Part shown: positions 1 to 64,000 of the stretch, piece by piece
Layout of the letters: each line of letters opens with the position of its first letter
Numbering within the stretch: the first letter of the stretch is position 1
Assembly (NCBI RefSeq): GCF_016887965.1
Contig: NZ_JAFDVD010000007.1
Location: forward strand, 1 to 64,000
DNA: 64,000 nucleotides
Source of the DNA: Phycicoccus sonneratiae
GTDB lineage: Bacteria > Actinomycetota > Actinomycetes > Actinomycetales > Dermatophilaceae
Direction: 5' to 3'
Program-made: the position numbers and the translations under genes
Notes under the pieces: generated by a model
The model's input: the letters and a program-made list of their open reading frames with translations, nothing else
Told to the model about the DNA's origin: nothing
Database searches by the model: none

Positions 1-386
1 TCCCGTCGTCGACACAACCCGATCACACGCTGCCGAGCACACCTCGATTACCGCTATGCAGGGACCGACGACCAGGACCCGGGCACCCGCCCAGCCCTTG
101 ACGCTAAACACCTCACGCTGATGAGCGCAAGGTCCTCGGTCGGGGCCGGCACCCGGCGATACCGGTGCCACCACCCCGGTTTCCCCGACCGCCATGGATC
201 TTGCGCGGGGTCGCGGCAACTGCAGCGTCATCGCGCAACGTCCCTGGCATCACGCCAAGGACGCGGACGTCGGCTCGTGACGGGGATGCAACCGCGTCAT
301 TTGCCGCTTTCCCCGTCATCACTGGGATGACGTGGAAGTTCCCGCTCATCGGCAGATCCGGATGAATCGGGGCGTGCCCGTCACGG
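1..386. other. Left-edge stretch with no recognised gene
   Basis: No reading frame here resembles a protein I recognise. The stretch holds two overlapping inverted repeats: TGACGGGG at 278-285 with CCCCGTCA at 311-318, and CGTCATC at 314-320 with GATGACG at 326-332. They lie downstream of the broken HNH gene, which reads leftward, and could act as a weak terminator. The remains of a gene cut by the window edge cannot be excluded. Confidence 0.3.
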
Positions 387-1831
387 TCAGGTGAGGAGGC
401 GGTGCTGGGGTTCGGTGGTGCGGGTGGCGCCGTCGGGGCCGTGCCAGGTGAGGGTGCCGTCGGGGGCGAGGACGGGTCGCCAGCGTGCGAGTTGCTTGAA
501 GCGGTGGTGGTGCCGGCAGAGTGACTCGAGTCCGGTGGGTGTGGTGGTGCCGTCGGGCCAGGCTCTGGCGTGGTCGAGGTCGCAGCGTTCGGCGGGCCTG
601 GTGCAGCCCCACATGCGGCAGGTGCCGTCGCAGGTCTTGACGAACTCCTGCATGGCTTTGGGTGGCCGGTAGGCACTGGTGGTGAGGCTGGCGAGGGTGC
701 CGGTGTCGGCCTCGAGCACGGCCCGGGAGACCTCGAACGGCAGCAGCTTCAGGAGGTTGGCGAGGGTGGCCGGGTCGACCCAGCCGAGACCGGGAAGGTG
801 GGTGCCGGAGACCGCCCAGCCGGGGGTCACCTCGGCCATCGTGTCGCCGCAGTCGCCGACGAGCTCGGGAGGTTCCTCGATCCAGGACAGCTCCTCGCGG
901 GAGGCGGGGTCGAGGTCGCCGTAGCGGACCTCCTGACCCGTGACGTGGTCGATCAGGGTGTCGTCGTCGTCCCAGTCGACCCGGAACCGCTCACCGGCAA
1001 CCGGTTCGGGTGCGGGCCGGTCGGTGACGACCGGGACCCCGAGGGTGACCTGCGCCGTCACGGTCACGTTGCGCAGCACGAGGTCGGTCAGCGCATCAGC
1101 GCGGGACTCCCGCACCGAGAGGGTGTCGTCGACCTGCCGGTACTCGCCCGCGAGCTGCTCGACCGCGGACCACATCGCCAATGAGGTCGCAGTCGGCAGG
1201 GAGGCGAACCAGTCCGTCAGCCCGTCCACTCCGGCCCGGGTCTCCACGCAGCGGCCGCGGCGGGTCCTCGCGACGTGGGCGGCGACCTGGTCGGCGGCCA
1301 GCCGCCCGGCGACGCGCCGGCCTCGCCGGTGACGCGGGCGGGGTCCATCGACGGCAGCCGACCGGCGAGCTCGGCATCGACCCGCACGCACGCGTCGACG
1401 TCGAGGCCGGCGCACGCGTCGACGACCTTGTGCGCGGTCACCGCCGCCACGTCACCGGCGAGGAGCAGGTCGCGGGTCAGGGGAAACCGTTCACCCAGCG
1501 CCGCCCCGAGCGCGACCTTGCGACCCGCCACACCCTCGGTCAGCCCGCAGGCCAGGCTCATCTCGGTGCCAGCCATCGCGTCGACGAACCCGAGCGGGTG
1601 CACCCGCTCCCACGGCCCCGACTCCCGCAGCGTCGTCTCCACCCGAGCCCCCCACGCGCCCGCCACAGCGACCAGCGCATCAGCAGCGTTCGCCAACCCC
1701 TGCGCCTCACCCGCGAGCCCGAACGCCTCCTCCGCCGACAACCCCACACCCCCGTCGGCGAGCTCACGACCCAGCGCAGCGCACTCCTCACGCAGTACCG
1801 AGATGCGGCGGCTGATCGTCCCCCTGTCCAT
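387..1831 (-). pseudogene. DUF222/13E12-family HNH endonuclease, frameshifted
   Basis: The N-terminal half (start ATG at 1831) reads as a DUF222 helical domain, then loses the frame at about 1318-1324. The rest continues in the -1 frame, where a further reading frame runs to the stop at 387. Restoring one base would join the helical domain to a C-terminal HNH zinc domain with the usual residues: paired Cys (CTRPAERCDLDH) and a CRHHHR segment. The joined product would be about 480 residues, normal for this family. Members are multicopy in actinomycetes and several are SOS-induced in mycobacteria. A LexA-type box and a -10 hexamer lie directly upstream. The break may be a true inactivating deletion or a sequencing error in a GC-rich run. 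No slippery site for programmed frameshifting is obvious. Confidence 0.75.
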
Positions 1832-1836
1832 GCCTC

Positions 1837-1842
1837 ATCGTA
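1837..1842 (-). promoter_or_regulatory. -10 hexamer TACGAT of the HNH gene
   Basis: TACGAT on the minus strand lies 5 nt before the ATG at 1831, with no Shine-Dalgarno sequence between them, so a leaderless transcript is likely. It touches the SOS box at 1842-1859. Confidence 0.45.
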
Positions 1843-1859
1843 TCGAACTGGCGTTCGAT
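1842..1859 (-). promoter_or_regulatory. LexA (SOS) box
   Basis: ATCGAAC-TGGC-GTTCGAT is a perfect 7+4+7 inverted repeat. It contains the actinobacterial/Gram-positive LexA core GAAC-N4-GTTC inside TCGAAC-N4-GTTCGA. It abuts the -10 hexamer of the DUF222/HNH gene, where bound LexA would block transcription. 13E12-family genes in mycobacteria are known members of the SOS regulon, which fits this placement. The other flanking gene (start 1952) is about 93 bp away, so control of that gene is less likely. Confidence 0.75.
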
Positions 1860-1939
1860 GGTCAAGTCCTCCGGTCAGTAATCTCCCTGCAGCGGAACGA
1901 TTTCCGCACACCGCAGCATCGCGTGTCAGTGCCCCGCAG

Positions 1940-1945
1940 TACGGT
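1940..1945 (+). promoter_or_regulatory. -10 hexamer TACGGT
   Basis: TACGGT lies 6 nt before the ATG at 1952. No ribosome binding site is present, so a leaderless start is inferred. Confidence 0.4.
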
Positions 1946-1951
1946 GCACCG

Positions 1952-2380
1952 ATGGACGAGACCGGCTTCGACCAGCCCGCCGCCCAGGCCTTCCTCGCCG
2001 ACCCCCACGTCGGCGTCCTCGCCGTCGCTGCACCGGACGGACCACCGGCGGCCGTCCCCCTCTGGTACGCCTACGAGCCCGACGGCGACATCACCATCGT
2101 GACCCCGGCATCGAGCCGCAAGGCCCGCCTGCTCGAGCACACCCGCACGGCCACGCTCGTCGTCGACACCGTCGAGCCCCGCGTCCGCTACGTGTCCGTC
2201 GACCTCGAGCTCGTCGGCAGCCGGCCGGCCACCGACGACGACCGCCGGGCGCTCGCCGCGCGGTACCTCACCGGCGGGGCGCTCGAGGGCTACCTGGCGA
2301 TGGCCGCCGAGCAGTTCCCCGACGAGCAGGTCACCACCCTCCGCCCGACGCACTGGCGGTTCGCCGACCTCACCGGTTGA
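1952..2380 (+). CDS. Pyridoxamine 5'-phosphate oxidase-family flavin-binding protein
   Basis: A 142-residue protein with the split-barrel fold signature of the PPOX/FMN-binding family. An N-terminal strand pair (GVLAVAAPDGPPAAVPLWYAYE) is followed by the phosphate-contact region around ITIVTPASSRKARLLE and a basic, variable C-terminus. Such proteins bind FMN or F420 and reduce small molecules; the substrate cannot be told from sequence. The start is set by the TACGGT hexamer 6 nt upstream; an in-frame extension further upstream has no matching homology. It stands alone, convergent with the carboxylase gene after a 21-bp gap. Confidence 0.8.
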   Translation: MDETGFDQPAAQAFLADPHVGVLAVAAPDGPPAAVPLWYAYEPDGDITIVTPASSRKARLLEHTRTATLVVDTVEPRVRYVSVDLELVGSRPATDDDRRALAARYLTGGALEGYLAMAAEQFPDEQVTTLRPTHWRFADLTG

Positions 2381-2401
2381 CCGCCGCCCGGGCGGGGACC
2401 G

Positions 2402-5400
2402 TCAGGCCAGCCCGGCCTCGAGCGCGGCGACGATCCGCGGCCGGAGCTCCTCGGGCGCGATGACCGCATCAACCGACCCGACCTCGACGGCCCGGTGGAT
2501 GTCGTGCACGCGGTCGAACTCGGAGGCGACCTTGCCCAGCATCTCCGAGCGCACGGCCTGGCGCACCGAGGCCAGCTCGGTGGCGAGCACGGCCCGCGAG
2601 GCCGCATCGGCCTCGCGCACCCGCGCCTCGAGCTCGGCCACCCGGGGGTCGGCGGCCGTGCGGGCGTCGACGTCGCGCGCGAACACGACGGCCGCCGCGG
2701 GCGCCCCGCCGATGACCGACGCGAAGGACCCCTCGATCGCCAGCACCGTCATCCGGTCGTTGAGCGCCTTGGAGAAGACGACGAACGCGCCACCGTGGTA
2801 GCGGCTGATGACGGCGAAGACGATCGGGCCCTCGAAGTTGACGATCGCGCGCCCGATCTCGGCGCCGTACTCGAGCTGGAGGCTGCGCATCGACTCGGGC
2901 GAGCCGTCGAAGCCCGACAGGTTGGCCAGCACGACGAGCGGCCGGTTGCCGGAGGCCGCGTTGATGGCTCGCGCCGCCTTCTTCGACGACCGCGGGAACA
3001 GCGTGCCGGCCGTGTAGGTGTCGGGACCGTCGGTGGGCGGGAAGCCGCGCCGGGACACCGAGCGGGACTCGATCCCCAACAGCGCCACCGGGATACCGCC
3101 GATGCGCGCGTCGAGCACCACGGCGGTCTCGGCGTCGGCCATGCCCGCCCAGCGCTCGAGCGTCGCGTGGTCCTGGTCGGCGACTGCGCGCATCACGGTG
3201 CGGATGTCGAAGGCCTTCTTGCGGTCGGGGTTGGTCGCCGACGAGAAGATGTCGCCGACGGTCGTGAAGTCGCTGCCCTCCATGACGTGCGGGAAGACCG
3301 TGACGTCGCGGTCGGCGGGGTCGGACGTCGGCGCGCGTCGGGGGCCCGCCTCGCCCGGCGCGACCCAGGTGGACTCGTAGTGCGACAACAGGATCCCGTA
3401 CGCGTCGACGAGGTCCTTGGCCCAGTACTGCGCCTGGCCGTTGGGGCCCATGACCCGGTCGTAGCCGCCGATGCCGAAGTTGTCCTCGGCCGAGACACCG
3501 CCGGAGAAGTCGAGCGACTGCTTGCCGGTGAGCACCATCGCCGAGTCGGGGGTCATGACGAGGATGCCCTTGGTGTGCATGAGCATCGTCGCCTCGGCGT
3601 TCCAGTACGGCTGGGCACCGACGTTGATGCCCGCGACGACGACGTTGACCTCGCCACCGGCCTGGGTGAACTCGACGATCCGCTTGAGCGCCTTGGCGAC
3701 CCAGTCCATGTTCTCGGTACCGGAGTCCATCGAGATGCGGGCACCTGCGGACAGCGCGAACCACTCGACGGGCAGTCCCCGCTCCTCGGCGAGGTCGAGC
3801 GCCGCGATGACGCGCCGGCACTCGGCCTCCGCCACGGCACCGAGCGCGCGCAGCGGGTCGCCGCAGAGCAGCACCCGCGTCACGCCCTCCGGGTGCAGCG
3901 GGGTCGGCGTGGTGACGACGCCGCAGATCATCCCGGAGGTGTTCTGCCCGTACGGGCGGTCGACCGGCACGAGCCGCCCGGACTCGTCGAGGTCGTGCTC
4001 CACGGCCTCGCCGCCACCGCCGGCGATCATCGAGACGAGCTCGTACGGGTACACGAGGCCGCGGCGTCGGGCGCGAACCACCTTCTCCGCGTAGGAGTCC
4101 AGCGGCGCGAGCCGCTCGGTGGGCGGCTGCTCGACGGTGAAGGTGACGCCGGAGCCGGGCTGGTACGTGAAACGCGCGCAGATGGGGACGGTGTGGCCGT
4201 TGTCGCCGGCGATCTCGCCCTCGATGCGTACCTCCTCGATGCCCGCCCCGGCGGTCATCGGCGCGACCTTGCCCTGCAGGGCGGTCAGCTGGTCGAGGTC
4301 GCCCTCGACCGGCGGCCAGATGTGCAGCCACACGTGGTTCATGTCCAAGCGCGCTCCGCCACCGAGGGTCTGGCGCGCGCGCCGGACGGCCTCGAGGCAG
4401 TTGGCCAGCGCCCGCTCGACGTGCGGCAGCGCGGTGACCCGGCCGGCGTCGTCGCGCACGACGACGAGCTGGCGCACCTGCGCGAGCGCGACGAGCCGCT
4501 GGTCCTGCGGGTTGTCGCGCGCGACGGCGTGCAGGAGGAGGACGTCCTCGGGCGCCTCGAGCCGGGTGAGCGCGAAGTCGCGCAGCCGCCAGAGGTTGAG
4601 CCGCCGCCCGACCATGGGGTGCACGCCGCGCACCGGGGTGTCCTCGGCGACCGCCCCGTCCTCGGCCGGCCGGTAGGTGAAGTACCCCACCTCGCGCTCG
4701 TCGTCCGGCACGACGCCGACGGCGACCCGGCGGCAGGCGTGCGCGAACGGCAGCGCGGCCACCTTCTCGGCGAGCAGTGCCGATGCCTCGTCGGGGTCGG
4801 CCGGCAGGTCGGGCCAGTGCACGTAGAGGTCGACGACGGCGTCCTGGCGCTCGCCGCGCGCGGCGACCAGTCGCTCGAGGAGCGCCGTCAGCGACGACCC
4901 GGGGCTCAGCTCATCGACCGTGGCGATGGTGCTCACGAGGTGCGTGGCGCGCTCGTCGAGCACGTAGTCGGCGACGGCGACGGCCCGGCCGTCCTCGGTG
5001 GTCTCCGCGAGGCCGGTCAGCTCGAACCCGCGGTAGTGGCGCTTGACGAGCACCTCGAGCATCGGCTCGCGCGCCGAGACCCCGTGCCGCAGACGCTCGC
5101 CGAGGAACCGGACGATGCGCTCGGGGATGGCGGCCAGCGCGTCGACGCGGGCGGTCCGCTCGTCGCCCGCGTCCATCGCGTCGATCTGCTCGAGCTCGGT
5201 ACCGACCGAGCCGAGGACCGAGCGACGGTCGGCGTCGACGAGCGGCTGGTCGAACCAGCGGAAGCGCACGCTGCGGGCGAGGTCGCCGACGATCGGGAAG
5301 CGCAGCTGGGTGGCGACGACGAGCCGGTCGAGCAGGTCCCGCGCCGCACCGGCCGCGTCGCCCCCCGGGGCCGGCTCGCCGAGCCACCGCTGGAGGATGG

Positions 5401-7909
5401 AGGTCGCCATCGCCACCTCGGGCGCAGAACGCTGCTGGGAGAGGAAGATCCGGAAGACGGCGCCCTCGAGCTCGGGGGTGCGCTCGACGCCCTCGACGTC
5501 GTAGTGGTGCAGGACCCGCTCGAGCCGTGCGACGAAGTCGGCGGGGAGGCCTCCGCGCTCGGGGTCGAGGGTCTGGAGGAAGGTGCGGAAGTGCTCGCGC
5601 GGGCTGTGCACCCTGTTCTCGACGTGCGTCTCCTGCCCGACCGGCCGGTTGCGCCCCAGCTCGGCGAGGTCGGCGAACACGGTGAGCAGGTCGAGCTCGT
5701 CGCCCACGACACCGCCGCCGGAGGCCACGAGCTCGTCGCGGGCCGCGAGGTAGGCCTCGAGGGCCCGGCCCTCGTGCGCCGGGTCGAGGTCGTAGCCGAG
5801 GAGCATCGCCGCGAGGTCGGCACGACCCCGCGCCGCCCGCTCGGAGGCGTCCCCGTCGCTCGCGGCGTCCGGGAGGTCGAGCTCGACGGACCCGGACTCG
5901 TCGGCCGCGACCTCGCCCTCCTCGCCGGTGGGCTCGAGCCGGACGAGGGCGGCGCCGGTCTCGACCTGGCTGCCGGTGGCGACGAGCAGCTCCTTGACCC
6001 GGGCCGCGAACGGCGCCGGCAGGACGGTCTCCATCTTCATCGACTCGAGGACGAGGACCGGTGCGCCGGCCGCGACCTCCTCACCCGTGGCGACGGGCGT
6101 GGCGACGACGAGTGCCGGTGCGGGAGAACGCAGCACGCCACCCTCGTCGCGGCTGACGCGGTGCGTGACGCCGTCGACCTCGACGAGCTGCACGGGGCCG
6201 TGGGCCGCGGTGACGAGCCGGTGCACGCGCCCGGCGACGCGCATCCGGCTGGAGTAGGCACCGACCCGCTCGAGGTCGGCGTCGACCGTGTGCCCGGCAC
6301 CCGACGGGTCGGCCACCGTGACGCGGAACCGGGACGGCCCGGTGCGGAACACCGTGACCTTGTACGCGGTGCCCCGCAGCTTGAGGTCGACCGCGCGGCC
6401 GACGTCGTGCTGCGCCTGCGGACGGCCGCCACGCGCCGTCTCGAGGAGGCGGGCCCGCTCGATGGCCTCGGCGTCGAGGTAGGCCTCGATGCCGGCCGCC
6501 ACGAGGGCGACGCCCGAGTGCTCGGTGGCGACGAGCCGACCTTCGCCGCGCACGCGGTCGATCCACCCGGTGTCGGCGCTGCCGTCGACGACCTCGGGCT
6601 GCGCGAGGAGGTCGAGGATGAACGACTTGTTCGTCGCACCGCCCTCGATGACCACCGTCGTCTCGCGCATCGCCCGACGCAGGCGGGCCAGCGCCTCGTC
6701 GCGGTCGCTGCCGAACGCGATGATCTTGGCGATCATCGAGTCGAAGTCGGCGGGGATCGAGTCCCCCTCCGCCACACCGGTGTCGACGCGGATGCCGGGG
6801 CCGGCCGGCAGCTCGAGGTGGGCGATGCGCCCGGGCGACGGCGCGAAGTCGCGGTCGGGGTCCTCGGCGTTGAGCCGGGCCTCGACGGCGTGGCCGAGCT
6901 CGGTGGGGCGCTCGCCCTCGAGCCGCCCGCCGCCGGCCACGTGGAGCTGGAGGCGCACGAGGTCGGTGCGCGTGACGACCTCGGTGATCGGGTGCTCGAC
7001 CTGGAGGCGGGTGTTGACCTCGAGGAAGGCGAAGAACCGCTCGCCCGGGTGGTAGAGGAACTCGACCGTGCCGGCGCCGGCGTAGTCGACGGCGACGGCC
7101 AGCCGCTCGGCGGACTCCCGGAGCTCGCGCGCCTGCTCGGCGTCGAGCACCGGCGAGGCCGACTCCTCGATGACCTTCTGGTTGCGCCGCTGCACCGAGC
7201 AGTCGCGGACCCCGACCGCCCACGCGGTGCCCTGCCCGTCGGCGATGACCTGCACCTCGACGTGCCGGGCCCCCGTGACGAGCTTCTCGAGGAAGACGAC
7301 CCCGGAGCCGAACGCCCGCTCGGCCTCCTCGCGGGTGCGCTGGTAGGCGTCCTCGAGGTCGGCGTCGGAGGCGACCATCCGGATGCCGCGCCCGCCACCG
7401 CCGGCCGTCGCCTTGAGCATCAGCGGATAGCCGATGCCTCCCGCCGCCTCCTTGGCCGCCTCGAGGGTGTCGACCCCGCCACGGCTCCACGGCGCGACCG
7501 GGACGCCGACCTCCTCGGCGATGAGCTTGGACCCGATCTTGTCGCCGAGCTTGCGCATGGCCTCGGGGCTCGGACCGATGAAGGTGACGCCGATCTCGCG
7601 GCACAGCTCGGCGAACGCGGGGTCCTCGGCGACGAAGCCCCAGCCGACCCACACCGCGTCGGCGCGGGTCTCGAGCAGCGCGGTGCGCAGCCGCTCGAGG
7701 TCGAGGTACGGGCGGGCCGACGCCGGCCCGAGGTCGTACGAGACGTCGGACTCGCGGACGAACATCGCAGACCGCTCGCCCTCGGTGTGCAGCGCGACGA
7801 CCTCGGTGCGCGGCTCCCCGGGCCCGCGCTCGGCGTTGAGGTCACGGACGGCGTGGACCAGCCGCATCGCGGCCTCTCCCCGGTTGACGACGGCGATCCG
7901 CGAGAACAT
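2402..7909 (-). CDS. Single-chain biotin-dependent acyl-CoA carboxylase (BC-BCCP-central-CT)
   Basis: About 1835 residues holding a whole acyl-CoA carboxylase in one chain. Residues 1-460 are biotin carboxylase, with an ATP-grasp glycine loop (GGGGRGIRM) and the EVNTRLQVEHPITE motif. A biotinyl domain follows, with ESMKMET and the biotin-accepting lysine at about 625. About 650 residues of weakly conserved central region come next, then a carboxyltransferase with both halves fused from about 1280 (RRRGLVYPYE, SAGARISMDSG, GGAFVVFSKALND). This order is that of eukaryote-type acetyl-CoA carboxylase and differs from the usual actinobacterial separate AccA3/AccD subunits. It carboxylates acetyl-, propionyl- or a longer acyl-CoA; which one is not readable. 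The start chosen (MFSRIAVVNRG) matches the conserved biotin-carboxylase N-terminus; a 37-codon upstream extension is unlikely. It is monocistronic, and no biotin ligase is nearby. Confidence 0.88.
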   Translation of the reverse strand: MFSRIAVVNRGEAAMRLVHAVRDLNAERGPGEPRTEVVALHTEGERSAMFVRESDVSYDLGPASARPYLDLERLRTALLETRADAVWVGWGFVAEDPAFAELCREIGVTFIGPSPEAMRKLGDKIGSKLIAEEVGVPVAPWSRGGVDTLEAAKEAAGGIGYPLMLKATAGGGGRGIRMVASDADLEDAYQRTREEAERAFGSGVVFLEKLVTGARHVEVQVIADGQGTAWAVGVRDCSVQRRNQKVIEESASPVLDAEQARELRESAERLAVAVDYAGAGTVEFLYHPGERFFAFLEVNTRLQVEHPITEVVTRTDLVRLQLHVAGGGRLEGERPTELGHAVEARLNAEDPDRDFAPSPGRIAHLELPAGPGIRVDTGVAEGDSIPADFDSMIAKIIAFGSDRDEALARLRRAMRETTVVIEGGATNKSFILDLLAQPEVVDGSADTGWIDRVRGEGRLVATEHSGVALVAAGIEAYLDAEAIERARLLETARGGRPQAQHDVGRAVDLKLRGTAYKVTVFRTGPSRFRVTVADPSGAGHTVDADLERVGAYSSRMRVAGRVHRLVTAAHGPVQLVEVDGVTHRVSRDEGGVLRSPAPALVVATPVATGEEVAAGAPVLVLESMKMETVLPAPFAARVKELLVATGSQVETGAALVRLEPTGEEGEVAADESGSVELDLPDAASDGDASERAARGRADLAAMLLGYDLDPAHEGRALEAYLAARDELVASGGGVVGDELDLLTVFADLAELGRNRPVGQETHVENRVHSPREHFRTFLQTLDPERGGLPADFVARLERVLHHYDVEGVERTPELEGAVFRIFLSQQRSAPEVAMATSILQRWLGEPAPGGDAAGAARDLLDRLVVATQLRFPIVGDLARSVRFRWFDQPLVDADRRSVLGSVGTELEQIDAMDAGDERTARVDALAAIPERIVRFLGERLRHGVSAREPMLEVLVKRHYRGFELTGLAETTEDGRAVAVADYVLDERATHLVSTIATVDELSPGSSLTALLERLVAARGERQDAVVDLYVHWPDLPADPDEASALLAEKVAALPFAHACRRVAVGVVPDDEREVGYFTYRPAEDGAVAEDTPVRGVHPMVGRRLNLWRLRDFALTRLEAPEDVLLLHAVARDNPQDQRLVALAQVRQLVVVRDDAGRVTALPHVERALANCLEAVRRARQTLGGGARLDMNHVWLHIWPPVEGDLDQLTALQGKVAPMTAGAGIEEVRIEGEIAGDNGHTVPICARFTYQPGSGVTFTVEQPPTERLAPLDSYAEKVVRARRRGLVYPYELVSMIAGGGGEAVEHDLDESGRLVPVDRPYGQNTSGMICGVVTTPTPLHPEGVTRVLLCGDPLRALGAVAEAECRRVIAALDLAEERGLPVEWFALSAGARISMDSGTENMDWVAKALKRIVEFTQAGGEVNVVVAGINVGAQPYWNAEATMLMHTKGILVMTPDSAMVLTGKQSLDFSGGVSAEDNFGIGGYDRVMGPNGQAQYWAKDLVDAYGILLSHYESTWVAPGEAGPRRAPTSDPADRDVTVFPHVMEGSDFTTVGDIFSSATNPDRKKAFDIRTVMRAVADQDHATLERWAGMADAETAVVLDARIGGIPVALLGIESRSVSRRGFPPTDGPDTYTAGTLFPRSSKKAARAINAASGNRPLVVLANLSGFDGSPESMRSLQLEYGAEIGRAIVNFEGPIVFAVISRYHGGAFVVFSKALNDRMTVLAIEGSFASVIGGAPAAAVVFARDVDARTAADPRVAELEARVREADAASRAVLATELASVRQAVRSEMLGKVASEFDRVHDIHRAVEVGSVDAVIAPEELRPRIVAALEAGLA

Positions 7910-8025
7910 GCGCCCGAGCCTGCCACCGAACTCCGGTGACTCGCGAGTACAGCGCCGCCCGGCGAGGCGCGTACCGGAACCCGAACTGCCGTGCACCACG
8001 GGCCCCGCGGGGGCGTGCACCTCTC

Positions 8026-8031
8026 TACCGT
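8026..8031 (+). promoter_or_regulatory. -10 hexamer TACCGT
   Basis: TACCGT stands 6 nt before the ATG at 8038 with no Shine-Dalgarno sequence, so a leaderless start is inferred. It lies in the 128-bp divergent region shared with the carboxylase gene. Confidence 0.45.
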
Positions 8032-8037
8032 CGGACC

Positions 8038-9543
8038 ATGACGTGGGGTGGCGGCCGTCGGACGGCGCACGGCATCGGGGTGGCGGCGATCGTCGGCGGG
8101 CTCCTCGTCGGCACCGGGGCGGGCGCCGCGAGCGCCGCCCCGAGCGAGGGCTACGCCGACTGGACGCTGTCCGGCAGCGGTGGCGCGTACACCGCGACGG
8201 CCGCCGACCTCGCGACCGGCTTCCCCGCCGTCTCCCTCACCTCCACGTCGGCCGCGCCGGCCTCCGTCGGGACCGGGACGACGACCTGGGTCCCCGCCGG
8301 CACGGGGTTCGGGGCCGCGTTCGGGTCGAGCCGGGGCCGCGAGTACCTCGGCCTGCGCCCGGCCGCCAACAACGCGACCTCCCCGTCGGACACCACCCTG
8401 ACCTTCGCCGCGCCGACCCCGGTCGGCGGATGGGGCCTCGCGCTCGGCGACCTCGAGGCCGAGACGATCGAGGTCACCGGCACCGACCCCGACGGCAACC
8501 CGGTCAGCGGTGCGCAGCTCGGGCTCGTCGAGGCCTTCAGCTTCTGCGACGCCAGTCCCCGGTCGGCCGCATGCAGCGGGCAGAGCGCACCCTACGACCT
8601 CCCGACCGCCACGGTCCTCGCCGACCGCGTCACCGCCACCGACCCGCGCTGCCCGTCGGACCCGACGACGTGCGACACCGTCGGGGAGACCGTGTGGCTG
8701 AGCCCGACGGTGCCCCTCGGCTCGCTCACCATCCGTTCGCGCTGGGACCAGGGCCTGCCGACCTACCTGCTGTGGCTGGCCACCGCCGAGCACGCCGTCT
8801 CCGGCACGGTCACCGCCCCCTGCGAGGCCGACGGCAGCGGCATCGACGTCGAGGTGCTCGACCCGGCGGACGACGTCGTCGCGACGGCGACCACCACCAC
8901 CGGCGGCACCTGGCAGGTCTCCGGGCTGCTCGCCCGCGACGACTGGCGGGTGCGGGTCGTGCCGCCGGCCGGCACGGCTCCCAGCGGCGCCGCCACGACC
9001 CCGGTCGACCTCTCCGCCGGCGACGTCACGGGCGTCGACAGCACCCTCACCTCGGTCCGACCCGTCTCCGGCTCGGTCACCGACCCGGACGGCGCCCCGC
9101 TCGCCGGCGCCTCCGTCGTCCTGCAGTCCGGAACGACCACGCTCGGCCCGGTCACCACCGGCGCGGACGGCACCTTCGAGGTGCCCGGGGTGCCGGCCGG
9201 CGACTGGGAGGCGGTCGTCAGCGCACCGGAGGGCTACCTCGACCCCGACCCGGTGGACCTGACCGTCGGGTGCGGCGACGTCGCGCTCGACGCCATTGCC
9301 CTCGAGGCCGCGCCGACGAGCACCCCGACCCCCACGACGACGACGCCCGCCCCGTCGACCTCCGGTCCGGCCCCCACGACGACCGCGCCGACCGCGCCTC
9401 CCACCGCGCCGCCCGCCGTCACCGGCCCGCTCGCCGCCACCGGCGCCGACCCGCTCCCGCCGCTGGCCCACGCCGGCGCCCTCGTGCTCGCCGGAGTCGG
9501 CCTGCTCGGCTGGTCACGCCGGCGACCGCGCCGCACGCACTAG
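8038..9543 (+). CDS. Secreted, sortase-anchored surface protein with SdrD/carboxypeptidase-regulatory-like repeats
   Basis: 501 residues. A signal peptide (hydrophobic core then AASAAP near residue 35) leads to a domain of about 200 residues that I do not recognise. Two beta-sandwich modules of about 80 residues follow, of the carboxypeptidase-regulatory type, each beginning VSGTV or VSGSV and ending in GxW-VxV strands. A Pro/Thr-rich spacer then leads to the C-terminal signal LAATGAD, a hydrophobic segment and RRRPRR. LAxTG with this tail is the recognition pattern for actinobacterial class E sortases, so the protein is probably fixed to peptidoglycan. No sortase gene is in the window. Its stop codon overlaps that of the convergent AI-2E-family gene. 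The ligand is unknown. Confidence 0.72.
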   Translation: MTWGGGRRTAHGIGVAAIVGGLLVGTGAGAASAAPSEGYADWTLSGSGGAYTATAADLATGFPAVSLTSTSAAPASVGTGTTTWVPAGTGFGAAFGSSRGREYLGLRPAANNATSPSDTTLTFAAPTPVGGWGLALGDLEAETIEVTGTDPDGNPVSGAQLGLVEAFSFCDASPRSAACSGQSAPYDLPTATVLADRVTATDPRCPSDPTTCDTVGETVWLSPTVPLGSLTIRSRWDQGLPTYLLWLATAEHAVSGTVTAPCEADGSGIDVEVLDPADDVVATATTTTGGTWQVSGLLARDDWRVRVVPPAGTAPSGAATTPVDLSAGDVTGVDSTLTSVRPVSGSVTDPDGAPLAGASVVLQSGTTTLGPVTTGADGTFEVPGVPAGDWEAVVSAPEGYLDPDPVDLTVGCGDVALDAIALEAAPTSTPTPTTTTPAPSTSGPAPTTTAPTAPPTAPPAVTGPLAATGADPLPPLAHAGALVLAGVGLLGWSRRRPRRTH

Positions 9544-10751
9544 CGGACCTCGCGGTCCTCCTCGACGGCCTGCTGGGCCCGCGCCTCCGCGAGCGCCGGC
9601 AGGTCGGGCTCCTCCACCTCGGGGTCGACCCGCGGGGTGACGAGGGCGGCGACCCGCTCCTCCGTCTCGGCCGTCACCTCGTGGCGACGCTGGTAGATCT
9701 CGAGCATCGCCATGATGGTGGCCGCGAACGGCACCCCCATGAGCGCCCCGGAGAGCCCGAACAGCTGGGCGCCGAGCAGCGCGGCCCCGAAGGACACCGC
9801 GGGATGGACGTCGACGGCCTTGGCCGAGATCCGCGGCTCGATGGTGAGGTTCTCGACCTGCTGGTAGGCGATGCCGTAGACGAGGACCCAGACGCCGAGC
9901 CACGGGTCGCCCGACGTGAGCCCGACGACGACCGGCAGCGCGATCGACACGTACGTGCCGATGTTGGGGATGAACTGCGCGACGAGCCCGGTCCACAGCG
10001 CGAGCGGCAGCCAGTAGGGCAGGTCGAGCAGGAAGAACGCCACCATGCTCACGCCGGCGTTGATCGAGGCGAGGACCACCCGGGCCGCGATGTAGCCGCC
10101 GACCTTGACCTTGGCGATGTCCCAGGCGGTGAGGAAGGGCACCTGCACGCGCGGGGTCATCCGCGAGGCGAGCCAGGTGCGCAGGCGGGGCATCCCGACC
10201 GAGACGTAGGCGACGAAGAAGAGGACGACGAACAGCCCGAAGGCGGCCCCGAGCACCGCCGAGACGAGCCCCAGCACCCCGAAGGCGACGTTCTGGGCGT
10301 ACCCCGTGAGGTCGGACGGCGAGATGCCGGCCTGCTCGAGGAGGTCGTCGTAGGTGTACGAGGACCCCGTGGCCCGGTTCACCTGGTCGAGGACGTCGGC
10401 GGCGATGTCGGGGACGGCCGTGACGAGCGCGGTCAGCTGGTCGACGAGCAGGCTCCCGAAGACCCAGAGGAAGGCGCTGACCGCGACGAAGAGCGAGCCC
10501 ATGACCGTCGCGGTGGCGGCGGCCCGCGGCATCCACCGGGACAGCCGGGCGACCGCGGGCTCCATCGCGAGCGCCACGAACCAGCTCATGACGACGTAGA
10601 ACACGAGGGTGCTGCCGCGCCACAGGACGAACCCCAGCAGGGCGATCCCGAGCAGGACGCCGACGACGGCGAGCGTGCGCCGCCGCTCGCTGCGCTGTCC
10701 GGGGTCGAGGATGCCCTCGGGGGCGGTGGGCGCGGCCGTCGAGTCGCTCAT
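9540..10751 (-). CDS. AI-2E family transporter (TqsA/PerM-like membrane protein)
   Basis: 403 residues with about eight membrane helices, two near the N-terminus and the rest clustered after a large extracytoplasmic loop. This is the layout of the AI-2 exporter-like superfamily (UPF0118). The family signature lies in the segment WLPLALWTGLVAQFIPNIGT and the following PRISAKAV region. Members have been linked to autoinducer export or to Na+/H+ antiport; neither role is settled for actinomycetes. The C-terminal 60 residues are charged and cytoplasmic. The start at 10751 is supported by TAGCAT 8 nt upstream; an alternative start 9 codons earlier lacks this. Its 3' end overlaps the convergent gene by four bases. 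Confidence 0.85.
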   Translation of the reverse strand: MSDSTAAPTAPEGILDPGQRSERRRTLAVVGVLLGIALLGFVLWRGSTLVFYVVMSWFVALAMEPAVARLSRWMPRAAATATVMGSLFVAVSAFLWVFGSLLVDQLTALVTAVPDIAADVLDQVNRATGSSYTYDDLLEQAGISPSDLTGYAQNVAFGVLGLVSAVLGAAFGLFVVLFFVAYVSVGMPRLRTWLASRMTPRVQVPFLTAWDIAKVKVGGYIAARVVLASINAGVSMVAFFLLDLPYWLPLALWTGLVAQFIPNIGTYVSIALPVVVGLTSGDPWLGVWVLVYGIAYQQVENLTIEPRISAKAVDVHPAVSFGAALLGAQLFGLSGALMGVPFAATIMAMLEIYQRRHEVTAETEERVAALVTPRVDPEVEEPDLPALAEARAQQAVEEDREVR

Positions 10752-10759
10752 GGGCCCCG

Positions 10760-10765
10760 ATGCTA
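10760..10765 (-). promoter_or_regulatory. -10 hexamer TAGCAT
   Basis: TAGCAT on the minus strand, 8 nt before the ATG at 10751; leaderless start inferred for the AI-2E-family gene. Confidence 0.4.
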
Positions 10766-10794
10766 GGGCCGCGGCCACAGGAGCACGGGGACGA

Positions 10795-10837
10795 CCGAGG
10801 GCCCGGTCCGCGGCTGTCGCCGGGACTGGGCCCTCGG
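10795..10837 (-). terminator. Stem-loop downstream of tRNA-Tyr
   Basis: Perfect 10-bp arms CCGAGGGCCC (10795-10804) and GGGCCCTCGG (10828-10837), with further pairing possible inside the loop. It lies 9 bp past the tRNA 3' end in the direction of tRNA transcription. There is no U-tract, as is common for actinobacterial terminators. It may instead mark the processing boundary. Confidence 0.65.
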
Positions 10838-10846
10838 GGCACGGGG

Positions 10847-10927
10847 TGGCAGGTGAAGGATTCGAACCTTCGTAGCTTTCGCGACGGATTTACAGTCCGC
10901 TCCCATTGGCCGCTCGGGCAACCTGCC
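10847..10927 (-). tRNA. tRNA-Tyr (anticodon GTA)
   Basis: The minus strand folds as a class II tRNA of 81 nt. A 7-bp acceptor stem (GGCAGGT with ACCTGCC) is followed by an anticodon arm with GACTGTAAATC giving GTA, a long variable arm as expected for Tyr, and a T-arm with GGTTCGAATCC. The discriminator base is A, and the CCA end is not encoded. It is flanked by the AI-2E-family gene and yajQ. Confidence 0.96.
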
Positions 10928-10985
10928 TGGTGCGCATGGAAGGATAGCAAGCCGGACCCGACCCACCGAATCGACTGGAGGACCC

Positions 10986-11480
10986 GTGGCGGACAGCAGC
11001 TTCGACATCGTCAGCACGTACGACAAGCAGGAGATCGCGAACGCGGTGAACACGGCCGCGAAGGAGATCGGCAACCGGTACGACTTCAAGAACGTCGGCG
11101 CCCGCGTCGAGCTCGCCGGCGAGGTCATCCGGATGGAGGCCAACAGCGAGGAGCGCTGCAAGGCCGTCCTCGACGTCGTGCAGACCTGGCTGGTCAAGCG
11201 CGGGGTCTCGCTCAAGCACCTCGACGTCCCCGAGGCCGGTCCCCGGCTGTCGGGCAAGGAGTACAAGCTCGACTGTCCGCTCAAGGAGGGCATCTCCTCC
11301 GAGAACGCCAAGAAGATCACCAAGCTGATCCGCGACGAGGGCCCCAGGAGCGTCAAGACCCAGATCCAGGGCGACGAGGTGCGCGTCACGAGCAAGTCGC
11401 GCGACGACCTCCAGGCCGTCCAGCAGCTGCTCAAGGGCGCCGACCTCGACATCGCGCTGAACTTCACGAACCGCCGCTGA
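10986..11480 (+). CDS. yajQ: YajQ family nucleotide-binding protein
   Basis: 164 residues, the full length of the YajQ/UPF0234 family: two ferredoxin-like repeats beginning SSFDIVSTYDKQEIANAV and ending DLDIALNFTNRR. Members bind cyclic di-GMP in some proteobacteria, and others bind tRNA or nucleotides; the actinobacterial role is not established. The GTG start has a GGAGG box 5 nt upstream, in contrast to the leaderless genes around it. It stands alone between tRNA-Tyr and the toxin-antitoxin pair. Confidence 0.92.
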   Translation: MADSSFDIVSTYDKQEIANAVNTAAKEIGNRYDFKNVGARVELAGEVIRMEANSEERCKAVLDVVQTWLVKRGVSLKHLDVPEAGPRLSGKEYKLDCPLKEGISSENAKKITKLIRDEGPRSVKTQIQGDEVRVTSKSRDDLQAVQQLLKGADLDIALNFTNRR

Positions 11481-11523
11481 CCTATAGCGGGGCTGCACCT
11501 GGCGACGGGCGCGTCCGCATCGG

Positions 11524-11922
11524 CTAGACGAGGGGCAGGGCCCGAACCTGAGTACGGGAAACCGCGTACAACGCCGGGCCATCGCGGGTCGCCTCTCGCC
11601 AGATCGCCGCTCCATGCAGGATGTAGCACTCCGCCATGGCTTGTGCGTTCAGATTGCCTTGCGTCAGACAGAATGCGCGCACGTGGAAGCGCGAAAGCGC
11701 CTCAACCTCTGCCTTGCGATAGCGGATTCGCTCGTCCTTCATGAGAACAGGCCACCCTCGGCTTCCAGCGAGTTCAAGCCACTCAACGTCAAGGATCGAC
11801 TCGTCGCCGGGAACCCCGTAGTGCTCCGCGAGGGTGATGACATCCCAGCCTCTATCGCGGAGCAGCCGAGGAACCTGGACCCGACCGAGGCTCCGATCGA
11901 CGAAGAACCGCGGGCTGATCAT
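11524..11922 (-). CDS. VapC45-type PIN-like toxin
   Basis: 132 residues. The short N-terminus ISPRFFVDRSLGRVQVPRLL carries the first acidic residue (Asp) of a PIN-like nuclease fold. DVEWLELAGSRGWPVLMKDE holds further conserved acidic positions around a predicted Mg2+ site. It matches the PIN-like toxin family paired with HTH/DUF433 antitoxins, as I recall for Rv2019 (VapC45) of M. tuberculosis. It follows its antitoxin gene by only 9 bp with no clear Shine-Dalgarno sequence, so translational coupling is likely. Base composition is visibly less GC-rich than the neighbours, with codons such as AGA, ATA and CTT-type third positions, suggesting acquisition by transfer. The likely activity is RNA cleavage, inferred from the family. 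Confidence 0.75.
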   Translation of the reverse strand: MISPRFFVDRSLGRVQVPRLLRDRGWDVITLAEHYGVPGDESILDVEWLELAGSRGWPVLMKDERIRYRKAEVEALSRFHVRAFCLTQGNLNAQAMAECYILHGAAIWREATRDGPALYAVSRTQVRALPLV

Positions 11923-11931
11923 GGTGTTGCG

Positions 11932-12657
11932 TCAGCTCGACCGAACTACCTGACGGACGGCGTCTTCGAGCTCCTTCGGCGGGACGCCATACTCCTCCGC
12001 GACAACTGCAAGAGGTTCGCCGGACCGGAAGAGCGACAGGGCGTCGTCGAGGCGCGCACCTCCGTGAACGAACGTCGGCTGACCGAACGACCTGCGAAGG
12101 TCAGCCACCAACTGCGCTGTCGTGTATCCCGGCAGCGGCACGGCGGTCGCGAAGCCGTCAGTCCCGAAGACGATCTTCTGGAGGTACTCAGCCACCACTT
12201 GCTTGAAGACTCGCTGGCCATCTCTCACGACGACGAGGTCCCTTAGCGCCTCGGCATCCTCGTGCGGTGCATGACTCGCATAGTCGAACAGAACCTCGGC
12301 ACCGTCGGTGAAGAGTTGATGTGACGCCAGGGCATGGCGAACGCCCATCTCTTGGGAAAGGCGCTCCAATGCGGGACGGATCCGTTGGAGTGGAACTCCA
12401 GTCCGGCGGATAGCTGCCAAGGCGTACCCCTCGGCGAGTCCCACGAAAGGGATTGCGGGTCCCCGCGTCGTCACCCGTTCGACAGAAGTGATCACGGGGT
12501 CGCCAACAACTGTCCGTTGAGGCGTGTGCACCGTGTATCCGCGCGCCCAATTACGGAACGTTGATTCAGAGAGGCCCAAGTATCGGGAGGCTTCAGCCTG
12601 CGTGTATAGCGGCGCAGTGAACTTGTCGATCACAACCTCATCAGCGACAGCCGTCAT
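11932..12657 (-). CDS. VapB45-type antitoxin with HTH and DUF433 domains
   Basis: 241 residues. Residues 15-45 form a MerR-like helix-turn-helix (LYTQAEASRYLGLSESTFRN). A middle region follows, and a C-terminal DUF433-type helical domain (RLDDALSLFRSGEPLAVVAEEYG) recognises the toxin and helps bind DNA. Size and order match Rv2018 (VapB45), as I recall it. ATG at 12657 is chosen because GGGAGG sits 5 nt upstream; a GTG two codons earlier overlaps that box. As in other toxin-antitoxin loci, the protein should repress its own promoter in the 136-bp gap up to the AAA ATPase gene. Low GC is shared with the toxin. Confidence 0.75.
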   Translation of the reverse strand: MTAVADEVVIDKFTAPLYTQAEASRYLGLSESTFRNWARGYTVHTPQRTVVGDPVITSVERVTTRGPAIPFVGLAEGYALAAIRRTGVPLQRIRPALERLSQEMGVRHALASHQLFTDGAEVLFDYASHAPHEDAEALRDLVVVRDGQRVFKQVVAEYLQKIVFGTDGFATAVPLPGYTTAQLVADLRRSFGQPTFVHGGARLDDALSLFRSGEPLAVVAEEYGVPPKELEDAVRQVVRSS

Positions 12658-12781
12658 GAGCACCTCCCTCGCCTCAGGTTCTCATCATTGCGCACGCTAC
12701 CGACGGGGTGCCGGATCTTGAGGGTGTGGCCGTTCCTGGTAGCCAGGCCCACGCGGGCTCCCGCCACGCCGGATCCTGACG

Positions 12782-12787
12782 TAGCGT
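12782..12787 (+). promoter_or_regulatory. -10 hexamer TAGCGT
   Basis: TAGCGT lies 6 nt before the ATG at 12794; leaderless start inferred for the ATPase-VWA operon. Confidence 0.42.
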
Positions 12788-12793
12788 GAGGCG

Positions 12794-14182
12794 ATGAGCG
12801 CCCCACCGGCCATCTCCACCGTCGGCGAGCTGCGGGCCTCCGGGCACGAGGCCCGGTCCGTGCGAGCCGAGATCCGCGACAACCTCCTCGCCGCCCTCGC
12901 GGCGGGCACCGACCCCTGGCCCGGCCTGCACGGCTTCGGCCAGACGGTCGTCCCGCAGCTCGAGCGGGCCCTGCTCGCCGGGCACGACGTCGTGCTCCTC
13001 GGCGAGCGCGGTCAGGGCAAGACCCGCCTGCTGCGCAGCCTCGTCGGGTTGCTCGACGAGTGGACGCCCGTCATCGACGGCTCCGAGCTCGGCGAGCACC
13101 CGTACGAGCCGATCACCGTCGAGTCCCGGCGGCGGGCGGCCGAGCTCGGTGACGCGCTGCCCGTCGCCTGGCGGCACCGCGACGAGCGGTACTCCGAGAA
13201 GCTCGCGACCCCGGACACGAGCGTCGCCGACCTCATCGGCGACGTCGACCCGATGCGGGTCGCCGAGGGCCGCCGGCTCGGCGACCCCGAGACGATCCAC
13301 TTCGGGCTCATCCCCCGCAGCCACCGGGGCGTCGTCGCCATCAACGAGCTCCCCGACCTCGCCGAGCGGATCCAGGTCGCGATGCTCAACGTCATGGAGG
13401 AGCGCGACATCCAGATCCGTGGCTACGTGCTGCGCCTGCCGCTCGACGTGCTCGTCGTGGCCTCCGCCAATCCCGAGGACTACACGAACCGCGGGCGGAT
13501 CATCACCCCGCTCAAGGACCGCTTCGGCGCCGAGATCCGCACCCACTACCCGCGCGAGCTCGGCGACGAGGTCGCGGTCATCCGGCAGGAGGCCGACCTC
13601 GTCGCCACCGTCCCCGACGCGCTCGTCGAGGTCGTCGCCCGCTTCACCCGCGGGCTGCGGGGGTCGAGCTCGGTCGACCAGCGCTCCGGTGTCTCGGCCC
13701 GCTTCGCGATCGCCGCGGCCGAGACGGTCGCCGCCGCCGCCCTGCACCGCGCGACGACGCAGGGCGAGCCCGAGGGCGTGGCGCGGGTCGTCGACCTCGA
13801 GGCCGCCATCGACGTGCTGCGTGGCAAGGTCGAGCTCGAGACGGGCGAGGAGGGTCGCGAGCGCGAGGTGCTCGGTCACCTCCTGCGCACGGCCACCGCC
13901 GAGACCGCGCGGCACCGGCTCGGCGGCATCGACATGGCGCTGCTCGTCGAGGCGATCGAGGACGGCGCGATGGTCACCACCGGTGAGTCGGTCAGCGCCC
14001 GCGCCTTCCTCGACGCCCTCCCGGTGCTCGGTGAGTCCGACCTCTACGACACCGTCGCGACGCGCCTCGGAGCGACCTCCGAGGGTGAGCGGGCGAGCGC
14101 CGTCGAGCTCGCCCTCGAGGGCCTGTACCTCGCCCGGCGCATCGGGAAGGACATCGACGGCTCGGAGACCGTCTATGGCTGA
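12794..14182 (+). CDS. Magnesium-chelatase/MoxR-like AAA+ ATPase
   Basis: 462 residues. Walker A is GERGQGKTR at about residue 72. The Walker B region is VVAINELPDL, keeping the catalytic Glu but with Asn in place of the usual Asp, followed by the sensor segment VVASANPEDYTNRGR. The sequence is closest to the ATPase half of chelatase-like pairs that are often mis-named sigma-54 regulators. It overlaps the following VWA gene by 8 bp, so the two are cotranslated and very likely form an ATPase-VWA complex. Such complexes remodel or load metal into a target protein. No chelatase catalytic subunit or metalloenzyme lies adjacent, so the client is unknown. Confidence 0.85.
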   Translation: MSAPPAISTVGELRASGHEARSVRAEIRDNLLAALAAGTDPWPGLHGFGQTVVPQLERALLAGHDVVLLGERGQGKTRLLRSLVGLLDEWTPVIDGSELGEHPYEPITVESRRRAAELGDALPVAWRHRDERYSEKLATPDTSVADLIGDVDPMRVAEGRRLGDPETIHFGLIPRSHRGVVAINELPDLAERIQVAMLNVMEERDIQIRGYVLRLPLDVLVVASANPEDYTNRGRIITPLKDRFGAEIRTHYPRELGDEVAVIRQEADLVATVPDALVEVVARFTRGLRGSSSVDQRSGVSARFAIAAAETVAAAALHRATTQGEPEGVARVVDLEAAIDVLRGKVELETGEEGREREVLGHLLRTATAETARHRLGGIDMALLVEAIEDGAMVTTGESVSARAFLDALPVLGESDLYDTVATRLGATSEGERASAVELALEGLYLARRIGKDIDGSETVYG

Positions 14183-16199
14183 ACGGGCTTCTCGGCGTTC
14201 GCGGTTCACGCGCTACGGCGGAGGCGACCCGTTGGCGCCGCCCGTCGACCTCCGCGAGGCGCTCGACGCCATCGGCGAGGACGTCATGGCCGGCTACTCC
14301 CCCGAGCGGGCGATGCGCGAGCTGCTGCGCCAGGGCACCCGCGACCACACCGGCCTCGACGAGCTGGCCCGCCGGGTCGCCGAACGGCGCCGCGAGATGC
14401 TCCGGCGCCACAACCTCGACGGGACGCTCGAGGAGGTGCGCCGGCTCCTCGACGAGGCCGTCCTCGCCGAGCGCAAGCAGCTGGCGCGCGACCTCGACGA
14501 CGATGCCCGCTTCGCCGAGATGCGGATCGAGAACCTGCCGCCGACCCCGGCCGCCGCGGTCAGCGAGCTGTCCGACTACGCGTGGCGCTCCTCCGACGGC
14601 CGGGAGAAGTACGAGCAGATCAAGGACCTCCTCGGCCGCGAGCTGCTCGACCAGCGCTTCGCGGGGATGAAGCAGGCCCTCGAGAACGCCACCGACGAGG
14701 ACCGCGCCGAGGTCGAGGAGATGCTGCGCGACCTCGGCGACCTCCTCGAGGCGCACGCCCGCGGCGACGACACCGACGAGCAGTTCCGCGACTTCATGGA
14801 CAGGCACGGCGAGTTCTTCCCCGAGCGGCCGGAGTCCGTCGAGGAGCTCGTCGACGCCCTCGCCGCCCGGGCGGCCGCCGCGCAGCGGATGCTCGCGTCG
14901 ATGAGCCCCGAGCAGCGCGAGGAGCTGATGCAGCTGTCCCAGCAGGCCTTCGGCTCGCCGGCGCTCATGGACCAGCTCTCCCGGATCGACGGGCTGCTCC
15001 AGGGGATGCGCCCCGGCGAGGACTGGGGCGGCTCCGAACGGTTCGACGGCGAGCAGGGTCTCGGCCTCGGTGACGGCACCGGCGTGCTCCAGGACCTCGC
15101 GCAGCTCGACGCCCTCGCCGAGCAGCTCTCGCAGTCCCACCCCGGCGCCCGGATGGACGACGTCGACCTCGACGCCCTGTCGCGGTTGCTCGGCGCCGAC
15201 GCCGCCGTGGACGCCCGGGCGCTGGCCGAGCTCGAGAAGGCGTTGCGCGACACCGGGATGCTCACCCGGTCGGCCGACGGCTCGCTGCGCCTCTCCCCCA
15301 AGGCGATGCGCGAGCTCGGGAAGTCCCTGCTGCGCGACGTCGCGGGCCGGCTGTCGACCCGGGGCGGCCAGCGCGACACCCGGCAGGCGGGTGCCGCCGG
15401 CGAGCAGAGCGGGGCCACGCGCCCGTGGGAGTTCGGCGACACCGAGCCCTGGGACACGACGCGGACGATGACCAACGCGATCACGCGGGTGGTCGGCGAG
15501 GGCGGTGACCCGCGCGGCGGCCTCCGGCTCGACATCCGCGACGTCGAGGTCACCGAGACCGAGGCGCGCACTCGCGCTGCCGTGGCGCTGCTCGTCGACA
15601 CCTCGTTCTCGATGGCGATGGACGGTCGCTGGGTGCCGATGAAGCGCACCGCCCTCGCGCTGCACCAGCTGGTCTCGACCCGCTTCCGCGGCGACGACCT
15701 CCAGCTCGTGTCGTTCGCCCGCTACGCGCAGACGATGGACATCGAGACCCTCACCGCGCTCGACGCCGAGTGGGACAAGGGGACCAACCTCCACCACGCC
15801 CTGCTCCTCGCGAACCGGCACTTCCGCAAGCACCCCGACGCCCAGCCGGTGCTCCTCGTCGTCACCGACGGCGAGCCCACCTCGCACCTCGAGCCCGGCG
15901 GCGGGGTCTTCTTCGACTACCCGCCGCACCCGCGCACGCTCGCCCTCGCCGTCCGCGAGCTCGACGCCGCGGCGCGGCTCGGGGCCCAGGTCACCTTCTT
16001 CCGGCTCGGCGACGACCCCGGCCTGGCCCGGTTCGTCGACTCGATGGCCCGCCGGGCCGACGGCCGCGTCGTCGCCCCCGAGCTCGGCGACCTCGGGGCC
16101 GCCGTCGTCGGCTCCTACCTCGACGGGCGCACGCCGGGGCAGGCGGCGTTCGGCTCCTACCGCGACCTGTTCGGTGGTCGCGGCTTCTGGGCCGGCTGA
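14175..16199 (+). CDS. VWA domain protein (CoxE/chelatase-D-like partner)
   Basis: 674 residues. About 420 residues are charged and strongly helical, probably coiled coil, around EEVRRLLDEAVLAERKQLA and AELEKALRDTG. A C-terminal von Willebrand A domain has an intact MIDAS: DTSFS at about residue 475, Thr in DKGTN, and Asp in VVTDGEP. It should therefore bind a divalent ion and a partner protein. The start is the ATG at 14175 inside the end of the ATPase gene (8-bp overlap). With that ATPase it forms an AAA-VWA pair of the kind that assembles metal cofactors or remodels complexes. The client cannot be named from the neighbours. Confidence 0.86.
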   Translation: MAERASRRSRFTRYGGGDPLAPPVDLREALDAIGEDVMAGYSPERAMRELLRQGTRDHTGLDELARRVAERRREMLRRHNLDGTLEEVRRLLDEAVLAERKQLARDLDDDARFAEMRIENLPPTPAAAVSELSDYAWRSSDGREKYEQIKDLLGRELLDQRFAGMKQALENATDEDRAEVEEMLRDLGDLLEAHARGDDTDEQFRDFMDRHGEFFPERPESVEELVDALAARAAAAQRMLASMSPEQREELMQLSQQAFGSPALMDQLSRIDGLLQGMRPGEDWGGSERFDGEQGLGLGDGTGVLQDLAQLDALAEQLSQSHPGARMDDVDLDALSRLLGADAAVDARALAELEKALRDTGMLTRSADGSLRLSPKAMRELGKSLLRDVAGRLSTRGGQRDTRQAGAAGEQSGATRPWEFGDTEPWDTTRTMTNAITRVVGEGGDPRGGLRLDIRDVEVTETEARTRAAVALLVDTSFSMAMDGRWVPMKRTALALHQLVSTRFRGDDLQLVSFARYAQTMDIETLTALDAEWDKGTNLHHALLLANRHFRKHPDAQPVLLVVTDGEPTSHLEPGGGVFFDYPPHPRTLALAVRELDAAARLGAQVTFFRLGDDPGLARFVDSMARRADGRVVAPELGDLGAAVVGSYLDGRTPGQAAFGSYRDLFGGRGFWAG

Positions 16200-16208
16200 G
16201 GTCCGGTC

Positions 16209-16607
16209 GTGTCCGGTCTCGAGGGCGTCTACCGCGACTACCTGACCGCCCTCGACGAGCGCCGCTTCGAGGACCTGGGGCGGTTCGTCCACGACGAGCT
16301 GACCTACAACGAGCGGCGCATGACCCGGGCGGAGTACGCCGCGATGATCGCCGACGACGCCCGGCGCATCCCCGACCTGCGCTTCGACCCGCGCCTCGTC
16401 GTCGTCTCCGGTGACGTCGTCGCCTGCCGCCTGTGGTTCGCCTGCACGCCCGCGCTGGAGTTCGCCGGCGTGGCCCCCACCGGCCGCCCGGTGGCCTTCG
16501 GCGAGCACGTCTTCTACCGGTTCCGGGAGGGTCGCATCGAGCAGGTCTGGTCGCTCGTCGACCTCGACGCCTTCCGTGCGCAGGCGTCCGGACACGCCCG
16601 GCCGTGA
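16209..16607 (+). CDS. SnoaL-like/NTF2-fold protein
   Basis: 132 residues with the cone-shaped NTF2-fold pattern of SnoaL-like polyketide-cyclase relatives. An N-terminal helix pair (VYRDYLTALDERRFEDLGRF) is followed by FRMTRAEY-type and EHVFYRFREGRIEQVW strands. Catalysis in this family needs acidic and His residues that vary, so enzyme function is not assured. It starts at GTG 16209, nine bases after the VWA gene stop, and probably shares that transcript, though it has no evident functional link. Confidence 0.7.
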   Translation: MSGLEGVYRDYLTALDERRFEDLGRFVHDELTYNERRMTRAEYAAMIADDARRIPDLRFDPRLVVVSGDVVACRLWFACTPALEFAGVAPTGRPVAFGEHVFYRFREGRIEQVWSLVDLDAFRAQASGHARP

Positions 16608-16613
16608 TCCGGC

Positions 16614-16644
16614 TTGACCTCACGTGCACTTGAGGTCACAGGGT
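16614..16644 (+). promoter_or_regulatory. MerR-type operator/promoter for the transketolase pair
   Basis: TGACCTCA (16615-16622) and TGAGGTCA (16631-16638) form a perfect 8-bp inverted repeat with an 8-nt spacer. The -35 TTGACC (16614-16619) overlaps its left arm, and a weak -10 (CAGGGT, 16639-16644) lies 19 bp further on. A dyad inside an overlong -35/-10 spacer is the hallmark of MerR-family activators, and CCTCA-type arms resemble SoxR-like sites. No merR gene is in the window. Confidence 0.6.
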
Positions 16645-16650
16645 GGGGGG

Positions 16651-17340
16651 ATGGACGACACCACGACGCGCGCCCGGCTCCTCACCCTCATGAGCAGGAT
16701 GACCGGCGACGAGAAGCATGCTCCCAGCGCCACCTCGACCCTGGACGTGCTCCAGGTGCTCCACGAACGGGTGCTGCGGGTGGGACCGGAGCACGCCGGC
16801 GACCCCGACCGCGACCGCTTCCTGCTCTCGAAGGGTCACGGGCCGGTGGCGTACTACGCCGTCCTCGCCGCGGCCGGCTTCCTCGACGAGGACGAGCTGG
16901 CAGGCTTCGCCGGGCCCACGTCCCGGCTCGGGATGCACCCCGACCGCGTCCTCGTGCCGGGTGTCGAGATCGGCTCCGGCTCCCTCGGGCACGGCCTCGG
17001 CATCGCCGTCGGCCTCAGCCACGGTCTCGTCCTCCTCGGGCGCACCCGGCCCCGGGTCGTCGTGCTCGTCGGGGACGCCGAGCTCGACGAGGGCAGCAAC
17101 TGGGAGGCGGTCCAGGTCGCCGGTCGGCTCGGGCTGTCTCGGCTGACCGCCGTCGTCGTCGACAACGGGTCGGCCTCGCTCGGGTGGCCCGGCGGCATCT
17201 CCCCACGGTTCCGGGCCGAGGGCTGGAGCGCGGTCGACGCCGACGGCCGCGACCACGACGCCCTCGAGCGGGCGTTCGCCGACACGGTGCCGGACCGCCC
17301 CCACCTCGTCGTCGCGCACGTGGAGAGGAAGGACGCGTGA
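16651..17340 (+). CDS. Transketolase N-terminal (TPP-binding) subunit
   Basis: 229 residues matching the N-terminal half of transketolase. LSKGHGPVAYYA is the conserved Lys/His region. GSGSLGHGLGIAVGL follows, then the thiamine diphosphate motif GDAELDEGSNWEA. The ATG at 16651 follows a run of G that could serve as a weak ribosome site. The C-terminal half is the next gene, with a 4-bp overlap (GTGA). Two-gene transketolases are often dedicated to special sugar or aromatic pathways rather than the central pentose phosphate route, but no such pathway genes adjoin. Expression is probably set by the MerR-type operator just upstream. Confidence 0.88.
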   Translation: MDDTTTRARLLTLMSRMTGDEKHAPSATSTLDVLQVLHERVLRVGPEHAGDPDRDRFLLSKGHGPVAYYAVLAAAGFLDEDELAGFAGPTSRLGMHPDRVLVPGVEIGSGSLGHGLGIAVGLSHGLVLLGRTRPRVVVLVGDAELDEGSNWEAVQVAGRLGLSRLTAVVVDNGSASLGWPGGISPRFRAEGWSAVDADGRDHDALERAFADTVPDRPHLVVAHVERKDA

Positions 17341-18275
17341 GGACCGCCACGACCGCTGCCCCGCGCCCCGCGCTCCCGGTCTCCCAGCGCGAGAGGTTCT
17401 ACGCCGTCGTCGGTGAGCTGCTCGCCGACGACCCCCGGCTCGCCCTCGTACTCGCCGACATCGGTCTCGGGTACCTGCCGGAGCTGCCGGAGAGCGCGGC
17501 CCGGCGGGTCGTCAACGTCGGCATCCGCGAACAGCTCCTCGTCGGCGCGGCCGCCGGGTTGGCGATGGCCGGCCTGCGCCCGATCGCGCACAGCTTCCCG
17601 CCGTTCCTCGTCGAGCGACCCTTCGAGCAGCTCAAGCTCGACCTCTGCCACCAGGACGTCGGGGCCCTGCTCGTGTCGGCCGGCGGGTCCTACGGCTGGC
17701 CGGGTGGGGGCGAGACCCACTTCGGGATGCGCGACGTCAGCCTCCTCGACACCCTCGACGACGTCGTCGTCGACGTCCCCGGCCACGCGGACGAGGCCGA
17801 GGCCCTCCTCCGGCAGGGGGCCTCCGCGGACGACCGTCGGTACCTGCGCCTGGACGACCACGACAACGCGACCGCGCACGACGTCACCGACGGCAGGCTC
17901 GTGCCCGTGCGCACGACCGGGTCGGCGGCCACCGTGGTCGCGGTCGGACCGGTGCTCGACCGGGTGCTGCGCGCCACCGAGGGCCTCGACGTGTCCGTCG
18001 CGTACACCGCCCGGCCCCGGCCGTTCGACACCGAGGGCCTGCGCGCGGCGACGGCGCGGACCTCCGCCGCGCTCGTCGTCGTCGAGCCCTACCTCGCGGG
18101 GACCTCGGCGCACGTCCTCTCGCACGCCCTCCGGCACCGCCCGCACCGCCTCCTGAGCCTCGGGGTCGGCCGGGCCGCGACCCGCACCTACGGCTCGGTC
18201 GAGGACCACGACCGGCTGCACCGTCTCGACCCCGCGGGGCTGCGCGAGGACATCGCCGCGTTCCTCGCCGCCTGA
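17337..18275 (+). CDS. Transketolase C-terminal subunit
   Basis: 312 residues with the pyrimidine-binding domain (VVNVGIREQLLVGAAAGLA, where Glu activates the cofactor) and the C-terminal transketolase domain (ATVVAVGPVLDRVL, LVVVEPYLAGT). It starts at GTG inside the stop of the N-terminal subunit gene, so the halves are made in equal amounts and should assemble as an alpha2beta2 enzyme. Donor and acceptor sugars are unknown. A GC-rich stem-loop follows the stop. Confidence 0.87.
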   Translation: MRTATTAAPRPALPVSQRERFYAVVGELLADDPRLALVLADIGLGYLPELPESAARRVVNVGIREQLLVGAAAGLAMAGLRPIAHSFPPFLVERPFEQLKLDLCHQDVGALLVSAGGSYGWPGGGETHFGMRDVSLLDTLDDVVVDVPGHADEAEALLRQGASADDRRYLRLDDHDNATAHDVTDGRLVPVRTTGSAATVVAVGPVLDRVLRATEGLDVSVAYTARPRPFDTEGLRAATARTSAALVVVEPYLAGTSAHVLSHALRHRPHRLLSLGVGRAATRTYGSVEDHDRLHRLDPAGLREDIAAFLAA

Positions 18276-18277
18276 CC

Positions 18278-18306
18278 GCGGCCCCACCGATGAGTCGCGG
18301 GGCCGC
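18278..18306 (+). terminator. Stem-loop after the transketolase operon
   Basis: GCGGCCCC (18278-18285) and GGGGCCGC (18299-18306) are perfect 8-bp arms starting 3 bp past the stop at 18275. There is no U-run. Confidence 0.6.
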
Positions 18307-18347
18307 CACGGGTCGGTACAGGGACCACCGAGCAGAGGAGAGACGAC

Positions 18348-18923
18348 ATGACCGCGACGTACACCTTCGACGTGTTCAGCAGCCTCGACGGCTTCAGCGC
18401 CGCCGGGGGTGACTGGGGCGGCTACTGGGGCAGACAGGGCCCGGAGCTGCTCGCGCACCGCCTCGACCTGTACACGCCCGACCAGCGGATGGTCTTCGGC
18501 GCCAACACCTTCCGGCTCTTCACCGAGATGCTCGCCGGCTCCTCGGAGGGCGACGACGTGCGCGACGCCTGGGTGACGAGGATGACGCAGCTGCCCGCGA
18601 CGGTGGTCTCGACCACCCTGACCGGGCCGCTCGACTGGGCCGACGCCTCCCTCGTCGCGGGGGACGCCGTCGACGTCGTCGCCCGGCTCAAGGAGGACTC
18701 CGAGGTCCCGCTGCGCTCGCACGGCTGCCTGTCGATGAACCGCTCCCTCATGGCGGCCGGGCTCGTCGACGGCGTGCAGGTGACGGTCTTCCCGGTCGTC
18801 ACCGGCCGGACCGGCCTGGACCCGGTCTTCGCCGGTGCCGAGGACTTCGACCTCGAGCTCCTCGAGCGGCGAACCCTGGACCACGACATCCAGGAGCTGG
18901 TCTACCGGCCCACCCGCCACTGA
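18348..18923 (+). CDS. Dihydrofolate reductase family protein (RibD C-terminal-like)
   Basis: 191 residues, the size of the single-domain DHFR/RibD-C family. It opens with TYTFDVFSSLDGFSAAGGDWG, has an NAD(P)H-binding region around VFGANTFRLFTEM, and ends with the conserved VTVFPVVTG and L(E/D)LLERRTL pattern. These proteins reduce unknown pteridine- or flavin-like substrates and are common orphan genes in actinomycetes. GAGGAGAG lies 7 nt before the ATG, so this one is led by a normal ribosome binding site. It appears monocistronic. Confidence 0.8.
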   Translation: MTATYTFDVFSSLDGFSAAGGDWGGYWGRQGPELLAHRLDLYTPDQRMVFGANTFRLFTEMLAGSSEGDDVRDAWVTRMTQLPATVVSTTLTGPLDWADASLVAGDAVDVVARLKEDSEVPLRSHGCLSMNRSLMAAGLVDGVQVTVFPVVTGRTGLDPVFAGAEDFDLELLERRTLDHDIQELVYRPTRH

Positions 18924-19008
18924 CGAGGACGCGGCCCCTTCCCGGCGCCCACCCGGTGGGCCACGATGGTGGTCGGGCCGCGCCGTCGCGTCCCGGCGAG
19001 GAGGAGCC

Positions 19009-19416
19009 ATGGCCACCGGATCGGGGACCGCCGAGGACCCGTGGGTCCTGCGCACGCCACCCGGGTCGTCGGAGTACACGATGCACCGCGACGACACGGC
19101 CGACCCGCCGCTGCTCGTCTGCCAGGTGGGGTCCACCCGGCTCACCTACCTGGCGAGCGTCGTCGACGACCTCCACGCGATGCTGCGCGAGGCCGGCGAC
19201 TGGGTGCCGCTCGGTGCGGCCGACGAGCAGAAGACGCCCGCCGAGGGCAGCGTCGAGGCGTGGGCGCGCTCGGCCGACAACCCGGTCGGCGGCTGGTACG
19301 GGCAGCGCAAGGGTTACCGCGGCCGGGTCGGGATGTACCTGCCGCCGCTGCTCGAGGCCCTCGGCCTCGTCGAGCTCGAGCACAATGCGCGCAACAACCG
19401 CGTCCGAGCCCTGTGA
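19009..19416 (+). CDS. Conserved hypothetical protein (DUF6855-like)
   Basis: 135 residues, soluble, with no signal peptide. It has the segments EDPWVLRTPPGSSEYTMHRD, a predicted winged region LASVVDDLHAMLREAGDWVPLG and a C-terminal GYRGRVGMYLPPLLEALGLVELEHN. The last part looks like a small helical DNA- or protein-binding element. I believe it matches a family of small actinobacterial proteins but am not sure of the name. ATG is preceded by GAGGAGG 4-10 nt upstream. A long hairpin follows 28 bp after the stop. Confidence 0.6.
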   Translation: MATGSGTAEDPWVLRTPPGSSEYTMHRDDTADPPLLVCQVGSTRLTYLASVVDDLHAMLREAGDWVPLGAADEQKTPAEGSVEAWARSADNPVGGWYGQRKGYRGRVGMYLPPLLEALGLVELEHNARNNRVRAL

Positions 19417-19444
19417 GCCCCGTCCGCGCCCACTGATTGCGCAG

Positions 19445-19487
19445 AACCCACCTCGAGGGGCCGTGCGAGGGCCCCTCGAGGTGGGTT
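19445..19487. terminator. Bidirectional hairpin between convergent genes
   Basis: Perfect 18-bp arms, AACCCACCTCGAGGGGCC (19445-19462) and its complement (19470-19487), around a 7-nt loop. It lies between the 3' ends of the hypothetical gene (plus) and the serine protease gene (minus), and so can stop transcription from both sides. The unusually long, perfect stem could also be a dispersed repeat element. Confidence 0.7.
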
Positions 19488-19522
19488 CCGGGCAATGAGT
19501 CGGGCCGGAAGCGCCCGAGGCG

Positions 19523-21037
<1,515 letters not shown>

Positions 21038-21129
21038 GGGTGGTCCTCCTGTGCGGGCCGGTGGGCCCATCGGTGTGGGTCCCGCGATCATCACCCGGGC
21101 CGGGGCGGCCCGCATCCCGGGGCGGGGTG

Positions 21130-23613
21130 TCAGGCGAAGCGGGCGTGGCTGGCGAGCGCCTCGCGCAGCACGTGGTCCTCGTCGAGCAGCGCGCGCCGCA
21201 CCCCCGGCGACAGGTCGTCGCGGCCGAGCATCGCGGTCGAGGCCTCGAGCGAGGCCGGCTCGACGACGCCCTTGGGGTGCAGGGCCACGGCGACGCGGGA
21301 GAGGGCGTCCTCGCCCATCCGGGTGTCGAGGTGGGCGAGCAGGTCACCGACGCGTCCGACGTACGGCCGAACGAGGGCGGGGTCGGGCGCGGCCCAGAAC
21401 CCGCGGGCCAGCTCGAGCGCGGCGTAGTTCGACAGGTCCGGGTCGTCGTGCAGCCGGTCCCAGGCCCACTGCTTCGCCGCAGCGGTCGGCCGCACGGCCC
21501 GCACCCCGAGCGCGGCGAGCCGCCCCGCGAGGGAGCGGTCCGCGGCCTCCGCGGCCCCGAGCGCCGCGTCGTCGAGGGCGTCGAGCGCGGACAGCCGGCG
21601 CAGGACGAGCCATCGGAAGTCGTCGTCACCGCCCAGCGACGCGGGCAGGTCGTGGCCGGCGGCCCAGCGGTGCAGCCGGTCGAGGTCGGAGCCCGACCGC
21701 GCCCACACCCGGGCCGCGACGAGGGCGAGGGCGTCGGCCGCCGGTCCACCGTCCGACGCGGCGCGGTCGGCCAGCACGTCGGCGGCGGCGGCCACGCGCT
21801 CCAGCGCCTCCTCGCGCTCCTCGGCGCGCAGGAAGAGCGGGACGACCGAGCTCGTGACGACGAGCGAGACGCGGGAGAGCACCGACGCGTCGTCCTCGCG
21901 CGGCCACGCGGCCTCGACGACGTCGAGCACGAGCCGGGGGTCGACCTCGGCCCCCGCCATCCCGCCGAGCAGCGAGGTCCAGACGACGGCGCGCGCCATC
22001 GGGTCGGGGACGTCGGCGAGATTGCCGACGAGCGCCTCGGTGGTCCGCGGGTCGAGGGCGACCTCGGCCCAGGTGAGGTCCGCGGCGTTCGGCACGACGA
22101 GGGCGTCGGCCGGCAGGCCGTCGACACCCGGCACGTCGACCTGGTCGCCGTCGAGCACCACCCGGTGACGGAGCACCTCGTCGTCGCCGACGAAGGCCGC
22201 GACGTCGAGGGTGTGCGGGCGCGAGGCCGGCTGTGCCGCAGGCGTGCTGCGCGTGAGGACACCGTCGCTGTCGAGGGCCAGCCGGTCGGCACCCGCGGTG
22301 CGCAGCCAGGCCTGCGCCCAGCCGTCGAGGTCGCGGCCGGCCGCGCGCGACATGGCATCGAGGAACTCGGCGAGCTCGCCGTTGCCGAACGCGTGCGCGC
22401 CGAGGTGGTCGCGCACGCCGGCGACGAACGCGTCGTCGCCGATGTGCGCGATGAGCTGGCGCAGCACCGACGCGCCCTTGGCGTAGGAGATGCCGTCGAA
22501 GTTCTGGAGGGCCGAGAGGGCATCGGGCGCGGGCGACCCCGCGACCGGGTGGGTGCTCGGCGACCGCTCGGCGGCGTAGCCCCAGAGCTTGCGGACCATG
22601 CCGAACTCGACCCACGCCTCGGGGGCGCCGAGGACCTCGGCCGAGGTGCGGTAGGCCATGTACTCGGCGAAGGACTCGTTGAGCCAGAGATCGTCCCACC
22701 AGCGCATCGTCACGAGGTCGCCGAACCACATGTGCGCCATCTCGTGGGCGATCGTGTTGTCGCGCTCGAGCAGCTGGTCGGGGGTCGCCGCGCCGCGGAA
22801 GACGTAGGTGTCGCGGAAGGTCACGCAGCCGGGGTTCTCCATCGCGCCGGCGTTGAACTCGGGGACGAAGACCTGGTGGTACTCGCCGAAGGGGTAGCGG
22901 ATGCCGAAGAGGCGGTGGTAGCCGTCGAAGCACGCCCGGGTCGTCGCGAGCATCTGCTCGGCCTGCTCGCGCAACGGCGCCTCGAGCGAGCGCCGCGCGT
23001 GCACGCCGAGCGGGATGCCGTCGTGCTCGGCCGTGACCGACACCCACGGTCCGGCGCAGACGGTGACGAAGTACGTGGCGAGGGGCCGCGTGGTGGCGAG
23101 CCGCCAGCGCCCCGACGAGACCTGATGTGCCGCACCGTTGCCCACGACGCTCCAGTGCGCCGGCACGTCGACCGCCACCGTGTAGGGCGCCTTGAGGTCG
23201 GGCTGGTCGAAGCAGGCGAAGACCCGGGGTGCGGCGTCGAGGAAGAGGTGTCCGTAGACGTAGTCCTCGTCGTCGGCCGGGTCGGTGGAGCGGTGCAGGC
23301 CCTGCCCGTCGTGTCCGAAGGCCATCGTGGCCTCGACCTCGAGGACGTTGTCGGCCTCGAGGTCGGCGAGCGCCAGCCGTCCGTCGACGAGGTCGTCGGG
23401 GCCGAGCACGCGGCCGTTGAGGGTGGCGGCGTGCAGCGCGACCGGCCGGACGTCGGCGAACGACGAGGCGCCGGGCTCCCGGCAGGTGAACCGGATGCTC
23501 GTGCGGCTGCCGAAGTGCTCGGCGCCGCGGTCGAGGTCGAGGTCGACGTCCATCGCGGTGACGGTGAGCAGGGCGGCGCGGGCGACGGCCTCGTCGCGGG
23601 TGAGGGACGGCAT
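21130..23613 (-). CDS. pepN: Aminopeptidase N (M1 family)
   Basis: 827 residues, typical of actinobacterial PepN. The exopeptidase motif GAMEN lies in EFNAGAMENPGC, and the zinc site is HEMAHMWFGD with the third ligand Glu in WLNESFAEY. The C-terminal 400 residues form the ERAP1-like helical domain. It removes N-terminal amino acids from peptides in the cytosol; no signal peptide is present. The start MPSLTRDEAVARAALLTV is the conserved N-terminus of the family; a longer frame upstream is not supported. It shares its upstream region with the divergent ROK repressor gene. Confidence 0.93.
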   Translation of the reverse strand: MPSLTRDEAVARAALLTVTAMDVDLDLDRGAEHFGSRTSIRFTCREPGASSFADVRPVALHAATLNGRVLGPDDLVDGRLALADLEADNVLEVEATMAFGHDGQGLHRSTDPADDEDYVYGHLFLDAAPRVFACFDQPDLKAPYTVAVDVPAHWSVVGNGAAHQVSSGRWRLATTRPLATYFVTVCAGPWVSVTAEHDGIPLGVHARRSLEAPLREQAEQMLATTRACFDGYHRLFGIRYPFGEYHQVFVPEFNAGAMENPGCVTFRDTYVFRGAATPDQLLERDNTIAHEMAHMWFGDLVTMRWWDDLWLNESFAEYMAYRTSAEVLGAPEAWVEFGMVRKLWGYAAERSPSTHPVAGSPAPDALSALQNFDGISYAKGASVLRQLIAHIGDDAFVAGVRDHLGAHAFGNGELAEFLDAMSRAAGRDLDGWAQAWLRTAGADRLALDSDGVLTRSTPAAQPASRPHTLDVAAFVGDDEVLRHRVVLDGDQVDVPGVDGLPADALVVPNAADLTWAEVALDPRTTEALVGNLADVPDPMARAVVWTSLLGGMAGAEVDPRLVLDVVEAAWPREDDASVLSRVSLVVTSSVVPLFLRAEEREEALERVAAAADVLADRAASDGGPAADALALVAARVWARSGSDLDRLHRWAAGHDLPASLGGDDDFRWLVLRRLSALDALDDAALGAAEAADRSLAGRLAALGVRAVRPTAAAKQWAWDRLHDDPDLSNYAALELARGFWAAPDPALVRPYVGRVGDLLAHLDTRMGEDALSRVAVALHPKGVVEPASLEASTAMLGRDDLSPGVRRALLDEDHVLREALASHARFA

Positions 23614-23687
23614 GGGTCCACCCAACCAGACGCGGGGTCGGGGGCCGGCGAAGGTCACGAATCGGTCACGGCCCTTGCCGATCATTA

Positions 23688-23706
23688 GTTAGTACCCTTT
23701 ACTAAC
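23688..23706. promoter_or_regulatory. Operator of the ROK repressor
   Basis: GTTAGTA-CCCTT-TACTAAC is a perfect 7+5+7 inverted repeat in an AT-rich island, ending 5 bp before the ATG of the ROK regulator at 23712. The TTAGTTAG/CTAAC arms resemble sites bound by XylR/NagC-type ROK repressors. Its position over the likely promoter suggests autorepression and control of the amino-sugar operon that follows. It could also affect the divergent pepN, 75 bp away. Confidence 0.65.
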
Positions 23707-23711
23707 CAACC

Positions 23712-24848
23712 ATGAGCCCCACCCCCCGCCGCGTGAGCACCTCGACGGCCGTGCTCCCCGCGGACGGCCGGCGGCAGAACCTCTCCCTCGTCCTCCAGAC
23801 GCTGCGCCGCCTCGGCCCGACGTCCCGGGCCCAGCTGGCCCGCGAGGTCGGGGTCACGAAGGTGACGATGTCCGACCTCGTCGCCGAGCTCATCGGCGAG
23901 GGCCGGGTCCGCGACGTCGGCACCGCCGAGCAGGCCGGGCCGGGCAAGCCCGCCACCCTCGTCGACCTCGACCGCTCGGGGCTGCTCACCCTCGCCGTCG
24001 ATCTGTCCGTCCCCGCCCGGCTGCAGGCCGCGGTCGTCGACGTGACGGGCGCCGTGCTGCACCGCGAGGAGCGGGCCGCCGCCGTCGACGCCGACGAGGG
24101 GCGCGGCCTGGACCCCGCCGTCGTCGTCGAGCTCGTGCGCTCGGTGCTCGCCGTCGCCCCGCACCCCGTGCTCGGCATCGGGATCGGCACCCCCGGGCTC
24201 GTCGACCCCGAGGGCACCGTGCGCACCGCGCCGAACCTCGGCTGGACCGACGTCGCCCTGCGCGCGCTCGTCGCCGAGGCCACCGGCCTGCCGGTGCTCG
24301 TGACGAACGACTCCGACGCCGCCACCCAGGCCGAGCTGAGCGCCACGCCCGGGAGCCAAGACCTCGTCCTCGTGCAGGTCGGGCGCGGTGTCGGTTGTGG
24401 CGTCGTCAGCGGGGGCCGGCTCGTGCGGGGGGCCCACCACGCCGCGGGCGAGATCGGCCACGTCACCGTCGGCACCGACGGGGGCGAGACGTGCTCCTGC
24501 GGGCGCCGGGGGTGCCTCGAGACCTGGCTGTCGGTCCCCCGGCTACGGGCCGCCGCCGACGCCGGCGAGGACCCCGCGTCGACCGAGTCCGTCGTCGAGG
24601 TCGGCGGCCACCGCCTCGCCGTCGCGCTCGCCCCCCTCGTCGCCGCGCTCGACCTCTCCGAGGTCGTGCTCGCCGGCCCCGCCGCGCTCCTCGAGCCGGT
24701 CGTCCCCGTCGTCGCCCGCAGCCTCGCCGACCGGCTGCTGCCGAGCCTCGACACCCCCCTCACCGTCCGCCTCGCCACGTCCCCGGAGGACATCGTCCTG
24801 CGTGGCGCTGCGGCCCTGGTCCTCTGGGACCGCCTCGGGGTCGTCTGA
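23712..24848 (+). CDS. ROK family transcriptional regulator of the amino-sugar operon
   Basis: 378 residues. The N-terminal winged helix (residues about 20-75: SRAQLAREVGVTKVTMSDLV) is followed by a ROK sugar-binding domain with GIGIGTPGLVDPEG and the zinc motif CSCGRRGCLE. The ligand is probably N-acetylglucosamine, its 6-phosphate or a related amino sugar, inferred from the downstream genes. It starts 5 bp after its own putative operator and has no Shine-Dalgarno sequence. The binding-protein gene follows after 65 bp with its own strong ribosome site. Confidence 0.87.
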   Translation: MSPTPRRVSTSTAVLPADGRRQNLSLVLQTLRRLGPTSRAQLAREVGVTKVTMSDLVAELIGEGRVRDVGTAEQAGPGKPATLVDLDRSGLLTLAVDLSVPARLQAAVVDVTGAVLHREERAAAVDADEGRGLDPAVVVELVRSVLAVAPHPVLGIGIGTPGLVDPEGTVRTAPNLGWTDVALRALVAEATGLPVLVTNDSDAATQAELSATPGSQDLVLVQVGRGVGCGVVSGGRLVRGAHHAAGEIGHVTVGTDGGETCSCGRRGCLETWLSVPRLRAAADAGEDPASTESVVEVGGHRLAVALAPLVAALDLSEVVLAGPAALLEPVVPVVARSLADRLLPSLDTPLTVRLATSPEDIVLRGAAALVLWDRLGVV

Positions 24849-24913
24849 CCCCACCGCACCCGGGTGCACCCCAGGGGGCCCAACGCCCCGTGACCCATCG
24901 AAAGGAACCCGAG

Positions 24914-26266
24914 ATGAACCGGCGCCTTCCCCTCGTCCTCGTGACGAGTGCGGCCCTCGCCCTGACGGCCTGCTCGAGCGGCGGCGGGTCCGACGAACCG
25001 GCCGCGACGAACACGGCCGACAACGCCGGCAAGACGGTCACGCTGTGGCTGGCCGGCGGCGACACCCCCGACGAGCTGCGGACCTACCTCAAGGACACCT
25101 TCAAGGCCAGGACCGGCGCGACCCTCTCCATCGAGGAGCAGGCCTGGCCCGACCTCGTGACGAAGCTGACGACCGCCCTGCCGGACGCCGAGAACACCCC
25201 CGACGTCGTCGAGCTCGGCAACACCCAGAGCCCGACCTTCACGAACGTCGGCGCCTTCCTCGACGTCTCCGACATGTACGACGAGCTCGGCGGGTCCAAG
25301 CTGCTCAACTCGTTCGTCGAGGCGGGGTCGGTGGACGGCAAGAAGTACGCCCTCCCCTACTACTTCGGCTCGCGGTACATGTTCTACCGCAAGGACGTCT
25401 GGAAGAAGGCCGGCGTCGAGATGCCGACGACGCTCGACCAGTTCAACACCGACGTCGCGAAGATCGCCACGGACAACCCCGACCAGATCAAGAACTTCTC
25501 GGGTTTCTTCATCGGCGGCCAGGACTGGCGCAACGGCATCTCCTGGATCTTCGCCAACGGCGGTGACCTCGCCAAGCAGGAGAACGGCAAGTGGGTCTCG
25601 ACCCTCTCGGACGCCAACTCGCTCAAGGGTCTCGAGCAGATCCAGCAGATCCAGCGCCTCGCGAGCAAGGCCCCGGCCGACGCCAAGGACCAGTCGCCGT
25701 GGCTGTACATCAACGACTCCGACACCGTCCTCGACGCCGACGGCAAGCCGGCCGGGACGACCTCGCTCGCGGCCGCGACGATCATGGCGCCGGGCTGGGC
25801 GCACGGGTCGATCGGTGACCTCACGAAGCAGGACGGCAAGGACGTGCGCGTGTGGAACGACGACACCTTCGGTGTCTTCGCCCTCCCGGGCAACGACGGC
25901 AAGCCGGCCCCGGTCTTCGCCGGCGGCTCGAACATCGCGATCTCGGCGAAGAGCAAGAACCCGGCGCTGGCCAAGGAGCTGATGAAGATCGTCTTCTCCG
26001 CGGACTACCAGCAGAAGCTCGGCGCGGCGGGCCTCGGCCCGGCCAACTCCGACTACGTGTCCTCGCTCGGCGACGACCAGTTCGCCAAGGCCCTCGTCGA
26101 GTCGGCCTCGAACTCCAAGCTGACCCCGGCCGCCCCGGGCTGGGCCGCCGTCGAGTCGGCCCAGGTGCTCGAGGAGTTCTTCGGCAAGATCCGCACGACC
26201 GACGACCTCGCCGGCCTCGCGAAGCAGTACGACGACAAGATCACCCCGATGCTCAACCTGTCCTGA
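24914..26266 (+). CDS. Sugar ABC transporter substrate-binding lipoprotein
   Basis: 450 residues. A lipoprotein signal has the lipobox LTAC, with acylated Cys at about residue 20. A family 1 extracellular binding domain follows, with VTLWLAGGDTPDELRTYL, ALPYYFGSRYMFYRKDVWKK and AGGSNIAISAKSKNPALAKE. Tryptophans in the pocket region (WKKAG, QDWRNGISW, WAHGS) are those that stack on sugars in this family. GAAAGGA is 8 nt upstream of the ATG. From its neighbours the ligand is probably a GlcNAc oligosaccharide, chitobiose or muropeptide sugar. A strong hairpin follows the gene. Confidence 0.88.
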   Translation: MNRRLPLVLVTSAALALTACSSGGGSDEPAATNTADNAGKTVTLWLAGGDTPDELRTYLKDTFKARTGATLSIEEQAWPDLVTKLTTALPDAENTPDVVELGNTQSPTFTNVGAFLDVSDMYDELGGSKLLNSFVEAGSVDGKKYALPYYFGSRYMFYRKDVWKKAGVEMPTTLDQFNTDVAKIATDNPDQIKNFSGFFIGGQDWRNGISWIFANGGDLAKQENGKWVSTLSDANSLKGLEQIQQIQRLASKAPADAKDQSPWLYINDSDTVLDADGKPAGTTSLAAATIMAPGWAHGSIGDLTKQDGKDVRVWNDDTFGVFALPGNDGKPAPVFAGGSNIAISAKSKNPALAKELMKIVFSADYQQKLGAAGLGPANSDYVSSLGDDQFAKALVESASNSKLTPAAPGWAAVESAQVLEEFFGKIRTTDDLAGLAKQYDDKITPMLNLS

Positions 26267-26282
26267 GCCCGGTGATGCCCCG

Positions 26283-26319
26283 CCCCGGCGCCGAGCCACC
26301 CCTGGGCTCGGCGTCGGGG
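26283..26319 (+). terminator. Intra-operon stem-loop (partial terminator or RNA stabiliser)
   Basis: Arms of 15 bp, CCCCGGCGCCGAGCC (26283-26297) and GGCTCGGCGTCGGGG (26305-26319), pair with one G-U wobble around a 7-nt loop. They lie between the binding-protein gene and the first permease. In ABC operons such hairpins lower read-through and protect the upstream message, so the binding protein is made in excess of the permeases. That role is inferred here. Confidence 0.65.
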
Positions 26320-26339
26320 CCCCTCCCGAAGGACCTCCC

Positions 26340-27329
26340 ATGACCTCGCGGACGACCACCCCACCGTCACCGGCCGCCGCCGCCGTGCCGCCGGTGCCCG
26401 CACCGCCCACCGCAGCCCCCCGCCGCCGGCCCGGCCGCGCAGGGCGCACCGGGGGCCGGCTCCCGCTCCTCCTCGTCCTCCCGACCCTCGTCCTCCTCGT
26501 CGCCGCGCTCGGGTACCCGGTCGGCTGGCAGCTCGTGACGAGCCTGCGGAAGTTCGGTCTCCAGCAGCAGTTCGGCGCCCCTCCGGAGTGGGTCGGCCTC
26601 GACAACTACGTCCGGCTCGTCACCGACCCCACCCTCTGGGCGGTCGTCGTCCGGTCGGTCGTCTTCTGCCTCGTCACCGCCTTCGTCACCGTGGCGGTCG
26701 GGGGCGCGGTGGCGGTCCTCATGAACTCGGTCGGCCGCTGGGCGCGCCTCGTCCTCCAGGTCTCGCTGCTCCTCGCGTGGGCGATGCCGGTCGTCGCGGC
26801 GATGACGGTCTGGATCTGGATCGTCGACTGGCGGCGCGGCCTGCTCAACTGGCTCCTCGTGCACGTCGGCGTCGAGGGTGCCGCGGGGCACAACTGGCTC
26901 GCCCAGCCGCTGTCGTTCTTCGTCGTCGCGTCGGTCGTCGTCGTGTGGATGAGCGTGCCGTTCGTCGCCCTGAGCATCTACGCCGGGCTCACCCAGGTGG
27001 GCCAGGAGGTCGTCGAGGCCTCGATGCTCGACGGCGCGGGCGGCTGGCAGCGGCTGCGCTACATCTACGCGCCGCTCGTCGCCCCGGTGCTCTCCATCGT
27101 CCTTCTCCTGCAGGTGATCTGGGACCTGCGCGTCTTCACGCAGATCAAGCTCCTCCAGGACGCGGGGTCGGTGGCCAACGAGACGAACCTGCTCGGCACG
27201 TACGTCTACCAGCTGGGCACGGGCAAGGGCGACTTCGGCACCGCGAGCGCCGTCAGCGTCCTCATGCTCCTCCTCACCGTCGCGCTCAGCTGGCGCTACG
27301 TCCGCTCGCTCATGGCCCAGGAGAACTGA
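26340..27329 (+). CDS. Sugar ABC transporter permease (MalF type)
   Basis: 329 residues. A Pro/Ala-rich cytoplasmic leader of about 40 residues is followed by six membrane helices. The EAA loop that contacts the ATPase is EASMLDGAGGWQRLRYIYAP. It overlaps the second permease gene by one base (TGATG). No ATPase gene is in the operon, so a shared MsiK-type ATPase encoded elsewhere is likely, as is usual for actinobacterial sugar importers. Confidence 0.9.
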   Translation: MTSRTTTPPSPAAAAVPPVPAPPTAAPRRRPGRAGRTGGRLPLLLVLPTLVLLVAALGYPVGWQLVTSLRKFGLQQQFGAPPEWVGLDNYVRLVTDPTLWAVVVRSVVFCLVTAFVTVAVGGAVAVLMNSVGRWARLVLQVSLLLAWAMPVVAAMTVWIWIVDWRRGLLNWLLVHVGVEGAAGHNWLAQPLSFFVVASVVVVWMSVPFVALSIYAGLTQVGQEVVEASMLDGAGGWQRLRYIYAPLVAPVLSIVLLLQVIWDLRVFTQIKLLQDAGSVANETNLLGTYVYQLGTGKGDFGTASAVSVLMLLLTVALSWRYVRSLMAQEN

Positions 27330-28168
27330 TGCGCCGCCCTCGCACCTCCCGCGTCCTGCTGACCGTCCTGGCCCTCGTCGTGTCGGCCGTCTGGGCCTTC
27401 CCGGTGTACTGGATGCTCAACTCCGCGTTCCTGCCGAACGTCGTCCTCCAGTCCACGACACCGACGTTCCTGCCGTTCGGCGGGTCGCTCGACAACTTCT
27501 CGGCGGTGGCCGGGCAGCCGGCGTTCGCGCGCGCCCTCGGGGTGTCGCTCGTCGTCACGCTCACCACCGTCGTCGCGGCGCTGGCCGTCGCCTTCCTCGG
27601 AGCGCTGGCGGTCAGCCGCTTCCGCTTCCGCGGGCGCACCTCGTTCGTCCTCGCCCTGCTGCTCATCCAGATGCTGCCCGCCGAGGGGCTGTTCATCGCG
27701 CAGTACAAGATGATGAGCTCGCTCGGGCTGCTCAACCGCTCGCTCGGGCTGGCCGTCCTCTACACGGCCGCCGTCGTGCCCTTCACGATCTGGATGCTGC
27801 GCGGCTTCGTCGCCGGCGTGCCCGCCGACCTCGAGGAGGCGGCGATGGTCGACGGCCTCTCGCGCGTTCAGGCCTTCCTGCGGATCACGTTCCCGCTGTT
27901 GGCCCCCGGGCTCGTGGCCTCGGGCGTGTACGCGTTCCTCCAGGCGTGGAACGAGTTCACCGTGGCCCTCGTCGTCATGACCGAGGAGCAGTCGCGCACC
28001 CTGCCGCTGTGGCTGCGCGGCTTCGTCCAGGCGAGCGCCAGCCGCGAGACGGACTGGGGCCAGGTGATGGCCGCCTCGACCCTCGTCGCGCTCCCGGTCA
28101 TCGTCTTCTTCCTCCTCGTGCAGGGCCGGATGAGCAGCGGCCTCGTCGGCGGAGCGGTCAAGGGATGA
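27329..28168 (+). CDS. Sugar ABC transporter permease (MalG type)
   Basis: 279 residues, six membrane helices. The EAA loop is EEAAMVDGLSRVQAFLRITFP, and the MalG-type C-terminus ends shortly after the last helix. ATG at 27329 lies within the stop of the first permease gene, and its own stop overlaps the hydrolase start (ATGA), so translation is coupled across three genes. It pairs with the MalF-type permease to form the channel. Confidence 0.91.
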   Translation: MRRPRTSRVLLTVLALVVSAVWAFPVYWMLNSAFLPNVVLQSTTPTFLPFGGSLDNFSAVAGQPAFARALGVSLVVTLTTVVAALAVAFLGALAVSRFRFRGRTSFVLALLLIQMLPAEGLFIAQYKMMSSLGLLNRSLGLAVLYTAAVVPFTIWMLRGFVAGVPADLEEAAMVDGLSRVQAFLRITFPLLAPGLVASGVYAFLQAWNEFTVALVVMTEEQSRTLPLWLRGFVQASASRETDWGQVMAASTLVALPVIVFFLLVQGRMSSGLVGGAVKG

Positions 28169-29559
28169 CCCTCGAGGAGGACGTCACCGCGACCCTCCAG
28201 CCCGGCTTCGTCGGCACCGACGTCCCCGCCTGGCTGCGCACCGCGCACGCGGAGGGGCTCGTCTCCGTCTGCCTGTACGGGGACAACGTCGGACCGCAGG
28301 GTGGTGTGGCAGAGGTCTGTTCGTCGTTGGTGCGCGACCTCCCGGGCGTGCTGCTCGCCGCCGACGAGGAGGGCGGCGACGTCACCCGGCTGCACTACCC
28401 CGCCGGGTCCACGTCGCCCGGGAACGGGGTGCTGGGGCGCATCGACGACGTCGCGGTCACTGCCCGGGCCGCCGCCGCCGTGGGGGCCGAGCTCGCGGCG
28501 CTGGGCATCGGGCTCGACCTCGCGCCGGTCGTCGACGTCAACTCCTCGCCCGAGAACCCCGTCATCGGGGTGCGCTCGTTCGGCGACGACCCCGAGGCCG
28601 TCGCCCGCCACACCGCGGCGTGGGTCGGTGGCCTGCAGTCGACCGGGGTCGCCGCCTGCGCCAAGCACTTCCCCGGCCACGGGGACACCGTCGCCGACTC
28701 GCACCACGCCCTCCCCCGCGTCGACGTGCCCCTCGAGGTGCTGCGAGCCCGCGAGCTCGTGCCCTTCGCCGCAGCCGTCGCGGCGGGCGTCGAGTGCGTC
28801 ATGACCTCGCACATCGTCGTGTCGGCCCTGGACACAGAGCGCCCGGCGACGTTCTCCCCCACGGTCATCGGACTCCTGCGGGACGAGCTCGGCTTCGACG
28901 GGGCGCTCGTCAGCGACGCCCTCGACATGGCCGGGGCCTCGGCCGGGACCGGTATCCCGGAGGCGGCGGTGCGCGCCCTCGCGGCCGGGGTCGACCTGCT
29001 CTGCCTCGGCTCGGCCACCGGCGGCGAGCGGTTCGCCGCCGTCCGGGACGCGGTGCTCGACGCGGTGCGCTCCGGTCGCCTCCCGGAGTTCCGGGTCGCG
29101 GAGGCCGCGGCGCGCGTGCGCCGGCTGGCGCACCGGTCGTTGCGCCCCGACGCGTCACCGGACCGGACGCCGGTGTCCGACGAGGCCGTCGCCGCTGCGT
29201 TCACCGTCACCGACGAGGCCCGGAGCTTCGCCGCGGACCCGGCGCCGCTGGCCGTCGTGCAGGTCGGCTCGCGGGCCAACCTCGCCGTCGGCGCCGTGGC
29301 GTGGGGCCCGGCGGCCCTCGGGGGGACCGTCCGCGAGGAGGAGGTGCCGCGCGACGCCCGGGTGGCGGTCGTGGCCCGGTCCGCCGGCCCCGACCACCCC
29401 GCCCACGAGGTGCTCTCGCGGCTGCGGGGCCTCGGTCACCACGCGGTGCTCGTCGACTGCGGCTGGCCGCGCGGTGGCGCGGACGTCGAGACGTGGGGCG
29501 CCTCCCCGGCCGTCGCTCGTGCCCTGCTCGGCCTGCTGCGCGACGGGGACGCGCGGTGA
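28165..29559 (+). CDS. NagZ-type glycoside hydrolase family 3 (beta-N-acetylhexosaminidase)
   Basis: 464 residues. A GH3 barrel carries the NagZ signature KHFPGHGDTVADSHH, which supplies the catalytic His-Asp loop. The nucleophile Asp is in LVSDALDMAG. There is no signal peptide, so it acts in the cytosol on sugars brought in by the adjacent permeases, releasing GlcNAc from chitobiose or from GlcNAc-anhydroMurNAc. The C-terminal 130 residues form the shorter second domain seen in actinobacterial NagZ. The start overlaps the MalG-type stop, and the stop overlaps the kinase GTG (GTGA). Confidence 0.9.
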   Translation: MTLEEDVTATLQPGFVGTDVPAWLRTAHAEGLVSVCLYGDNVGPQGGVAEVCSSLVRDLPGVLLAADEEGGDVTRLHYPAGSTSPGNGVLGRIDDVAVTARAAAAVGAELAALGIGLDLAPVVDVNSSPENPVIGVRSFGDDPEAVARHTAAWVGGLQSTGVAACAKHFPGHGDTVADSHHALPRVDVPLEVLRARELVPFAAAVAAGVECVMTSHIVVSALDTERPATFSPTVIGLLRDELGFDGALVSDALDMAGASAGTGIPEAAVRALAAGVDLLCLGSATGGERFAAVRDAVLDAVRSGRLPEFRVAEAAARVRRLAHRSLRPDASPDRTPVSDEAVAAAFTVTDEARSFAADPAPLAVVQVGSRANLAVGAVAWGPAALGGTVREEEVPRDARVAVVARSAGPDHPAHEVLSRLRGLGHHAVLVDCGWPRGGADVETWGASPAVARALLGLLRDGDAR

Positions 29560-30449
29560 GGCTCGGCGTCGACATCGGCGGCACGAAGACCGCCGCCCTC
29601 GTCCTCGACCCGGTCGGCGAGGTCGTCGCCCACGTCACGGCGGCCTCCGGCCGGGGACGCGACGACGTGCTCGCGACGGCGGTCGGGGTGGCCGCACGCG
29701 CGGCGGACGTCGTCGGCGGCTGGACGGCGCTGCGGCACGTCGGCGTGTGCATGCCCGGGCTCGTCGACCCGGTCACCGGGTGGGCGCGCTCGGCCGTGCA
29801 CCTCGACGTCGACGCCCTCGACCTCGCGGGCGAGGTGGCCGCGGCGACCGGCCACCGGCCGGGCGTCGACAACGACGTCAAGGCCGCCGCGCTCGGCGCC
29901 GTGCACGTGACGCACGCCGGGGCACCCTCGGGCCGGACGGCCTACCTCAACGCGGGAACGGGGCTCGCCGCGGCGCTCGTCGACGAGGGCCGGGTGCTGC
30001 GCGGCGCGGGCGGTGCCGCGGGCGAGATCGGCCACCTGCCCGTCGGGACGGAGGTGCCGTGCTCGTGCGGCCAGCGTGGCTGCCTCGAGACCATCGCGTC
30101 CGGGTCGGCCCTGCACCGCCTGTGGCCCCGTCGACCCGCGGAGCTGTTCCCCGCTGCGGCACAGGGGGATCCGGTGGCGCGTGACGTCGTCGCCACGTTG
30201 GCCCGCGGCCTCGGCCTCGCCGTCCAGGTGCTCGTGACGACGGGAGCCGACCTCGTCCTCGTCGGGGGCGGACTGGCCCGCGACCGCGCCGAGCTCGAGG
30301 CGGCGGTGCGGGACGAGCTCGTCGCACACTGCCGCACCTCCCCGTTCCTCGCCCGGCTCGACCTGGCCGCCCGGGTCCGCGTCCTCGACGGCGCGGCGCC
30401 CCTCGCGGCCATCGGGGCCGCGCTGCTGCCCACCCCCGTCACGGCCTAG
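29556..30449 (+). CDS. ROK family sugar kinase (probable N-acetylglucosamine kinase)
   Basis: 297 residues without a DNA-binding domain, hence an enzyme rather than a regulator. The phosphate loop is LGVDIGGTKTAA, the catalytic Asp lies in GVDNDVKAAALG, and the zinc site is CSCGQRGCLE. Between a NagZ hydrolase and NagB the natural substrate is GlcNAc, giving GlcNAc-6-phosphate; glucose or ManNAc are alternatives. Its stop codon TAG forms part of a TAGGCT hexamer placed before nagB. Confidence 0.85.
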   Translation: MRLGVDIGGTKTAALVLDPVGEVVAHVTAASGRGRDDVLATAVGVAARAADVVGGWTALRHVGVCMPGLVDPVTGWARSAVHLDVDALDLAGEVAAATGHRPGVDNDVKAAALGAVHVTHAGAPSGRTAYLNAGTGLAAALVDEGRVLRGAGGAAGEIGHLPVGTEVPCSCGQRGCLETIASGSALHRLWPRRPAELFPAAAQGDPVARDVVATLARGLGLAVQVLVTTGADLVLVGGGLARDRAELEAAVRDELVAHCRTSPFLARLDLAARVRVLDGAAPLAAIGAALLPTPVTA

Positions 30450-30452
30450 GCT
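30447..30452 (+). promoter_or_regulatory. Possible internal -10 (TAGGCT) for nagB
   Basis: TAGGCT, whose first three bases are the stop codon of the kinase gene, lies 8 nt before the nagB ATG. No Shine-Dalgarno sequence is present, so nagB may also be transcribed alone as a leaderless message. Confidence 0.35.
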
Positions 30453-30460
30453 GACCGGCG

Positions 30461-31249
30461 ATGGAGATCCTCGTCAGCCCCGACCCCGAGCAGACCGCCG
30501 CACGTGCCGCCGAGGCCGTGCTCGCCGGGCTCGACCGCTCCTCCCGCCGGCCCTCCGTCCTCGGGCTGGCCACCGGCTCCTCGCCGCTCGGCCTGTACCG
30601 CGAGCTCGGGCGGGCGGTCGCCGCGGGGCGGGCCGACTTCTCCACGACGCACGGCGTCGCCCTCGACGAGTACGTGGGCCTGCCGCCGGGCCACCCCGAG
30701 GGCTACCGGCAGGTCCTGCTCCGCGAGGTCTGCGACGTCGTCGGCCTCGCCCCCGACCGGCTCGAGGTGCCGGACGGGTCGAGCACCGACGGCGCGGCGC
30801 TCGAGGCCGCGGCCGCGGCGTACGAGCAGCGCATCCGCGACCTCGGCGGCGTCGACGTCCAGGTGCTCGGCATCGGGGCCAACGGGCACCTCGGGTTCAA
30901 CGAGCCGGGGTCGGCCCTCACCTCGCGCACCCGCGTCAAGCGGCTGTCCGCGCGCACCCGACGCGACAACGCCCGCTTCTTCCGCGGCCTCGACGACGTG
31001 CCGACGCACTGCCTCACCCAGGGCCTGGGCACCATCCTCGGTGCACGCCGCCTCGTCCTCGTCGCCACGGGTGACGCCAAGGCCGACGCCGTCGCCGCGG
31101 CACTGGAGGGTCCGCTCACCGCGTCGGTGCCGGCGTCGGTGCTCCAGTGGCACGCCGACACCGTCGTCTGCCTCGACGAGGCCGCGGCGGCCGGGCTGCG
31201 CAACCGCCAGTACTACGACGACTCGGCCGAGGGCCTGCCCACCGGCTGA
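30461..31249 (+). CDS. nagB: Glucosamine-6-phosphate deaminase
   Basis: 262 residues, the standard length. LGLATGSSPLGLYREL is the phosphate site. Catalytic Asp is in VALDEYVGL, and the GIGANGHLGFNEPGS motif carries the conserved Asn and His. It converts glucosamine-6-phosphate to fructose-6-phosphate and ammonia, feeding glycolysis. It closes the amino-sugar operon. The deacetylase NagA needed between the kinase and NagB is not in this window. Its stop lies next to that of the convergent oxidoreductase gene. Confidence 0.93.
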   Translation: MEILVSPDPEQTAARAAEAVLAGLDRSSRRPSVLGLATGSSPLGLYRELGRAVAAGRADFSTTHGVALDEYVGLPPGHPEGYRQVLLREVCDVVGLAPDRLEVPDGSSTDGAALEAAAAAYEQRIRDLGGVDVQVLGIGANGHLGFNEPGSALTSRTRVKRLSARTRRDNARFFRGLDDVPTHCLTQGLGTILGARRLVLVATGDAKADAVAAALEGPLTASVPASVLQWHADTVVCLDEAAAAGLRNRQYYDDSAEGLPTG

Positions 31250-31250
31250 G

Positions 31251-32204
31251 TCAGCGGACCTCGACGACGACCTTGCCGAGGGAGCGTCCGAGCCCGACGC
31301 GCTCGAGCGCGGCCGGCACCTCCTCGAGGGGGTAGGTGCGGTCGACCCGCACCTCGAGCTCCCCCTCGGCGCACCGCGCGGCCACCGGGAGGAAGTGCTC
31401 CGGCCCCTCGCGCACCGCGAGGACCCCGAGCGAGCGCCCGGTCATCCGGCCGAGCAGGCCGCCGACCGTGAGGACCCGCAGCAGCGCCCGGGTCGTCCCG
31501 CCGACGCACCGGTAGCGGCCACCGGGCGCGAGGGCCCGGCGGTACGCGAGCACCGACCGGTGCGCGACGAGGTCGAGGACGAGGTCGTACGGGCCCTGCC
31601 GGGTCCAGTCCTCGCGGGTGTGGTCGAGGACGACGTCGGCCCCTAGCGAGCGCATGAGGTCGAGCTTGGCGGCGGTGTCGACACCGGTGACGTGGGCGCC
31701 GGCGCGGGCGGCCAGCTGGAGGCACAGGACCCCCGAGCCACCACCGGCTCCGTTGACGCACACGCGGGTCCCGGCGCCGGCCCACCGCGTGCCCTGGAGG
31801 GCGATGGCCGCGGACTGCGGGAGCGCGGCGGCCTCGACGAAGGAGAGCCCGGGCGGCTTCGGGGCCAGCCGGGCCGCCGGGGCGACGCAGAGCTCGGCGA
31901 ACCCGCCCTTGGTGCCCAGGAGGTCGCCGAAGACCTCGTCGCCGACCGACACCGAGCCGACCCCCTCGCCGAGCGCCTCGACGACACCGGCGACGTCCGA
32001 CCCGAGCACCGAGCGGGCCGGGCGGCGCAGCCCGCCGAGCCGCGCGTAGGCCGGGCTGCCGCGCAGGGTCTCCCAGTCGGAGAGGTTGACCGACGTCGCG
32101 TGCACCCGCAGCAGCACCTCGCCCGGGCCGGGCCGGGGGTCCGGCAGCGTCACGAGGCGCAGCACGTCGGGCCCCCCGTAGCGGTCCTGCACGACGGCCC
32201 TCAC
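31251..32204 (-). CDS. NAD(P)-dependent quinone oxidoreductase-like MDR protein
   Basis: 317 residues of the medium-chain reductase family. The N-terminal GroES-like part has GEVLLRVHATSVNLSDWE. The Rossmann fold has GAGGGSGVLCLQLA. The four-Cys structural zinc site and the catalytic Cys of true alcohol dehydrogenases are absent, so it is a zinc-independent quinone or enone reductase. The GTG start is backed by TAGGCT 6 nt upstream. It is divergent from the acetyltransferase gene and convergent with nagB. Confidence 0.83.
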   Translation of the reverse strand: MRAVVQDRYGGPDVLRLVTLPDPRPGPGEVLLRVHATSVNLSDWETLRGSPAYARLGGLRRPARSVLGSDVAGVVEALGEGVGSVSVGDEVFGDLLGTKGGFAELCVAPAARLAPKPPGLSFVEAAALPQSAAIALQGTRWAGAGTRVCVNGAGGGSGVLCLQLAARAGAHVTGVDTAAKLDLMRSLGADVVLDHTREDWTRQGPYDLVLDLVAHRSVLAYRRALAPGGRYRCVGGTTRALLRVLTVGGLLGRMTGRSLGVLAVREGPEHFLPVAARCAEGELEVRVDRTYPLEEVPAALERVGLGRSLGKVVVEVR

Positions 32205-32210
32205 GCGGCC

Positions 32211-32216
32211 AGCCTA
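32211..32216 (-). promoter_or_regulatory. -10 hexamer TAGGCT
   Basis: TAGGCT on the minus strand, 6 nt before the GTG at 32204; leaderless start inferred for the oxidoreductase. Confidence 0.42.
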
Positions 32217-32229
32217 GGGCGGGCGCATC

Positions 32230-32248
32230 GCGGACGCGTTCCGTCCGC
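32230..32248. promoter_or_regulatory. Inverted repeat in a divergent promoter
   Basis: GCGGACG-CGTTC-CGTCCGC is a perfect 7+5+7 dyad midway between the -10 hexamers of the divergent oxidoreductase and acetyltransferase genes. It overlaps both likely -35 regions and could be an operator for one or both genes. Confidence 0.4.
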
Positions 32249-32257
32249 ATCCGGTCC

Positions 32258-32263
32258 TAGCGT
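32258..32263 (+). promoter_or_regulatory. -10 hexamer TAGCGT
   Basis: TAGCGT lies 7 nt before the ATG at 32271; leaderless start inferred. Confidence 0.42.
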
Positions 32264-32270
32264 GGGCGCC

Positions 32271-32870
32271 ATGGTCGACGTCGACACCTCCCGCCTCACC
32301 GTCCGCCCCCTCGGCCCCGACACGTGGGAGGCCTGGGACGCCCTCGCCGCGCGCCACAACGGCGTCTTCGGCGGCTGCTGGTGCACGTGGTTCCACACGA
32401 TGGTCTCGGAGAAGCCGCGCGACGCGGACGCCAATCACGCCCTCAAGGAGCAATGGGTGCGGGGCGGTCGCTCGCACGCCGCCGTGGTGTTCGACGGGGA
32501 GGAGGCCGTGGCCTGGGCGCAGTACGGCCCGCCCGCCGAGCTGCCGAACATCCGCCACCGGAAGGAGTACGAGGAGGGCCTCGTCAGCCCGCCCGACTAC
32601 CGCGTCACGTGCTTCTTCGTCGACCGCCGGTACCGGCGACAGGGCGTCGCCGAGGTCGCGCTGCGGGGTGTCGTCGACCTCGTCGCGCAGGCCGGCGGCG
32701 GTGTGCTGGAGGGCTACCCGCACGACCTCACGGGCTCGACGAAGAAGGTCTCGTCGTCCTTCCTCTACTCCACGACCCGGTCGATGTTCGAGCGGGTCGG
32801 GTTCGAGCTCGAGCGCACCAAGGGCGAGAAGAACACCGTGATGCGCCTCGTCGTCCCCCCGGCCCCCTGA
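32271..32870 (+). CDS. GNAT family N-acetyltransferase
   Basis: 199 residues. It belongs to a GNAT subgroup with an N-terminal cysteine pair (FGGCWCTWFH), a region binding acetyl-CoA (FFVDRRYRRQGVAEVALRGV, where RxxGxA contacts the pyrophosphate) and a C-terminal FERVGFELERT. The substrate is unknown. It is a single gene, convergent with htpX after a 10-bp gap. Confidence 0.8.
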   Translation: MVDVDTSRLTVRPLGPDTWEAWDALAARHNGVFGGCWCTWFHTMVSEKPRDADANHALKEQWVRGGRSHAAVVFDGEEAVAWAQYGPPAELPNIRHRKEYEEGLVSPPDYRVTCFFVDRRYRRQGVAEVALRGVVDLVAQAGGGVLEGYPHDLTGSTKKVSSSFLYSTTRSMFERVGFELERTKGEKNTVMRLVVPPAP

Positions 32871-32880
32871 CCGGGGCGCG

Positions 32881-33768
32881 TCAGCTCGGGTTGATGCGGT
32901 GCCCGTAGGCCATCTGCTCGAGGCGGGCGATGCGCTCGGCCATCGGCGGGTGGGTCGACATCATCCGGGAGATGTCCTGGGCCCGGAACGGGTTGGCGAT
33001 CATCATGTGGCTGGCGTTGACCACCTGCTGCGTCGGCGCCAGCGGCGCACGGGCCACACCCAGCTCGAGCTTCTTGAGCGCGCTCGCGAGGGCGAGCGGG
33101 TCGCCGGTGAGGGTGGCCCCGTCCTCGTCGGCGTCGTACTCGCGGGTGCGCGAGATGGCCATCTGCACGAACACCGCCGCGATGGGCGCCAGCAGCGCGA
33201 GGGCGAGCCCGGCGATCGGGTTGCGGTCCTCGTCGTTGCCCCCGCCGAAGATCGCGCCGAAGGCGAGGAACTGGCCGATCGAGGAAATGACGCCGGCGAT
33301 GGCGGCGGCGACCGAGCCGGTGAGGATGTCGCGGTTGTAGACGTGCATCAGCTCGTGGCCGAGGACGCCGCGCAGCTCGCGCTCGTCGAGCAGGCCGAGG
33401 ATGCCCTCGGTGCAGCAGACGGCGGCGTTCTCGGGGTTGCGGCCGGTGGCGAAGGCGTTGGGGGCCTGGGTCGGCGAGACGTAGAGGCGCGGCATCGGCT
33501 TGCCGGCGCGCGTCGAGAGCTCGCGGACGATGCGGTACATCGCGGGCGCCTGGGCCTCGGTGACGGGGTAGGCGTGCATCGCGCGGATGGCCAGCTTGTC
33601 GGAGTTCCAGTACCCGTACGCGGTCGTCCCGAGGCCGATGAGCGCGAAGACGAGGATGAAGATGCTGCTGTTCGTGCCCTGGGCGATGAACCAGCCGATG
33701 GCCAGCAGGATGGCCCAGAGGCCGCCGAGCAGGGCGGCGGTCTTGAGGCCGTTGAAGTGGTTGTGCAT
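32881..33768 (-). CDS. htpX: HtpX-type M48 membrane zinc metalloprotease
   Basis: 295 residues. Two N-terminal membrane helices are followed by the cytosolic zinc site HELMHVYNRD and two further helices. The third zinc ligand Glu lies in ISRTREYDADEDGA. HtpX degrades damaged membrane proteins. It lies 39 bp downstream of nuoN on the same strand, so it probably belongs to the nuo transcript and may act in quality control of that membrane complex. I recall the same nuo-htpX neighbourhood in Streptomyces but could not check it. Confidence 0.92.
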   Translation of the reverse strand: MHNHFNGLKTAALLGGLWAILLAIGWFIAQGTNSSIFILVFALIGLGTTAYGYWNSDKLAIRAMHAYPVTEAQAPAMYRIVRELSTRAGKPMPRLYVSPTQAPNAFATGRNPENAAVCCTEGILGLLDERELRGVLGHELMHVYNRDILTGSVAAAIAGVISSIGQFLAFGAIFGGGNDEDRNPIAGLALALLAPIAAVFVQMAISRTREYDADEDGATLTGDPLALASALKKLELGVARAPLAPTQQVVNASHMMIANPFRAQDISRMMSTHPPMAERIARLEQMAYGHRINPS

Positions 33769-33807
33769 GCCGGGTGAACGCTCGCGGTGGCCGGTTCGGT
33801 TCCGGGG

Positions 33808-35262
33808 TCAGCCGAGCCCGCCGAGCAGGGCGTGCGGCAGGGCGCTCGTCACGAGCAGCACGGCGGTCCCGAGCACGACGACGACCGTCGTGGAGCGGGC
33901 CCGCGACCCCTCGTGTGCCGGCTCGTCGCCCTCCCCGGGCCGGGCCACGAGCACCGCCACCCAGCGGAGGTAGACGGCGATGCCGAGGACGACCGCGACG
34001 ACGGCCGCGGCCGCGACCGGCCAGACGCCCTCGGCGACCGGGGCCGCGACGGCGAGCACCTTGACGACGAGCCCGACGACCCCGGGCGGCAACCCGGCGA
34101 GGACGAGCAGGGCCAGGGCCAGCGCCCCACCGGCGAGCGGGTCGCGGCGCAGCAGGCCCCGGGTCGCCGCGAGCGAGCGCGCGCCGGTGCGGGCGAGCAC
34201 CCCGAAGGCCACGGCGGTGGCGGCGGCGTAGGTGAGGACATAGCCGGCCGAGGCCCGCAGCCCGTCGCTGCTCAGCGCGGTGAGGGGCACGACGACCCAG
34301 CCGGCCTGCGCGATGGTCGACCACGCGAGGAGGCGCACGGCGTCGTCCTGCCGGAGGGCCACGACCGTGCCGAGCAGCAGCGAGGCGGCGGCGGGCAGCC
34401 CGAGGAGCACGACGACCACCGAGCCCGCCGACCCCACGAGCGCCTCGACGACGACGAGCAGGGCCGCGGCCGCCGACAGCTTGGAGGCCGCGGCGAGGAA
34501 GAGCGTCGTCCCGAGGTCCGTCGTGGCGTAGGCCTGCGGGGTCCAGGCGTGGAAGGGGACGAGCGAGAGCTTGAAGCCGACGCCCGAGACGAGCGCGGTG
34601 ACGGCGAGCACGAGGACGGCTCGGCGCTCGGGGTCGGCCCAGGCGGCGGCGACCGACTCGGGCGAGAACGCGGCGTCGCCGGTCGCCGTGAGCCACAGCC
34701 CGGCCCCGAGGACGAGCAGCGCGAAGGACGCGAGGGAGGTGACGAGCAGGCTGAGGCCGCCGTGCGCCGCGGCGCGGGTGCCCCGGAGCACGACGAGGGC
34801 GACCGCCGGGACGGTGGCCAGCTCGAGGGCGACGAGCCAGGTCCCGAGGTCGCGGGCCGCGGCCACCGCAACGCCGCCCGTCGTCGCCGCGAGCAGCAGC
34901 GTGGCGGTGACGGTGGTGTCGCGCAGCCGGGGTCGGGCGTCGTGGTGCACGGCGAGGGCGGCCGCCGCGGCGAGCAGGACGCCCGCCTGGAGGGTCGAGG
35001 TGCGCGGCCCGGCGGTCCACAGGCACGCGCCGTCGGGGGCGGGGAGGCACAGGGTGCGCAGCGGCGTGGCGGGGTCGAGGAGGCTGCCGCGCAGGGCGAG
35101 CACCGCGCCGGCGACGAGGACGACCGCCGCGACGGGCAGCGCCCACCGTCCGCCCCGACGGGCCGGTGACACCGCGTCACCGACGAGGACGAGGACCACC
35201 CCGAGCACCGGGGCCAGGGCCGGCGCGAGCACGAGCCAGTCGACGGTGACGAGCGTGCTCAT
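33808..35262 (-). CDS. nuoN: NADH-quinone oxidoreductase subunit N
   Basis: 484 residues, about 14 membrane helices, with the antiporter-like proton channel motif around SLVPFHAWTPQAYATT and a conserved Lys in the preceding KLSL helix. It forms one of three antiporter-like pumps in complex I. ATG at 35262 overlaps the nuoM stop (ATGA). It is the last nuo gene of the block, followed by htpX. Confidence 0.9.
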   Translation of the reverse strand: MSTLVTVDWLVLAPALAPVLGVVLVLVGDAVSPARRGGRWALPVAAVVLVAGAVLALRGSLLDPATPLRTLCLPAPDGACLWTAGPRTSTLQAGVLLAAAAALAVHHDARPRLRDTTVTATLLLAATTGGVAVAAARDLGTWLVALELATVPAVALVVLRGTRAAAHGGLSLLVTSLASFALLVLGAGLWLTATGDAAFSPESVAAAWADPERRAVLVLAVTALVSGVGFKLSLVPFHAWTPQAYATTDLGTTLFLAAASKLSAAAALLVVVEALVGSAGSVVVVLLGLPAAASLLLGTVVALRQDDAVRLLAWSTIAQAGWVVVPLTALSSDGLRASAGYVLTYAAATAVAFGVLARTGARSLAATRGLLRRDPLAGGALALALLVLAGLPPGVVGLVVKVLAVAAPVAEGVWPVAAAAVVAVVLGIAVYLRWVAVLVARPGEGDEPAHEGSRARSTTVVVVLGTAVLLVTSALPHALLGGLG

Positions 35263-36734
35263 CGCGCACCGCCGACCGTCGCGACGGCGTCGGCCGTCAC
35301 CGAGAGGACGAGCATCGGGGCCACCCCGAGGACGACGACGAGCCCCGCGAGGCCCGCGAGCACCCACCGCTCGACACCGACGGTGTCGGCGGTCCGGCGG
35401 GCCTCGGGGTCGGGCCGGTCACCCGCCCAGACGAGGCCGGCGACGCGGAGCGCGTACGCCGCGGCGAGGGCCGCCCCGACGGCCGCGACGACCGCACAGG
35501 TGACGAGGACGGCCCGCGGGCGGTCGGCCGCCGGCGCCCACGCCGCGTAGACGGCGAGCAGCTCGCCCCAGAACCCCGCGAGCCCCGGGAGCCCGAGCGA
35601 GGCGGCGAGCCCGATGACGAGCGCGAACCCGAGCCGGGGCGAGGTCTCGCGCAGGGCCGGGCGGCGCACGGCGAGGTCGACGTCGCCCCAGCGCTGCTTG
35701 AGCCCGCCGACGAGGACGAACAGCAGCGCCGACACCAGCCCGTGCGCGACGTTGGCGTAGAGCGCGGCCTGGAGCCCGGTCTCCGAGCCGCTGGCGAGGG
35801 CGAGCACCACGAAGCCCATGTGCGCCACCGACGAGTAGGCGATGAGCCGCTTGAGGTCGCGCTCGACGAGGCAGACCAGCCCGCCCCAGACGATGCCCAG
35901 CGCCCCGGCGACCGCGAGCACGGGCGCGAGCCGGCCGAACCCGTCGGGGACCGTGGCGACCGGCAGCCGGACCAGCCCGTAGGTGCCCATCTTGAGAAGG
36001 ACGGCGGCGAGGAGCACCGACCCGGCCGTCGGCGCCGTCGTGTGCGCCGGGGGCAGCCAGGTGTGGAACGGCAGCACCGGCACCTTGACGGCCAGCCCGA
36101 CGACGAGCAGGGCGGCCACGCCCATCTGCGCGCCCGGACCGAGCGCCGCCCCCGCGCCGCCGGCGAGCTCGCGCAGGTCGGCGGTGCCGGCCGCTGCGAC
36201 GAGGGCGAGGATGCCGACAAGCATCGTCGTGGACCCGACGGCCGTGTAGAGGACGAAGCGCTGTGCGGCCTCGGTGCGCGCCCGGGGGTCGTGCGGGTCG
36301 CCGTACCGGCCGACGAGCACCCACATCGGGACGAGGACGACCTCGAAGGCGACGAGGAAGAGGACGGCGTCGCGGGCCGTGAAGGTCGCGAGCGCACCGG
36401 CCTCGACGAGGAGGAGGCAGCCGAGGAAGGTCGCCGGCGTCCCGCCCGCGGGCACCTCGACCCAGGCGTGCGCCGTGACGACGAGCCCCATGAGCACGGT
36501 GAGCAGGACGAGCGGCACCGAGATGCCGTCGGTGCCGAAGGACCACCGCACCCCGAGCTCGGGCAGCCAGGCCCGGTCGACGGCGGCCTCGGTGACGACG
36601 ACGCCGACGGCCAGGCCGGCGGTCGCGACCGCGGTGAGCAGGGCCAGCCAGCGGGCGGGGCGCACCGGCAGGGCACGACCGCCGGAGACGAGCCACAGCC
36701 CGACGGCGGCCGGCACGGCGAGGAGCAGGCTCAC
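35259..36734 (-). CDS. nuoM: NADH-quinone oxidoreductase subunit M
   Basis: About 491 residues. Antiporter-like subunit with the conserved Glu helix (FEVVLVPMWVLVGRYG) and the proton channel segment KVPVLPFHTWLPPAHTTAP. The GTG at 36734 gives a 4-bp GTGA overlap with nuoL, matching the rest of the operon; a GTG two codons earlier is equally possible. It pumps protons together with NuoL and NuoN. Confidence 0.91.
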   Translation of the reverse strand: MSLLLAVPAAVGLWLVSGGRALPVRPARWLALLTAVATAGLAVGVVVTEAAVDRAWLPELGVRWSFGTDGISVPLVLLTVLMGLVVTAHAWVEVPAGGTPATFLGCLLLVEAGALATFTARDAVLFLVAFEVVLVPMWVLVGRYGDPHDPRARTEAAQRFVLYTAVGSTTMLVGILALVAAAGTADLRELAGGAGAALGPGAQMGVAALLVVGLAVKVPVLPFHTWLPPAHTTAPTAGSVLLAAVLLKMGTYGLVRLPVATVPDGFGRLAPVLAVAGALGIVWGGLVCLVERDLKRLIAYSSVAHMGFVVLALASGSETGLQAALYANVAHGLVSALLFVLVGGLKQRWGDVDLAVRRPALRETSPRLGFALVIGLAASLGLPGLAGFWGELLAVYAAWAPAADRPRAVLVTCAVVAAVGAALAAAYALRVAGLVWAGDRPDPEARRTADTVGVERWVLAGLAGLVVVLGVAPMLVLSVTADAVATVGGAR

Positions 36735-38608
36735 GACCACGCGAGCACCCCCACGAGCCCGAGGACGACGACCGCCCCGAGCACGAGCCCGACCCCGGCG
36801 CTGGGCCGCTCGCGCCGGTGCGCCCGCTGCCCCGCCCAGCCGGCGGCCCGCGCCGCGACGGCCGTGCCGCGGACGTAGGCGTCGACGACCTCGGTGTCGA
36901 CGAAGGCGACGACCCGGGCGAGGCGCAGCACCGGACGGGCGACGAGGCGCCGGTACAGGGCGTCGACCCCGAGCCCCCGGTCGGCGTGCGGGACGAGGCG
37001 CCGGGCGAGCACCTCCGCGGGGTCGCGGTCGAAGCCGCCGCGCAGCGCGACGGCCACGCCGACCCCGACGACGAGCACGGTGAGCAGGAGCCAGAGCAGC
37101 GAGACGCGGTGCACCGCGAAGGAACCCGTGAGCACGACGAGCCCCCCGAACACGGTGAGCACGACGAGGACCCACAGCAGGCCGGGCACGGTCGGGGGCA
37201 CCCGGCCGGCCTCGGGACGACGCCGCACGTGCGCGGTGAGGACGAGGTAGCCGCGGGTCGAGTACGCCGCGGTGACGGCCGAGGTGAGCACGAGCGCGAC
37301 GAGGACGAGCACCCCCGGCCCGTCGGCGGCGACCGCACCGTCCCAGGCCGAGGACAGCACGTGCTCCTTCGAGACCCCACCGACGACGAGCGGGACGCCG
37401 GCGAGCGAGAGGAAGCCGACGAGGAAGGCGGCGCGCAGCACCGGCGTGGCGGCCCCGCTCCCCCGCAACGCGGTGGCCGCCGTCCCACCCGCGGCGACGG
37501 CGGCCCACCCGATGGCGAGGAAGAGCAGCGACTTGAAGATCGCGTGCGACCACAGGTGCAGCAGACCGGCATCGGGGTCGACGCCGGGACCCGCGACCGC
37601 CACTGCGGCGAGCATCACCGACACCTGGCTGACGGTGGACCACGCGAGCATCCGCTTGAGGTCGCTCTGCGCGAAGGCCAGCAGGGCGGCGAGCAGCATC
37701 GTCACGGACACGGCGACGCCGAGGAACCAGCGGGCGCTCGGGCTGTCCTCGAGCAGCGGGTGCAGCCCGGTGAGCACGACCGTGCCGGCGGCGACCATCG
37801 TCGCCGCGTGGATGAGCGCGCTGGCCGGCGTCGGGCCCTCCATCGCGTCGGCGAGCCAGTCCTGGAACGGCACCTGCGCCGACTTGCCGAGGACGCCGAC
37901 GACGACGAGGGCCAGCAGGACGGCCCGCAGGCGCGCATCCGGTGCGGCACAGGCGGTCAGGGCGTCCCCGAGCACCGAGCCGCCCGCGACGGCGGTGTCG
38001 ATGCATTGCGTCGGGCGGTCCCACGCCTCGAGGACCGTGCCGAGGTCCGTGGACCGCGCCCCGGCCGCGAGACCGACGAGCCCGAGGACGAAGCCGATGT
38101 CGGCGACCCGGGTGACGAGGAAGGCCTTGAGGGCGGCGCGGCGGGCGCTCGGCCGGCGCGACCAGTGGCCGATGAGCAGGTAGGAGCACCAGCCCATGAG
38201 CTCCCAGCCGACGATGGTCAGGACGAGGTCGGAGGAGACGACGACGAGGAGCATCGCGGCGCTGAAGAGCGAGACCGTGGCGGCGAACTGGCCGTAGCGG
38301 TCGTCGGTGCGCAGGTACCACGTGGAGTACAGCTGCACCGCCGTGGCGACGAGGGCCACGACGGTGGCGACGGCGAGGCGTGTGGGGTCGCTCGTCACCC
38401 CGAGCGGCACCTGCAGCTCGCCGACCGGGAGGGCCGGTCCGAAGCCGATGACGGTGCCGGACTGGCCGATCCACGCGACGAGCGCGAGCAGCAGCGTGGC
38501 ACCGGCGCCGAGCACGGCGAGGACCTGGGCAATGCGGTCGTCGCGACGCACGGCGACCCCGAGGCCGGCGGCGACGGCCGGCACGACGACGAGCAGCCAG
38601 GGGTTCAC
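36731..38608 (-). CDS. nuoL: NADH-quinone oxidoreductase subunit L
   Basis: 625 residues, the largest antiporter-like subunit. It has the channel motif KSAQVPFQDWLADAMEGPTP, the ELMGWCSYLLIG helix with conserved Glu, and a C-terminal amphipathic lateral arm. The GTG start overlaps the nuoK stop and also has GGAGG about 5 nt upstream. Part of the distal proton-pumping arm. Confidence 0.92.
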   Translation of the reverse strand: MNPWLLVVVPAVAAGLGVAVRRDDRIAQVLAVLGAGATLLLALVAWIGQSGTVIGFGPALPVGELQVPLGVTSDPTRLAVATVVALVATAVQLYSTWYLRTDDRYGQFAATVSLFSAAMLLVVVSSDLVLTIVGWELMGWCSYLLIGHWSRRPSARRAALKAFLVTRVADIGFVLGLVGLAAGARSTDLGTVLEAWDRPTQCIDTAVAGGSVLGDALTACAAPDARLRAVLLALVVVGVLGKSAQVPFQDWLADAMEGPTPASALIHAATMVAAGTVVLTGLHPLLEDSPSARWFLGVAVSVTMLLAALLAFAQSDLKRMLAWSTVSQVSVMLAAVAVAGPGVDPDAGLLHLWSHAIFKSLLFLAIGWAAVAAGGTAATALRGSGAATPVLRAAFLVGFLSLAGVPLVVGGVSKEHVLSSAWDGAVAADGPGVLVLVALVLTSAVTAAYSTRGYLVLTAHVRRRPEAGRVPPTVPGLLWVLVVLTVFGGLVVLTGSFAVHRVSLLWLLLTVLVVGVGVAVALRGGFDRDPAEVLARRLVPHADRGLGVDALYRRLVARPVLRLARVVAFVDTEVVDAYVRGTAVAARAAGWAGQRAHRRERPSAGVGLVLGAVVVLGLVGVLAWS

Positions 38609-38928
38609 GGCGCCTCCTCCCGGTCGGTGGCGTCGCTCGCGGCGTCGAGGTCGATGCTCCCGCGCAGCCGGAAGACCGCGAGGACAACGGCCAGCGCGAC
38701 GACGACCTCGGCGGCGGCGATGGTGATGACGAAGAGCGGCAGGACGCTGCCGGCCGCCCAGCGGTCGGCGCCGGTGGCCTGCGTGGTGAGGAGGAGGACG
38801 AGCCCGCCGCTGAGCACGAGCTCGACGCCGACGAGCAGCAGGACGGCGTTGCGGCGCACCGCGATCCCCGCCACGCCGAGCCCGACGAGGGCCGCGGCCA
38901 GCAGGTACGGGCCGACGAGGTGGATCAC
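38605..38928 (-). CDS. nuoK: NADH-quinone oxidoreductase subunit K
   Basis: 107 residues, three membrane helices, the standard size. Conserved Glu in VELVLSG of helix 2 and in AAAEVVVALAVV of helix 3 form part of the central hydrophilic axis. The GTG start overlaps the nuoJ stop (GTGA). The C-terminal 15 residues are acidic and outside the conserved core. Confidence 0.92.
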   Translation of the reverse strand: MIHLVGPYLLAAALVGLGVAGIAVRRNAVLLLVGVELVLSGGLVLLLTTQATGADRWAAGSVLPLFVITIAAAEVVVALAVVLAVFRLRGSIDLDAASDATDREEAP

Positions 38929-39449
38929 GGGCGGACCCCCGTCGCGGGGTCGTCGTCGGCCGGGCCGCGCGCGACGGCGAGCCCGCCCACGAGGGCCGCG
39001 AGGAGCAGCAGCGAGAGCAGCTCGAAGGGCCACACCCAGGTGCCGAACAGCTGCCCGGCGACCTGGGTCGTCGAGACGTCGGCGCGCCGCACGGTGCCGT
39101 CGGCCAGCGGCACGAGCACCGAGGCGAGCAGCCCCGCGGTGGCCAGCCCGAGCAGGGCCGCGCCGGCCGCCCGCCACGGCCCGACGGCGTGCGCGCGGTC
39201 CGGCCCGATGGGGGCCCGGGTGAGCATCAGCGCGAAGAGGACGAGGACGACCACTGCCCCGACGTAGACCAGGACGAGGACGAGCGCGACGAGCTCGGCG
39301 CCGAGGACGAGGAGCGCGCCCGCGACGCCGAGGAGGGCGACGACGAGCCACAGGGCCGCGTGCACGACGTGCCGCGTGGTGACGGCGAACAGCCCGCCGA
39401 GGACGGCGAGCACGGCGCTCGCCGCGAAGGCGGTGTCGAGCGCGGTCAC
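38925..39449 (-). CDS. nuoJ: NADH-quinone oxidoreductase subunit J
   Basis: 174 residues, five membrane helices. The third helix carries the conserved [16 protein letters not shown], where the pi-bulge of complex I lies. GTG overlaps the nuoI stop. It couples quinone reduction to the pumping arm. Confidence 0.91.
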
Positions 39450-40072
39450 GAGGGGTCCTCGGGCGGGTCCTTCTGCACGACCTTCGGCCGCACGGTGCGG
39501 GGCGGCCGGGCGCCGGCCCCGCCGACGAGCCCGGTGCCGCGCGCCGGCCGGTTGACCGCCGCGACCTCGGCGGGCTCGGCCGCCGACTCGTCGAGCGCCG
39601 GCGGCGGCGGGACGGTGGCCATCCACTCGCCGAGCCGGTCCTTCTCGTGGAGCAGGTCGCGGATGTCGACCTCGGCGTACTCGAACTGCGGGCTCCAGAA
39701 GAGGGCGTCGAACGGGCACACCTCGATGCAGATGCCGCAGTACATGCAGAGCGAGAAGTCGATGGCGAACCGGTCGAGGACGTTGCGCTGGCGCTCGCGG
39801 CCGCCCTCGGTGGTCGCCGGGATCGTCTCCTTGTGCGAGTCGATGTAGATGCACCAGTCCGGGCACTCGCGGGCGCAGAGCATGCACGAGGTGCAGTTCT
39901 CCTCGAGCAGCGCGATGACCCCGCGGCTGCGCGGCGGCAGGGTCGGCGCGACGTCCGGGTACTCGTGGGTGTGGCTGGGGCGCAACGCGGTCCGGGCCGT
40001 CGTGGCCAGGCCCTTGAGGACCCCCGGCAGCCCGCCGTCGCGTCCTCGTTCGTCCTTCGGCTCGGTGCTCAC
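39446..40072 (-). CDS. nuoI: NADH-quinone oxidoreductase subunit I (2[4Fe-4S])
   Basis: 208 residues. Two complete ferredoxin motifs, [12 protein letters not shown] and [12 protein letters not shown], bind clusters N6a and N6b, which pass electrons to NuoB. There is a Pro-rich C-terminal tail of about 60 residues beyond the core. In a complex lacking NuoEFG this subunit and the surface near it would be the entry point for electrons from a ferredoxin. GTG overlaps the nuoH stop. Confidence 0.93.
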
Positions 40073-41025
40073 CAGCCCACCACCACCCCGACGCCCGTCA
40101 GCAGGAGCTGGCCGAGCGCCAGCGGCACGAGCCACAGCCAGGCCATCCGCTGGAGCTGGTCCTCGCGCAGCCGCGGCCAGGCGACGCGCACCCACACGAC
40201 GACGAGCGAGACGACGAACCCCTTGAGCAGGAACCACAGCCAGCCGAGGGCGTCGCTGAACGGCCCGTGCCAGCCGCCGAGCCAGAGGGTCGTGAAGAGC
40301 AGCGACATGACGACGATGCCCGCGTACTCGGCGAGGAGGAAGAAGGCGAAGCGCAGGCCGGTGTACTCGGTCCAGGCGCCCATGACGAGCTCGGCGTCGG
40401 CGACCGGCATGTCGAAGGGTGGGCGCTGCAGCTCGGCGACCGCGGCCACGAGGAACACCACCGCGCCGGGCAGCTGCCAGAGCAGCCACCACGGGCTCCA
40501 CGCCTCGACGAGCCCGGCGAGCGAGAGCGACCCGCCCGCGAGGGCCACCGAGGCGACGGCGAGCACGACGGGCAGCTCGTAGGACACGAGCTGGGCCGCG
40601 GCCCGCAGGCCGCCGATCAGCGAGTACTTGTTCGCGCTCGACCAGCCGGCCATCAGCGTGCCGAGCGCCCCGACGGACGTGGCGGCGAGGACGAGGAGCA
40701 CCGACCCCGGCACCTCGACGGCGGCGACGCCGGGGTGCACCGGCAGGGTGGCGAGGGCGACGAGGTACGGCACGAGGGCGACGGCCGGGGCGAGCCGGAA
40801 GACCCACCGGTCGGCGGCCGCCGGGACGATGTCCTCCTTCTGGACGAACTTCACGCCGTCCGCGACGAGCTGGGCCCAGCCGTGGAAGCCGCCGGCGTAC
40901 ATCGGGCCGAGCCGGCCCTGCATGTGCGCCATCACCTTGTGCTCGGCCTGCCCGACGAGCAGCGGCAGGACGAGGAACGCCGCGAGCGCCGCGACGGCTC
41001 GCAGCACCACCTCGAGGAGAGTCAT
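40069..41025 (-). CDS. nuoH: NADH-quinone oxidoreductase subunit H
   Basis: 318 residues, eight helices. Conserved cytoplasmic loops of the quinone chamber are present: [37 protein letters not shown] with the following SYELP, and [21 protein letters not shown] at 41025 overlaps the nuoC stop (ATGA). It follows nuoC directly, where nuoD(EFG) would normally stand. Confidence 0.93.
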
Positions 41026-41543
41026 CGCGGACCCCACTCCGGCGGTGGGACGCCCGGGGCCTGCACCCGGCGGCGGCTCGGCGAGCGCGCGGAGTCGTGG
41101 CCCTCCCCCGGCTCCTTGCCGCCCGGCCAGGGCTTGGACGCGCGCGCGGCGAGCTGGAAGGACTTGCGCAGCGGGGTCCCCTCGAAGCCGTCGGGCAGCA
41201 GGAGCGGGCGCAGGCCGAGGCCGCTGCCGTCGTCGAAGCCGGCAACGTCGATGCCGAACATCTCGTGGGTCTCGCGCTCGTGCCAGGCGGCGCCGGCGAA
41301 CACCGGGGTGAGCGAGTCGATGGCGGCGCCGTCGGGCAGCCGGGTGGTGAGCAGCAGGCCGCGCAGGGCGCCGGGCACCGACACGTCGTAGAGGTGGCAG
41401 AGCACGTCGAAGCCGGGGGCGGCCTCGTCGTCGGTGCGGTCGACGGCGCTCAGCCAGTCGAGGAAGGCGAACCCGTCGTCGCGCGCGGCGGCGGCGGCCT
41501 CGCGCCACCCGCCGGGCTCGACCACCCGTGTCTCGTCCGCCAC
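41022..41543 (-). CDS. nuoC: NADH-quinone oxidoreductase subunit C
   Basis: 173 residues. The 30-kDa subunit signature is [17 protein letters not shown] followed by [19 protein letters not shown]. It is not fused to NuoD, and nuoD does not follow. GTG at 41543 is chosen because TAGGCT lies 7 nt upstream; a GTG 15 codons earlier has no such support. It starts a long coupled operon nuoC-H-I-J-K-L-M-N. NuoC anchors NuoB and NuoD in other organisms. Confidence 0.88.
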
Positions 41544-41550
41544 GTCCGGC

Positions 41551-41556
41551 AGCCTA
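41551..41556 (-). promoter_or_regulatory. -10 hexamer TAGGCT of nuoC
   Basis: TAGGCT on the minus strand, 7 nt before the nuoC GTG; leaderless start inferred. It gives the second nuo block its own promoter. Confidence 0.45.
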
Positions 41557-41667
41557 GCGAGACACCGCCTCCACGCACCCGAGCGCACCCGCCGGAGGTC
41601 CGCCGAACGCCTCTCCCCCGGAACGCCGCGCTTCCCCCGGGAACGGTTGCGGGGTGAAGCGCACCGG

Positions 41668-41684
41668 TATCGGGTGACCCGATA
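41668..41684. promoter_or_regulatory. 17-bp perfect palindrome, possible operator
   Basis: TATCGGGT-G-ACCCGATA lies between the divergent nuoC and the hypothetical gene at 41755, 71 bp from the latter. Perfect symmetry suggests a dimeric regulator; which one is unknown. Confidence 0.45.
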
Positions 41685-41742
41685 CTCGTGCGACAGGAGG
41701 GGTTCGGCGTCGAAGGCCGGGTCGAATACACCCCGTGCTGGT

Positions 41743-41748
41743 TACGAT
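41743..41748 (+). promoter_or_regulatory. -10 hexamer TACGAT
   Basis: TACGAT is 6 nt before the GTG at 41755; leaderless start inferred. Confidence 0.42.
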
Positions 41749-41754
41749 GACGCC

Positions 41755-42243
41755 GTGGCCGAGCCCGACGCGCCCGAGGTCCTCGAGGACGTCGACGGCG
41801 ACACCGTCCCCCGCTCCCGGCTGCGCGCCGCGTGGGGCCCACCCGAGACGCTCGACACGCCTGGGACGCCCGGGACGCCCGGGACGCCCGCTCCCGCCGC
41901 ACCCGCCGTGCCCACCCCGGCGGCCCGTCCCCTCGTCGCCGACCCGCCGGAGCCCGCCCGCGCCGCCGAACGCCGCACCGGCCCGGACCTCGAGCACCGC
42001 ATCGCGCCGTGGGCCGTGCCGCCGGCCTCGACGATGGTCCCGCCGGCACCGCCGCACAGCCCGGCCGGGCCGGCACCCGCCGAGCCCGCTCCGTCGCCCA
42101 CGGGCGGCTCGGCGTCGCGGGCCCGCGCGCACGAGCGCTTCGCCCCGCCGCGCGGTGCGGTCGACCTCGCCCCCGACCGCGCCACGCCGCTCACCGACCC
42201 CCCGCGCCGGGGCCGGTGGCCCTGGCGCCGACGTCGCGGCTGA
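41755..42243 (+). CDS. Pro/Ala-rich hypothetical protein
   Basis: 162 residues, no recognised domain. It is largely disordered and Pro-rich, with a short GTPGTPGTP repeat near residue 40 and a strongly basic end (RRGRWPWRRRRG). There is no signal peptide or membrane helix. Third-codon GC bias and the TACGAT hexamer 6 nt before the GTG support it as a real gene. The basic tail might bind nucleic acid or membrane, but nothing shows which. Confidence 0.5.
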   Translation: MAEPDAPEVLEDVDGDTVPRSRLRAAWGPPETLDTPGTPGTPGTPAPAAPAVPTPAARPLVADPPEPARAAERRTGPDLEHRIAPWAVPPASTMVPPAPPHSPAGPAPAEPAPSPTGGSASRARAHERFAPPRGAVDLAPDRATPLTDPPRRGRWPWRRRRG

Positions 42244-42292
42244 CCGGCCCCGGCGACGGCCCGACCTCCTGTTCACCGGGGCCGCCCGGCGG

Positions 42293-42298
42293 TATCCT
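42293..42298 (+). promoter_or_regulatory. -10 hexamer TATCCT of the small zinc-protein pair
   Basis: TATCCT sits within CGGTA-N8-TACCG, about 27 bp before the first ATG at 42325, which has a separate AAGGGGG ribosome site. This gene therefore has a normal leader. Confidence 0.4.
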
Positions 42299-42324
42299 CG
42301 GGTACCGACGACAAGGGGGTCCCG

Positions 42325-42528
42325 ATGACCAGCAGCACCCGCACACCGTTCCTCTGCCGCACCAACCTCCGGCACGTCTGGGAGGTCGCGCACACCGACG
42401 ACGGCGCCCGCTTCGTCCGCTGCGCGAAGTGCCTCCGCGAGCGCGACTCCGGCCCCGGCGGCAACGTCACCGGTCCCGGCGCCATGAGCGCCGGCAGCAC
42501 CTCCGGCATCAGCGGCGGCGGCTTCTGA
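42325..42528 (+). CDS. Small zinc-ribbon-like protein, copy 1
   Basis: 67 residues. FLCRTNLRHVWEVAHTDDG and FVRCAKCLRERD supply Cys11, His17 or His23, Cys33 and Cys36, a plausible single zinc site. A Gly/Ser-rich tail (GGNVTGPGAMSAG) follows. A close paralogue follows 5 bp downstream. The AAGGGGG box precedes the ATG. No function known to me; the pattern suggests a structural zinc protein of nucleic acid or protein binding type. Confidence 0.65.
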   Translation: MTSSTRTPFLCRTNLRHVWEVAHTDDGARFVRCAKCLRERDSGPGGNVTGPGAMSAGSTSGISGGGF

Positions 42529-42533
42529 GCACC

Positions 42534-42731
42534 GTGGCCTCCACGCCGCGACGCGTCCCGTTCCTGTGCCGCACCAACCTGCGCCACCGGTGGGAGAACG
42601 CCCACACCGAGGACGGCGAGCGCTTCGTCCGGTGCGCCCTGTGCATGCGCGAGCGTTGGACGGGCCCGCGCGGCAACGTCACCGGCCCCGGCTCGATGAG
42701 CGTCGGCCAGATCAGCGGCGGCAACTACTGA
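42534..42731 (+). CDS. Small zinc-ribbon-like protein, copy 2
   Basis: 65 residues, about 65 percent identical by eye to the gene just upstream. Shared are FLCRTNLRH, W-E-x-A-H-T, DGxRFVRCAxCxRER and GNVTGPG; all putative zinc ligands (Cys12, His18/24, Cys34, Cys37) are kept. It starts at GTG 5 bp after the first copy, evidently a tandem duplication in one transcript. It is convergent with the transglutaminase-like gene. Confidence 0.63.
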   Translation: MASTPRRVPFLCRTNLRHRWENAHTEDGERFVRCALCMRERWTGPRGNVTGPGSMSVGQISGGNY

Positions 42732-42761
42732 GCCGACCCCGCCGCGGCGGGTGGCCCGGAG

Positions 42762-45137
42762 TCACCCGGCCGAGGCCGACACCGGCGCCGTGATGCGCCC
42801 GGCGTGGATGCCGGACGGCGTGCGGCGGGCCGCGGCCCGCCGCGACGGCAGGAGCGAGGTCAGGGCGACCGCCCGGCGCCAGCGCTCGCGACGCGTCCGG
42901 CCCTCGGCGAGCTCGTGCCGGGCGCGGCCGGCCAGGGCCCAGGCCCGCTCGGCGGTCGCGTCGTCGGCGCCCGCCGGCCCGAAGGTCGCCCCGTCGACCG
43001 CGCGCGCGGTGTCGAGCAGGGCCGCGCCACCGACCGACGCGGCCACCTCGCGGCGGGTGTCCCGGCGCGAGACCGCGTAACCGGCGTCCCGCAGGGAGTC
43101 GAGCACGTCGTCCCACGCGGCCGCCGAGCGCGCGGCGGCCGATCCGCGCCGCGTGCGCAGCACCCGGCGCAGGGTCTTGACGAGGACGAGCAGGCCCGTC
43201 CAGAGCGGGATCCCGAGCACCGGCACCGCCGCGGCGGCGATCGTCACCCGCGCCCACAGCGGCAGCGGGAAGGTCACCTCGGGTGCGGTGGTCCGGCTGC
43301 GGCCGCTCGCGGACTCGTCGAGCGAGAAGCCGTCCTCGCTGCTCGGCGGTCGCTGCGCGGTGGGCGGCGGCACGGTGGCGGCCCGGCTGGTGTCCTGCTC
43401 GACGACCGCCCGGGGCTTCGGCTTCTTGTCGCGCGCCGGCACGAACTCGTCGGGGGCGATGAGCTGCCAGCGCGTGCCGTCGTGCACCTCGACCCACGCA
43501 CGCACGTCGCGGCCGCGGACGAGGCCGTCGGCCTCCGGCAGCGCCCCGAGGACGACGCGGGCCGGCATCCCGAGGTAGGCGGCCGACAGTGCGAGCGTCG
43601 CGGCGAACTGCTCGTCGTTGCCGGCCGGCTCGGACTCGGCGACGAACGACGTGAGGCGGCCGGAGGAGTGCCCCGGGAGGATGGTCTCCTCGCCCGTGCC
43701 GCCGTCGCTGTAGGCACCCGTGGTCCGCAGCCGGGTGGCCACCGCCCGCAGCTGGGTCATGGGGTCGCCACCGGCGGTCGCGCTCGCGGCGACGAGCCGG
43801 GCCATCGGCTGGGCGAGGGTCGGGTCGACGGGCGGGGCGGTCGGGACCGAGGTCTGCGGGGCGCCGATCCGCTCGTCGAGCACGTAGGTCTCGCCGGCCG
43901 ACAGCCGCTGCGGCAGCACGGCGGCCCCGGTGTCGAGGTTGTAGCGCAGCTCGTCGGCGCGGTCCTGGGCCCGCGGCCCCTCGAACCGGATGCGCGTCTC
44001 GCTGCCGACGGTGGGCACCCAGATGCCGAGGTCGCGGCGGTCGGCCCAGTCCTTGCCGACGGTCACCGTGGCGCGGGCCTCGCGGCCGCCGTCGGGGCGC
44101 GGGATCCGGGCGCCGACCCGCAGGAAGGTGCCGGATCCCGCGGCCGAGGTCGGCGTCGCGTTGCCCGCGGCCCACACCGTGCCGGAGTAGGTGTCGACGG
44201 TGGCCAGCCGCAGCAGCGTCCCCTGCGGGAGCCCGCCGACCCGCACCAGCTCCTTGTCGGCGAGGTCCTCGGCGACCGGCCGGAAGGAGCGGAAGGCCGC
44301 GAGCGGGCTCGGGCGGTCGGTGGCCGCGTACGGGGGCTCGACGTGCTCGCGCAGCACCTGCCGCTGTGTCGTCCCGGTCCACGGGACCGCCCCGATGACG
44401 ATGACGCCGACGACCACGAGGAGCAGCGCCGCGGTGCCGAGCCGCTCGAGGTTGCGCGCTGTGTGCACGACGACCCGGCGGCGCGAGCGCGTTGTGCCCC
44501 AGACGAGCGCGGCGACGAGCAGCACCGCCCCGCGGGCGACCACGCCGCCCGGCTCGACGACCCCGAAGGCCACCGACGCGGCGCCGACGAGGGCCGGCAC
44601 GAGGACCGGAAGGTACGGGGACCACACGCGGCGGGCCACGAGCAGCGTCGCGCACCCCCCGACGAGGGCGAGCAGGAACGGGAGGAGCGACAGCGGCCCG
44701 GCGCCGTCGACCGGCGGCAGGGTCGTGAGCAACCGGCGCCAGCCGTCGGTCGCGGTGTCCGCGAGGGCGGCCCACGACGTCGGGGTCGGCCACGGACCGG
44801 CCGAGGTGCTCCGCATCGTCAGCGGTGGGGCGAGCAGCGCGACGAGGACGAGCAGCGCCGGGGCCGCGGCCCACCACGGCATCCGGAAGCGGTCGAGGGC
44901 GAGCGCGAGGACCATCCCGGCGACGAGGGCGACCGCGCTCGTGACGACCCACCACGGCCCGTCGTAGGTGCCCACGAGGGCGCTGAGGGCCGTCGCGGTG
45001 AGCACCGTCGTGCCCAGCGCGTCGATGGCGATGTTGCGCCGCCGCCGGGCCTGCGCGCGGGCCCGGCGGGTCTGCGGGGCCGGGGTCGGCGGGGCGACGG
45101 GCGCCGCGCGGACGGGGTCGCGGGTCAGGGTCGTCAC
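42762..45137 (-). CDS. TgpA-like membrane protein with a degenerate transglutaminase domain
   Basis: 791 residues. Six to seven N-terminal membrane helices (residues 35-240) precede an extracytoplasmic part and a transglutaminase-like core at about 490-570. A further membrane helix lies near 640 (VPVLGIPLWTGLLVLV), then a cytosolic DUF4129-like tail. The core is recognisable (LALSAAYLGMPARVVLG), but the catalytic positions are changed: Cys to Asp508 in GNDEQF, His to Arg546 in VRAWVEV, Asp to Ala561 in WQLIAP. It therefore cannot be an active transglutaminase or protease and is more likely a scaffold. It is last in the fn3-moxR-duf58 operon, with GTGA overlap to duf58. Confidence 0.8.
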   Translation of the reverse strand: MTTLTRDPVRAAPVAPPTPAPQTRRARAQARRRRNIAIDALGTTVLTATALSALVGTYDGPWWVVTSAVALVAGMVLALALDRFRMPWWAAAPALLVLVALLAPPLTMRSTSAGPWPTPTSWAALADTATDGWRRLLTTLPPVDGAGPLSLLPFLLALVGGCATLLVARRVWSPYLPVLVPALVGAASVAFGVVEPGGVVARGAVLLVAALVWGTTRSRRRVVVHTARNLERLGTAALLLVVVGVIVIGAVPWTGTTQRQVLREHVEPPYAATDRPSPLAAFRSFRPVAEDLADKELVRVGGLPQGTLLRLATVDTYSGTVWAAGNATPTSAAGSGTFLRVGARIPRPDGGREARATVTVGKDWADRRDLGIWVPTVGSETRIRFEGPRAQDRADELRYNLDTGAAVLPQRLSAGETYVLDERIGAPQTSVPTAPPVDPTLAQPMARLVAASATAGGDPMTQLRAVATRLRTTGAYSDGGTGEETILPGHSSGRLTSFVAESEPAGNDEQFAATLALSAAYLGMPARVVLGALPEADGLVRGRDVRAWVEVHDGTRWQLIAPDEFVPARDKKPKPRAVVEQDTSRAATVPPPTAQRPPSSEDGFSLDESASGRSRTTAPEVTFPLPLWARVTIAAAAVPVLGIPLWTGLLVLVKTLRRVLRTRRGSAAARSAAAWDDVLDSLRDAGYAVSRRDTRREVAASVGGAALLDTARAVDGATFGPAGADDATAERAWALAGRARHELAEGRTRRERWRRAVALTSLLPSRRAAARRTPSGIHAGRITAPVSASAG

Positions 45138-46333
45138 TGGCCCCCCACCACCCGGACGAGGCGCGGCAGGTCGGCGAGCGAGCCGACGGTGAGGAAGGTG
45201 ATGCCGAGGACCGCCGAGGCGCTGCTGCGCTGGTCCGGCGAGAAGCGGAGGACGAAGAGGCGCACGTGCGGGCCGAGGTGCCCCGCGGCCCGCTGGACCT
45301 CGGCGACCGGGGTGTCCGGGCCGGTGACGACGACGGCGATCGAGGTCCCCGGGGCCAGGCCCGCGAGCCGGGCGGCGAGGGTCGGCAGGTCGGTGTCGTC
45401 GGGCTCGACCCGGGAGAAGCCGTCGAGGGTGCGGGCGACGCCGGCCCGGTCGACGGCGTGCGACCCGGCGACGACGCTGACGTCCATCTCGTCGCGCAGC
45501 GCCCGGACGGCCACCGACGCCGCCGCCGTGACCGCCGCCTCGAAGGTGTCCTCGTCGGCGTACCCCTCGGCCCGCGCGTCGAGCAGCACGCCGAGGTGGC
45601 TGCGGCGCGTGTCGGTGTAGCCCTTCATCATGAGCGTCGTCGTGCCGGCGGCGGCCGACATCCGGGCCGAGGACTGCCAGTGCACGTGCCGGCGGTCGTC
45701 GCCGGGCAGGTAGGCCCGCAGGGTGTGGAAGTCGAGGTCCGACACCGAGGGGTCCTGGGTCGGGCGGCCCTCGAGGTCGCGCACGAGCCCGGCGTCGAGC
45801 GAGGGCAGGCGCACCACCTCGGGGTGCACGAAGAGCTCGACGGTGCGCGAGGTGTTGAGGGCCCGCCGGGCCAGCCCGAACGGGTCGCCGAGCACGGTGG
45901 TCACGGGTCCGACGAGCACCACCCCGCGCCGGGTCGTCGGGATCTCGAACGGGTAGTCGACGCGCACGCCGGGCCCGAGCGAGGGCATCCGGAAGGCCTC
46001 GACGCGGCCGTCGACCGGCACCTCGAGGTCGGCCGGCGCGACCCGTCGGCTGCGGCCGTTGGTCACGAGCAGCGAGCCGTCGGCGGTCGTCCCCGGGCGC
46101 ACCCGGACGGGGTGGACCGTGAGGTCGAGGTCGACGCGCGAGCCGCCCAGGCTCATGAGCACCGACAGGACGAGGAGGACGACGAGGCCCATCCCGACGA
46201 TGCGGGCCTCGTCCCACGCCAGCAGCCAGCCGACGAGCACCGCGAGCACCCCGACGACCCCCGCACCCCAGCCGGTGCGGGTCACGACGGACCGCTCCCG
46301 GAGGAGGTCGAGGAGGCGGCGGAGGGAGGTCAC
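45134..46333 (-). CDS. DUF58 domain-containing membrane protein
   Basis: 399 residues. Two N-terminal membrane helices are followed by a beta-rich region (LTVHPVRVRPGTTADGSLLV) and the DUF58 core with FHTLRAYLPGDDRRHVHWQ. A VWA-like C-terminal domain without a full MIDAS closes it. DUF58 proteins act with MoxR ATPases, probably as their membrane-linked client or adaptor. The GTG start comes 7 bp after the moxR stop, and its own stop overlaps the tgpA-like GTG. Confidence 0.87.
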   Translation of the reverse strand: MTSLRRLLDLLRERSVVTRTGWGAGVVGVLAVLVGWLLAWDEARIVGMGLVVLLVLSVLMSLGGSRVDLDLTVHPVRVRPGTTADGSLLVTNGRSRRVAPADLEVPVDGRVEAFRMPSLGPGVRVDYPFEIPTTRRGVVLVGPVTTVLGDPFGLARRALNTSRTVELFVHPEVVRLPSLDAGLVRDLEGRPTQDPSVSDLDFHTLRAYLPGDDRRHVHWQSSARMSAAAGTTTLMMKGYTDTRRSHLGVLLDARAEGYADEDTFEAAVTAAASVAVRALRDEMDVSVVAGSHAVDRAGVARTLDGFSRVEPDDTDLPTLAARLAGLAPGTSIAVVVTGPDTPVAEVQRAAGHLGPHVRLFVLRFSPDQRSSASAVLGITFLTVGSLADLPRLVRVVGGQ

Positions 46334-46340
46334 GGTCGGG

Positions 46341-47327
46341 TCAGCGGTCGGCGGTCGCGGCGGCGGGGAGCGGGATGGCGTCGAAGAGCTCGTCGATGAC
46401 GTCGAGCATCGTCACGCCGTCGAACTGGGCGTCGGCGTCGAGGAGCATGCGGTGCTGCATGACCGGGACGGCGAGCTCCTTGAGGTCGTCGGGGACGACG
46501 TAGTTGCGACCCTGCCCGGCGGCCCAGGCCTTCGCCGCGTGGACGTACCCGAGCAGCCCGCGCACCGAGAGGCCGAGCCGGACGTGCCGGTGCTCGCGCG
46601 AACGCTCGGCGACCGTCTGGGTGAACTCGAGCAGCGGGCGCGACACGTGCACCGAGCGGGCGATCTGGCGCATCCGCAGCACCTGCGTGCCGTCGATGAC
46701 GGGGGTCACCGAGGCCGCGCGGTCGCGGACGGCCAGCCCGGAGAGCACGCCGATCGTGGCCTCCGGGTCCGGGTAGCCGATGGCCGTCTTCATGAGGAAC
46801 CGGTCGAGCTGGGCCTCGGGGAGCCGGTAGGTGCCGGCCTGCTCGATGGGGTTCTGGGTCGCGATGACCATGAACGGCGAGGGCACCTGGTGCGTCGTGC
46901 CGTCGACGGTGACGCGGCCCTCCTCCATCACCTCGAGCAGCGAGGACTGGGTCTTCGGCGACGCGCGGTTGATCTCGTCGGCGAGCACGATGTTCGCGAA
47001 GACCGGGCCGCGGCGGAACTCGAAGGCCTGGGCGCGCGGGTCGTAGATCGAGGCGCCGGTGACGTCGGAGGGCAGCAGGTCGGGCGTGAACTGGATCCGC
47101 TGGTGGCTGCCGCGCACCGCGCCGGCGAGCGAGCGGGCCAGGCTCGTCTTCCCGGTGCCGGGCACGTCCTCGAGGAGCAGGTGGCCCCCGGCCGCGAGGC
47201 AGGCCACGCTCAGCTGGACGACCCGCTCCTTGCCGACGAGCGCGGCGCCGACGGCGTCGACGATCGTCGCGAAGGTCTCGCCGAACCAGGCGATCTCGTC
47301 GGCGTGGGCCAGGGGCTCGGTGCTCAT
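46341..47327 (-). CDS. MoxR family AAA+ ATPase
   Basis: 328 residues. Walker A is EDVPGTGKTSLARS, Walker B is VLADEINRASPKTQ, and the sensor-1 region is VIATQNPIEQAGTYRLPEAQ with the arginine-finger DRFLMK. A lid domain completes the chaperone-like ring. It should remodel the DUF58/transglutaminase-like/FN3 membrane assembly encoded in the same operon. ATG at 47327 begins at the conserved N-terminus; the gap to the fn3 gene is 55 bp. Confidence 0.92.
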   Translation of the reverse strand: MSTEPLAHADEIAWFGETFATIVDAVGAALVGKERVVQLSVACLAAGGHLLLEDVPGTGKTSLARSLAGAVRGSHQRIQFTPDLLPSDVTGASIYDPRAQAFEFRRGPVFANIVLADEINRASPKTQSSLLEVMEEGRVTVDGTTHQVPSPFMVIATQNPIEQAGTYRLPEAQLDRFLMKTAIGYPDPEATIGVLSGLAVRDRAASVTPVIDGTQVLRMRQIARSVHVSRPLLEFTQTVAERSREHRHVRLGLSVRGLLGYVHAAKAWAAGQGRNYVVPDDLKELAVPVMQHRMLLDADAQFDGVTMLDVIDELFDAIPLPAAATADR

Positions 47328-47382
47328 GGGGTCCTCGTCATGGGCTCGGGGGCGGGGGTCCTCGGGGGGCGGGTGGCGCGGC

Positions 47383-50300
47383 TCACGGCGCCACCCACGT
47401 GCGTCGCACCGGGGTCTCGGGCGAGACCCCGTCGTCACAGGTGATGGTGTACCGCGTCCCGGACGTCGCGGTGAACTCCGACGCGGGGATCGCCCGGGTG
47501 CCGTCGCCGCCGGTGTCGGTGGGCAGGCCGACGGTCGTCGTGCCCCCGCTGCCCGCCTCGTCGACGACGCACTGGAGCGTGGTGCTCGGCGACAGGTTGT
47601 TCGCGGTGAGGGTGAGCGCGACCCCGCCACCGGGCAGCGCCTCGCCGGCCGCGCGCACCGACCCGCTGCCCGTGCTGCCGGCCCCGGCCGCCGACTGCGA
47701 CTCCGAGCCGCGGCTCGCCGTCGCCGTGATGGCCAGGGCGCTCGAGAAGCCGGCCTTGACGGCGTACCGGCGCGACCACGGGCCGTTGCCCGTCGTGTCG
47801 TCGCCGACCGGCGCGGCGTTGCCCCCGGTGACCGCGACGGCCACCGTCGCCGGCCGGCCGTTCGGGTCGGCCGTCACGGTGAAGAACACGTACGGGCCCA
47901 CGGTCTGCACGTCCTCGACGCTCACCGGGCCGAGCGGCCCGTAGACGACGTCGGAGGTCACCTGCGTCGACGACGACAGCTCGCCGCTGTTCGTCGCGGT
48001 GAGCGTCAGCGTGTACTCGGACCCGTTCGCCGGGACGGTGACGACCTCGTCGAACCGGGTGGGCTCCGCGGGGGCCGGCCAGCTGCCGCAGGTCGCACCG
48101 GACACCCGGCAGGTGATGGTCAGGGAGTCGTCGCGCGCGGCCGGGGAGGTGAACCGCAGCCGGATCGTGCGGTCCTCCCCGGTGGCGACGGCGGAGGCGT
48201 TCGAGAAGTCGCCCGGCGTGCCGATCGCCTCGAGGGAGGCCGGGGCGCTGGCCGGCGAGCTGTAGAAGGGGTTGGACGCGACGACGCGGTACTCGTAGGT
48301 GGAGCCGTCGTTCTCGACGGCGTCGGCGTCGCACCGGGTGGCCGACGTGCGGCACACGTCGGTGCTGCCGCCGGGTCCGGTGCGGGTGACCGTGTAGGAC
48401 GTGTCGCCGGGACCGTTGGGCGAGACCGCGTTCCAGCTGACGACGACCGCCTGCCGCGCCCCGCCGGCGACCTCGGTGGCCTCGAGGCGCGGGGCGTCCG
48501 GCGTCGCGGGAGTGCCGGCGGACTGGCCCTCGACGGTGACCCCCGGCCCCCATCCGGCGGTGTTGCGGGCCCGGATGGTGAAGGGGGTCGGCAGCGTGTT
48601 GTCGAGGCCGGTGGGCGTCACCGAGGTCGACGTCGTCTCGAGCCGGCCGCCGGGCCAGGTGACGAGGTAGCGGTCGACGGCCGAGCCCTGCGTCGGGGCC
48701 GGGCTCCAGGTGACCGTGACGGTGCGGTTCGCGGGGTCGACGACCCGCGGGTCGACCGGCGCGCCGGGCACCTCGTCGGGGACGATCGGCGCCGAGGCCG
48801 CGCTCGGCGGGCCCCAGCCGACGGCGTTGCGGGCCCGCACGGTGAAGCGGTGCTCGGTGGCGTTGGTCAGGCCGGTGACGAGGCAGGGCGAGGCGTCGCA
48901 GAGCTGGGTGCCGCCACCCTCCCAGCGCACCTCGTAGGCCTCGACCGGCAGCCCGTTGTCGTTCGGGGCCTGCCAGGTGAGCCGCGCCGACCGGCTGAGC
49001 GTCGGGCCGGTCTGGGCCGGGGTGCCGGGGGCGTCGGGCACCCCGAGCACGTCGATGCTCAGCGTGCCGGTGCCCTGCCGGTCGCGGCGGGTCGTGGACT
49101 CGACGTCGGTGATGGTGACGCGGACGGTGATCCGGCCGCGGGCGTCCCCGGCCGGCGTGACCGACAGCGTCGTCGGCCCGTCCTGCGTCACCGAGGCCGC
49201 CGACCCGGACGTCCGCTCGAACCCGACGATCGAGAACGCCGGGTCGCCGAGGCGGGAGGAGAGGTACCCCTCGATGTTCACGGTCGCCGTGGAGCCGGCC
49301 CGCACGCCGGACACGACGACGGGTGACATCGTCGGCGGCTCGGCGGGGGCCACCCGCACGGTGATGACGGCCGGCACCGCCTCGGTGCCCTCGGCGGTGA
49401 CGAGCATCCGGGCCGTCGAGCCCGGGACGGCCGCGGCCCCCGCCTCGACGACGAGCGTGTCGTCGCCGCGGTTCGAGACCGTGAGCCCGGCGACCGGCGA
49501 CTCGAAGCGCCCGGTGAACCGCAGGTCGGTGAGGCCGTCCGGGGTGGCCGTCCACACGTGGCAGAGCTGCGGGATGCCCAGCGGTCGCGAGGTGCCGCCG
49601 ACGACGACGTCGATCGCGGTCGGCGGGCAGCGCAGCACGGGCGTCTCGGGCCCGACCTGCACCGGCACGGTGAGGAAGGCCCGGCGCGCGGTGGGGTCGT
49701 CGGCGGTGGCGGCCGTGGAGACCTCGAAGGCGATGGCCGCCGGTCCGACGTACCCGGCGAGGCCGGTGACCCGCAGCCGCGAGGGGCCGTCGGCCTCGAC
49801 GCGCAGCTTGCCGGCCGGCGACGCGGCGAGCCGGTCGTCGGTGGTGAGCGTCAGCTCGCGCCCCGCGGGGTCGACGACGACGTCGTCGAGGTCGACCGTG
49901 GCGGTGGCGTTGCGGTCGACCCGCACGAGGGCGTCCTCGCGGACGCTCGGGGCGCCCGAGCCGCCGGCCGGCACGTGGACGAGCCCGAGGGCGGCCGCTC
50001 CCCCGGCGTCGGTGACCTCGAACGAGAGGACCTGCGGGGCGTCGGTGACCGGGAGGGTGACGACGCCGCCCTCGATGCGGGCCCCGGGCGCGTTGAAGAC
50101 GCGCGTCACGGTGAGCGCGCCGCCCGGGGAGTCGGGGTCGACCGCGCCGGCGAGCAGGTCGACGTCGACCGAGGTGGCGCCGGGCCCGGGCTGGGCGAGG
50201 GCGTTGCGCGGCACCGGCGGCAGGTTGGTACCCGCGCGGCCGCGGACGTGCACGGTGGCGGTCGACGGCTCGCCGCTCGCCCCCGTGATCGAGTAGCGGA

Positions 50301-53300
50301 TGGCGAGCGGCTGGTCGGCCGGTGGCGCGGTGACGGTGATCCGCCCGGACGTCGCGTCGAGGGTGGCGCGGCCGGCGAGGTCGGGGTTGAGCGGCTCGAG
50401 CGGCTCGACGGTGGCCCGCTCCCCGATCGGCTGGATGTCGTTGGCGAGCGCGTCGACGACCACCGTCGCACCCGGGGCGACGGTGACGTCGTCGTCGACC
50501 GCCACGACCGGCTGCGGGTCGCCCGGCGGGGCGACGGCGATGCGGACCGTGCCGGTGCCGACCTTCCCGTACCGGTCGCCGAGGAGGTAGGTGAAGTCGT
50601 CGGTGCCGCCGCTCGTCGGGTACGCCTGGTAGGTGATCGACGAGGGCGTGACGGCGAGCACCCGGCCGAGGCTCGGCGCGGAGGCCAGGCCGGCGAGCGT
50701 GGTGGAGTCGCCGTCGGGGTCCGAGCCGGAGGCCGCCACCGAGACGGTGATGGTGTCGCCGGCCACGACCCGGCCCTCGAGGGTCGGTGGGGCCGGCGCC
50801 CGGTTGAGCCGCTCCGGAGAGGGCGGCGGGACGACGTTGATCCGCGCCAGGCCGCTCGCCCGCGCGCCGGAGGGGCTCTCGACGACGTACGTGACGGCGA
50901 CCGTGCGCGCGGTCGTGACCTCGGGGGCCTGGTAGCGCACGACGGAGCCGGCGACGTACGCGGCGCCGACGTCGTCGGTGGTCGGCCCGCCGTCCGGTCC
51001 CCCGACGGGCAGGGTGCCCGGGCGGGGCGCGCCCTCGACCCGCGGGGAGAGCCGGAGGGTCGCGCCGGTGGGGTCGACGTCGTTGTCGAGCACCGGGACC
51101 GACACGTGGTCGCCGGAGCGGACCGTGGCCGTGTCGTCGACGACGAGCGGGGTGTCGTCGGCGGGCTCGGGCAGCTGGAGCACCGAGACGTCGCCCGTGG
51201 CGTTGCGTCCCTCGCCGTTGGTCACCGTGTACCTGACGAGCGCCGGGTTGGGCCGCAGGGACGGGCTGGTGGCGGCGATGCGCAGCCAGCGACCGCGCAG
51301 GACCGCGACGTCGACGGCATCGGACTCGGTCTTCGCGCCCTGGACGACGAGCAGCCCGCCGGCGGGGTCGACGTCGTTGGCGAGGACGTCGACGATCGTC
51401 GCGGTCTGGCTGCGCAGGACCGCCTGGTCGGGCATCGCGGTGATCGCCCCCGGCCGGTCGCTGGCCGCCCGGACGTCGACGCGGATGGCGCCCCGCGCGA
51501 TGTTCGCGTCGCCGTACCGCACGGGGTACGTGAGGAGGTAGGTGCCGGGCGCACCGGCGGTGACCGACACGGTGCCGGCCTCGAGGCTCGTGTCGACGGT
51601 CGTGCCGTCCGGCGCGGTGACGGCGCCCGCGAGCTGGAGGCTGGCCGACGGGTTGACGGGGTCGGTGCCGGGCACGTCGTTGTCGAGGGGCCGCAGGACG
51701 ATCGGCTTGCCGACCTCGCCGCGTCCGACGTCCGGCAGCGGCGTGGCCGGCGTCGTGCGCTGCGCGTCGGCGGCCAGCACGTCGACCGAGAGTCGGCCGA
51801 CGGTCGAGGCCGTGCCGTCGGACACCGTGTACTCGACCGTGCGCGGGCCGGCGTCGCCGCCCGCGGTGTACCGGATCCGGCCGTCCGGCGTGAGGCCCAC
51901 CGGGGTGTCCTCGTCCTTGGCGGAGGTGACGGCGACCGGGTCGGAGTCGGGGTCGCGCCAGTCGCCGACGACCGGCACGCTGACCGAGCCCTTGTTGACG
52001 ACGCTCGTCACCGAGGGCACGAAGTCCGGGCGCAGCGCCGGGGCGCCGTTCTCGTCCGGCGAGCGCACCTCGACCGTGACGCGGGCCGACGAGCTGTTGC
52101 CGCGGCCGTCGTCGATGACGTAGTCGAACTCGGCCGAGCGGGCGGTGGGTTCGAGCGTCAGCTGCACCGCCTGGCCGTCCGGCGAGATCGCCACCGCGCC
52201 CGTGGCGGACGGCAGGGGCGACACCTTGGTGATCGACAGGACGCTGCCCGAGGGGTTCGCGTCGTTGTCGAGGACGTGGAGGATGCTCGTGCGGCCCGGC
52301 CGGGCACCGAGGGTGTCGTCACGGGCCTGCGGCGGCTTCGAGCTCCGGTCGACGGTGCTCGACTGGTCGGGGTCCTTCGGCGGGGACTGCGACGACGGTG
52401 GGGCGACGGCGTCCCAGTTGTCGAGCCGTCGACCGGTGTCGAGCGACCACACGGCGCCGGTGGACCCGTCGTTGAGCGCGACCGAGCGGTGGTTGAGGCG
52501 CAGGTGCGGGGAGATGAGCGTGCTCGCCCGGTCGAGCCGCACGTCCTGAACGGTCCCGCCGCAACCCTTGACCGCGCGCCCGGGGCTGCCGGACCACGCC
52601 GCGTAGGTGCAGCCGTCGAGGACGACGGGCGCGGCGGCCGGGCCGGTGCCGCCGTCGGTGACGGTGCGGGCCACGCCGGTGGCGAGGTCGACCGACACGA
52701 GGGCCCGAGGGGTGGCGACGAGCACCTCGCCGTCGACCCGTCCCTCCTCCGGCACGCCGTCGGTGAGGGACGTGCCGGTGACCGACGTGCGGGTGCCGTC
52801 CGGCCGGGCGATGACGCCCGTGACGGTGTCGAGGACGACCGGGCCGTCGGTGGTCAGCACGAGGTGGGCGTCCTGCAGGGGTCCGCCGAGCGAGCGCGAG
52901 TCCGTGCCGAAGCGGCCGTCGCCGGTGGGTCGCAGGATGACGAGCCGGCCGCCGGACCCCGCGGCGTAGGCGGTGCCCTCGTCGTCGACGGCGACGTCGG
53001 CGGTCAGGGCGTCCCCGGTGACGTCGGGGGCGATGGGCACCTGCGCGACCGGTGCGGTGGAGAAGCCGTCGACGCCGACGGCCGTCGGGGTCGTCGAGAC
53101 CGACGCCTTCACCTCGCCGGAGTCGGGGTCGACGAAGACCGCGGTCCCGTTGCCGACGGCCAGGGGTGCGGACGGGGGCACGGCGACGGTCCGGTCGGTG
53201 ACGAGCGTGCCGGCGCGGACGTCGACGGGGGCCACCTTCCCGGTGACCCGGTCTCGGGTGAGCACCGACGACCCGGACTGGACGACGTCGAGCTGGTAGC

Positions 53301-53577
53301 TGGGGCCGCGCTCCTCACCGGGTACGAAGGCGGCGTCGAGGTGCGCGGCGGGGGCGTTGAGGCGGCCGAAGAGCCCGCCGCGGTCGTTCGTGACCCACAG
53401 GGTGCCGTCGTTGGCCTCGAGGTGGTCGCTCGTGTAGCCGGGGCTGCGCGTGGCCGCGTACCCGTACCCGCCGAGCACGACGGCGAGCACGGTGGCGACG
53501 ACGACCCCCGTGCGGGGTCGCCGAGGACCGCGACGTGCCGCATGGCCGCGCCGCGTCGTCCCGCGCTCCTCGCTCAT
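47383..53577 (-). CDS. Giant membrane-anchored surface protein with cadherin-like and FN3 repeats
   Basis: 2064 residues. An Arg-rich cytosolic start is followed by one membrane helix (about 25-42) and a propeller-like region to about 400. Nine tandem cadherin-like (Big_9) repeats of about 100 residues span about 416 to 1290, marked by DND-x-DP motifs such as PVLDNDVDPTG. After an intervening region come three fibronectin III domains (about 1510-1770; RFTVRARNAVGWGPPS, PFTIRARNTAGWGPG) and a C-terminal beta-rich end. Topology is N-in with nearly all of the chain outside the cell. It is first in an operon with moxR, duf58 and the transglutaminase-like gene, resembling the bifidobacterial PFNA cluster (pkb2-fn3-aaa-duf58-tgm) but lacking the kinase. 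A role in adhesion or sensing is inferred. Confidence 0.82.
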   Translation of the reverse strand: MSEERGTTRRGHAARRGPRRPRTGVVVATVLAVVLGGYGYAATRSPGYTSDHLEANDGTLWVTNDRGGLFGRLNAPAAHLDAAFVPGEERGPSYQLDVVQSGSSVLTRDRVTGKVAPVDVRAGTLVTDRTVAVPPSAPLAVGNGTAVFVDPDSGEVKASVSTTPTAVGVDGFSTAPVAQVPIAPDVTGDALTADVAVDDEGTAYAAGSGGRLVILRPTGDGRFGTDSRSLGGPLQDAHLVLTTDGPVVLDTVTGVIARPDGTRTSVTGTSLTDGVPEEGRVDGEVLVATPRALVSVDLATGVARTVTDGGTGPAAAPVVLDGCTYAAWSGSPGRAVKGCGGTVQDVRLDRASTLISPHLRLNHRSVALNDGSTGAVWSLDTGRRLDNWDAVAPPSSQSPPKDPDQSSTVDRSSKPPQARDDTLGARPGRTSILHVLDNDANPSGSVLSITKVSPLPSATGAVAISPDGQAVQLTLEPTARSAEFDYVIDDGRGNSSSARVTVEVRSPDENGAPALRPDFVPSVTSVVNKGSVSVPVVGDWRDPDSDPVAVTSAKDEDTPVGLTPDGRIRYTAGGDAGPRTVEYTVSDGTASTVGRLSVDVLAADAQRTTPATPLPDVGRGEVGKPIVLRPLDNDVPGTDPVNPSASLQLAGAVTAPDGTTVDTSLEAGTVSVTAGAPGTYLLTYPVRYGDANIARGAIRVDVRAASDRPGAITAMPDQAVLRSQTATIVDVLANDVDPAGGLLVVQGAKTESDAVDVAVLRGRWLRIAATSPSLRPNPALVRYTVTNGEGRNATGDVSVLQLPEPADDTPLVVDDTATVRSGDHVSVPVLDNDVDPTGATLRLSPRVEGAPRPGTLPVGGPDGGPTTDDVGAAYVAGSVVRYQAPEVTTARTVAVTYVVESPSGARASGLARINVVPPPSPERLNRAPAPPTLEGRVVAGDTITVSVAASGSDPDGDSTTLAGLASAPSLGRVLAVTPSSITYQAYPTSGGTDDFTYLLGDRYGKVGTGTVRIAVAPPGDPQPVVAVDDDVTVAPGATVVVDALANDIQPIGERATVEPLEPLNPDLAGRATLDATSGRITVTAPPADQPLAIRYSITGASGEPSTATVHVRGRAGTNLPPVPRNALAQPGPGATSVDVDLLAGAVDPDSPGGALTVTRVFNAPGARIEGGVVTLPVTDAPQVLSFEVTDAGGAAALGLVHVPAGGSGAPSVREDALVRVDRNATATVDLDDVVVDPAGRELTLTTDDRLAASPAGKLRVEADGPSRLRVTGLAGYVGPAAIAFEVSTAATADDPTARRAFLTVPVQVGPETPVLRCPPTAIDVVVGGTSRPLGIPQLCHVWTATPDGLTDLRFTGRFESPVAGLTVSNRGDDTLVVEAGAAAVPGSTARMLVTAEGTEAVPAVITVRVAPAEPPTMSPVVVSGVRAGSTATVNIEGYLSSRLGDPAFSIVGFERTSGSAASVTQDGPTTLSVTPAGDARGRITVRVTITDVESTTRRDRQGTGTLSIDVLGVPDAPGTPAQTGPTLSRSARLTWQAPNDNGLPVEAYEVRWEGGGTQLCDASPCLVTGLTNATEHRFTVRARNAVGWGPPSAASAPIVPDEVPGAPVDPRVVDPANRTVTVTWSPAPTQGSAVDRYLVTWPGGRLETTSTSVTPTGLDNTLPTPFTIRARNTAGWGPGVTVEGQSAGTPATPDAPRLEATEVAGGARQAVVVSWNAVSPNGPGDTSYTVTRTGPGGSTDVCRTSATRCDADAVENDGSTYEYRVVASNPFYSSPASAPASLEAIGTPGDFSNASAVATGEDRTIRLRFTSPAARDDSLTITCRVSGATCGSWPAPAEPTRFDEVVTVPANGSEYTLTLTATNSGELSSSTQVTSDVVYGPLGPVSVEDVQTVGPYVFFTVTADPNGRPATVAVAVTGGNAAPVGDDTTGNGPWSRRYAVKAGFSSALAITATASRGSESQSAAGAGSTGSGSVRAAGEALPGGGVALTLTANNLSPSTTLQCVVDEAGSGGTTTVGLPTDTGGDGTRAIPASEFTATSGTRYTITCDDGVSPETPVRRTWVAP

Positions 53578-53675
53578 GATCCCTGGGTCCGACCAATCGG
53601 GACGCGTTCACGGCCGCGTCCCGGGTCCATTGTGTGCGACGCGCGGCGTCCACGTGGCCGGGTTCGGGAATCCCG

Positions 53676-53694
53676 CCCGGCGTGTCTCGCCGGG
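53676..53694 (-). terminator. Stem-loop at the end of the PhoX gene
   Basis: CCCGGCG-TGTCT-CGCCGGG, 7-bp perfect arms, directly follows the stop of the PhoX-like gene in its direction of transcription. There is no U-run. The 117-bp gap also carries the promoter region of the fn3 operon. Confidence 0.55.
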
Positions 53695-55749
53695 TCAGGC
53701 CCGGTGCACCTGCACCACGCTCGGGCGCGGCCCGCCCCACCGGCCGCGCGACAGCGAGCCGGGCGCGGCGTAGTCGGGGAAGAAGGAGTGCTGGTCGGCC
53801 CAGGACCCCTCCTCGCCGGGGTGCTGCACGCAGACGAAGACCGTGCCGGCGCCGTCGCGGTCGTGGACCACCGGCCCGCAGGTCTCGGCCTCGCGGGGGA
53901 CGGCGAGGAACTGCTCGACCTTGCCGCGGTCGCGGCCCTCGAGGGTCACCCGGTGCAGCGCGTCGCAGTACCCGATGGTCCCCGGCTGGCCGTCGGTGGA
54001 GATCCACAGGGCGCCGGTGGAGTCGAACGCGACGTTGTCCGGGCAGGAGATCGGCGAGACCGGGCCCTCGTAGCCGCCGAAGTAGGTCCCCGCCCCGTCC
54101 GGGGTGCCGCAGACGAGGAGCAGGTTCCACGAGAAGCGGGTCGACGTGGGGTCGTTCCGGTCCTCGGTGAGCTCGAGGACGTGGCCCTCGCGGTTGGTGA
54201 CCCGGGGGTTGGCCTCGTCGGCCGGGGCGTTCGCGCCGACCCCGCGGTTCGTGTTGTTCGTGAGCGCCGCGTAGACCCTGCCCGTGACGGGGTTGGGCTG
54301 GACGTCCTCGGGCCGGTCCATCTTCGTCGCGCCGACCCTGTCGGCCGCCAGCCGGGTGAAGACGAGCACCTCGGCGACGTCCATCCCGGGCACGCGCGAG
54401 CGGCCGTTCTTGACGAGCGGCAGCCACTCGCCGCGGCCGTCGAAGCGCTCGTCCGACGGCAGGGTGCCGGTGCCGTCGATTTCCGCGGCCGGGCTGTCGC
54501 CGGTGAACCGGGCGACGTAGAGGTCGCCGCTCGCCAGGAGGGTCTTGTTGTGGGCGCGGGCCGCGCGGCTGCTGCCCCTGGCCATCCGCTTCTCGGAGAC
54601 GAACTTGTAGACGTACTCGAACCGCTCGTCGTCGCCGGAGTAGGCGACGACCCGGCCGTCGCGGGCGACCCGGACGTTCGCGCTCTCGTGCTTGAAGCGG
54701 CCGAGCGCGGTGTGCTTGACGGGCGTGGAGTCGGGGTCCATCGGGTCGACCTCGACGACCCAGCCGAACCGGTTCACCTCGTTCTCGTAGCCCGGCTGGC
54801 GGGCGTCGAAGCGCGGGTCGACGGTCCACCAGTTGCGGCCGGTCGCGCTGACCGTCGTCGGGATGCCGTAGCGGGCGTTCTCGGGGGTGGCGGCGGCGAC
54901 GAAGTACTGGTGGAAGTTCTCCTCGCCGGAGAGCACGGTGCCCCAGGGGGTCGTGCCGCCGGAGCAGTTGTTCTGCGTGCCGAGGACGGTGCGGCCCACC
55001 GGGTCGTCCTTCGTGCGCAGGAGCCGGTGACCGGCGGCCGGGCCGGAGACGGTGAACCTCGTCTGCACGTGGACGCGCCGGTTGAGGTGGCTCCCCCGCA
55101 CGTACTCCCACGGGCGGCCCTCGCCGGAGCGCCGCAGCTCGACGACGCTCAGGCCGTGGGCGGCCATCGCGATGCGCTTCTGCTCCGCGAGCGTGTCCGG
55201 GTCGGTCGTCGGGGGGAACATGATCCCCTCGTTCGTGTACTCGTGGTTGACGACCGCGACGGCCCGCCGGCCGTGGCTCCCGTCGAGCTCGATGACGTCG
55301 AGGTAGTCGCAGTTGTAGCCGAACTGGCCGAGCTGCGAGCGCTCGCTCTGGTGCTCGGGGTCGAACTCCTCGCTGTGCCGGAACAGCGGGTCGCCCCACC
55401 GGATGACCGGCGTCCAGCGCCAGCCCTGCGGGACGGTGAGGGCGTCGGTGGACGCGGGGACCGGGTCGATCGGCGTGAAGCGCAGGCCGCGACCGTGGCC
55501 GTGGCCCGGGTGCGCGGCGGCCGCGTCGGCCGTGCCGACCGCGAGGGCGAGGGCCCCGGCGGCGCCGAGCGCGCCGCGGCGGCTGAAGGCGCGCGACGCG
55601 ACGTCGCGGAAGTACTCGTTGCCGCTGGTGTTCGGGGCGTCGTGGGCGCACTGGTCGCCGCACTTGAGGCGGCAGGTGACCGGGCTGCGCTTGCCGCGGG
55701 CGTGGGCGGCGAGGGCGAGGAGCGGGCGGTTCTCGGGGGCGATCGTCAT
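53695..55749 (-). CDS. PhoX-like (DUF839) phosphatase with Tat-type signal
   Basis: 684 residues. As in the family, a leader of about 55 residues has CGDQCAHDAPNTSGN. A twin-arginine signal follows (SRRGALGAAGALALA), so export is in folded form by Tat. The PhoX beta-propeller is recognisable by EGIMFPP, LSGEENFHQYF, NRFGWVVEVDPMDP and CPDNVAFDSTGALWIS. PhoX enzymes are Ca2+/Fe3+-dependent alkaline phosphatases releasing phosphate from monoesters. ATG at 55749 is supported by TACCGT 7 nt upstream. It is separated from the DUF2568 gene by 102 bp holding a weak PHO-box-like pair. Confidence 0.84.
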   Translation of the reverse strand: MTIAPENRPLLALAAHARGKRSPVTCRLKCGDQCAHDAPNTSGNEYFRDVASRAFSRRGALGAAGALALAVGTADAAAAHPGHGHGRGLRFTPIDPVPASTDALTVPQGWRWTPVIRWGDPLFRHSEEFDPEHQSERSQLGQFGYNCDYLDVIELDGSHGRRAVAVVNHEYTNEGIMFPPTTDPDTLAEQKRIAMAAHGLSVVELRRSGEGRPWEYVRGSHLNRRVHVQTRFTVSGPAAGHRLLRTKDDPVGRTVLGTQNNCSGGTTPWGTVLSGEENFHQYFVAAATPENARYGIPTTVSATGRNWWTVDPRFDARQPGYENEVNRFGWVVEVDPMDPDSTPVKHTALGRFKHESANVRVARDGRVVAYSGDDERFEYVYKFVSEKRMARGSSRAARAHNKTLLASGDLYVARFTGDSPAAEIDGTGTLPSDERFDGRGEWLPLVKNGRSRVPGMDVAEVLVFTRLAADRVGATKMDRPEDVQPNPVTGRVYAALTNNTNRGVGANAPADEANPRVTNREGHVLELTEDRNDPTSTRFSWNLLLVCGTPDGAGTYFGGYEGPVSPISCPDNVAFDSTGALWISTDGQPGTIGYCDALHRVTLEGRDRGKVEQFLAVPREAETCGPVVHDRDGAGTVFVCVQHPGEEGSWADQHSFFPDYAAPGSLSRGRWGGPRPSVVQVHRA

Positions 55750-55756
55750 GGTCAGG

Positions 55757-55762
55757 ACGGTA
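55757..55762 (-). promoter_or_regulatory. -10 hexamer TACCGT of the PhoX gene
   Basis: TACCGT on the minus strand, 7 nt before the ATG at 55749; leaderless start inferred. Confidence 0.42.
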
Positions 55763-55794
55763 GGAGCGGCCCCCGTCCCGGCGGGCGTCGCCGA

Positions 55795-55812
55795 CCTGAA
55801 CACCGGGTGACG
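55795..55812 (-). promoter_or_regulatory. Weak PHO-box-like direct repeat
   Basis: On the minus strand CGTCACC-CGGT-GTTCAGG shows two 7-mers spaced 11 nt apart, each with two mismatches to the actinobacterial PhoP half-site GTTCACC. It lies about 35 bp upstream of the -10 of the PhoX gene, where an activator site is expected. The match is poor, so it is a candidate only. Confidence 0.25.
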
Positions 55813-55851
55813 GTTGCCCGTGGGGACGGTGACGCGCGGGTCAGACGATGG

Positions 55852-56211
55852 TCAGGACGGCGCGTCGGCCGGACGGTGCAGCACGGTCTGGGCCGCGACG
55901 ACGGCCAGCCCGGCGATGCCGACGAACCACGCCCACCCGGTCTGCCCGACGGCGAGCAGCCCGAACGCGACCCCGTAGACGAGGACGATGGCGGCCACCG
56001 TGCGCGGCCCCTGCGCGAGCCGCAGCCGGGCCTTCGGCGCCATGAACAGCCCCCAGAGGACGAGGACGAGCGCGGTGGCGCCGACGGCGGCGGCCCATCC
56101 GGCCGCCCCTCCCCCGGCCGCGTGGTGCGCGAGGGCGCCGACCCCGCCGAAGAGGGCGAGCTCGGTGACGAAGGCGATCAGCGCGAGGAGCGCGAGGGCG
56201 GGCGTCGTCAC
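55852..56211 (-). CDS. DUF2568 (YrdB family) membrane protein
   Basis: 119 residues, four membrane helices. The family pattern [18 protein letters not shown] is in helix 1 and [14 protein letters not shown] follows helix 2. Function unknown. The GTG start overlaps the nuoB stop by 4 bp (GTGA), so it is cotranslated with nuoAB, an unusual partner for complex I genes. Confidence 0.82.
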
Positions 56212-56801
56212 GGCTTGGTGACCAGCCCGCGGGTGACGTCGGCGGCGGTGGCGGCCCGGTGCCCGGCGAAGCGTCCGGCCCGGCGGGCGGCGATGGCCCC
56301 GCCACTGACCCGCTCGGCGGCGATCTTCTCCTGGAGCCGGATGATCCCCTGGAGCAGCGCCTCGGGGCGCGGGGGGCATCCGGGCACGTAGACGTCGACG
56401 GGGATGACCTGGTCGACGCCCTTGGTGACCGAGTACGAGTCCCAGTACGGCCCACCGGAGTTCGAGCAGGCGCCGAAGCTGATGACGTACTTCGGCTCGG
56501 GCATCTGGTCGTAGAGGCGGCGGATGGCCGGCGCCATCTTGTCGGTGACCGTGCCGCTGACGACCATGAGGTCGGCCTGCCGCGGGCCGGGCGCGAACGG
56601 GATGACCCCGAGCCGGATGAAGTCGTGCCGGCCCATCGAGGTGGCGATGAACTCGATGGCGCAGCAGGCGAGCCCGAAGTTGAAGACCCACAGGCTGTAG
56701 CGGCGACCCCAGTTGAGGACGACGCGCACCGGCTTCGGGGCGTGCTCGCCGACCGGGCCGACGCGCGGCATCGGGAGGTCGACGCTCATCCGGGTGGTCA
56801 C
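56208..56801 (-). CDS. nuoB: NADH-quinone oxidoreductase subunit B (cluster N2)
   Basis: 197 residues. All four ligands of the terminal [4Fe-4S] cluster N2 are present: the tandem pair in GLACCAIEF, Cys in [10 protein letters not shown], and Cys in [14 protein letters not shown]. It passes electrons to quinone together with NuoD, which is not encoded in the window. GTG at 56801 overlaps the nuoA stop (GTGA); ATG four codons later is an alternative. Confidence 0.93.
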
Positions 56802-57163
56802 CGCAGGTCCCAGCGGAGGAGGCCGCGGCGGCCGGCGTGGAGCAGCCCGAGGAGGACGACGCCGACGAAGACGACGACCTCGACGAGCGAGGCGACCCCG
56901 AGGTCGGCGTCGCGCAGGACGAGCGCCCACGGGAAGAGGTAGACGGCGTCGACGGCGAAGACGACGTAGAGGAAGGCGAAGGAGAGGTAGCGCACCCGGG
57001 ACTGCGCCCAGCCGGCGCCGACCGGGTCGACGCCCGACTCGTACGTGGTGCGCCCGACCGGTCCGGCCGCCCGCGGCGCGACGAGCCGCCGGACGACCAT
57101 CGCGGCGGCGACCAGCAGCACGCCCGCGAGGATCACCGCGGCGGCGGCGAGGTAGCCCTCCAT
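56798..57163 (-). CDS. nuoA: NADH-quinone oxidoreductase subunit A
   Basis: 121 residues, three membrane helices. The conserved loop is [26 protein letters not shown] and the helix-2 acidic motif is [13 protein letters not shown]. It starts a short operon nuoA-nuoB-DUF2568. ATG at 57163 has TAGGCT 8 nt upstream. It lies 14 kb from nuoC and is divergent from korA. Confidence 0.93.
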
Positions 57164-57171
57164 GGTCGGTC

Positions 57172-57177
57172 AGCCTA
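57172..57177 (-). promoter_or_regulatory. -10 hexamer TAGGCT of nuoA
   Basis: TAGGCT on the minus strand, 8 nt before the nuoA ATG. It is the same hexamer as at nuoC, so both nuo blocks may use one sigma factor. Confidence 0.42.
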
Positions 57178-57287
57178 GCCGCGTGATGGTTCTCCTGCCG
57201 GCCTCGTGCCGGTTCTCGTGCCGGCCTCCTGCCGGGGCCCCCGTGGCGGGACGTCGACCGATCCGGTCCGTTGATGGGGTGTGCGAC

Positions 57288-57386
57288 TGCTCTCGGTTGC
57301 TTCCGGATGTGACTCAACCGAGAGCACTCACACCACACCCTCCCGCCCGGACTCTCGGTTGCCCCCAGATGCGACCCGACCGAGAG
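57288..57386. repeat. Two tandem inverted-repeat elements between nuoA and korA
   Basis: Element 1 has 12-bp perfect arms TGCTCTCGGTTG (57288-57299) and CAACCGAGAGCA (57315-57326). Element 2, 62 bp on, has CTCTCGGT (57352-57359) and ACCGAGAG (57379-57386) with a further G-U pair inside. The two are near-identical over about 44 nt including the loop (GATGYGAC) and the trailing GCACTCAC. They fill most of the 333-bp divergent gap upstream of korA. They may be operators for a dimeric regulator, RNA elements in a korA leader, or a dispersed repeat. The rest of the gap holds only GTGCCGG-type short repeats. Confidence 0.6.
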
Positions 57387-57496
57387 CACTCACTCGCACC
57401 GTGGATACCCATGAGGCGACCCTCACCCGAGACGTAGGATGGAACACGGTGCGCCCACCAGCGCGTTGGGCCCCTCCAGAGCACTCCCGACACCCC

Positions 57497-60468
<2,972 letters not shown>

Positions 60469-60482
60469 CCTCCCCGCTCTCC

Positions 60483-60558
60483 CCGACTCTGTGGGGCCAC
60501 GTCCGCCCGACACGCCGCGTTTCACCCCCGTCCGGCGGCTGCCACCCCACAAGGTCGG
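60483..60558. repeat. Interrupted inverted repeat after korB
   Basis: CCGAC-TC-TGTGGGG (60483-60496) pairs with CCCCACA-AG-GTCGG (60545-60558), 12 of 14 positions, around a 48-nt loop. It could be a loose terminator for korAB or part of the promoter region of the next gene. Confidence 0.35.
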
Positions 60559-60565
60559 TCCGGGA

Positions 60566-61525
60566 GTGAGCGCCGAGTCCGACGCGGCTGCTGCGGAGGT
60601 CCGCCGGGGCACCGGGTACGGGTTCCTCGCCTACGGCATCTGGGGGCTGTTCCCGCTCTACTTCGCGGCGCTCGAACCGGCCGGGGCCTTCGAGATCCTC
60701 GCCCACCGGATCCTCTGGACGCTGGCCGTCTGCGCCCTCGTGCTGCTCGTGCGCCGGGACTTGGCGTGGGTGCGCGGCTTCGTCACACGTCCTCGGCTGG
60801 TCGGCGGCATCACCGTCGCCGGGCTGCTCATCGCCGCGAACTGGACGATCTACGTCCTCGCGGTCCTCACGGGGCGGACGTACGAGGCGGCCCTCGGGTA
60901 CTTCCTCAACCCGATCGTCACGGTGGCGCTCGGGGTGCTCGTGCTGCGCGAGCGGTTGCGTCCGCTCCAGTGGGTGGCCGTCGGCATCGGGGCGCTGGCC
61001 TCGGTGTGGCTGGCCGTGGCCGGTGGCGTCGTGCCGTGGATCCCGCTCGCCCTGGCGTTCTCGTTCGGCCTCTACGGGCTGGTGAAGAAGAAGGTCGGCG
61101 CCTCGCTCGAGGCGATGCACTCGCTGGCGGCGGAGACGACGGTGCTCGCGCCGGTGGCCGTCGTGGTGCTGTTCGTGCTCGCCGCGCGTGACGAGATCAC
61201 CTTCGGCGGGCACGGCGGATGGCACACGACCCTCTTGGTGCTGTCGGGTGTCGTGACGGCGATTCCGTTGCTGCTCTTCGCTGCTGCGGCGCGGCGCATC
61301 CCGCTGGTGACGGTCGGCCTCATCCAGTTCATCACGCCGGTCCTGCAGCTCGTCGTCGGCGTCACGCTGCTCGGTGAGCACGTGTCCGGGCGGCTGTGGG
61401 TCGGGTTCGGCATCGTCTGGGTGGCGCTCGTCGTGCTGTCCTGGGACTCGCTGACGGCGGCGCGCTCGTCGCGCCGGGCCGTGCTCGCGGCCCGCGACCC
61501 GGAGTGCCCCGAGCCCACCGTCTGA
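60566..61525 (+). CDS. rarD: RarD-like EamA family transporter
   Basis: 319 residues, ten membrane helices in two EamA repeats. RarD hallmarks are GYGFLAYGIWGLFPLYFAAL at the start, EILAHRILW, YEAALGYFLNPIVTVALG and GLIQFITPVLQLVVGV. It exports an unknown metabolite; family members were first noted for chloramphenicol sensitivity, but the natural substrate is not known. The GTG start follows a GGGAG-like site. Convergent with the hydrolase gene, with stops adjoining. Confidence 0.87.
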   Translation: MSAESDAAAAEVRRGTGYGFLAYGIWGLFPLYFAALEPAGAFEILAHRILWTLAVCALVLLVRRDLAWVRGFVTRPRLVGGITVAGLLIAANWTIYVLAVLTGRTYEAALGYFLNPIVTVALGVLVLRERLRPLQWVAVGIGALASVWLAVAGGVVPWIPLALAFSFGLYGLVKKKVGASLEAMHSLAAETTVLAPVAVVVLFVLAARDEITFGGHGGWHTTLLVLSGVVTAIPLLLFAAAARRIPLVTVGLIQFITPVLQLVVGVTLLGEHVSGRLWVGFGIVWVALVVLSWDSLTAARSSRRAVLAARDPECPEPTV

Positions 61526-62221
61526 TCAGCCGTCGAGGAACGCGCGGACGGCGACGCTGAACCGCTCCGGCTCGGTGGCGTGCACGAGGTGTCCTGCCTC
61601 GATGACGACGAGGCATGCGTCCGGCAGGGTCTGCACCAGCTCGCGGACATGCTCCTGCGGGACGTGGCTGGTCGGTCCTCCGCCGATGACGAGGGTCGGG
61701 GCCGCGATGCGGCGCAAGACGTCCGGCCACCCGGGGTCGGGGTCGTCGATCTCCGGGCGGACCTGCTCGACGACGGCCCAGTCGAACGCGAGCTCCCCCG
61801 CCGGCCGGGGCGGCAACCCGGGCGGACGCCGGTGCGGGACGCCGACGTCCTCGAGCACGATCCGGCGCACCAGCCGCGGGCGCTCGGCCGCGACCCGGCA
61901 GGCCACGAGCCCGCCGAGCGAGTGTCCGACGAGGTCGACGGCCGGCGCACCGAGCACGTCGAGCAGGCCGGCGACGTCCGCCGCCATGAGCGCGATGGAG
62001 TAGGTGCCGGGCCGGTCGCTGTCGCCGTGGCCGCGCAGGTCGACGGCGTGCGTCGCCCGGTCCTCGGCGAGCTCGGCGACGACCGGGTCCCAGTCGGCGG
62101 CGGTGAGACCAGTCCCCGGCAGGAGGACGACCGGGCACGCAGGACCCGGTGTCGACGGCCGGCGCACGCGCCGGGACAGGTGCACGCGGCCTCCGACGTC
62201 GACCCGCTCGATGCTCTCCAC
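61526..62221 (-). CDS. Alpha/beta hydrolase
   Basis: 231 residues, compact alpha/beta fold. The nucleophile elbow is GHSLGG, the catalytic His is in IEAGHLVHATEPERF, and the oxyanion region is LLPGTGLTAADWD followed by VDLRGHGDS. The lid is short. Substrate unknown; this type includes lactonases, esterases and C-C hydrolases. GTG at 62221 (VESIERVDV) is chosen as the point where conservation begins; longer frames upstream are not supported. Confidence 0.82.
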   Translation of the reverse strand: MESIERVDVGGRVHLSRRVRRPSTPGPACPVVLLPGTGLTAADWDPVVAELAEDRATHAVDLRGHGDSDRPGTYSIALMAADVAGLLDVLGAPAVDLVGHSLGGLVACRVAAERPRLVRRIVLEDVGVPHRRPPGLPPRPAGELAFDWAVVEQVRPEIDDPDPGWPDVLRRIAAPTLVIGGGPTSHVPQEHVRELVQTLPDACLVVIEAGHLVHATEPERFSVAVRAFLDG

Positions 62222-62305
62222 GCCCCCGACCCTGCGGCACGCGGCGGACATCGGCAAGGTTGTCCGCCGTGGGCGGAACTGCGCCCATCGGGGGAGGATG
62301 ACCGG

Positions 62306-62593
62306 ATGGACGACGAGGTCGAGGTCAGCGCGATGGCGATCAACGTGGCCGTGCCGGAACGCCTGCAGTGGACGGACTCCCGGCGCGGCGAGGAGTTCCT
62401 GCTGACGACCCTCAACGTCCGGATGCTGCCCGACGGCACGCTGGCCGCGAAGGCCTACGGCCGCCCGACCGCCGGCGGCCGCGGTGCCTACACGTCCTTC
62501 CGGCTGCCGGACTCCCCCGGGCTGGCCACCCTCGTCGAGGCCGCCGCCACCACGGCGGCGACGCGCTGGGCGGCCCACCGCGGCCTCGGATGA
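62306..62593 (+). CDS. Small conserved hypothetical protein
   Basis: 95 residues, acidic start (MDDEVEVSAMAI) then a predicted beta-sheet (LTTLNVRMLPDGTLAAKAYG) and a helix (LATLVEAAATTAATRWAAH). No known domain, no signal peptide. GGGGAGG lies about 9-15 nt before the ATG. Divergent from the hydrolase gene by 84 bp and convergent with the acetyltransferase gene. Confidence 0.5.
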   Translation: MDDEVEVSAMAINVAVPERLQWTDSRRGEEFLLTTLNVRMLPDGTLAAKAYGRPTAGGRGAYTSFRLPDSPGLATLVEAAATTAATRWAAHRGLG

Positions 62594-62642
62594 CCCGCCC
62601 GCTCCTGCACCGGCGCCGACCCGACCCCGATGGATCACGCCC

Positions 62643-63137
62643 TCAGCGGGCCGCGAGGCGGCGCTCGTACCAGCTCCCGGGCCGCCCCCCGACGTCGTCG
62701 GGGTCGGCGGCCCCGACGCGCACGAACCCGGCCTTGACGAGCACCCGCTGCGAGGCGAGGTTCGCGTCGGAGGTGGCGGCGCGGAGCATCCGCACCCCGA
62801 GGCCGGACGCCTCCCGGCAGAGCCGCTCGACCCCGGCCGTCGCGACACCCCGGCCGACGGCCGCCTCGGCGACCCGGTAGCCCACCTCCGCCGTGCCGTC
62901 CGCGATGTCCCGCAGGTTGAACCGCCCCAGCACCGAGCCGTCGTCCGCGACGAGCAGGTAGAAGGCGCACACCCCGGCCTCCTGCTCGCCCAGCAGCTCG
63001 GCGTGCCGAGCCGCGAACTGCGCGAAGTACTCCTCGCCCCGGTCCGAGACGGAGCGGGCGAAGTACGAGCGGTTCGCCCGCTCGAAGGCGAGGACGGCCG
63101 GCGCGTGGTCGGCCCGCAGGCGTTCGAGCTCGGGCAT
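62643..63137 (-). CDS. GNAT family N-acetyltransferase (RimJ-like)
   Basis: 164 residues. An N-terminal helix (PAVLAFERANRSYFARSV) precedes the acetyl-CoA site VAEAAVGRGVATAGVERLC, with RGVA in place of the usual RxxGxG/A loop. The C-terminal NLASQRVLVKAGFVRVG is typical of ribosomal-protein-type acetyltransferases. It probably acetylates an alpha-amine of a protein or small molecule. ATG at 63137 has TACAGT 6 nt upstream. Confidence 0.83.
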   Translation of the reverse strand: MPELERLRADHAPAVLAFERANRSYFARSVSDRGEEYFAQFAARHAELLGEQEAGVCAFYLLVADDGSVLGRFNLRDIADGTAEVGYRVAEAAVGRGVATAGVERLCREASGLGVRMLRAATSDANLASQRVLVKAGFVRVGAADPDDVGGRPGSWYERRLAAR

Positions 63138-63143
63138 CCTCCG

Positions 63144-63149
63144 ACTGTA
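63144..63149 (-). promoter_or_regulatory. -10 hexamer TACAGT
   Basis: TACAGT on the minus strand, 6 nt before the ATG at 63137; leaderless start inferred, though a GGAGG lies immediately before the ATG. Confidence 0.42.
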
Positions 63150-63190
63150 GACAGCGGGCGCCGCCGGGCACCGCCGGTCAGAATGGGACC

Positions 63191-63772
63191 ATGCCGGCGC
63201 CTCTCGTCATCCCGATGCTTCCCTGCGGGGACATCGACGAGGTCGCCGACCTGCTCACCGCGCTGGGCTTCACCGTGACCTACCGGCAGACCCGGCCCAA
63301 CCCGTTCGTCGCGCTGGAGGGACACGGGTTCCCGATCCAGTACTACGGGCTCGAGGGGCACGTCCCCGCGGCGTCGCACAGCACCTGCGGGGTCGTGGTC
63401 GAGGACACCGGCGCGATGTTCGAGACGCTGGCCGCCGCGCTGCGGGCGCGGTACGGCAGGCTGCCGGTGTCGGGCTTCCCCCGGATCACCCGCCCTCGGC
63501 CCCGCAAGAACGCGGGCGGCGTCTCCGGGTTCAGCCTGGTCGACCCCGCGGGCAACTGGATCCGGTTCTTCCAGGCCGGCGCCCCGGACCCGGCCGCCGA
63601 GTCGTCCCCGGTGCGCGAGAGCCTGATGGACGCCGTCGTGCTCGCCGACAGCAAGGACGACCCGCAGCAGGCGGCGAAGATCCTCAGGGGTGCCCTGCGG
63701 CGCGCCGACCCGTCCGACCCGGCCATCTCCGAGGCCCGCGACTTCCTCGCCGAGCTCGACGAGCGCACCTGA
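63191..63772 (+). CDS. VOC superfamily (bleomycin-resistance/glyoxalase-like) protein
   Basis: 193 residues. One VOC module (residues 1-130: MLPCGDIDEVADLLTALGF, the paired strand RPNPFVALEG, then GGVSGFSLVDPAGNWIRFF) has the layout of bleomycin-binding proteins. A C-terminal helical extension of about 60 residues (SKDDPQQAAKILRGALRRAD) is not part of the usual fold. Metal ligands expected in enzymes are not clear, so a binding protein is more likely. CAGAAT lies 6 nt before the ATG. Confidence 0.77.
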   Translation: MPAPLVIPMLPCGDIDEVADLLTALGFTVTYRQTRPNPFVALEGHGFPIQYYGLEGHVPAASHSTCGVVVEDTGAMFETLAAALRARYGRLPVSGFPRITRPRPRKNAGGVSGFSLVDPAGNWIRFFQAGAPDPAAESSPVRESLMDAVVLADSKDDPQQAAKILRGALRRADPSDPAISEARDFLAELDERT

Positions 63773-63808
63773 CCGGCGACGACCGGGCCTCGGCAGCGCC
63801 CGGTGCCG

Positions 63809-63985
63809 TCACGTCTGGTCGTCGACCGGGGCGCCCGGTGCGTTCGCCTTGACGGAGTCGATCCCGTCGAGTGCCGCTCGCTTGGTCGTGTAGCGCTCGC
63901 TCGTGGCGATGATCTCGCCGTTGCCGGCCTTGAGGTTGAACATGAACTGGGTCCCGCTCTTCGTGAGGACGAACTTCGCGGCCAT
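63809..63985 (-). CDS. DUF1508 (YegP-like) small protein
   Basis: 58 residues, short but convincing. AKFVLTKSGTQFMFNLKAGN, then GEIIATSERYTTKRAALDGI, then SVKANA is the complete single DUF1508 repeat, with the usual sheet-helix pattern and the conserved Gly and Ser/Thr positions. AAGGAGA stands 5 nt before the ATG at 63985. Function unknown; such proteins are common, sometimes stress-related. It is the last gene of the window, running in from the right. Confidence 0.85.
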   Translation of the reverse strand: MAAKFVLTKSGTQFMFNLKAGNGEIIATSERYTTKRAALDGIDSVKANAPGAPVDDQT

Positions 63986-64000
63986 GGCGATCTCCTTCTG

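Follow-up and report, generated by a model that had tools for sequence, protein, structure and literature searches.

The closest described counterpart of the locus considered here is the nuo2 set of Streptomyces (nuoA2, nuoB2, nuoD2, and nuoH2–nuoN2), which excerpts of two reports (PMC3765725, PMC8388888) present as a partial second operon without nuoE, nuoF, or nuoG, with nuoD2 encoded separately and a complete nuoA–N operon also present; those excerpts mention no nuoC2, methyltransferase neighbor, or Trp substitution. A further paper, likewise available in excerpt (PMC13011467), deals with the 14-gene cluster. The nuoABCDHIJKLMN enzyme of a strict anaerobe also lacks the NADH module, and ferredoxin or a similar donor and a menaquinol product have been proposed for it. 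Its genes form one operon, whereas Phycicoccus sonneratiae has a remote nuoD and an additional 14-subunit set. P. sonneratiae shows a further break relative to Streptomyces nuo2, as 14.7 kb of other genes stand between nuoA2-nuoB2 and nuoC2–nuoN2. A separate nuoD2 has been reported before for Streptomyces and is here traced to an ancient move. The second gene set (set 2) of the window, by which we mean the whole stretch of 64,000 nucleotides that was analyzed (C24:1–64000), and the related genes on the same contig are as follows.

33808–35262, minus strand: nuoN2; best family TIGR01770, 189.5 bits, below the cut-off of 332.6; PF00361
35259–36740, minus strand: nuoM2; TIGR01972, 385.5 bits (cut-off 263.8)
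36731–38608, minus strand: nuoL2; PF00361 and PF00662; TIGR01974, 336 bits (cut-off 407.5)
38605–38928, minus strand: nuoK2; PF00420, 63.3 bits
38925–39449, minus strand: nuoJ2; PF00499, 110.3 bits
39446–40072, minus strand: nuoI2; TIGR01971, 93.9 bits (cut-off 113); two CxxCxxCxxxCP motifs (N6a/N6b)
40069–41025, minus strand: nuoH2 (ATG start); NCBIfam NuoH NF004741, 298.1 bits (cut-off 305)
41022–41525, minus strand: nuoC2 (30 kDa subunit); PF00329, 90.9 bits
41526–56207: 14.7-kb block between nuoAB and nuoC–N; Pfam matches to transglutaminase/TgpA-like, DUF58, MoxR-like, Ig-repeat protein, PhoX, and DUF2568; small frames
56208–56801, minus strand: nuoB2 (N2-cluster subunit); PF01058, 101 bits; NCBIfam NuoB; Cys46, Cys47, Cys112, and Cys142
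56798–57163, minus strand: nuoA2 (complex I chain 3 homologue); PF00507, 82.7 bits
57509–59374, plus strand: korA, 2-oxoacid:ferredoxin oxidoreductase alpha, a divergent neighbor and not a subunit; TIGR03710, 640.5 bits
59371–60468, plus strand: korB, 2-oxoacid:ferredoxin oxidoreductase beta, a neighbor; TIGR02177, 259.6 bits (cut-off 261.9)
C24:70135–86492: complete nuoA–N operon (set 1), starting 6 kb past the window end and 13 kb from nuoA2
C24:145639–146595, plus strand: MidA-family gene (NDUFAF7/MidA methyltransferase family) directly before nuoD2; PF02636
C24:146592–147803, plus strand: nuoD2, outside the window on the same contig, ~105 kb from nuoC2

All ten set-2 genes in the window are open frames of the expected families with their key residues kept, which bears out the initial annotation of nuoA, nuoB, nuoC, and nuoH–nuoN as present and intact; the direct passage of nuoC into nuoH that it described is seen as an ATGA overlap of 4 bp. 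The N2 cysteines of NuoB2 and the N6a/N6b cysteines of NuoI2 are retained, as is the key residue of the NuoL, NuoM, NuoN, and NuoK channel motifs in 14 of 14 comparisons between set 2 and set 1, where we take the Lys/Glu/His of the L/M/N motifs and the Glu of the NuoK motif to be the residues that count. Val replaces one acidic residue of the NuoH2 loop in a by-eye comparison. The 14.7-kb block was found in three of the four other genomes of the genus examined and is missing from the fourth. Whole-genome searches for NuoD (PF00346), NuoE (PF01257), and NuoF (PF01512) gave nothing within C24:1–64000, in agreement with the initial annotation, and no NuoG was seen among those window genes given a family identity. 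With no NuoE or NuoF match in the window, set 2 does not have the make-up of a 14-subunit NADH complex I; the nearest NuoE and NuoF are in the complete nuoA–N operon, along with NuoG.

Two accounts of the missing nuoD had been offered at the outset, namely a hybrid enzyme that shares subunits with a second, complete nuo cluster elsewhere or a nuoD that has moved. Such a cluster does exist (set 1), though the set-2 NuoD has its own gene, for the suggested genome search for nuoD, nuoE, and nuoF copies recovered nuoD2. Its product is a full-length NuoD with PF00346 as its sole Pfam match and about 41% identity to NuoD1 of P. sonneratiae over the matched part. A [NiFe] hydrogenase-like role for this second PF00346 protein was rejected, as NuoD2 matches PF00346 alone in Pfam; it scored 24.3 bits against the NCBIfam hydrogenase model, far under the cut-off of 600, and shows no [NiFe] large-subunit domain of a group 4 hydrogenase. 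Among the matches listed for 197 genomes of the class, NuoD2 accompanies NuoH2 in 51 of 53, the two exceptions being assemblies that are 72% and 80% complete; two drafts of 230–280 contigs (G005 and G033) have NuoH2 and NuoD2 and no NuoB2-type match among those listed. For two genomes of one related genus, G128 and G250 (both 100% complete), NuoD2 is the only NuoD match, and NuoF gave no match in a search that returned matches from two control genomes. The full A2–N2 cluster is present in G128, where the single NuoH and the single NuoB (among the matches listed) both belong to set 2; the search of G250 covered NuoD and NuoF. Because these two genomes have only NuoD2 and no NuoF, the move of nuoD is supported and the hybrid is disfavored. 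Borrowing of NuoD1 by set 2, with nuoD2 serving something else, might be suggested by the closeness to nuoA2 of an entire operon that includes a nuoD and by the presence of both operons in one cell, but it is highly improbable in view of G128 and G250, which lack a NuoD1 match while G128 retains the full set, of the NuoD1/NuoD2 identity given above, and of the position of nuoD2 within the set's operon in other lineages.

That position was seen in neighborhoods fetched from other classes, where 16 of 20 (L283–L298) have nuoD2 flanked by nuoC and nuoH; 15 of these show all 11 genes, L286 ends at a contig edge, and the remaining four of the 20 are deeper homologues. No nuoE, nuoF, or nuoG is among the genes of these 11-gene operons. 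The NuoD tree that the initial annotation had suggested was constructed in two versions, both excluding rows of <330 residues. In the first, the 44 rows from the class, including the long-branch sequences of G137, G047, G065, and G127, make up one side of a 100/100 branch. In the second, built without those four relocated NuoD2 sequences and with eight rows unlabelled, the relocated nuoD2 copies (48 rows) form a single clade (95/82) among the copies from operons. Seven NuoD2 sequences from outside the class fall in the relocated clade (L269, L271, L272, L276, L277, L281, and L282), and four of the seven were seen to be relocated by their surroundings (L308, L313, L310, and L309). Originally, nuoD2 would have had the place between nuoC2 and nuoH2 that it retains in other actinobacterial lineages; it would have left the operon in an ancestor that this class shares with one or more further lineages and landed near a gene for a MidA/NDUFAF7-family methyltransferase, with the gap between nuoC2 and nuoH2 closing up. 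A departure of nuoD long ago explains the apparent lack of a quinone-site subunit in a complex I operon, and it leaves nuoD2 apart from the operon through a large part of Actinomycetota.

The same gene contents bear on whether the set-2 proteins are alternative isoforms in the NADH-driven complex I, for example with NuoL2 and NuoM2 swapped in, or whether the set-1 NuoE, NuoF, and NuoG dock on a set-2 module. Differential incorporation of NuoL2/NuoM2 is proposed in the excerpted Streptomyces paper (PMC3765725), and NuoE, NuoF, and NuoG are present in the P. sonneratiae genome; however, all 11 subunits are doubled, beyond L and M, G128 and G250 have no NuoF, and other lineages hold the 11 genes as one operon with no nuoE, nuoF, or nuoG between them, so that either arrangement is improbable. 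By gene content, with the full set in G128, NuoD2 in G250, and NuoF in neither, set 2 would need no NuoE, NuoF, or NuoG; these genomes and the 11-gene operons also support the initial assignment to a complex I type that lacks the N-module. All 11 subunit genes (A, B, C, D, and H–N) are encoded, ten in the window and nuoD2 remotely. We conclude that set 2 and the remote nuoD2 very probably encode one complete predicted 11-subunit complex I-like pump without an N-module, its nuoD2 having been relocated.

The MidA-family protein of P. sonneratiae matches PF02636 with 67.9 bits (cut-off 23.3) over only model positions 78–238 of 249; it is divergent, and a PDB search with this protein returned nothing significant. 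An HMM of three operon-linked relatives finds its gene (3.6e-13) as the sole match among 165 genes of C24:1–178000, and one operon-linked relative (L294:1086–2102) matches PDB entries 5ztz (NDUFAF7 homologue, 1.1e-10) and 1zkd (1.4e-20). The nuoD2 flank carries a MidA-family gene in 71 of 80 named loci, the Streptomyces nuoD2 loci examined here likewise have an adjoining MidA-family frame (e.g., L243), and one comes after nuoN in the 11-gene operons of L292, L294, L296, L314, and L315. Arg75 is found in 44 of 44 aligned NuoD2 sequences of the class, and Thr in both NuoD1 sequences aligned. This Arg aligns with NDUFS2 Arg85 through Thermus Thr64, the Thermus equivalent according to an excerpt of Rhein et al. 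By analogy to NDUFAF7, which acts on Arg85 of NDUFS2, the methyltransferase would methylate Arg75 of NuoD2 and so aid assembly, a modification that we regard as reasonably likely. The likeness to NDUFAF7/MidA and NDUFS2 Arg85, as described in excerpts of PMC3829151 and PMC9006661, lies in the shared PF02636 family and the aligned Arg target; the review portions give MidA/NDUFAF7 an alpha-proteobacterial origin, whereas the gene here is actinobacterial, has a predicted activity, and is in genetic linkage with the presumed target, belonging with one NuoD type out of two. No PF02636 match was obtained for 12 of 86 NuoD2 genomes among the matches listed (one of these, G128, has the gene by tblastn) or for 19 of 48 other-class NuoD2 genomes tested; methylation is therefore no universal need. 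The genetic tie of nuoD2 to MidA offers a bacterial setting, with easy deletions, for asking why complex I arginine methylation exists.

Alignment to 2fug set the position of the quinone-site Tyr (Tyr87, Thermus Nqo4 numbering), which corresponds to Trp98 of NuoD2. Trp occupies this position in all 44 aligned NuoD2 sequences of the class and in 29 of 29 from outside the class, and Tyr in both NuoD1 sequences aligned (n = 2). His38 (same numbering) is kept in 43 of the 44, so the usual pair of His38 and Tyr87 is broken in NuoD2 by the Trp. Quinone reduction by NuoD2 is uncertain because this Trp sits where Tyr is called essential (PMC7434922, in excerpt).

In the proposed working of the enzyme, electrons would enter at NuoI2 from reduced ferredoxin, which the adjoining KorAB could supply, and would pass through N6a/N6b/N2 to menaquinone at the Trp-bearing site, driving proton pumping. 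We infer from this scheme a ferredoxin:menaquinone pump, for which the korAB neighborhood makes ferredoxin the probable donor. Of the full-set loci, 5 of 11 have korA no more than 9 kb from nuoB2, as do 17 of 29 reduced-set loci, with many loci ending at contig edges; korA was seen in 0 of 20 other-class neighborhoods.

Among the matches listed, 35 NuoD2 genomes lack NuoH2; at least two NuoB matches were obtained for 33 of the 35, one for G190, and none for G097. Six of the 35 are without a fetched nuoB2 locus (G083, G097, G116, G157, G167, and G190), and the loci of G016 and G070 end at a contig edge before nuoI2. At least two lineages, and perhaps a third, lost the membrane arm and retained B2, C2, I2, and the remote D2. 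The literature searched, mostly open-access and in part as excerpts, yielded no report of the B2-C2-I2 trio, of an actinobacterial nuoD with a linked MidA, of the Trp, or of repeated loss of the membrane arm. We tentatively propose, at slightly short of an even chance, that a second complex I of actinobacteria is fed by ferredoxin and that its Q-module (NuoB2-C2-D2-I2, bearing the Trp and an Arg that a dedicated MidA methylates) is a functional unit in its own right. Where the arm was lost, the quartet would then be either a soluble ferredoxin-dependent redox enzyme or a replacement for the Q-module of the NADH complex I, docked on that enzyme's membrane arm. The repeated survival of this quartet without a membrane arm, and a natural Trp where Tyr is regarded as indispensable to quinone reduction, make what the Q-module alone does a directly testable question. 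Relatives without membrane-arm genes, together with the shortened nuoH2-like frame of G030, could also be taken to mean that set 2 is a decaying relic, but this is extremely improbable: G128 and G250 have no other NuoD, data in the Streptomyces excerpt (PMC3765725) suggest expression as one operon, and every set-2 gene in the P. sonneratiae window is open and keeps its key residues.

The initial annotation had noted a complex I gene set without nuoD, nuoE, nuoF, and nuoG and had proposed that its NuoD either comes from a second, complete cluster, giving a hybrid enzyme, or has moved. A search of the whole genome (4.11 Mb, 98.8% complete) bore out the gap, with no NuoD, NuoE, or NuoF match in the window, and located nuoD (PF00346) at two sites on C24, the contig that includes the window. 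One copy (NuoD1) was encoded inside a complete nuoA-N operon at C24:70135-86492, with Pfam matches for all 14 genes; the other (NuoD2) stood apart. The window set (set 2) and the nuoD2 locus were arranged as follows.

33808-41525, minus strand: nuoC2, H2, I2, J2, K2, L2, M2, and N2
41526-56207: block of other genes (14.7 kb) between nuoB2 and nuoC2
56208-57163, minus strand: nuoA2 and nuoB2
C24:145639-146595: PF02636 (Methyltransf_28) protein, 318 residues, directly before nuoD2
C24:146592-147803: nuoD2, separate, 403 residues, 105 kb from nuoC2

The 4-bp overlap of nuoC2 and nuoH2 described earlier was confirmed as a common ATGA. The korA and korB genes (2-oxoacid:ferredoxin oxidoreductase) adjoin nuoA2 in divergent orientation, an M48 peptidase (HtpX-like) gene lies past nuoN2, and a DUF2568 gene of the 14.7-kb block overlaps nuoB2 by 4 bp. 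The PF02636 gene and nuoD2 overlap in GTGA if the gene caller's GTG start of nuoD2 is used, a later in-frame start also being possible. Their locus is flanked on one side by a DUF2520 gene, panC, a panD-like gene, nadB, and nadC, and on the other by sortase, DUF3180, and folate genes and ftsH (some names assigned by eye). The nearest named relative of NuoD2 was a Phycicoccus jejuensis protein (95%). Extra NuoE- or NuoF-like matches lie outside both nuo groups (G000:C17:87322-88652, C17:297593-298042, and C25:145873-146355). Immediately after nuoN of the complete operon comes a polyprenyl synthetase gene (L005:5110-6129; C24:69110-70129), an arrangement found in many of the relatives examined; in several lineages the gene stands between the two nuo operons.

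Four lines of comparative evidence indicate that nuoD2 does belong to the window set. Among the matches listed for 197 genomes of the class, in which NuoD2 was separated from NuoD1 by identity and by reach to the C-terminus (NuoD1 matches end at about residue 322-328), there were 86 genomes with NuoD2 and 53 with NuoH2, and NuoD2 accompanied NuoH2 in 51 of these 53. The other two, G014 and G108, have a completeness of 72% and 80%. Close NuoB2 was likewise found in 51/53 NuoH2 genomes, the remaining two (G005 and G033) being drafts of 230-280 contigs. G128 and G250, both 100% complete, are congeneric species from the same family as the window; their sole NuoD match was NuoD2, and the NuoF search gave none in either and matches in G048 and G178. 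G128 has one NuoH and one NuoB, both of set 2, within a full A2-N2 cluster; the search of G250 covered NuoD and NuoF. Outside the class, nuoD2 lay between nuoC and nuoH in 16 of 20 neighbourhoods (L283-L298), with all eleven genes visible in 15 and L286 ending at a contig end; in the remaining four (L299-L302) the protein is a deeper homologue, with Tyr at the quinone-site position considered below, and is likewise encoded in a nuo gene group. Further eleven-gene operons were found at L312, L314, L315, and L318, and contig limits cut L316 after nuoI and L311 after nuoD2.

Within the class, none of 80 named loci had other set-2 nuo genes beside nuoD2 in flanks of up to 10 kb, and in the class genomes of the tree described next NuoD2 and NuoH2 (or NuoB2) were on separate contigs or far apart. 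A maximum-likelihood tree was built from 85 NuoD sequences (200 bootstrap trees, outgroup-rooted); in it, the 48 relocated nuoD2 formed one side of a branch (support 95/82; 95% of bootstrap trees), placed among operon copies. This clade takes in eight copies from families f47, f82, and f86 outside the class (L303-L306, L308-L310, and L313), where nuoD2 lies 1 to 7 kb from a PF02636 gene and no set-2 gene was found near it in the stretch examined. In G316 (L307, G316:C104), nuoD2 adjoins such a gene on a 7.7-kb contig with no upstream nuoC, and its NuoD2 groups with the operon copies from the family it belongs to, in which nuoD2 follows nuoC (L311 and L312); it may represent an independent second relocation. 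Since the relocated copies, G316 aside, form a single clade, one relocation would explain them. The 14.7-kb block was found in G275, G298, and G245 (seen there from the nuoC2 side, the examined stretch beginning after nuoB2) and was absent from G197, all of the window's genus; in G048 and G178, A2-B2-C2-H2 are contiguous. Gene-order comparison indicates that the block is younger than the nuoD2 relocation. The products of two adjacent small frames in it (42325-42528 and 42534-42731) contain Cys and resemble each other (PFLCRTNLRH ... RFVRC..C.RER), so that the pair is apparently a tandem duplication.

We take PF02636 to be the NDUFAF7/MidA family, an assignment supported because an operon-linked copy matched a solved NDUFAF7 homologue (5ztz, 1.1e-10), as well as 1zkd (DUF185, 1.4e-20); the window genome's own copy gave no such match to solved structures. 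An HMM of three operon-linked MidA proteins matched that copy at 3.6e-13, its sole match among the 165 genes of C24:1-178000. The gene follows nuoN of the operon at L292, L294, L296, L314, and L315. Across the 197 class genomes, PF02636 and NuoD2 occurred together in 74, NuoD2 alone in 12 (among them G128, which has a MidA gene by tblastn), PF02636 alone in five, and neither in 106. The five were G014, G108, G023, and G076 (72-80% complete) and G069 (94%), and the first two have NuoH2. In a second sample of 80 genomes hand-picked out of 296, PF02636 was present in 29 of 48 genomes with NuoD2 and in none of 32 with a weak or no best NuoD match. According to PMC3829151, NDUFAF7 dimethylates NDUFS2 Arg85, the Thermus counterpart being Thr64. 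Arg occupied this position in all 44 class NuoD2 aligned (from the 86 genomes with NuoD2), and Thr in the two NuoD1 compared. Because all 29 NuoD2 outside the class also have the Arg, lineages without PF02636 included, the alignment indicates that Arg alone is no predictor of the enzyme.

At the quinone site, His38 (Thermus Nqo4) was conserved in 43/44 class NuoD2. Tyr87, described as conserved and essential in PMC7434922, was replaced by Trp in 44/44 class NuoD2 and 29/29 outside the class; the residue is Tyr in four deeper homologues, as it is in the two NuoD1. The separate nuoD is not itself new, because PMC3765725 describes extra Streptomyces nuoA2, B2, D2, and H2-N2 that are contiguous apart from nuoD2 and probably form one operon, and PMC8388888 gives a very similar account. 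The literature searched, as far as its text was accessible, yielded no account of the broader history, of the link with MidA, of the Trp, or of the reduced sets described below; these may already be published. By analogy with the 11-subunit enzyme of Desulfitobacterium (PMC11238625), and from family knowledge and the korAB neighbours, the likeliest product of set 2 would be an 11-subunit complex I-like pump in which ferredoxin electrons enter at NuoI2 and reduce menaquinone. The korAB genes lie near nuoB2 in the window, in 5/11 full-set loci, and in 17/29 reduced-set loci; many of these full-set and reduced-set loci are truncated by contig ends.

Among the matches listed, 35 of the 86 NuoD2 genomes had no NuoH2. 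Two or more NuoB matches were found in 33 of these, one in G190, and none in G097; NuoH of the other type was present in 33, the exceptions being G060 and G097 (78% and 77% complete). In 27 of 29 neighbourhoods, nuoB2-nuoC2-nuoI2 occurred without nuoH2 or J2-N2, and the other two (G070 and G016) end at contig ends.

L129-L134, L136-L138, L152, and L154-L170: actinobacterial reduced-set loci, nuoD2 remote

The four cysteines of NuoB2 were kept in 29/29 (23 by motif, six by reading flagged rows) and both cluster motifs in 27/27 NuoI2 of reduced sets; such a set is possibly a Q-module without its own membrane arm. Seven of the eight reduced-set entries in the tree formed one clade (97/98) among full-set entries, and the eighth, G030, paired with full-set G158 (95/76). 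The G030 set retains an A2-like piece, and a short nuoH2-like frame between its nuoC2 and nuoI2 (L138:13803-14300, by eye) suggests recent loss of the membrane arm. G161, absent from the tree, has the trio and a NuoD2 of 78% identity, and possibly represents a third loss. A C-terminal tail, KPWPG.KEPGE ... PPG.P, is common to NuoC2 of the full set (window 41022-41525) and of a reduced set (L129:7907-8662), as judged by eye.
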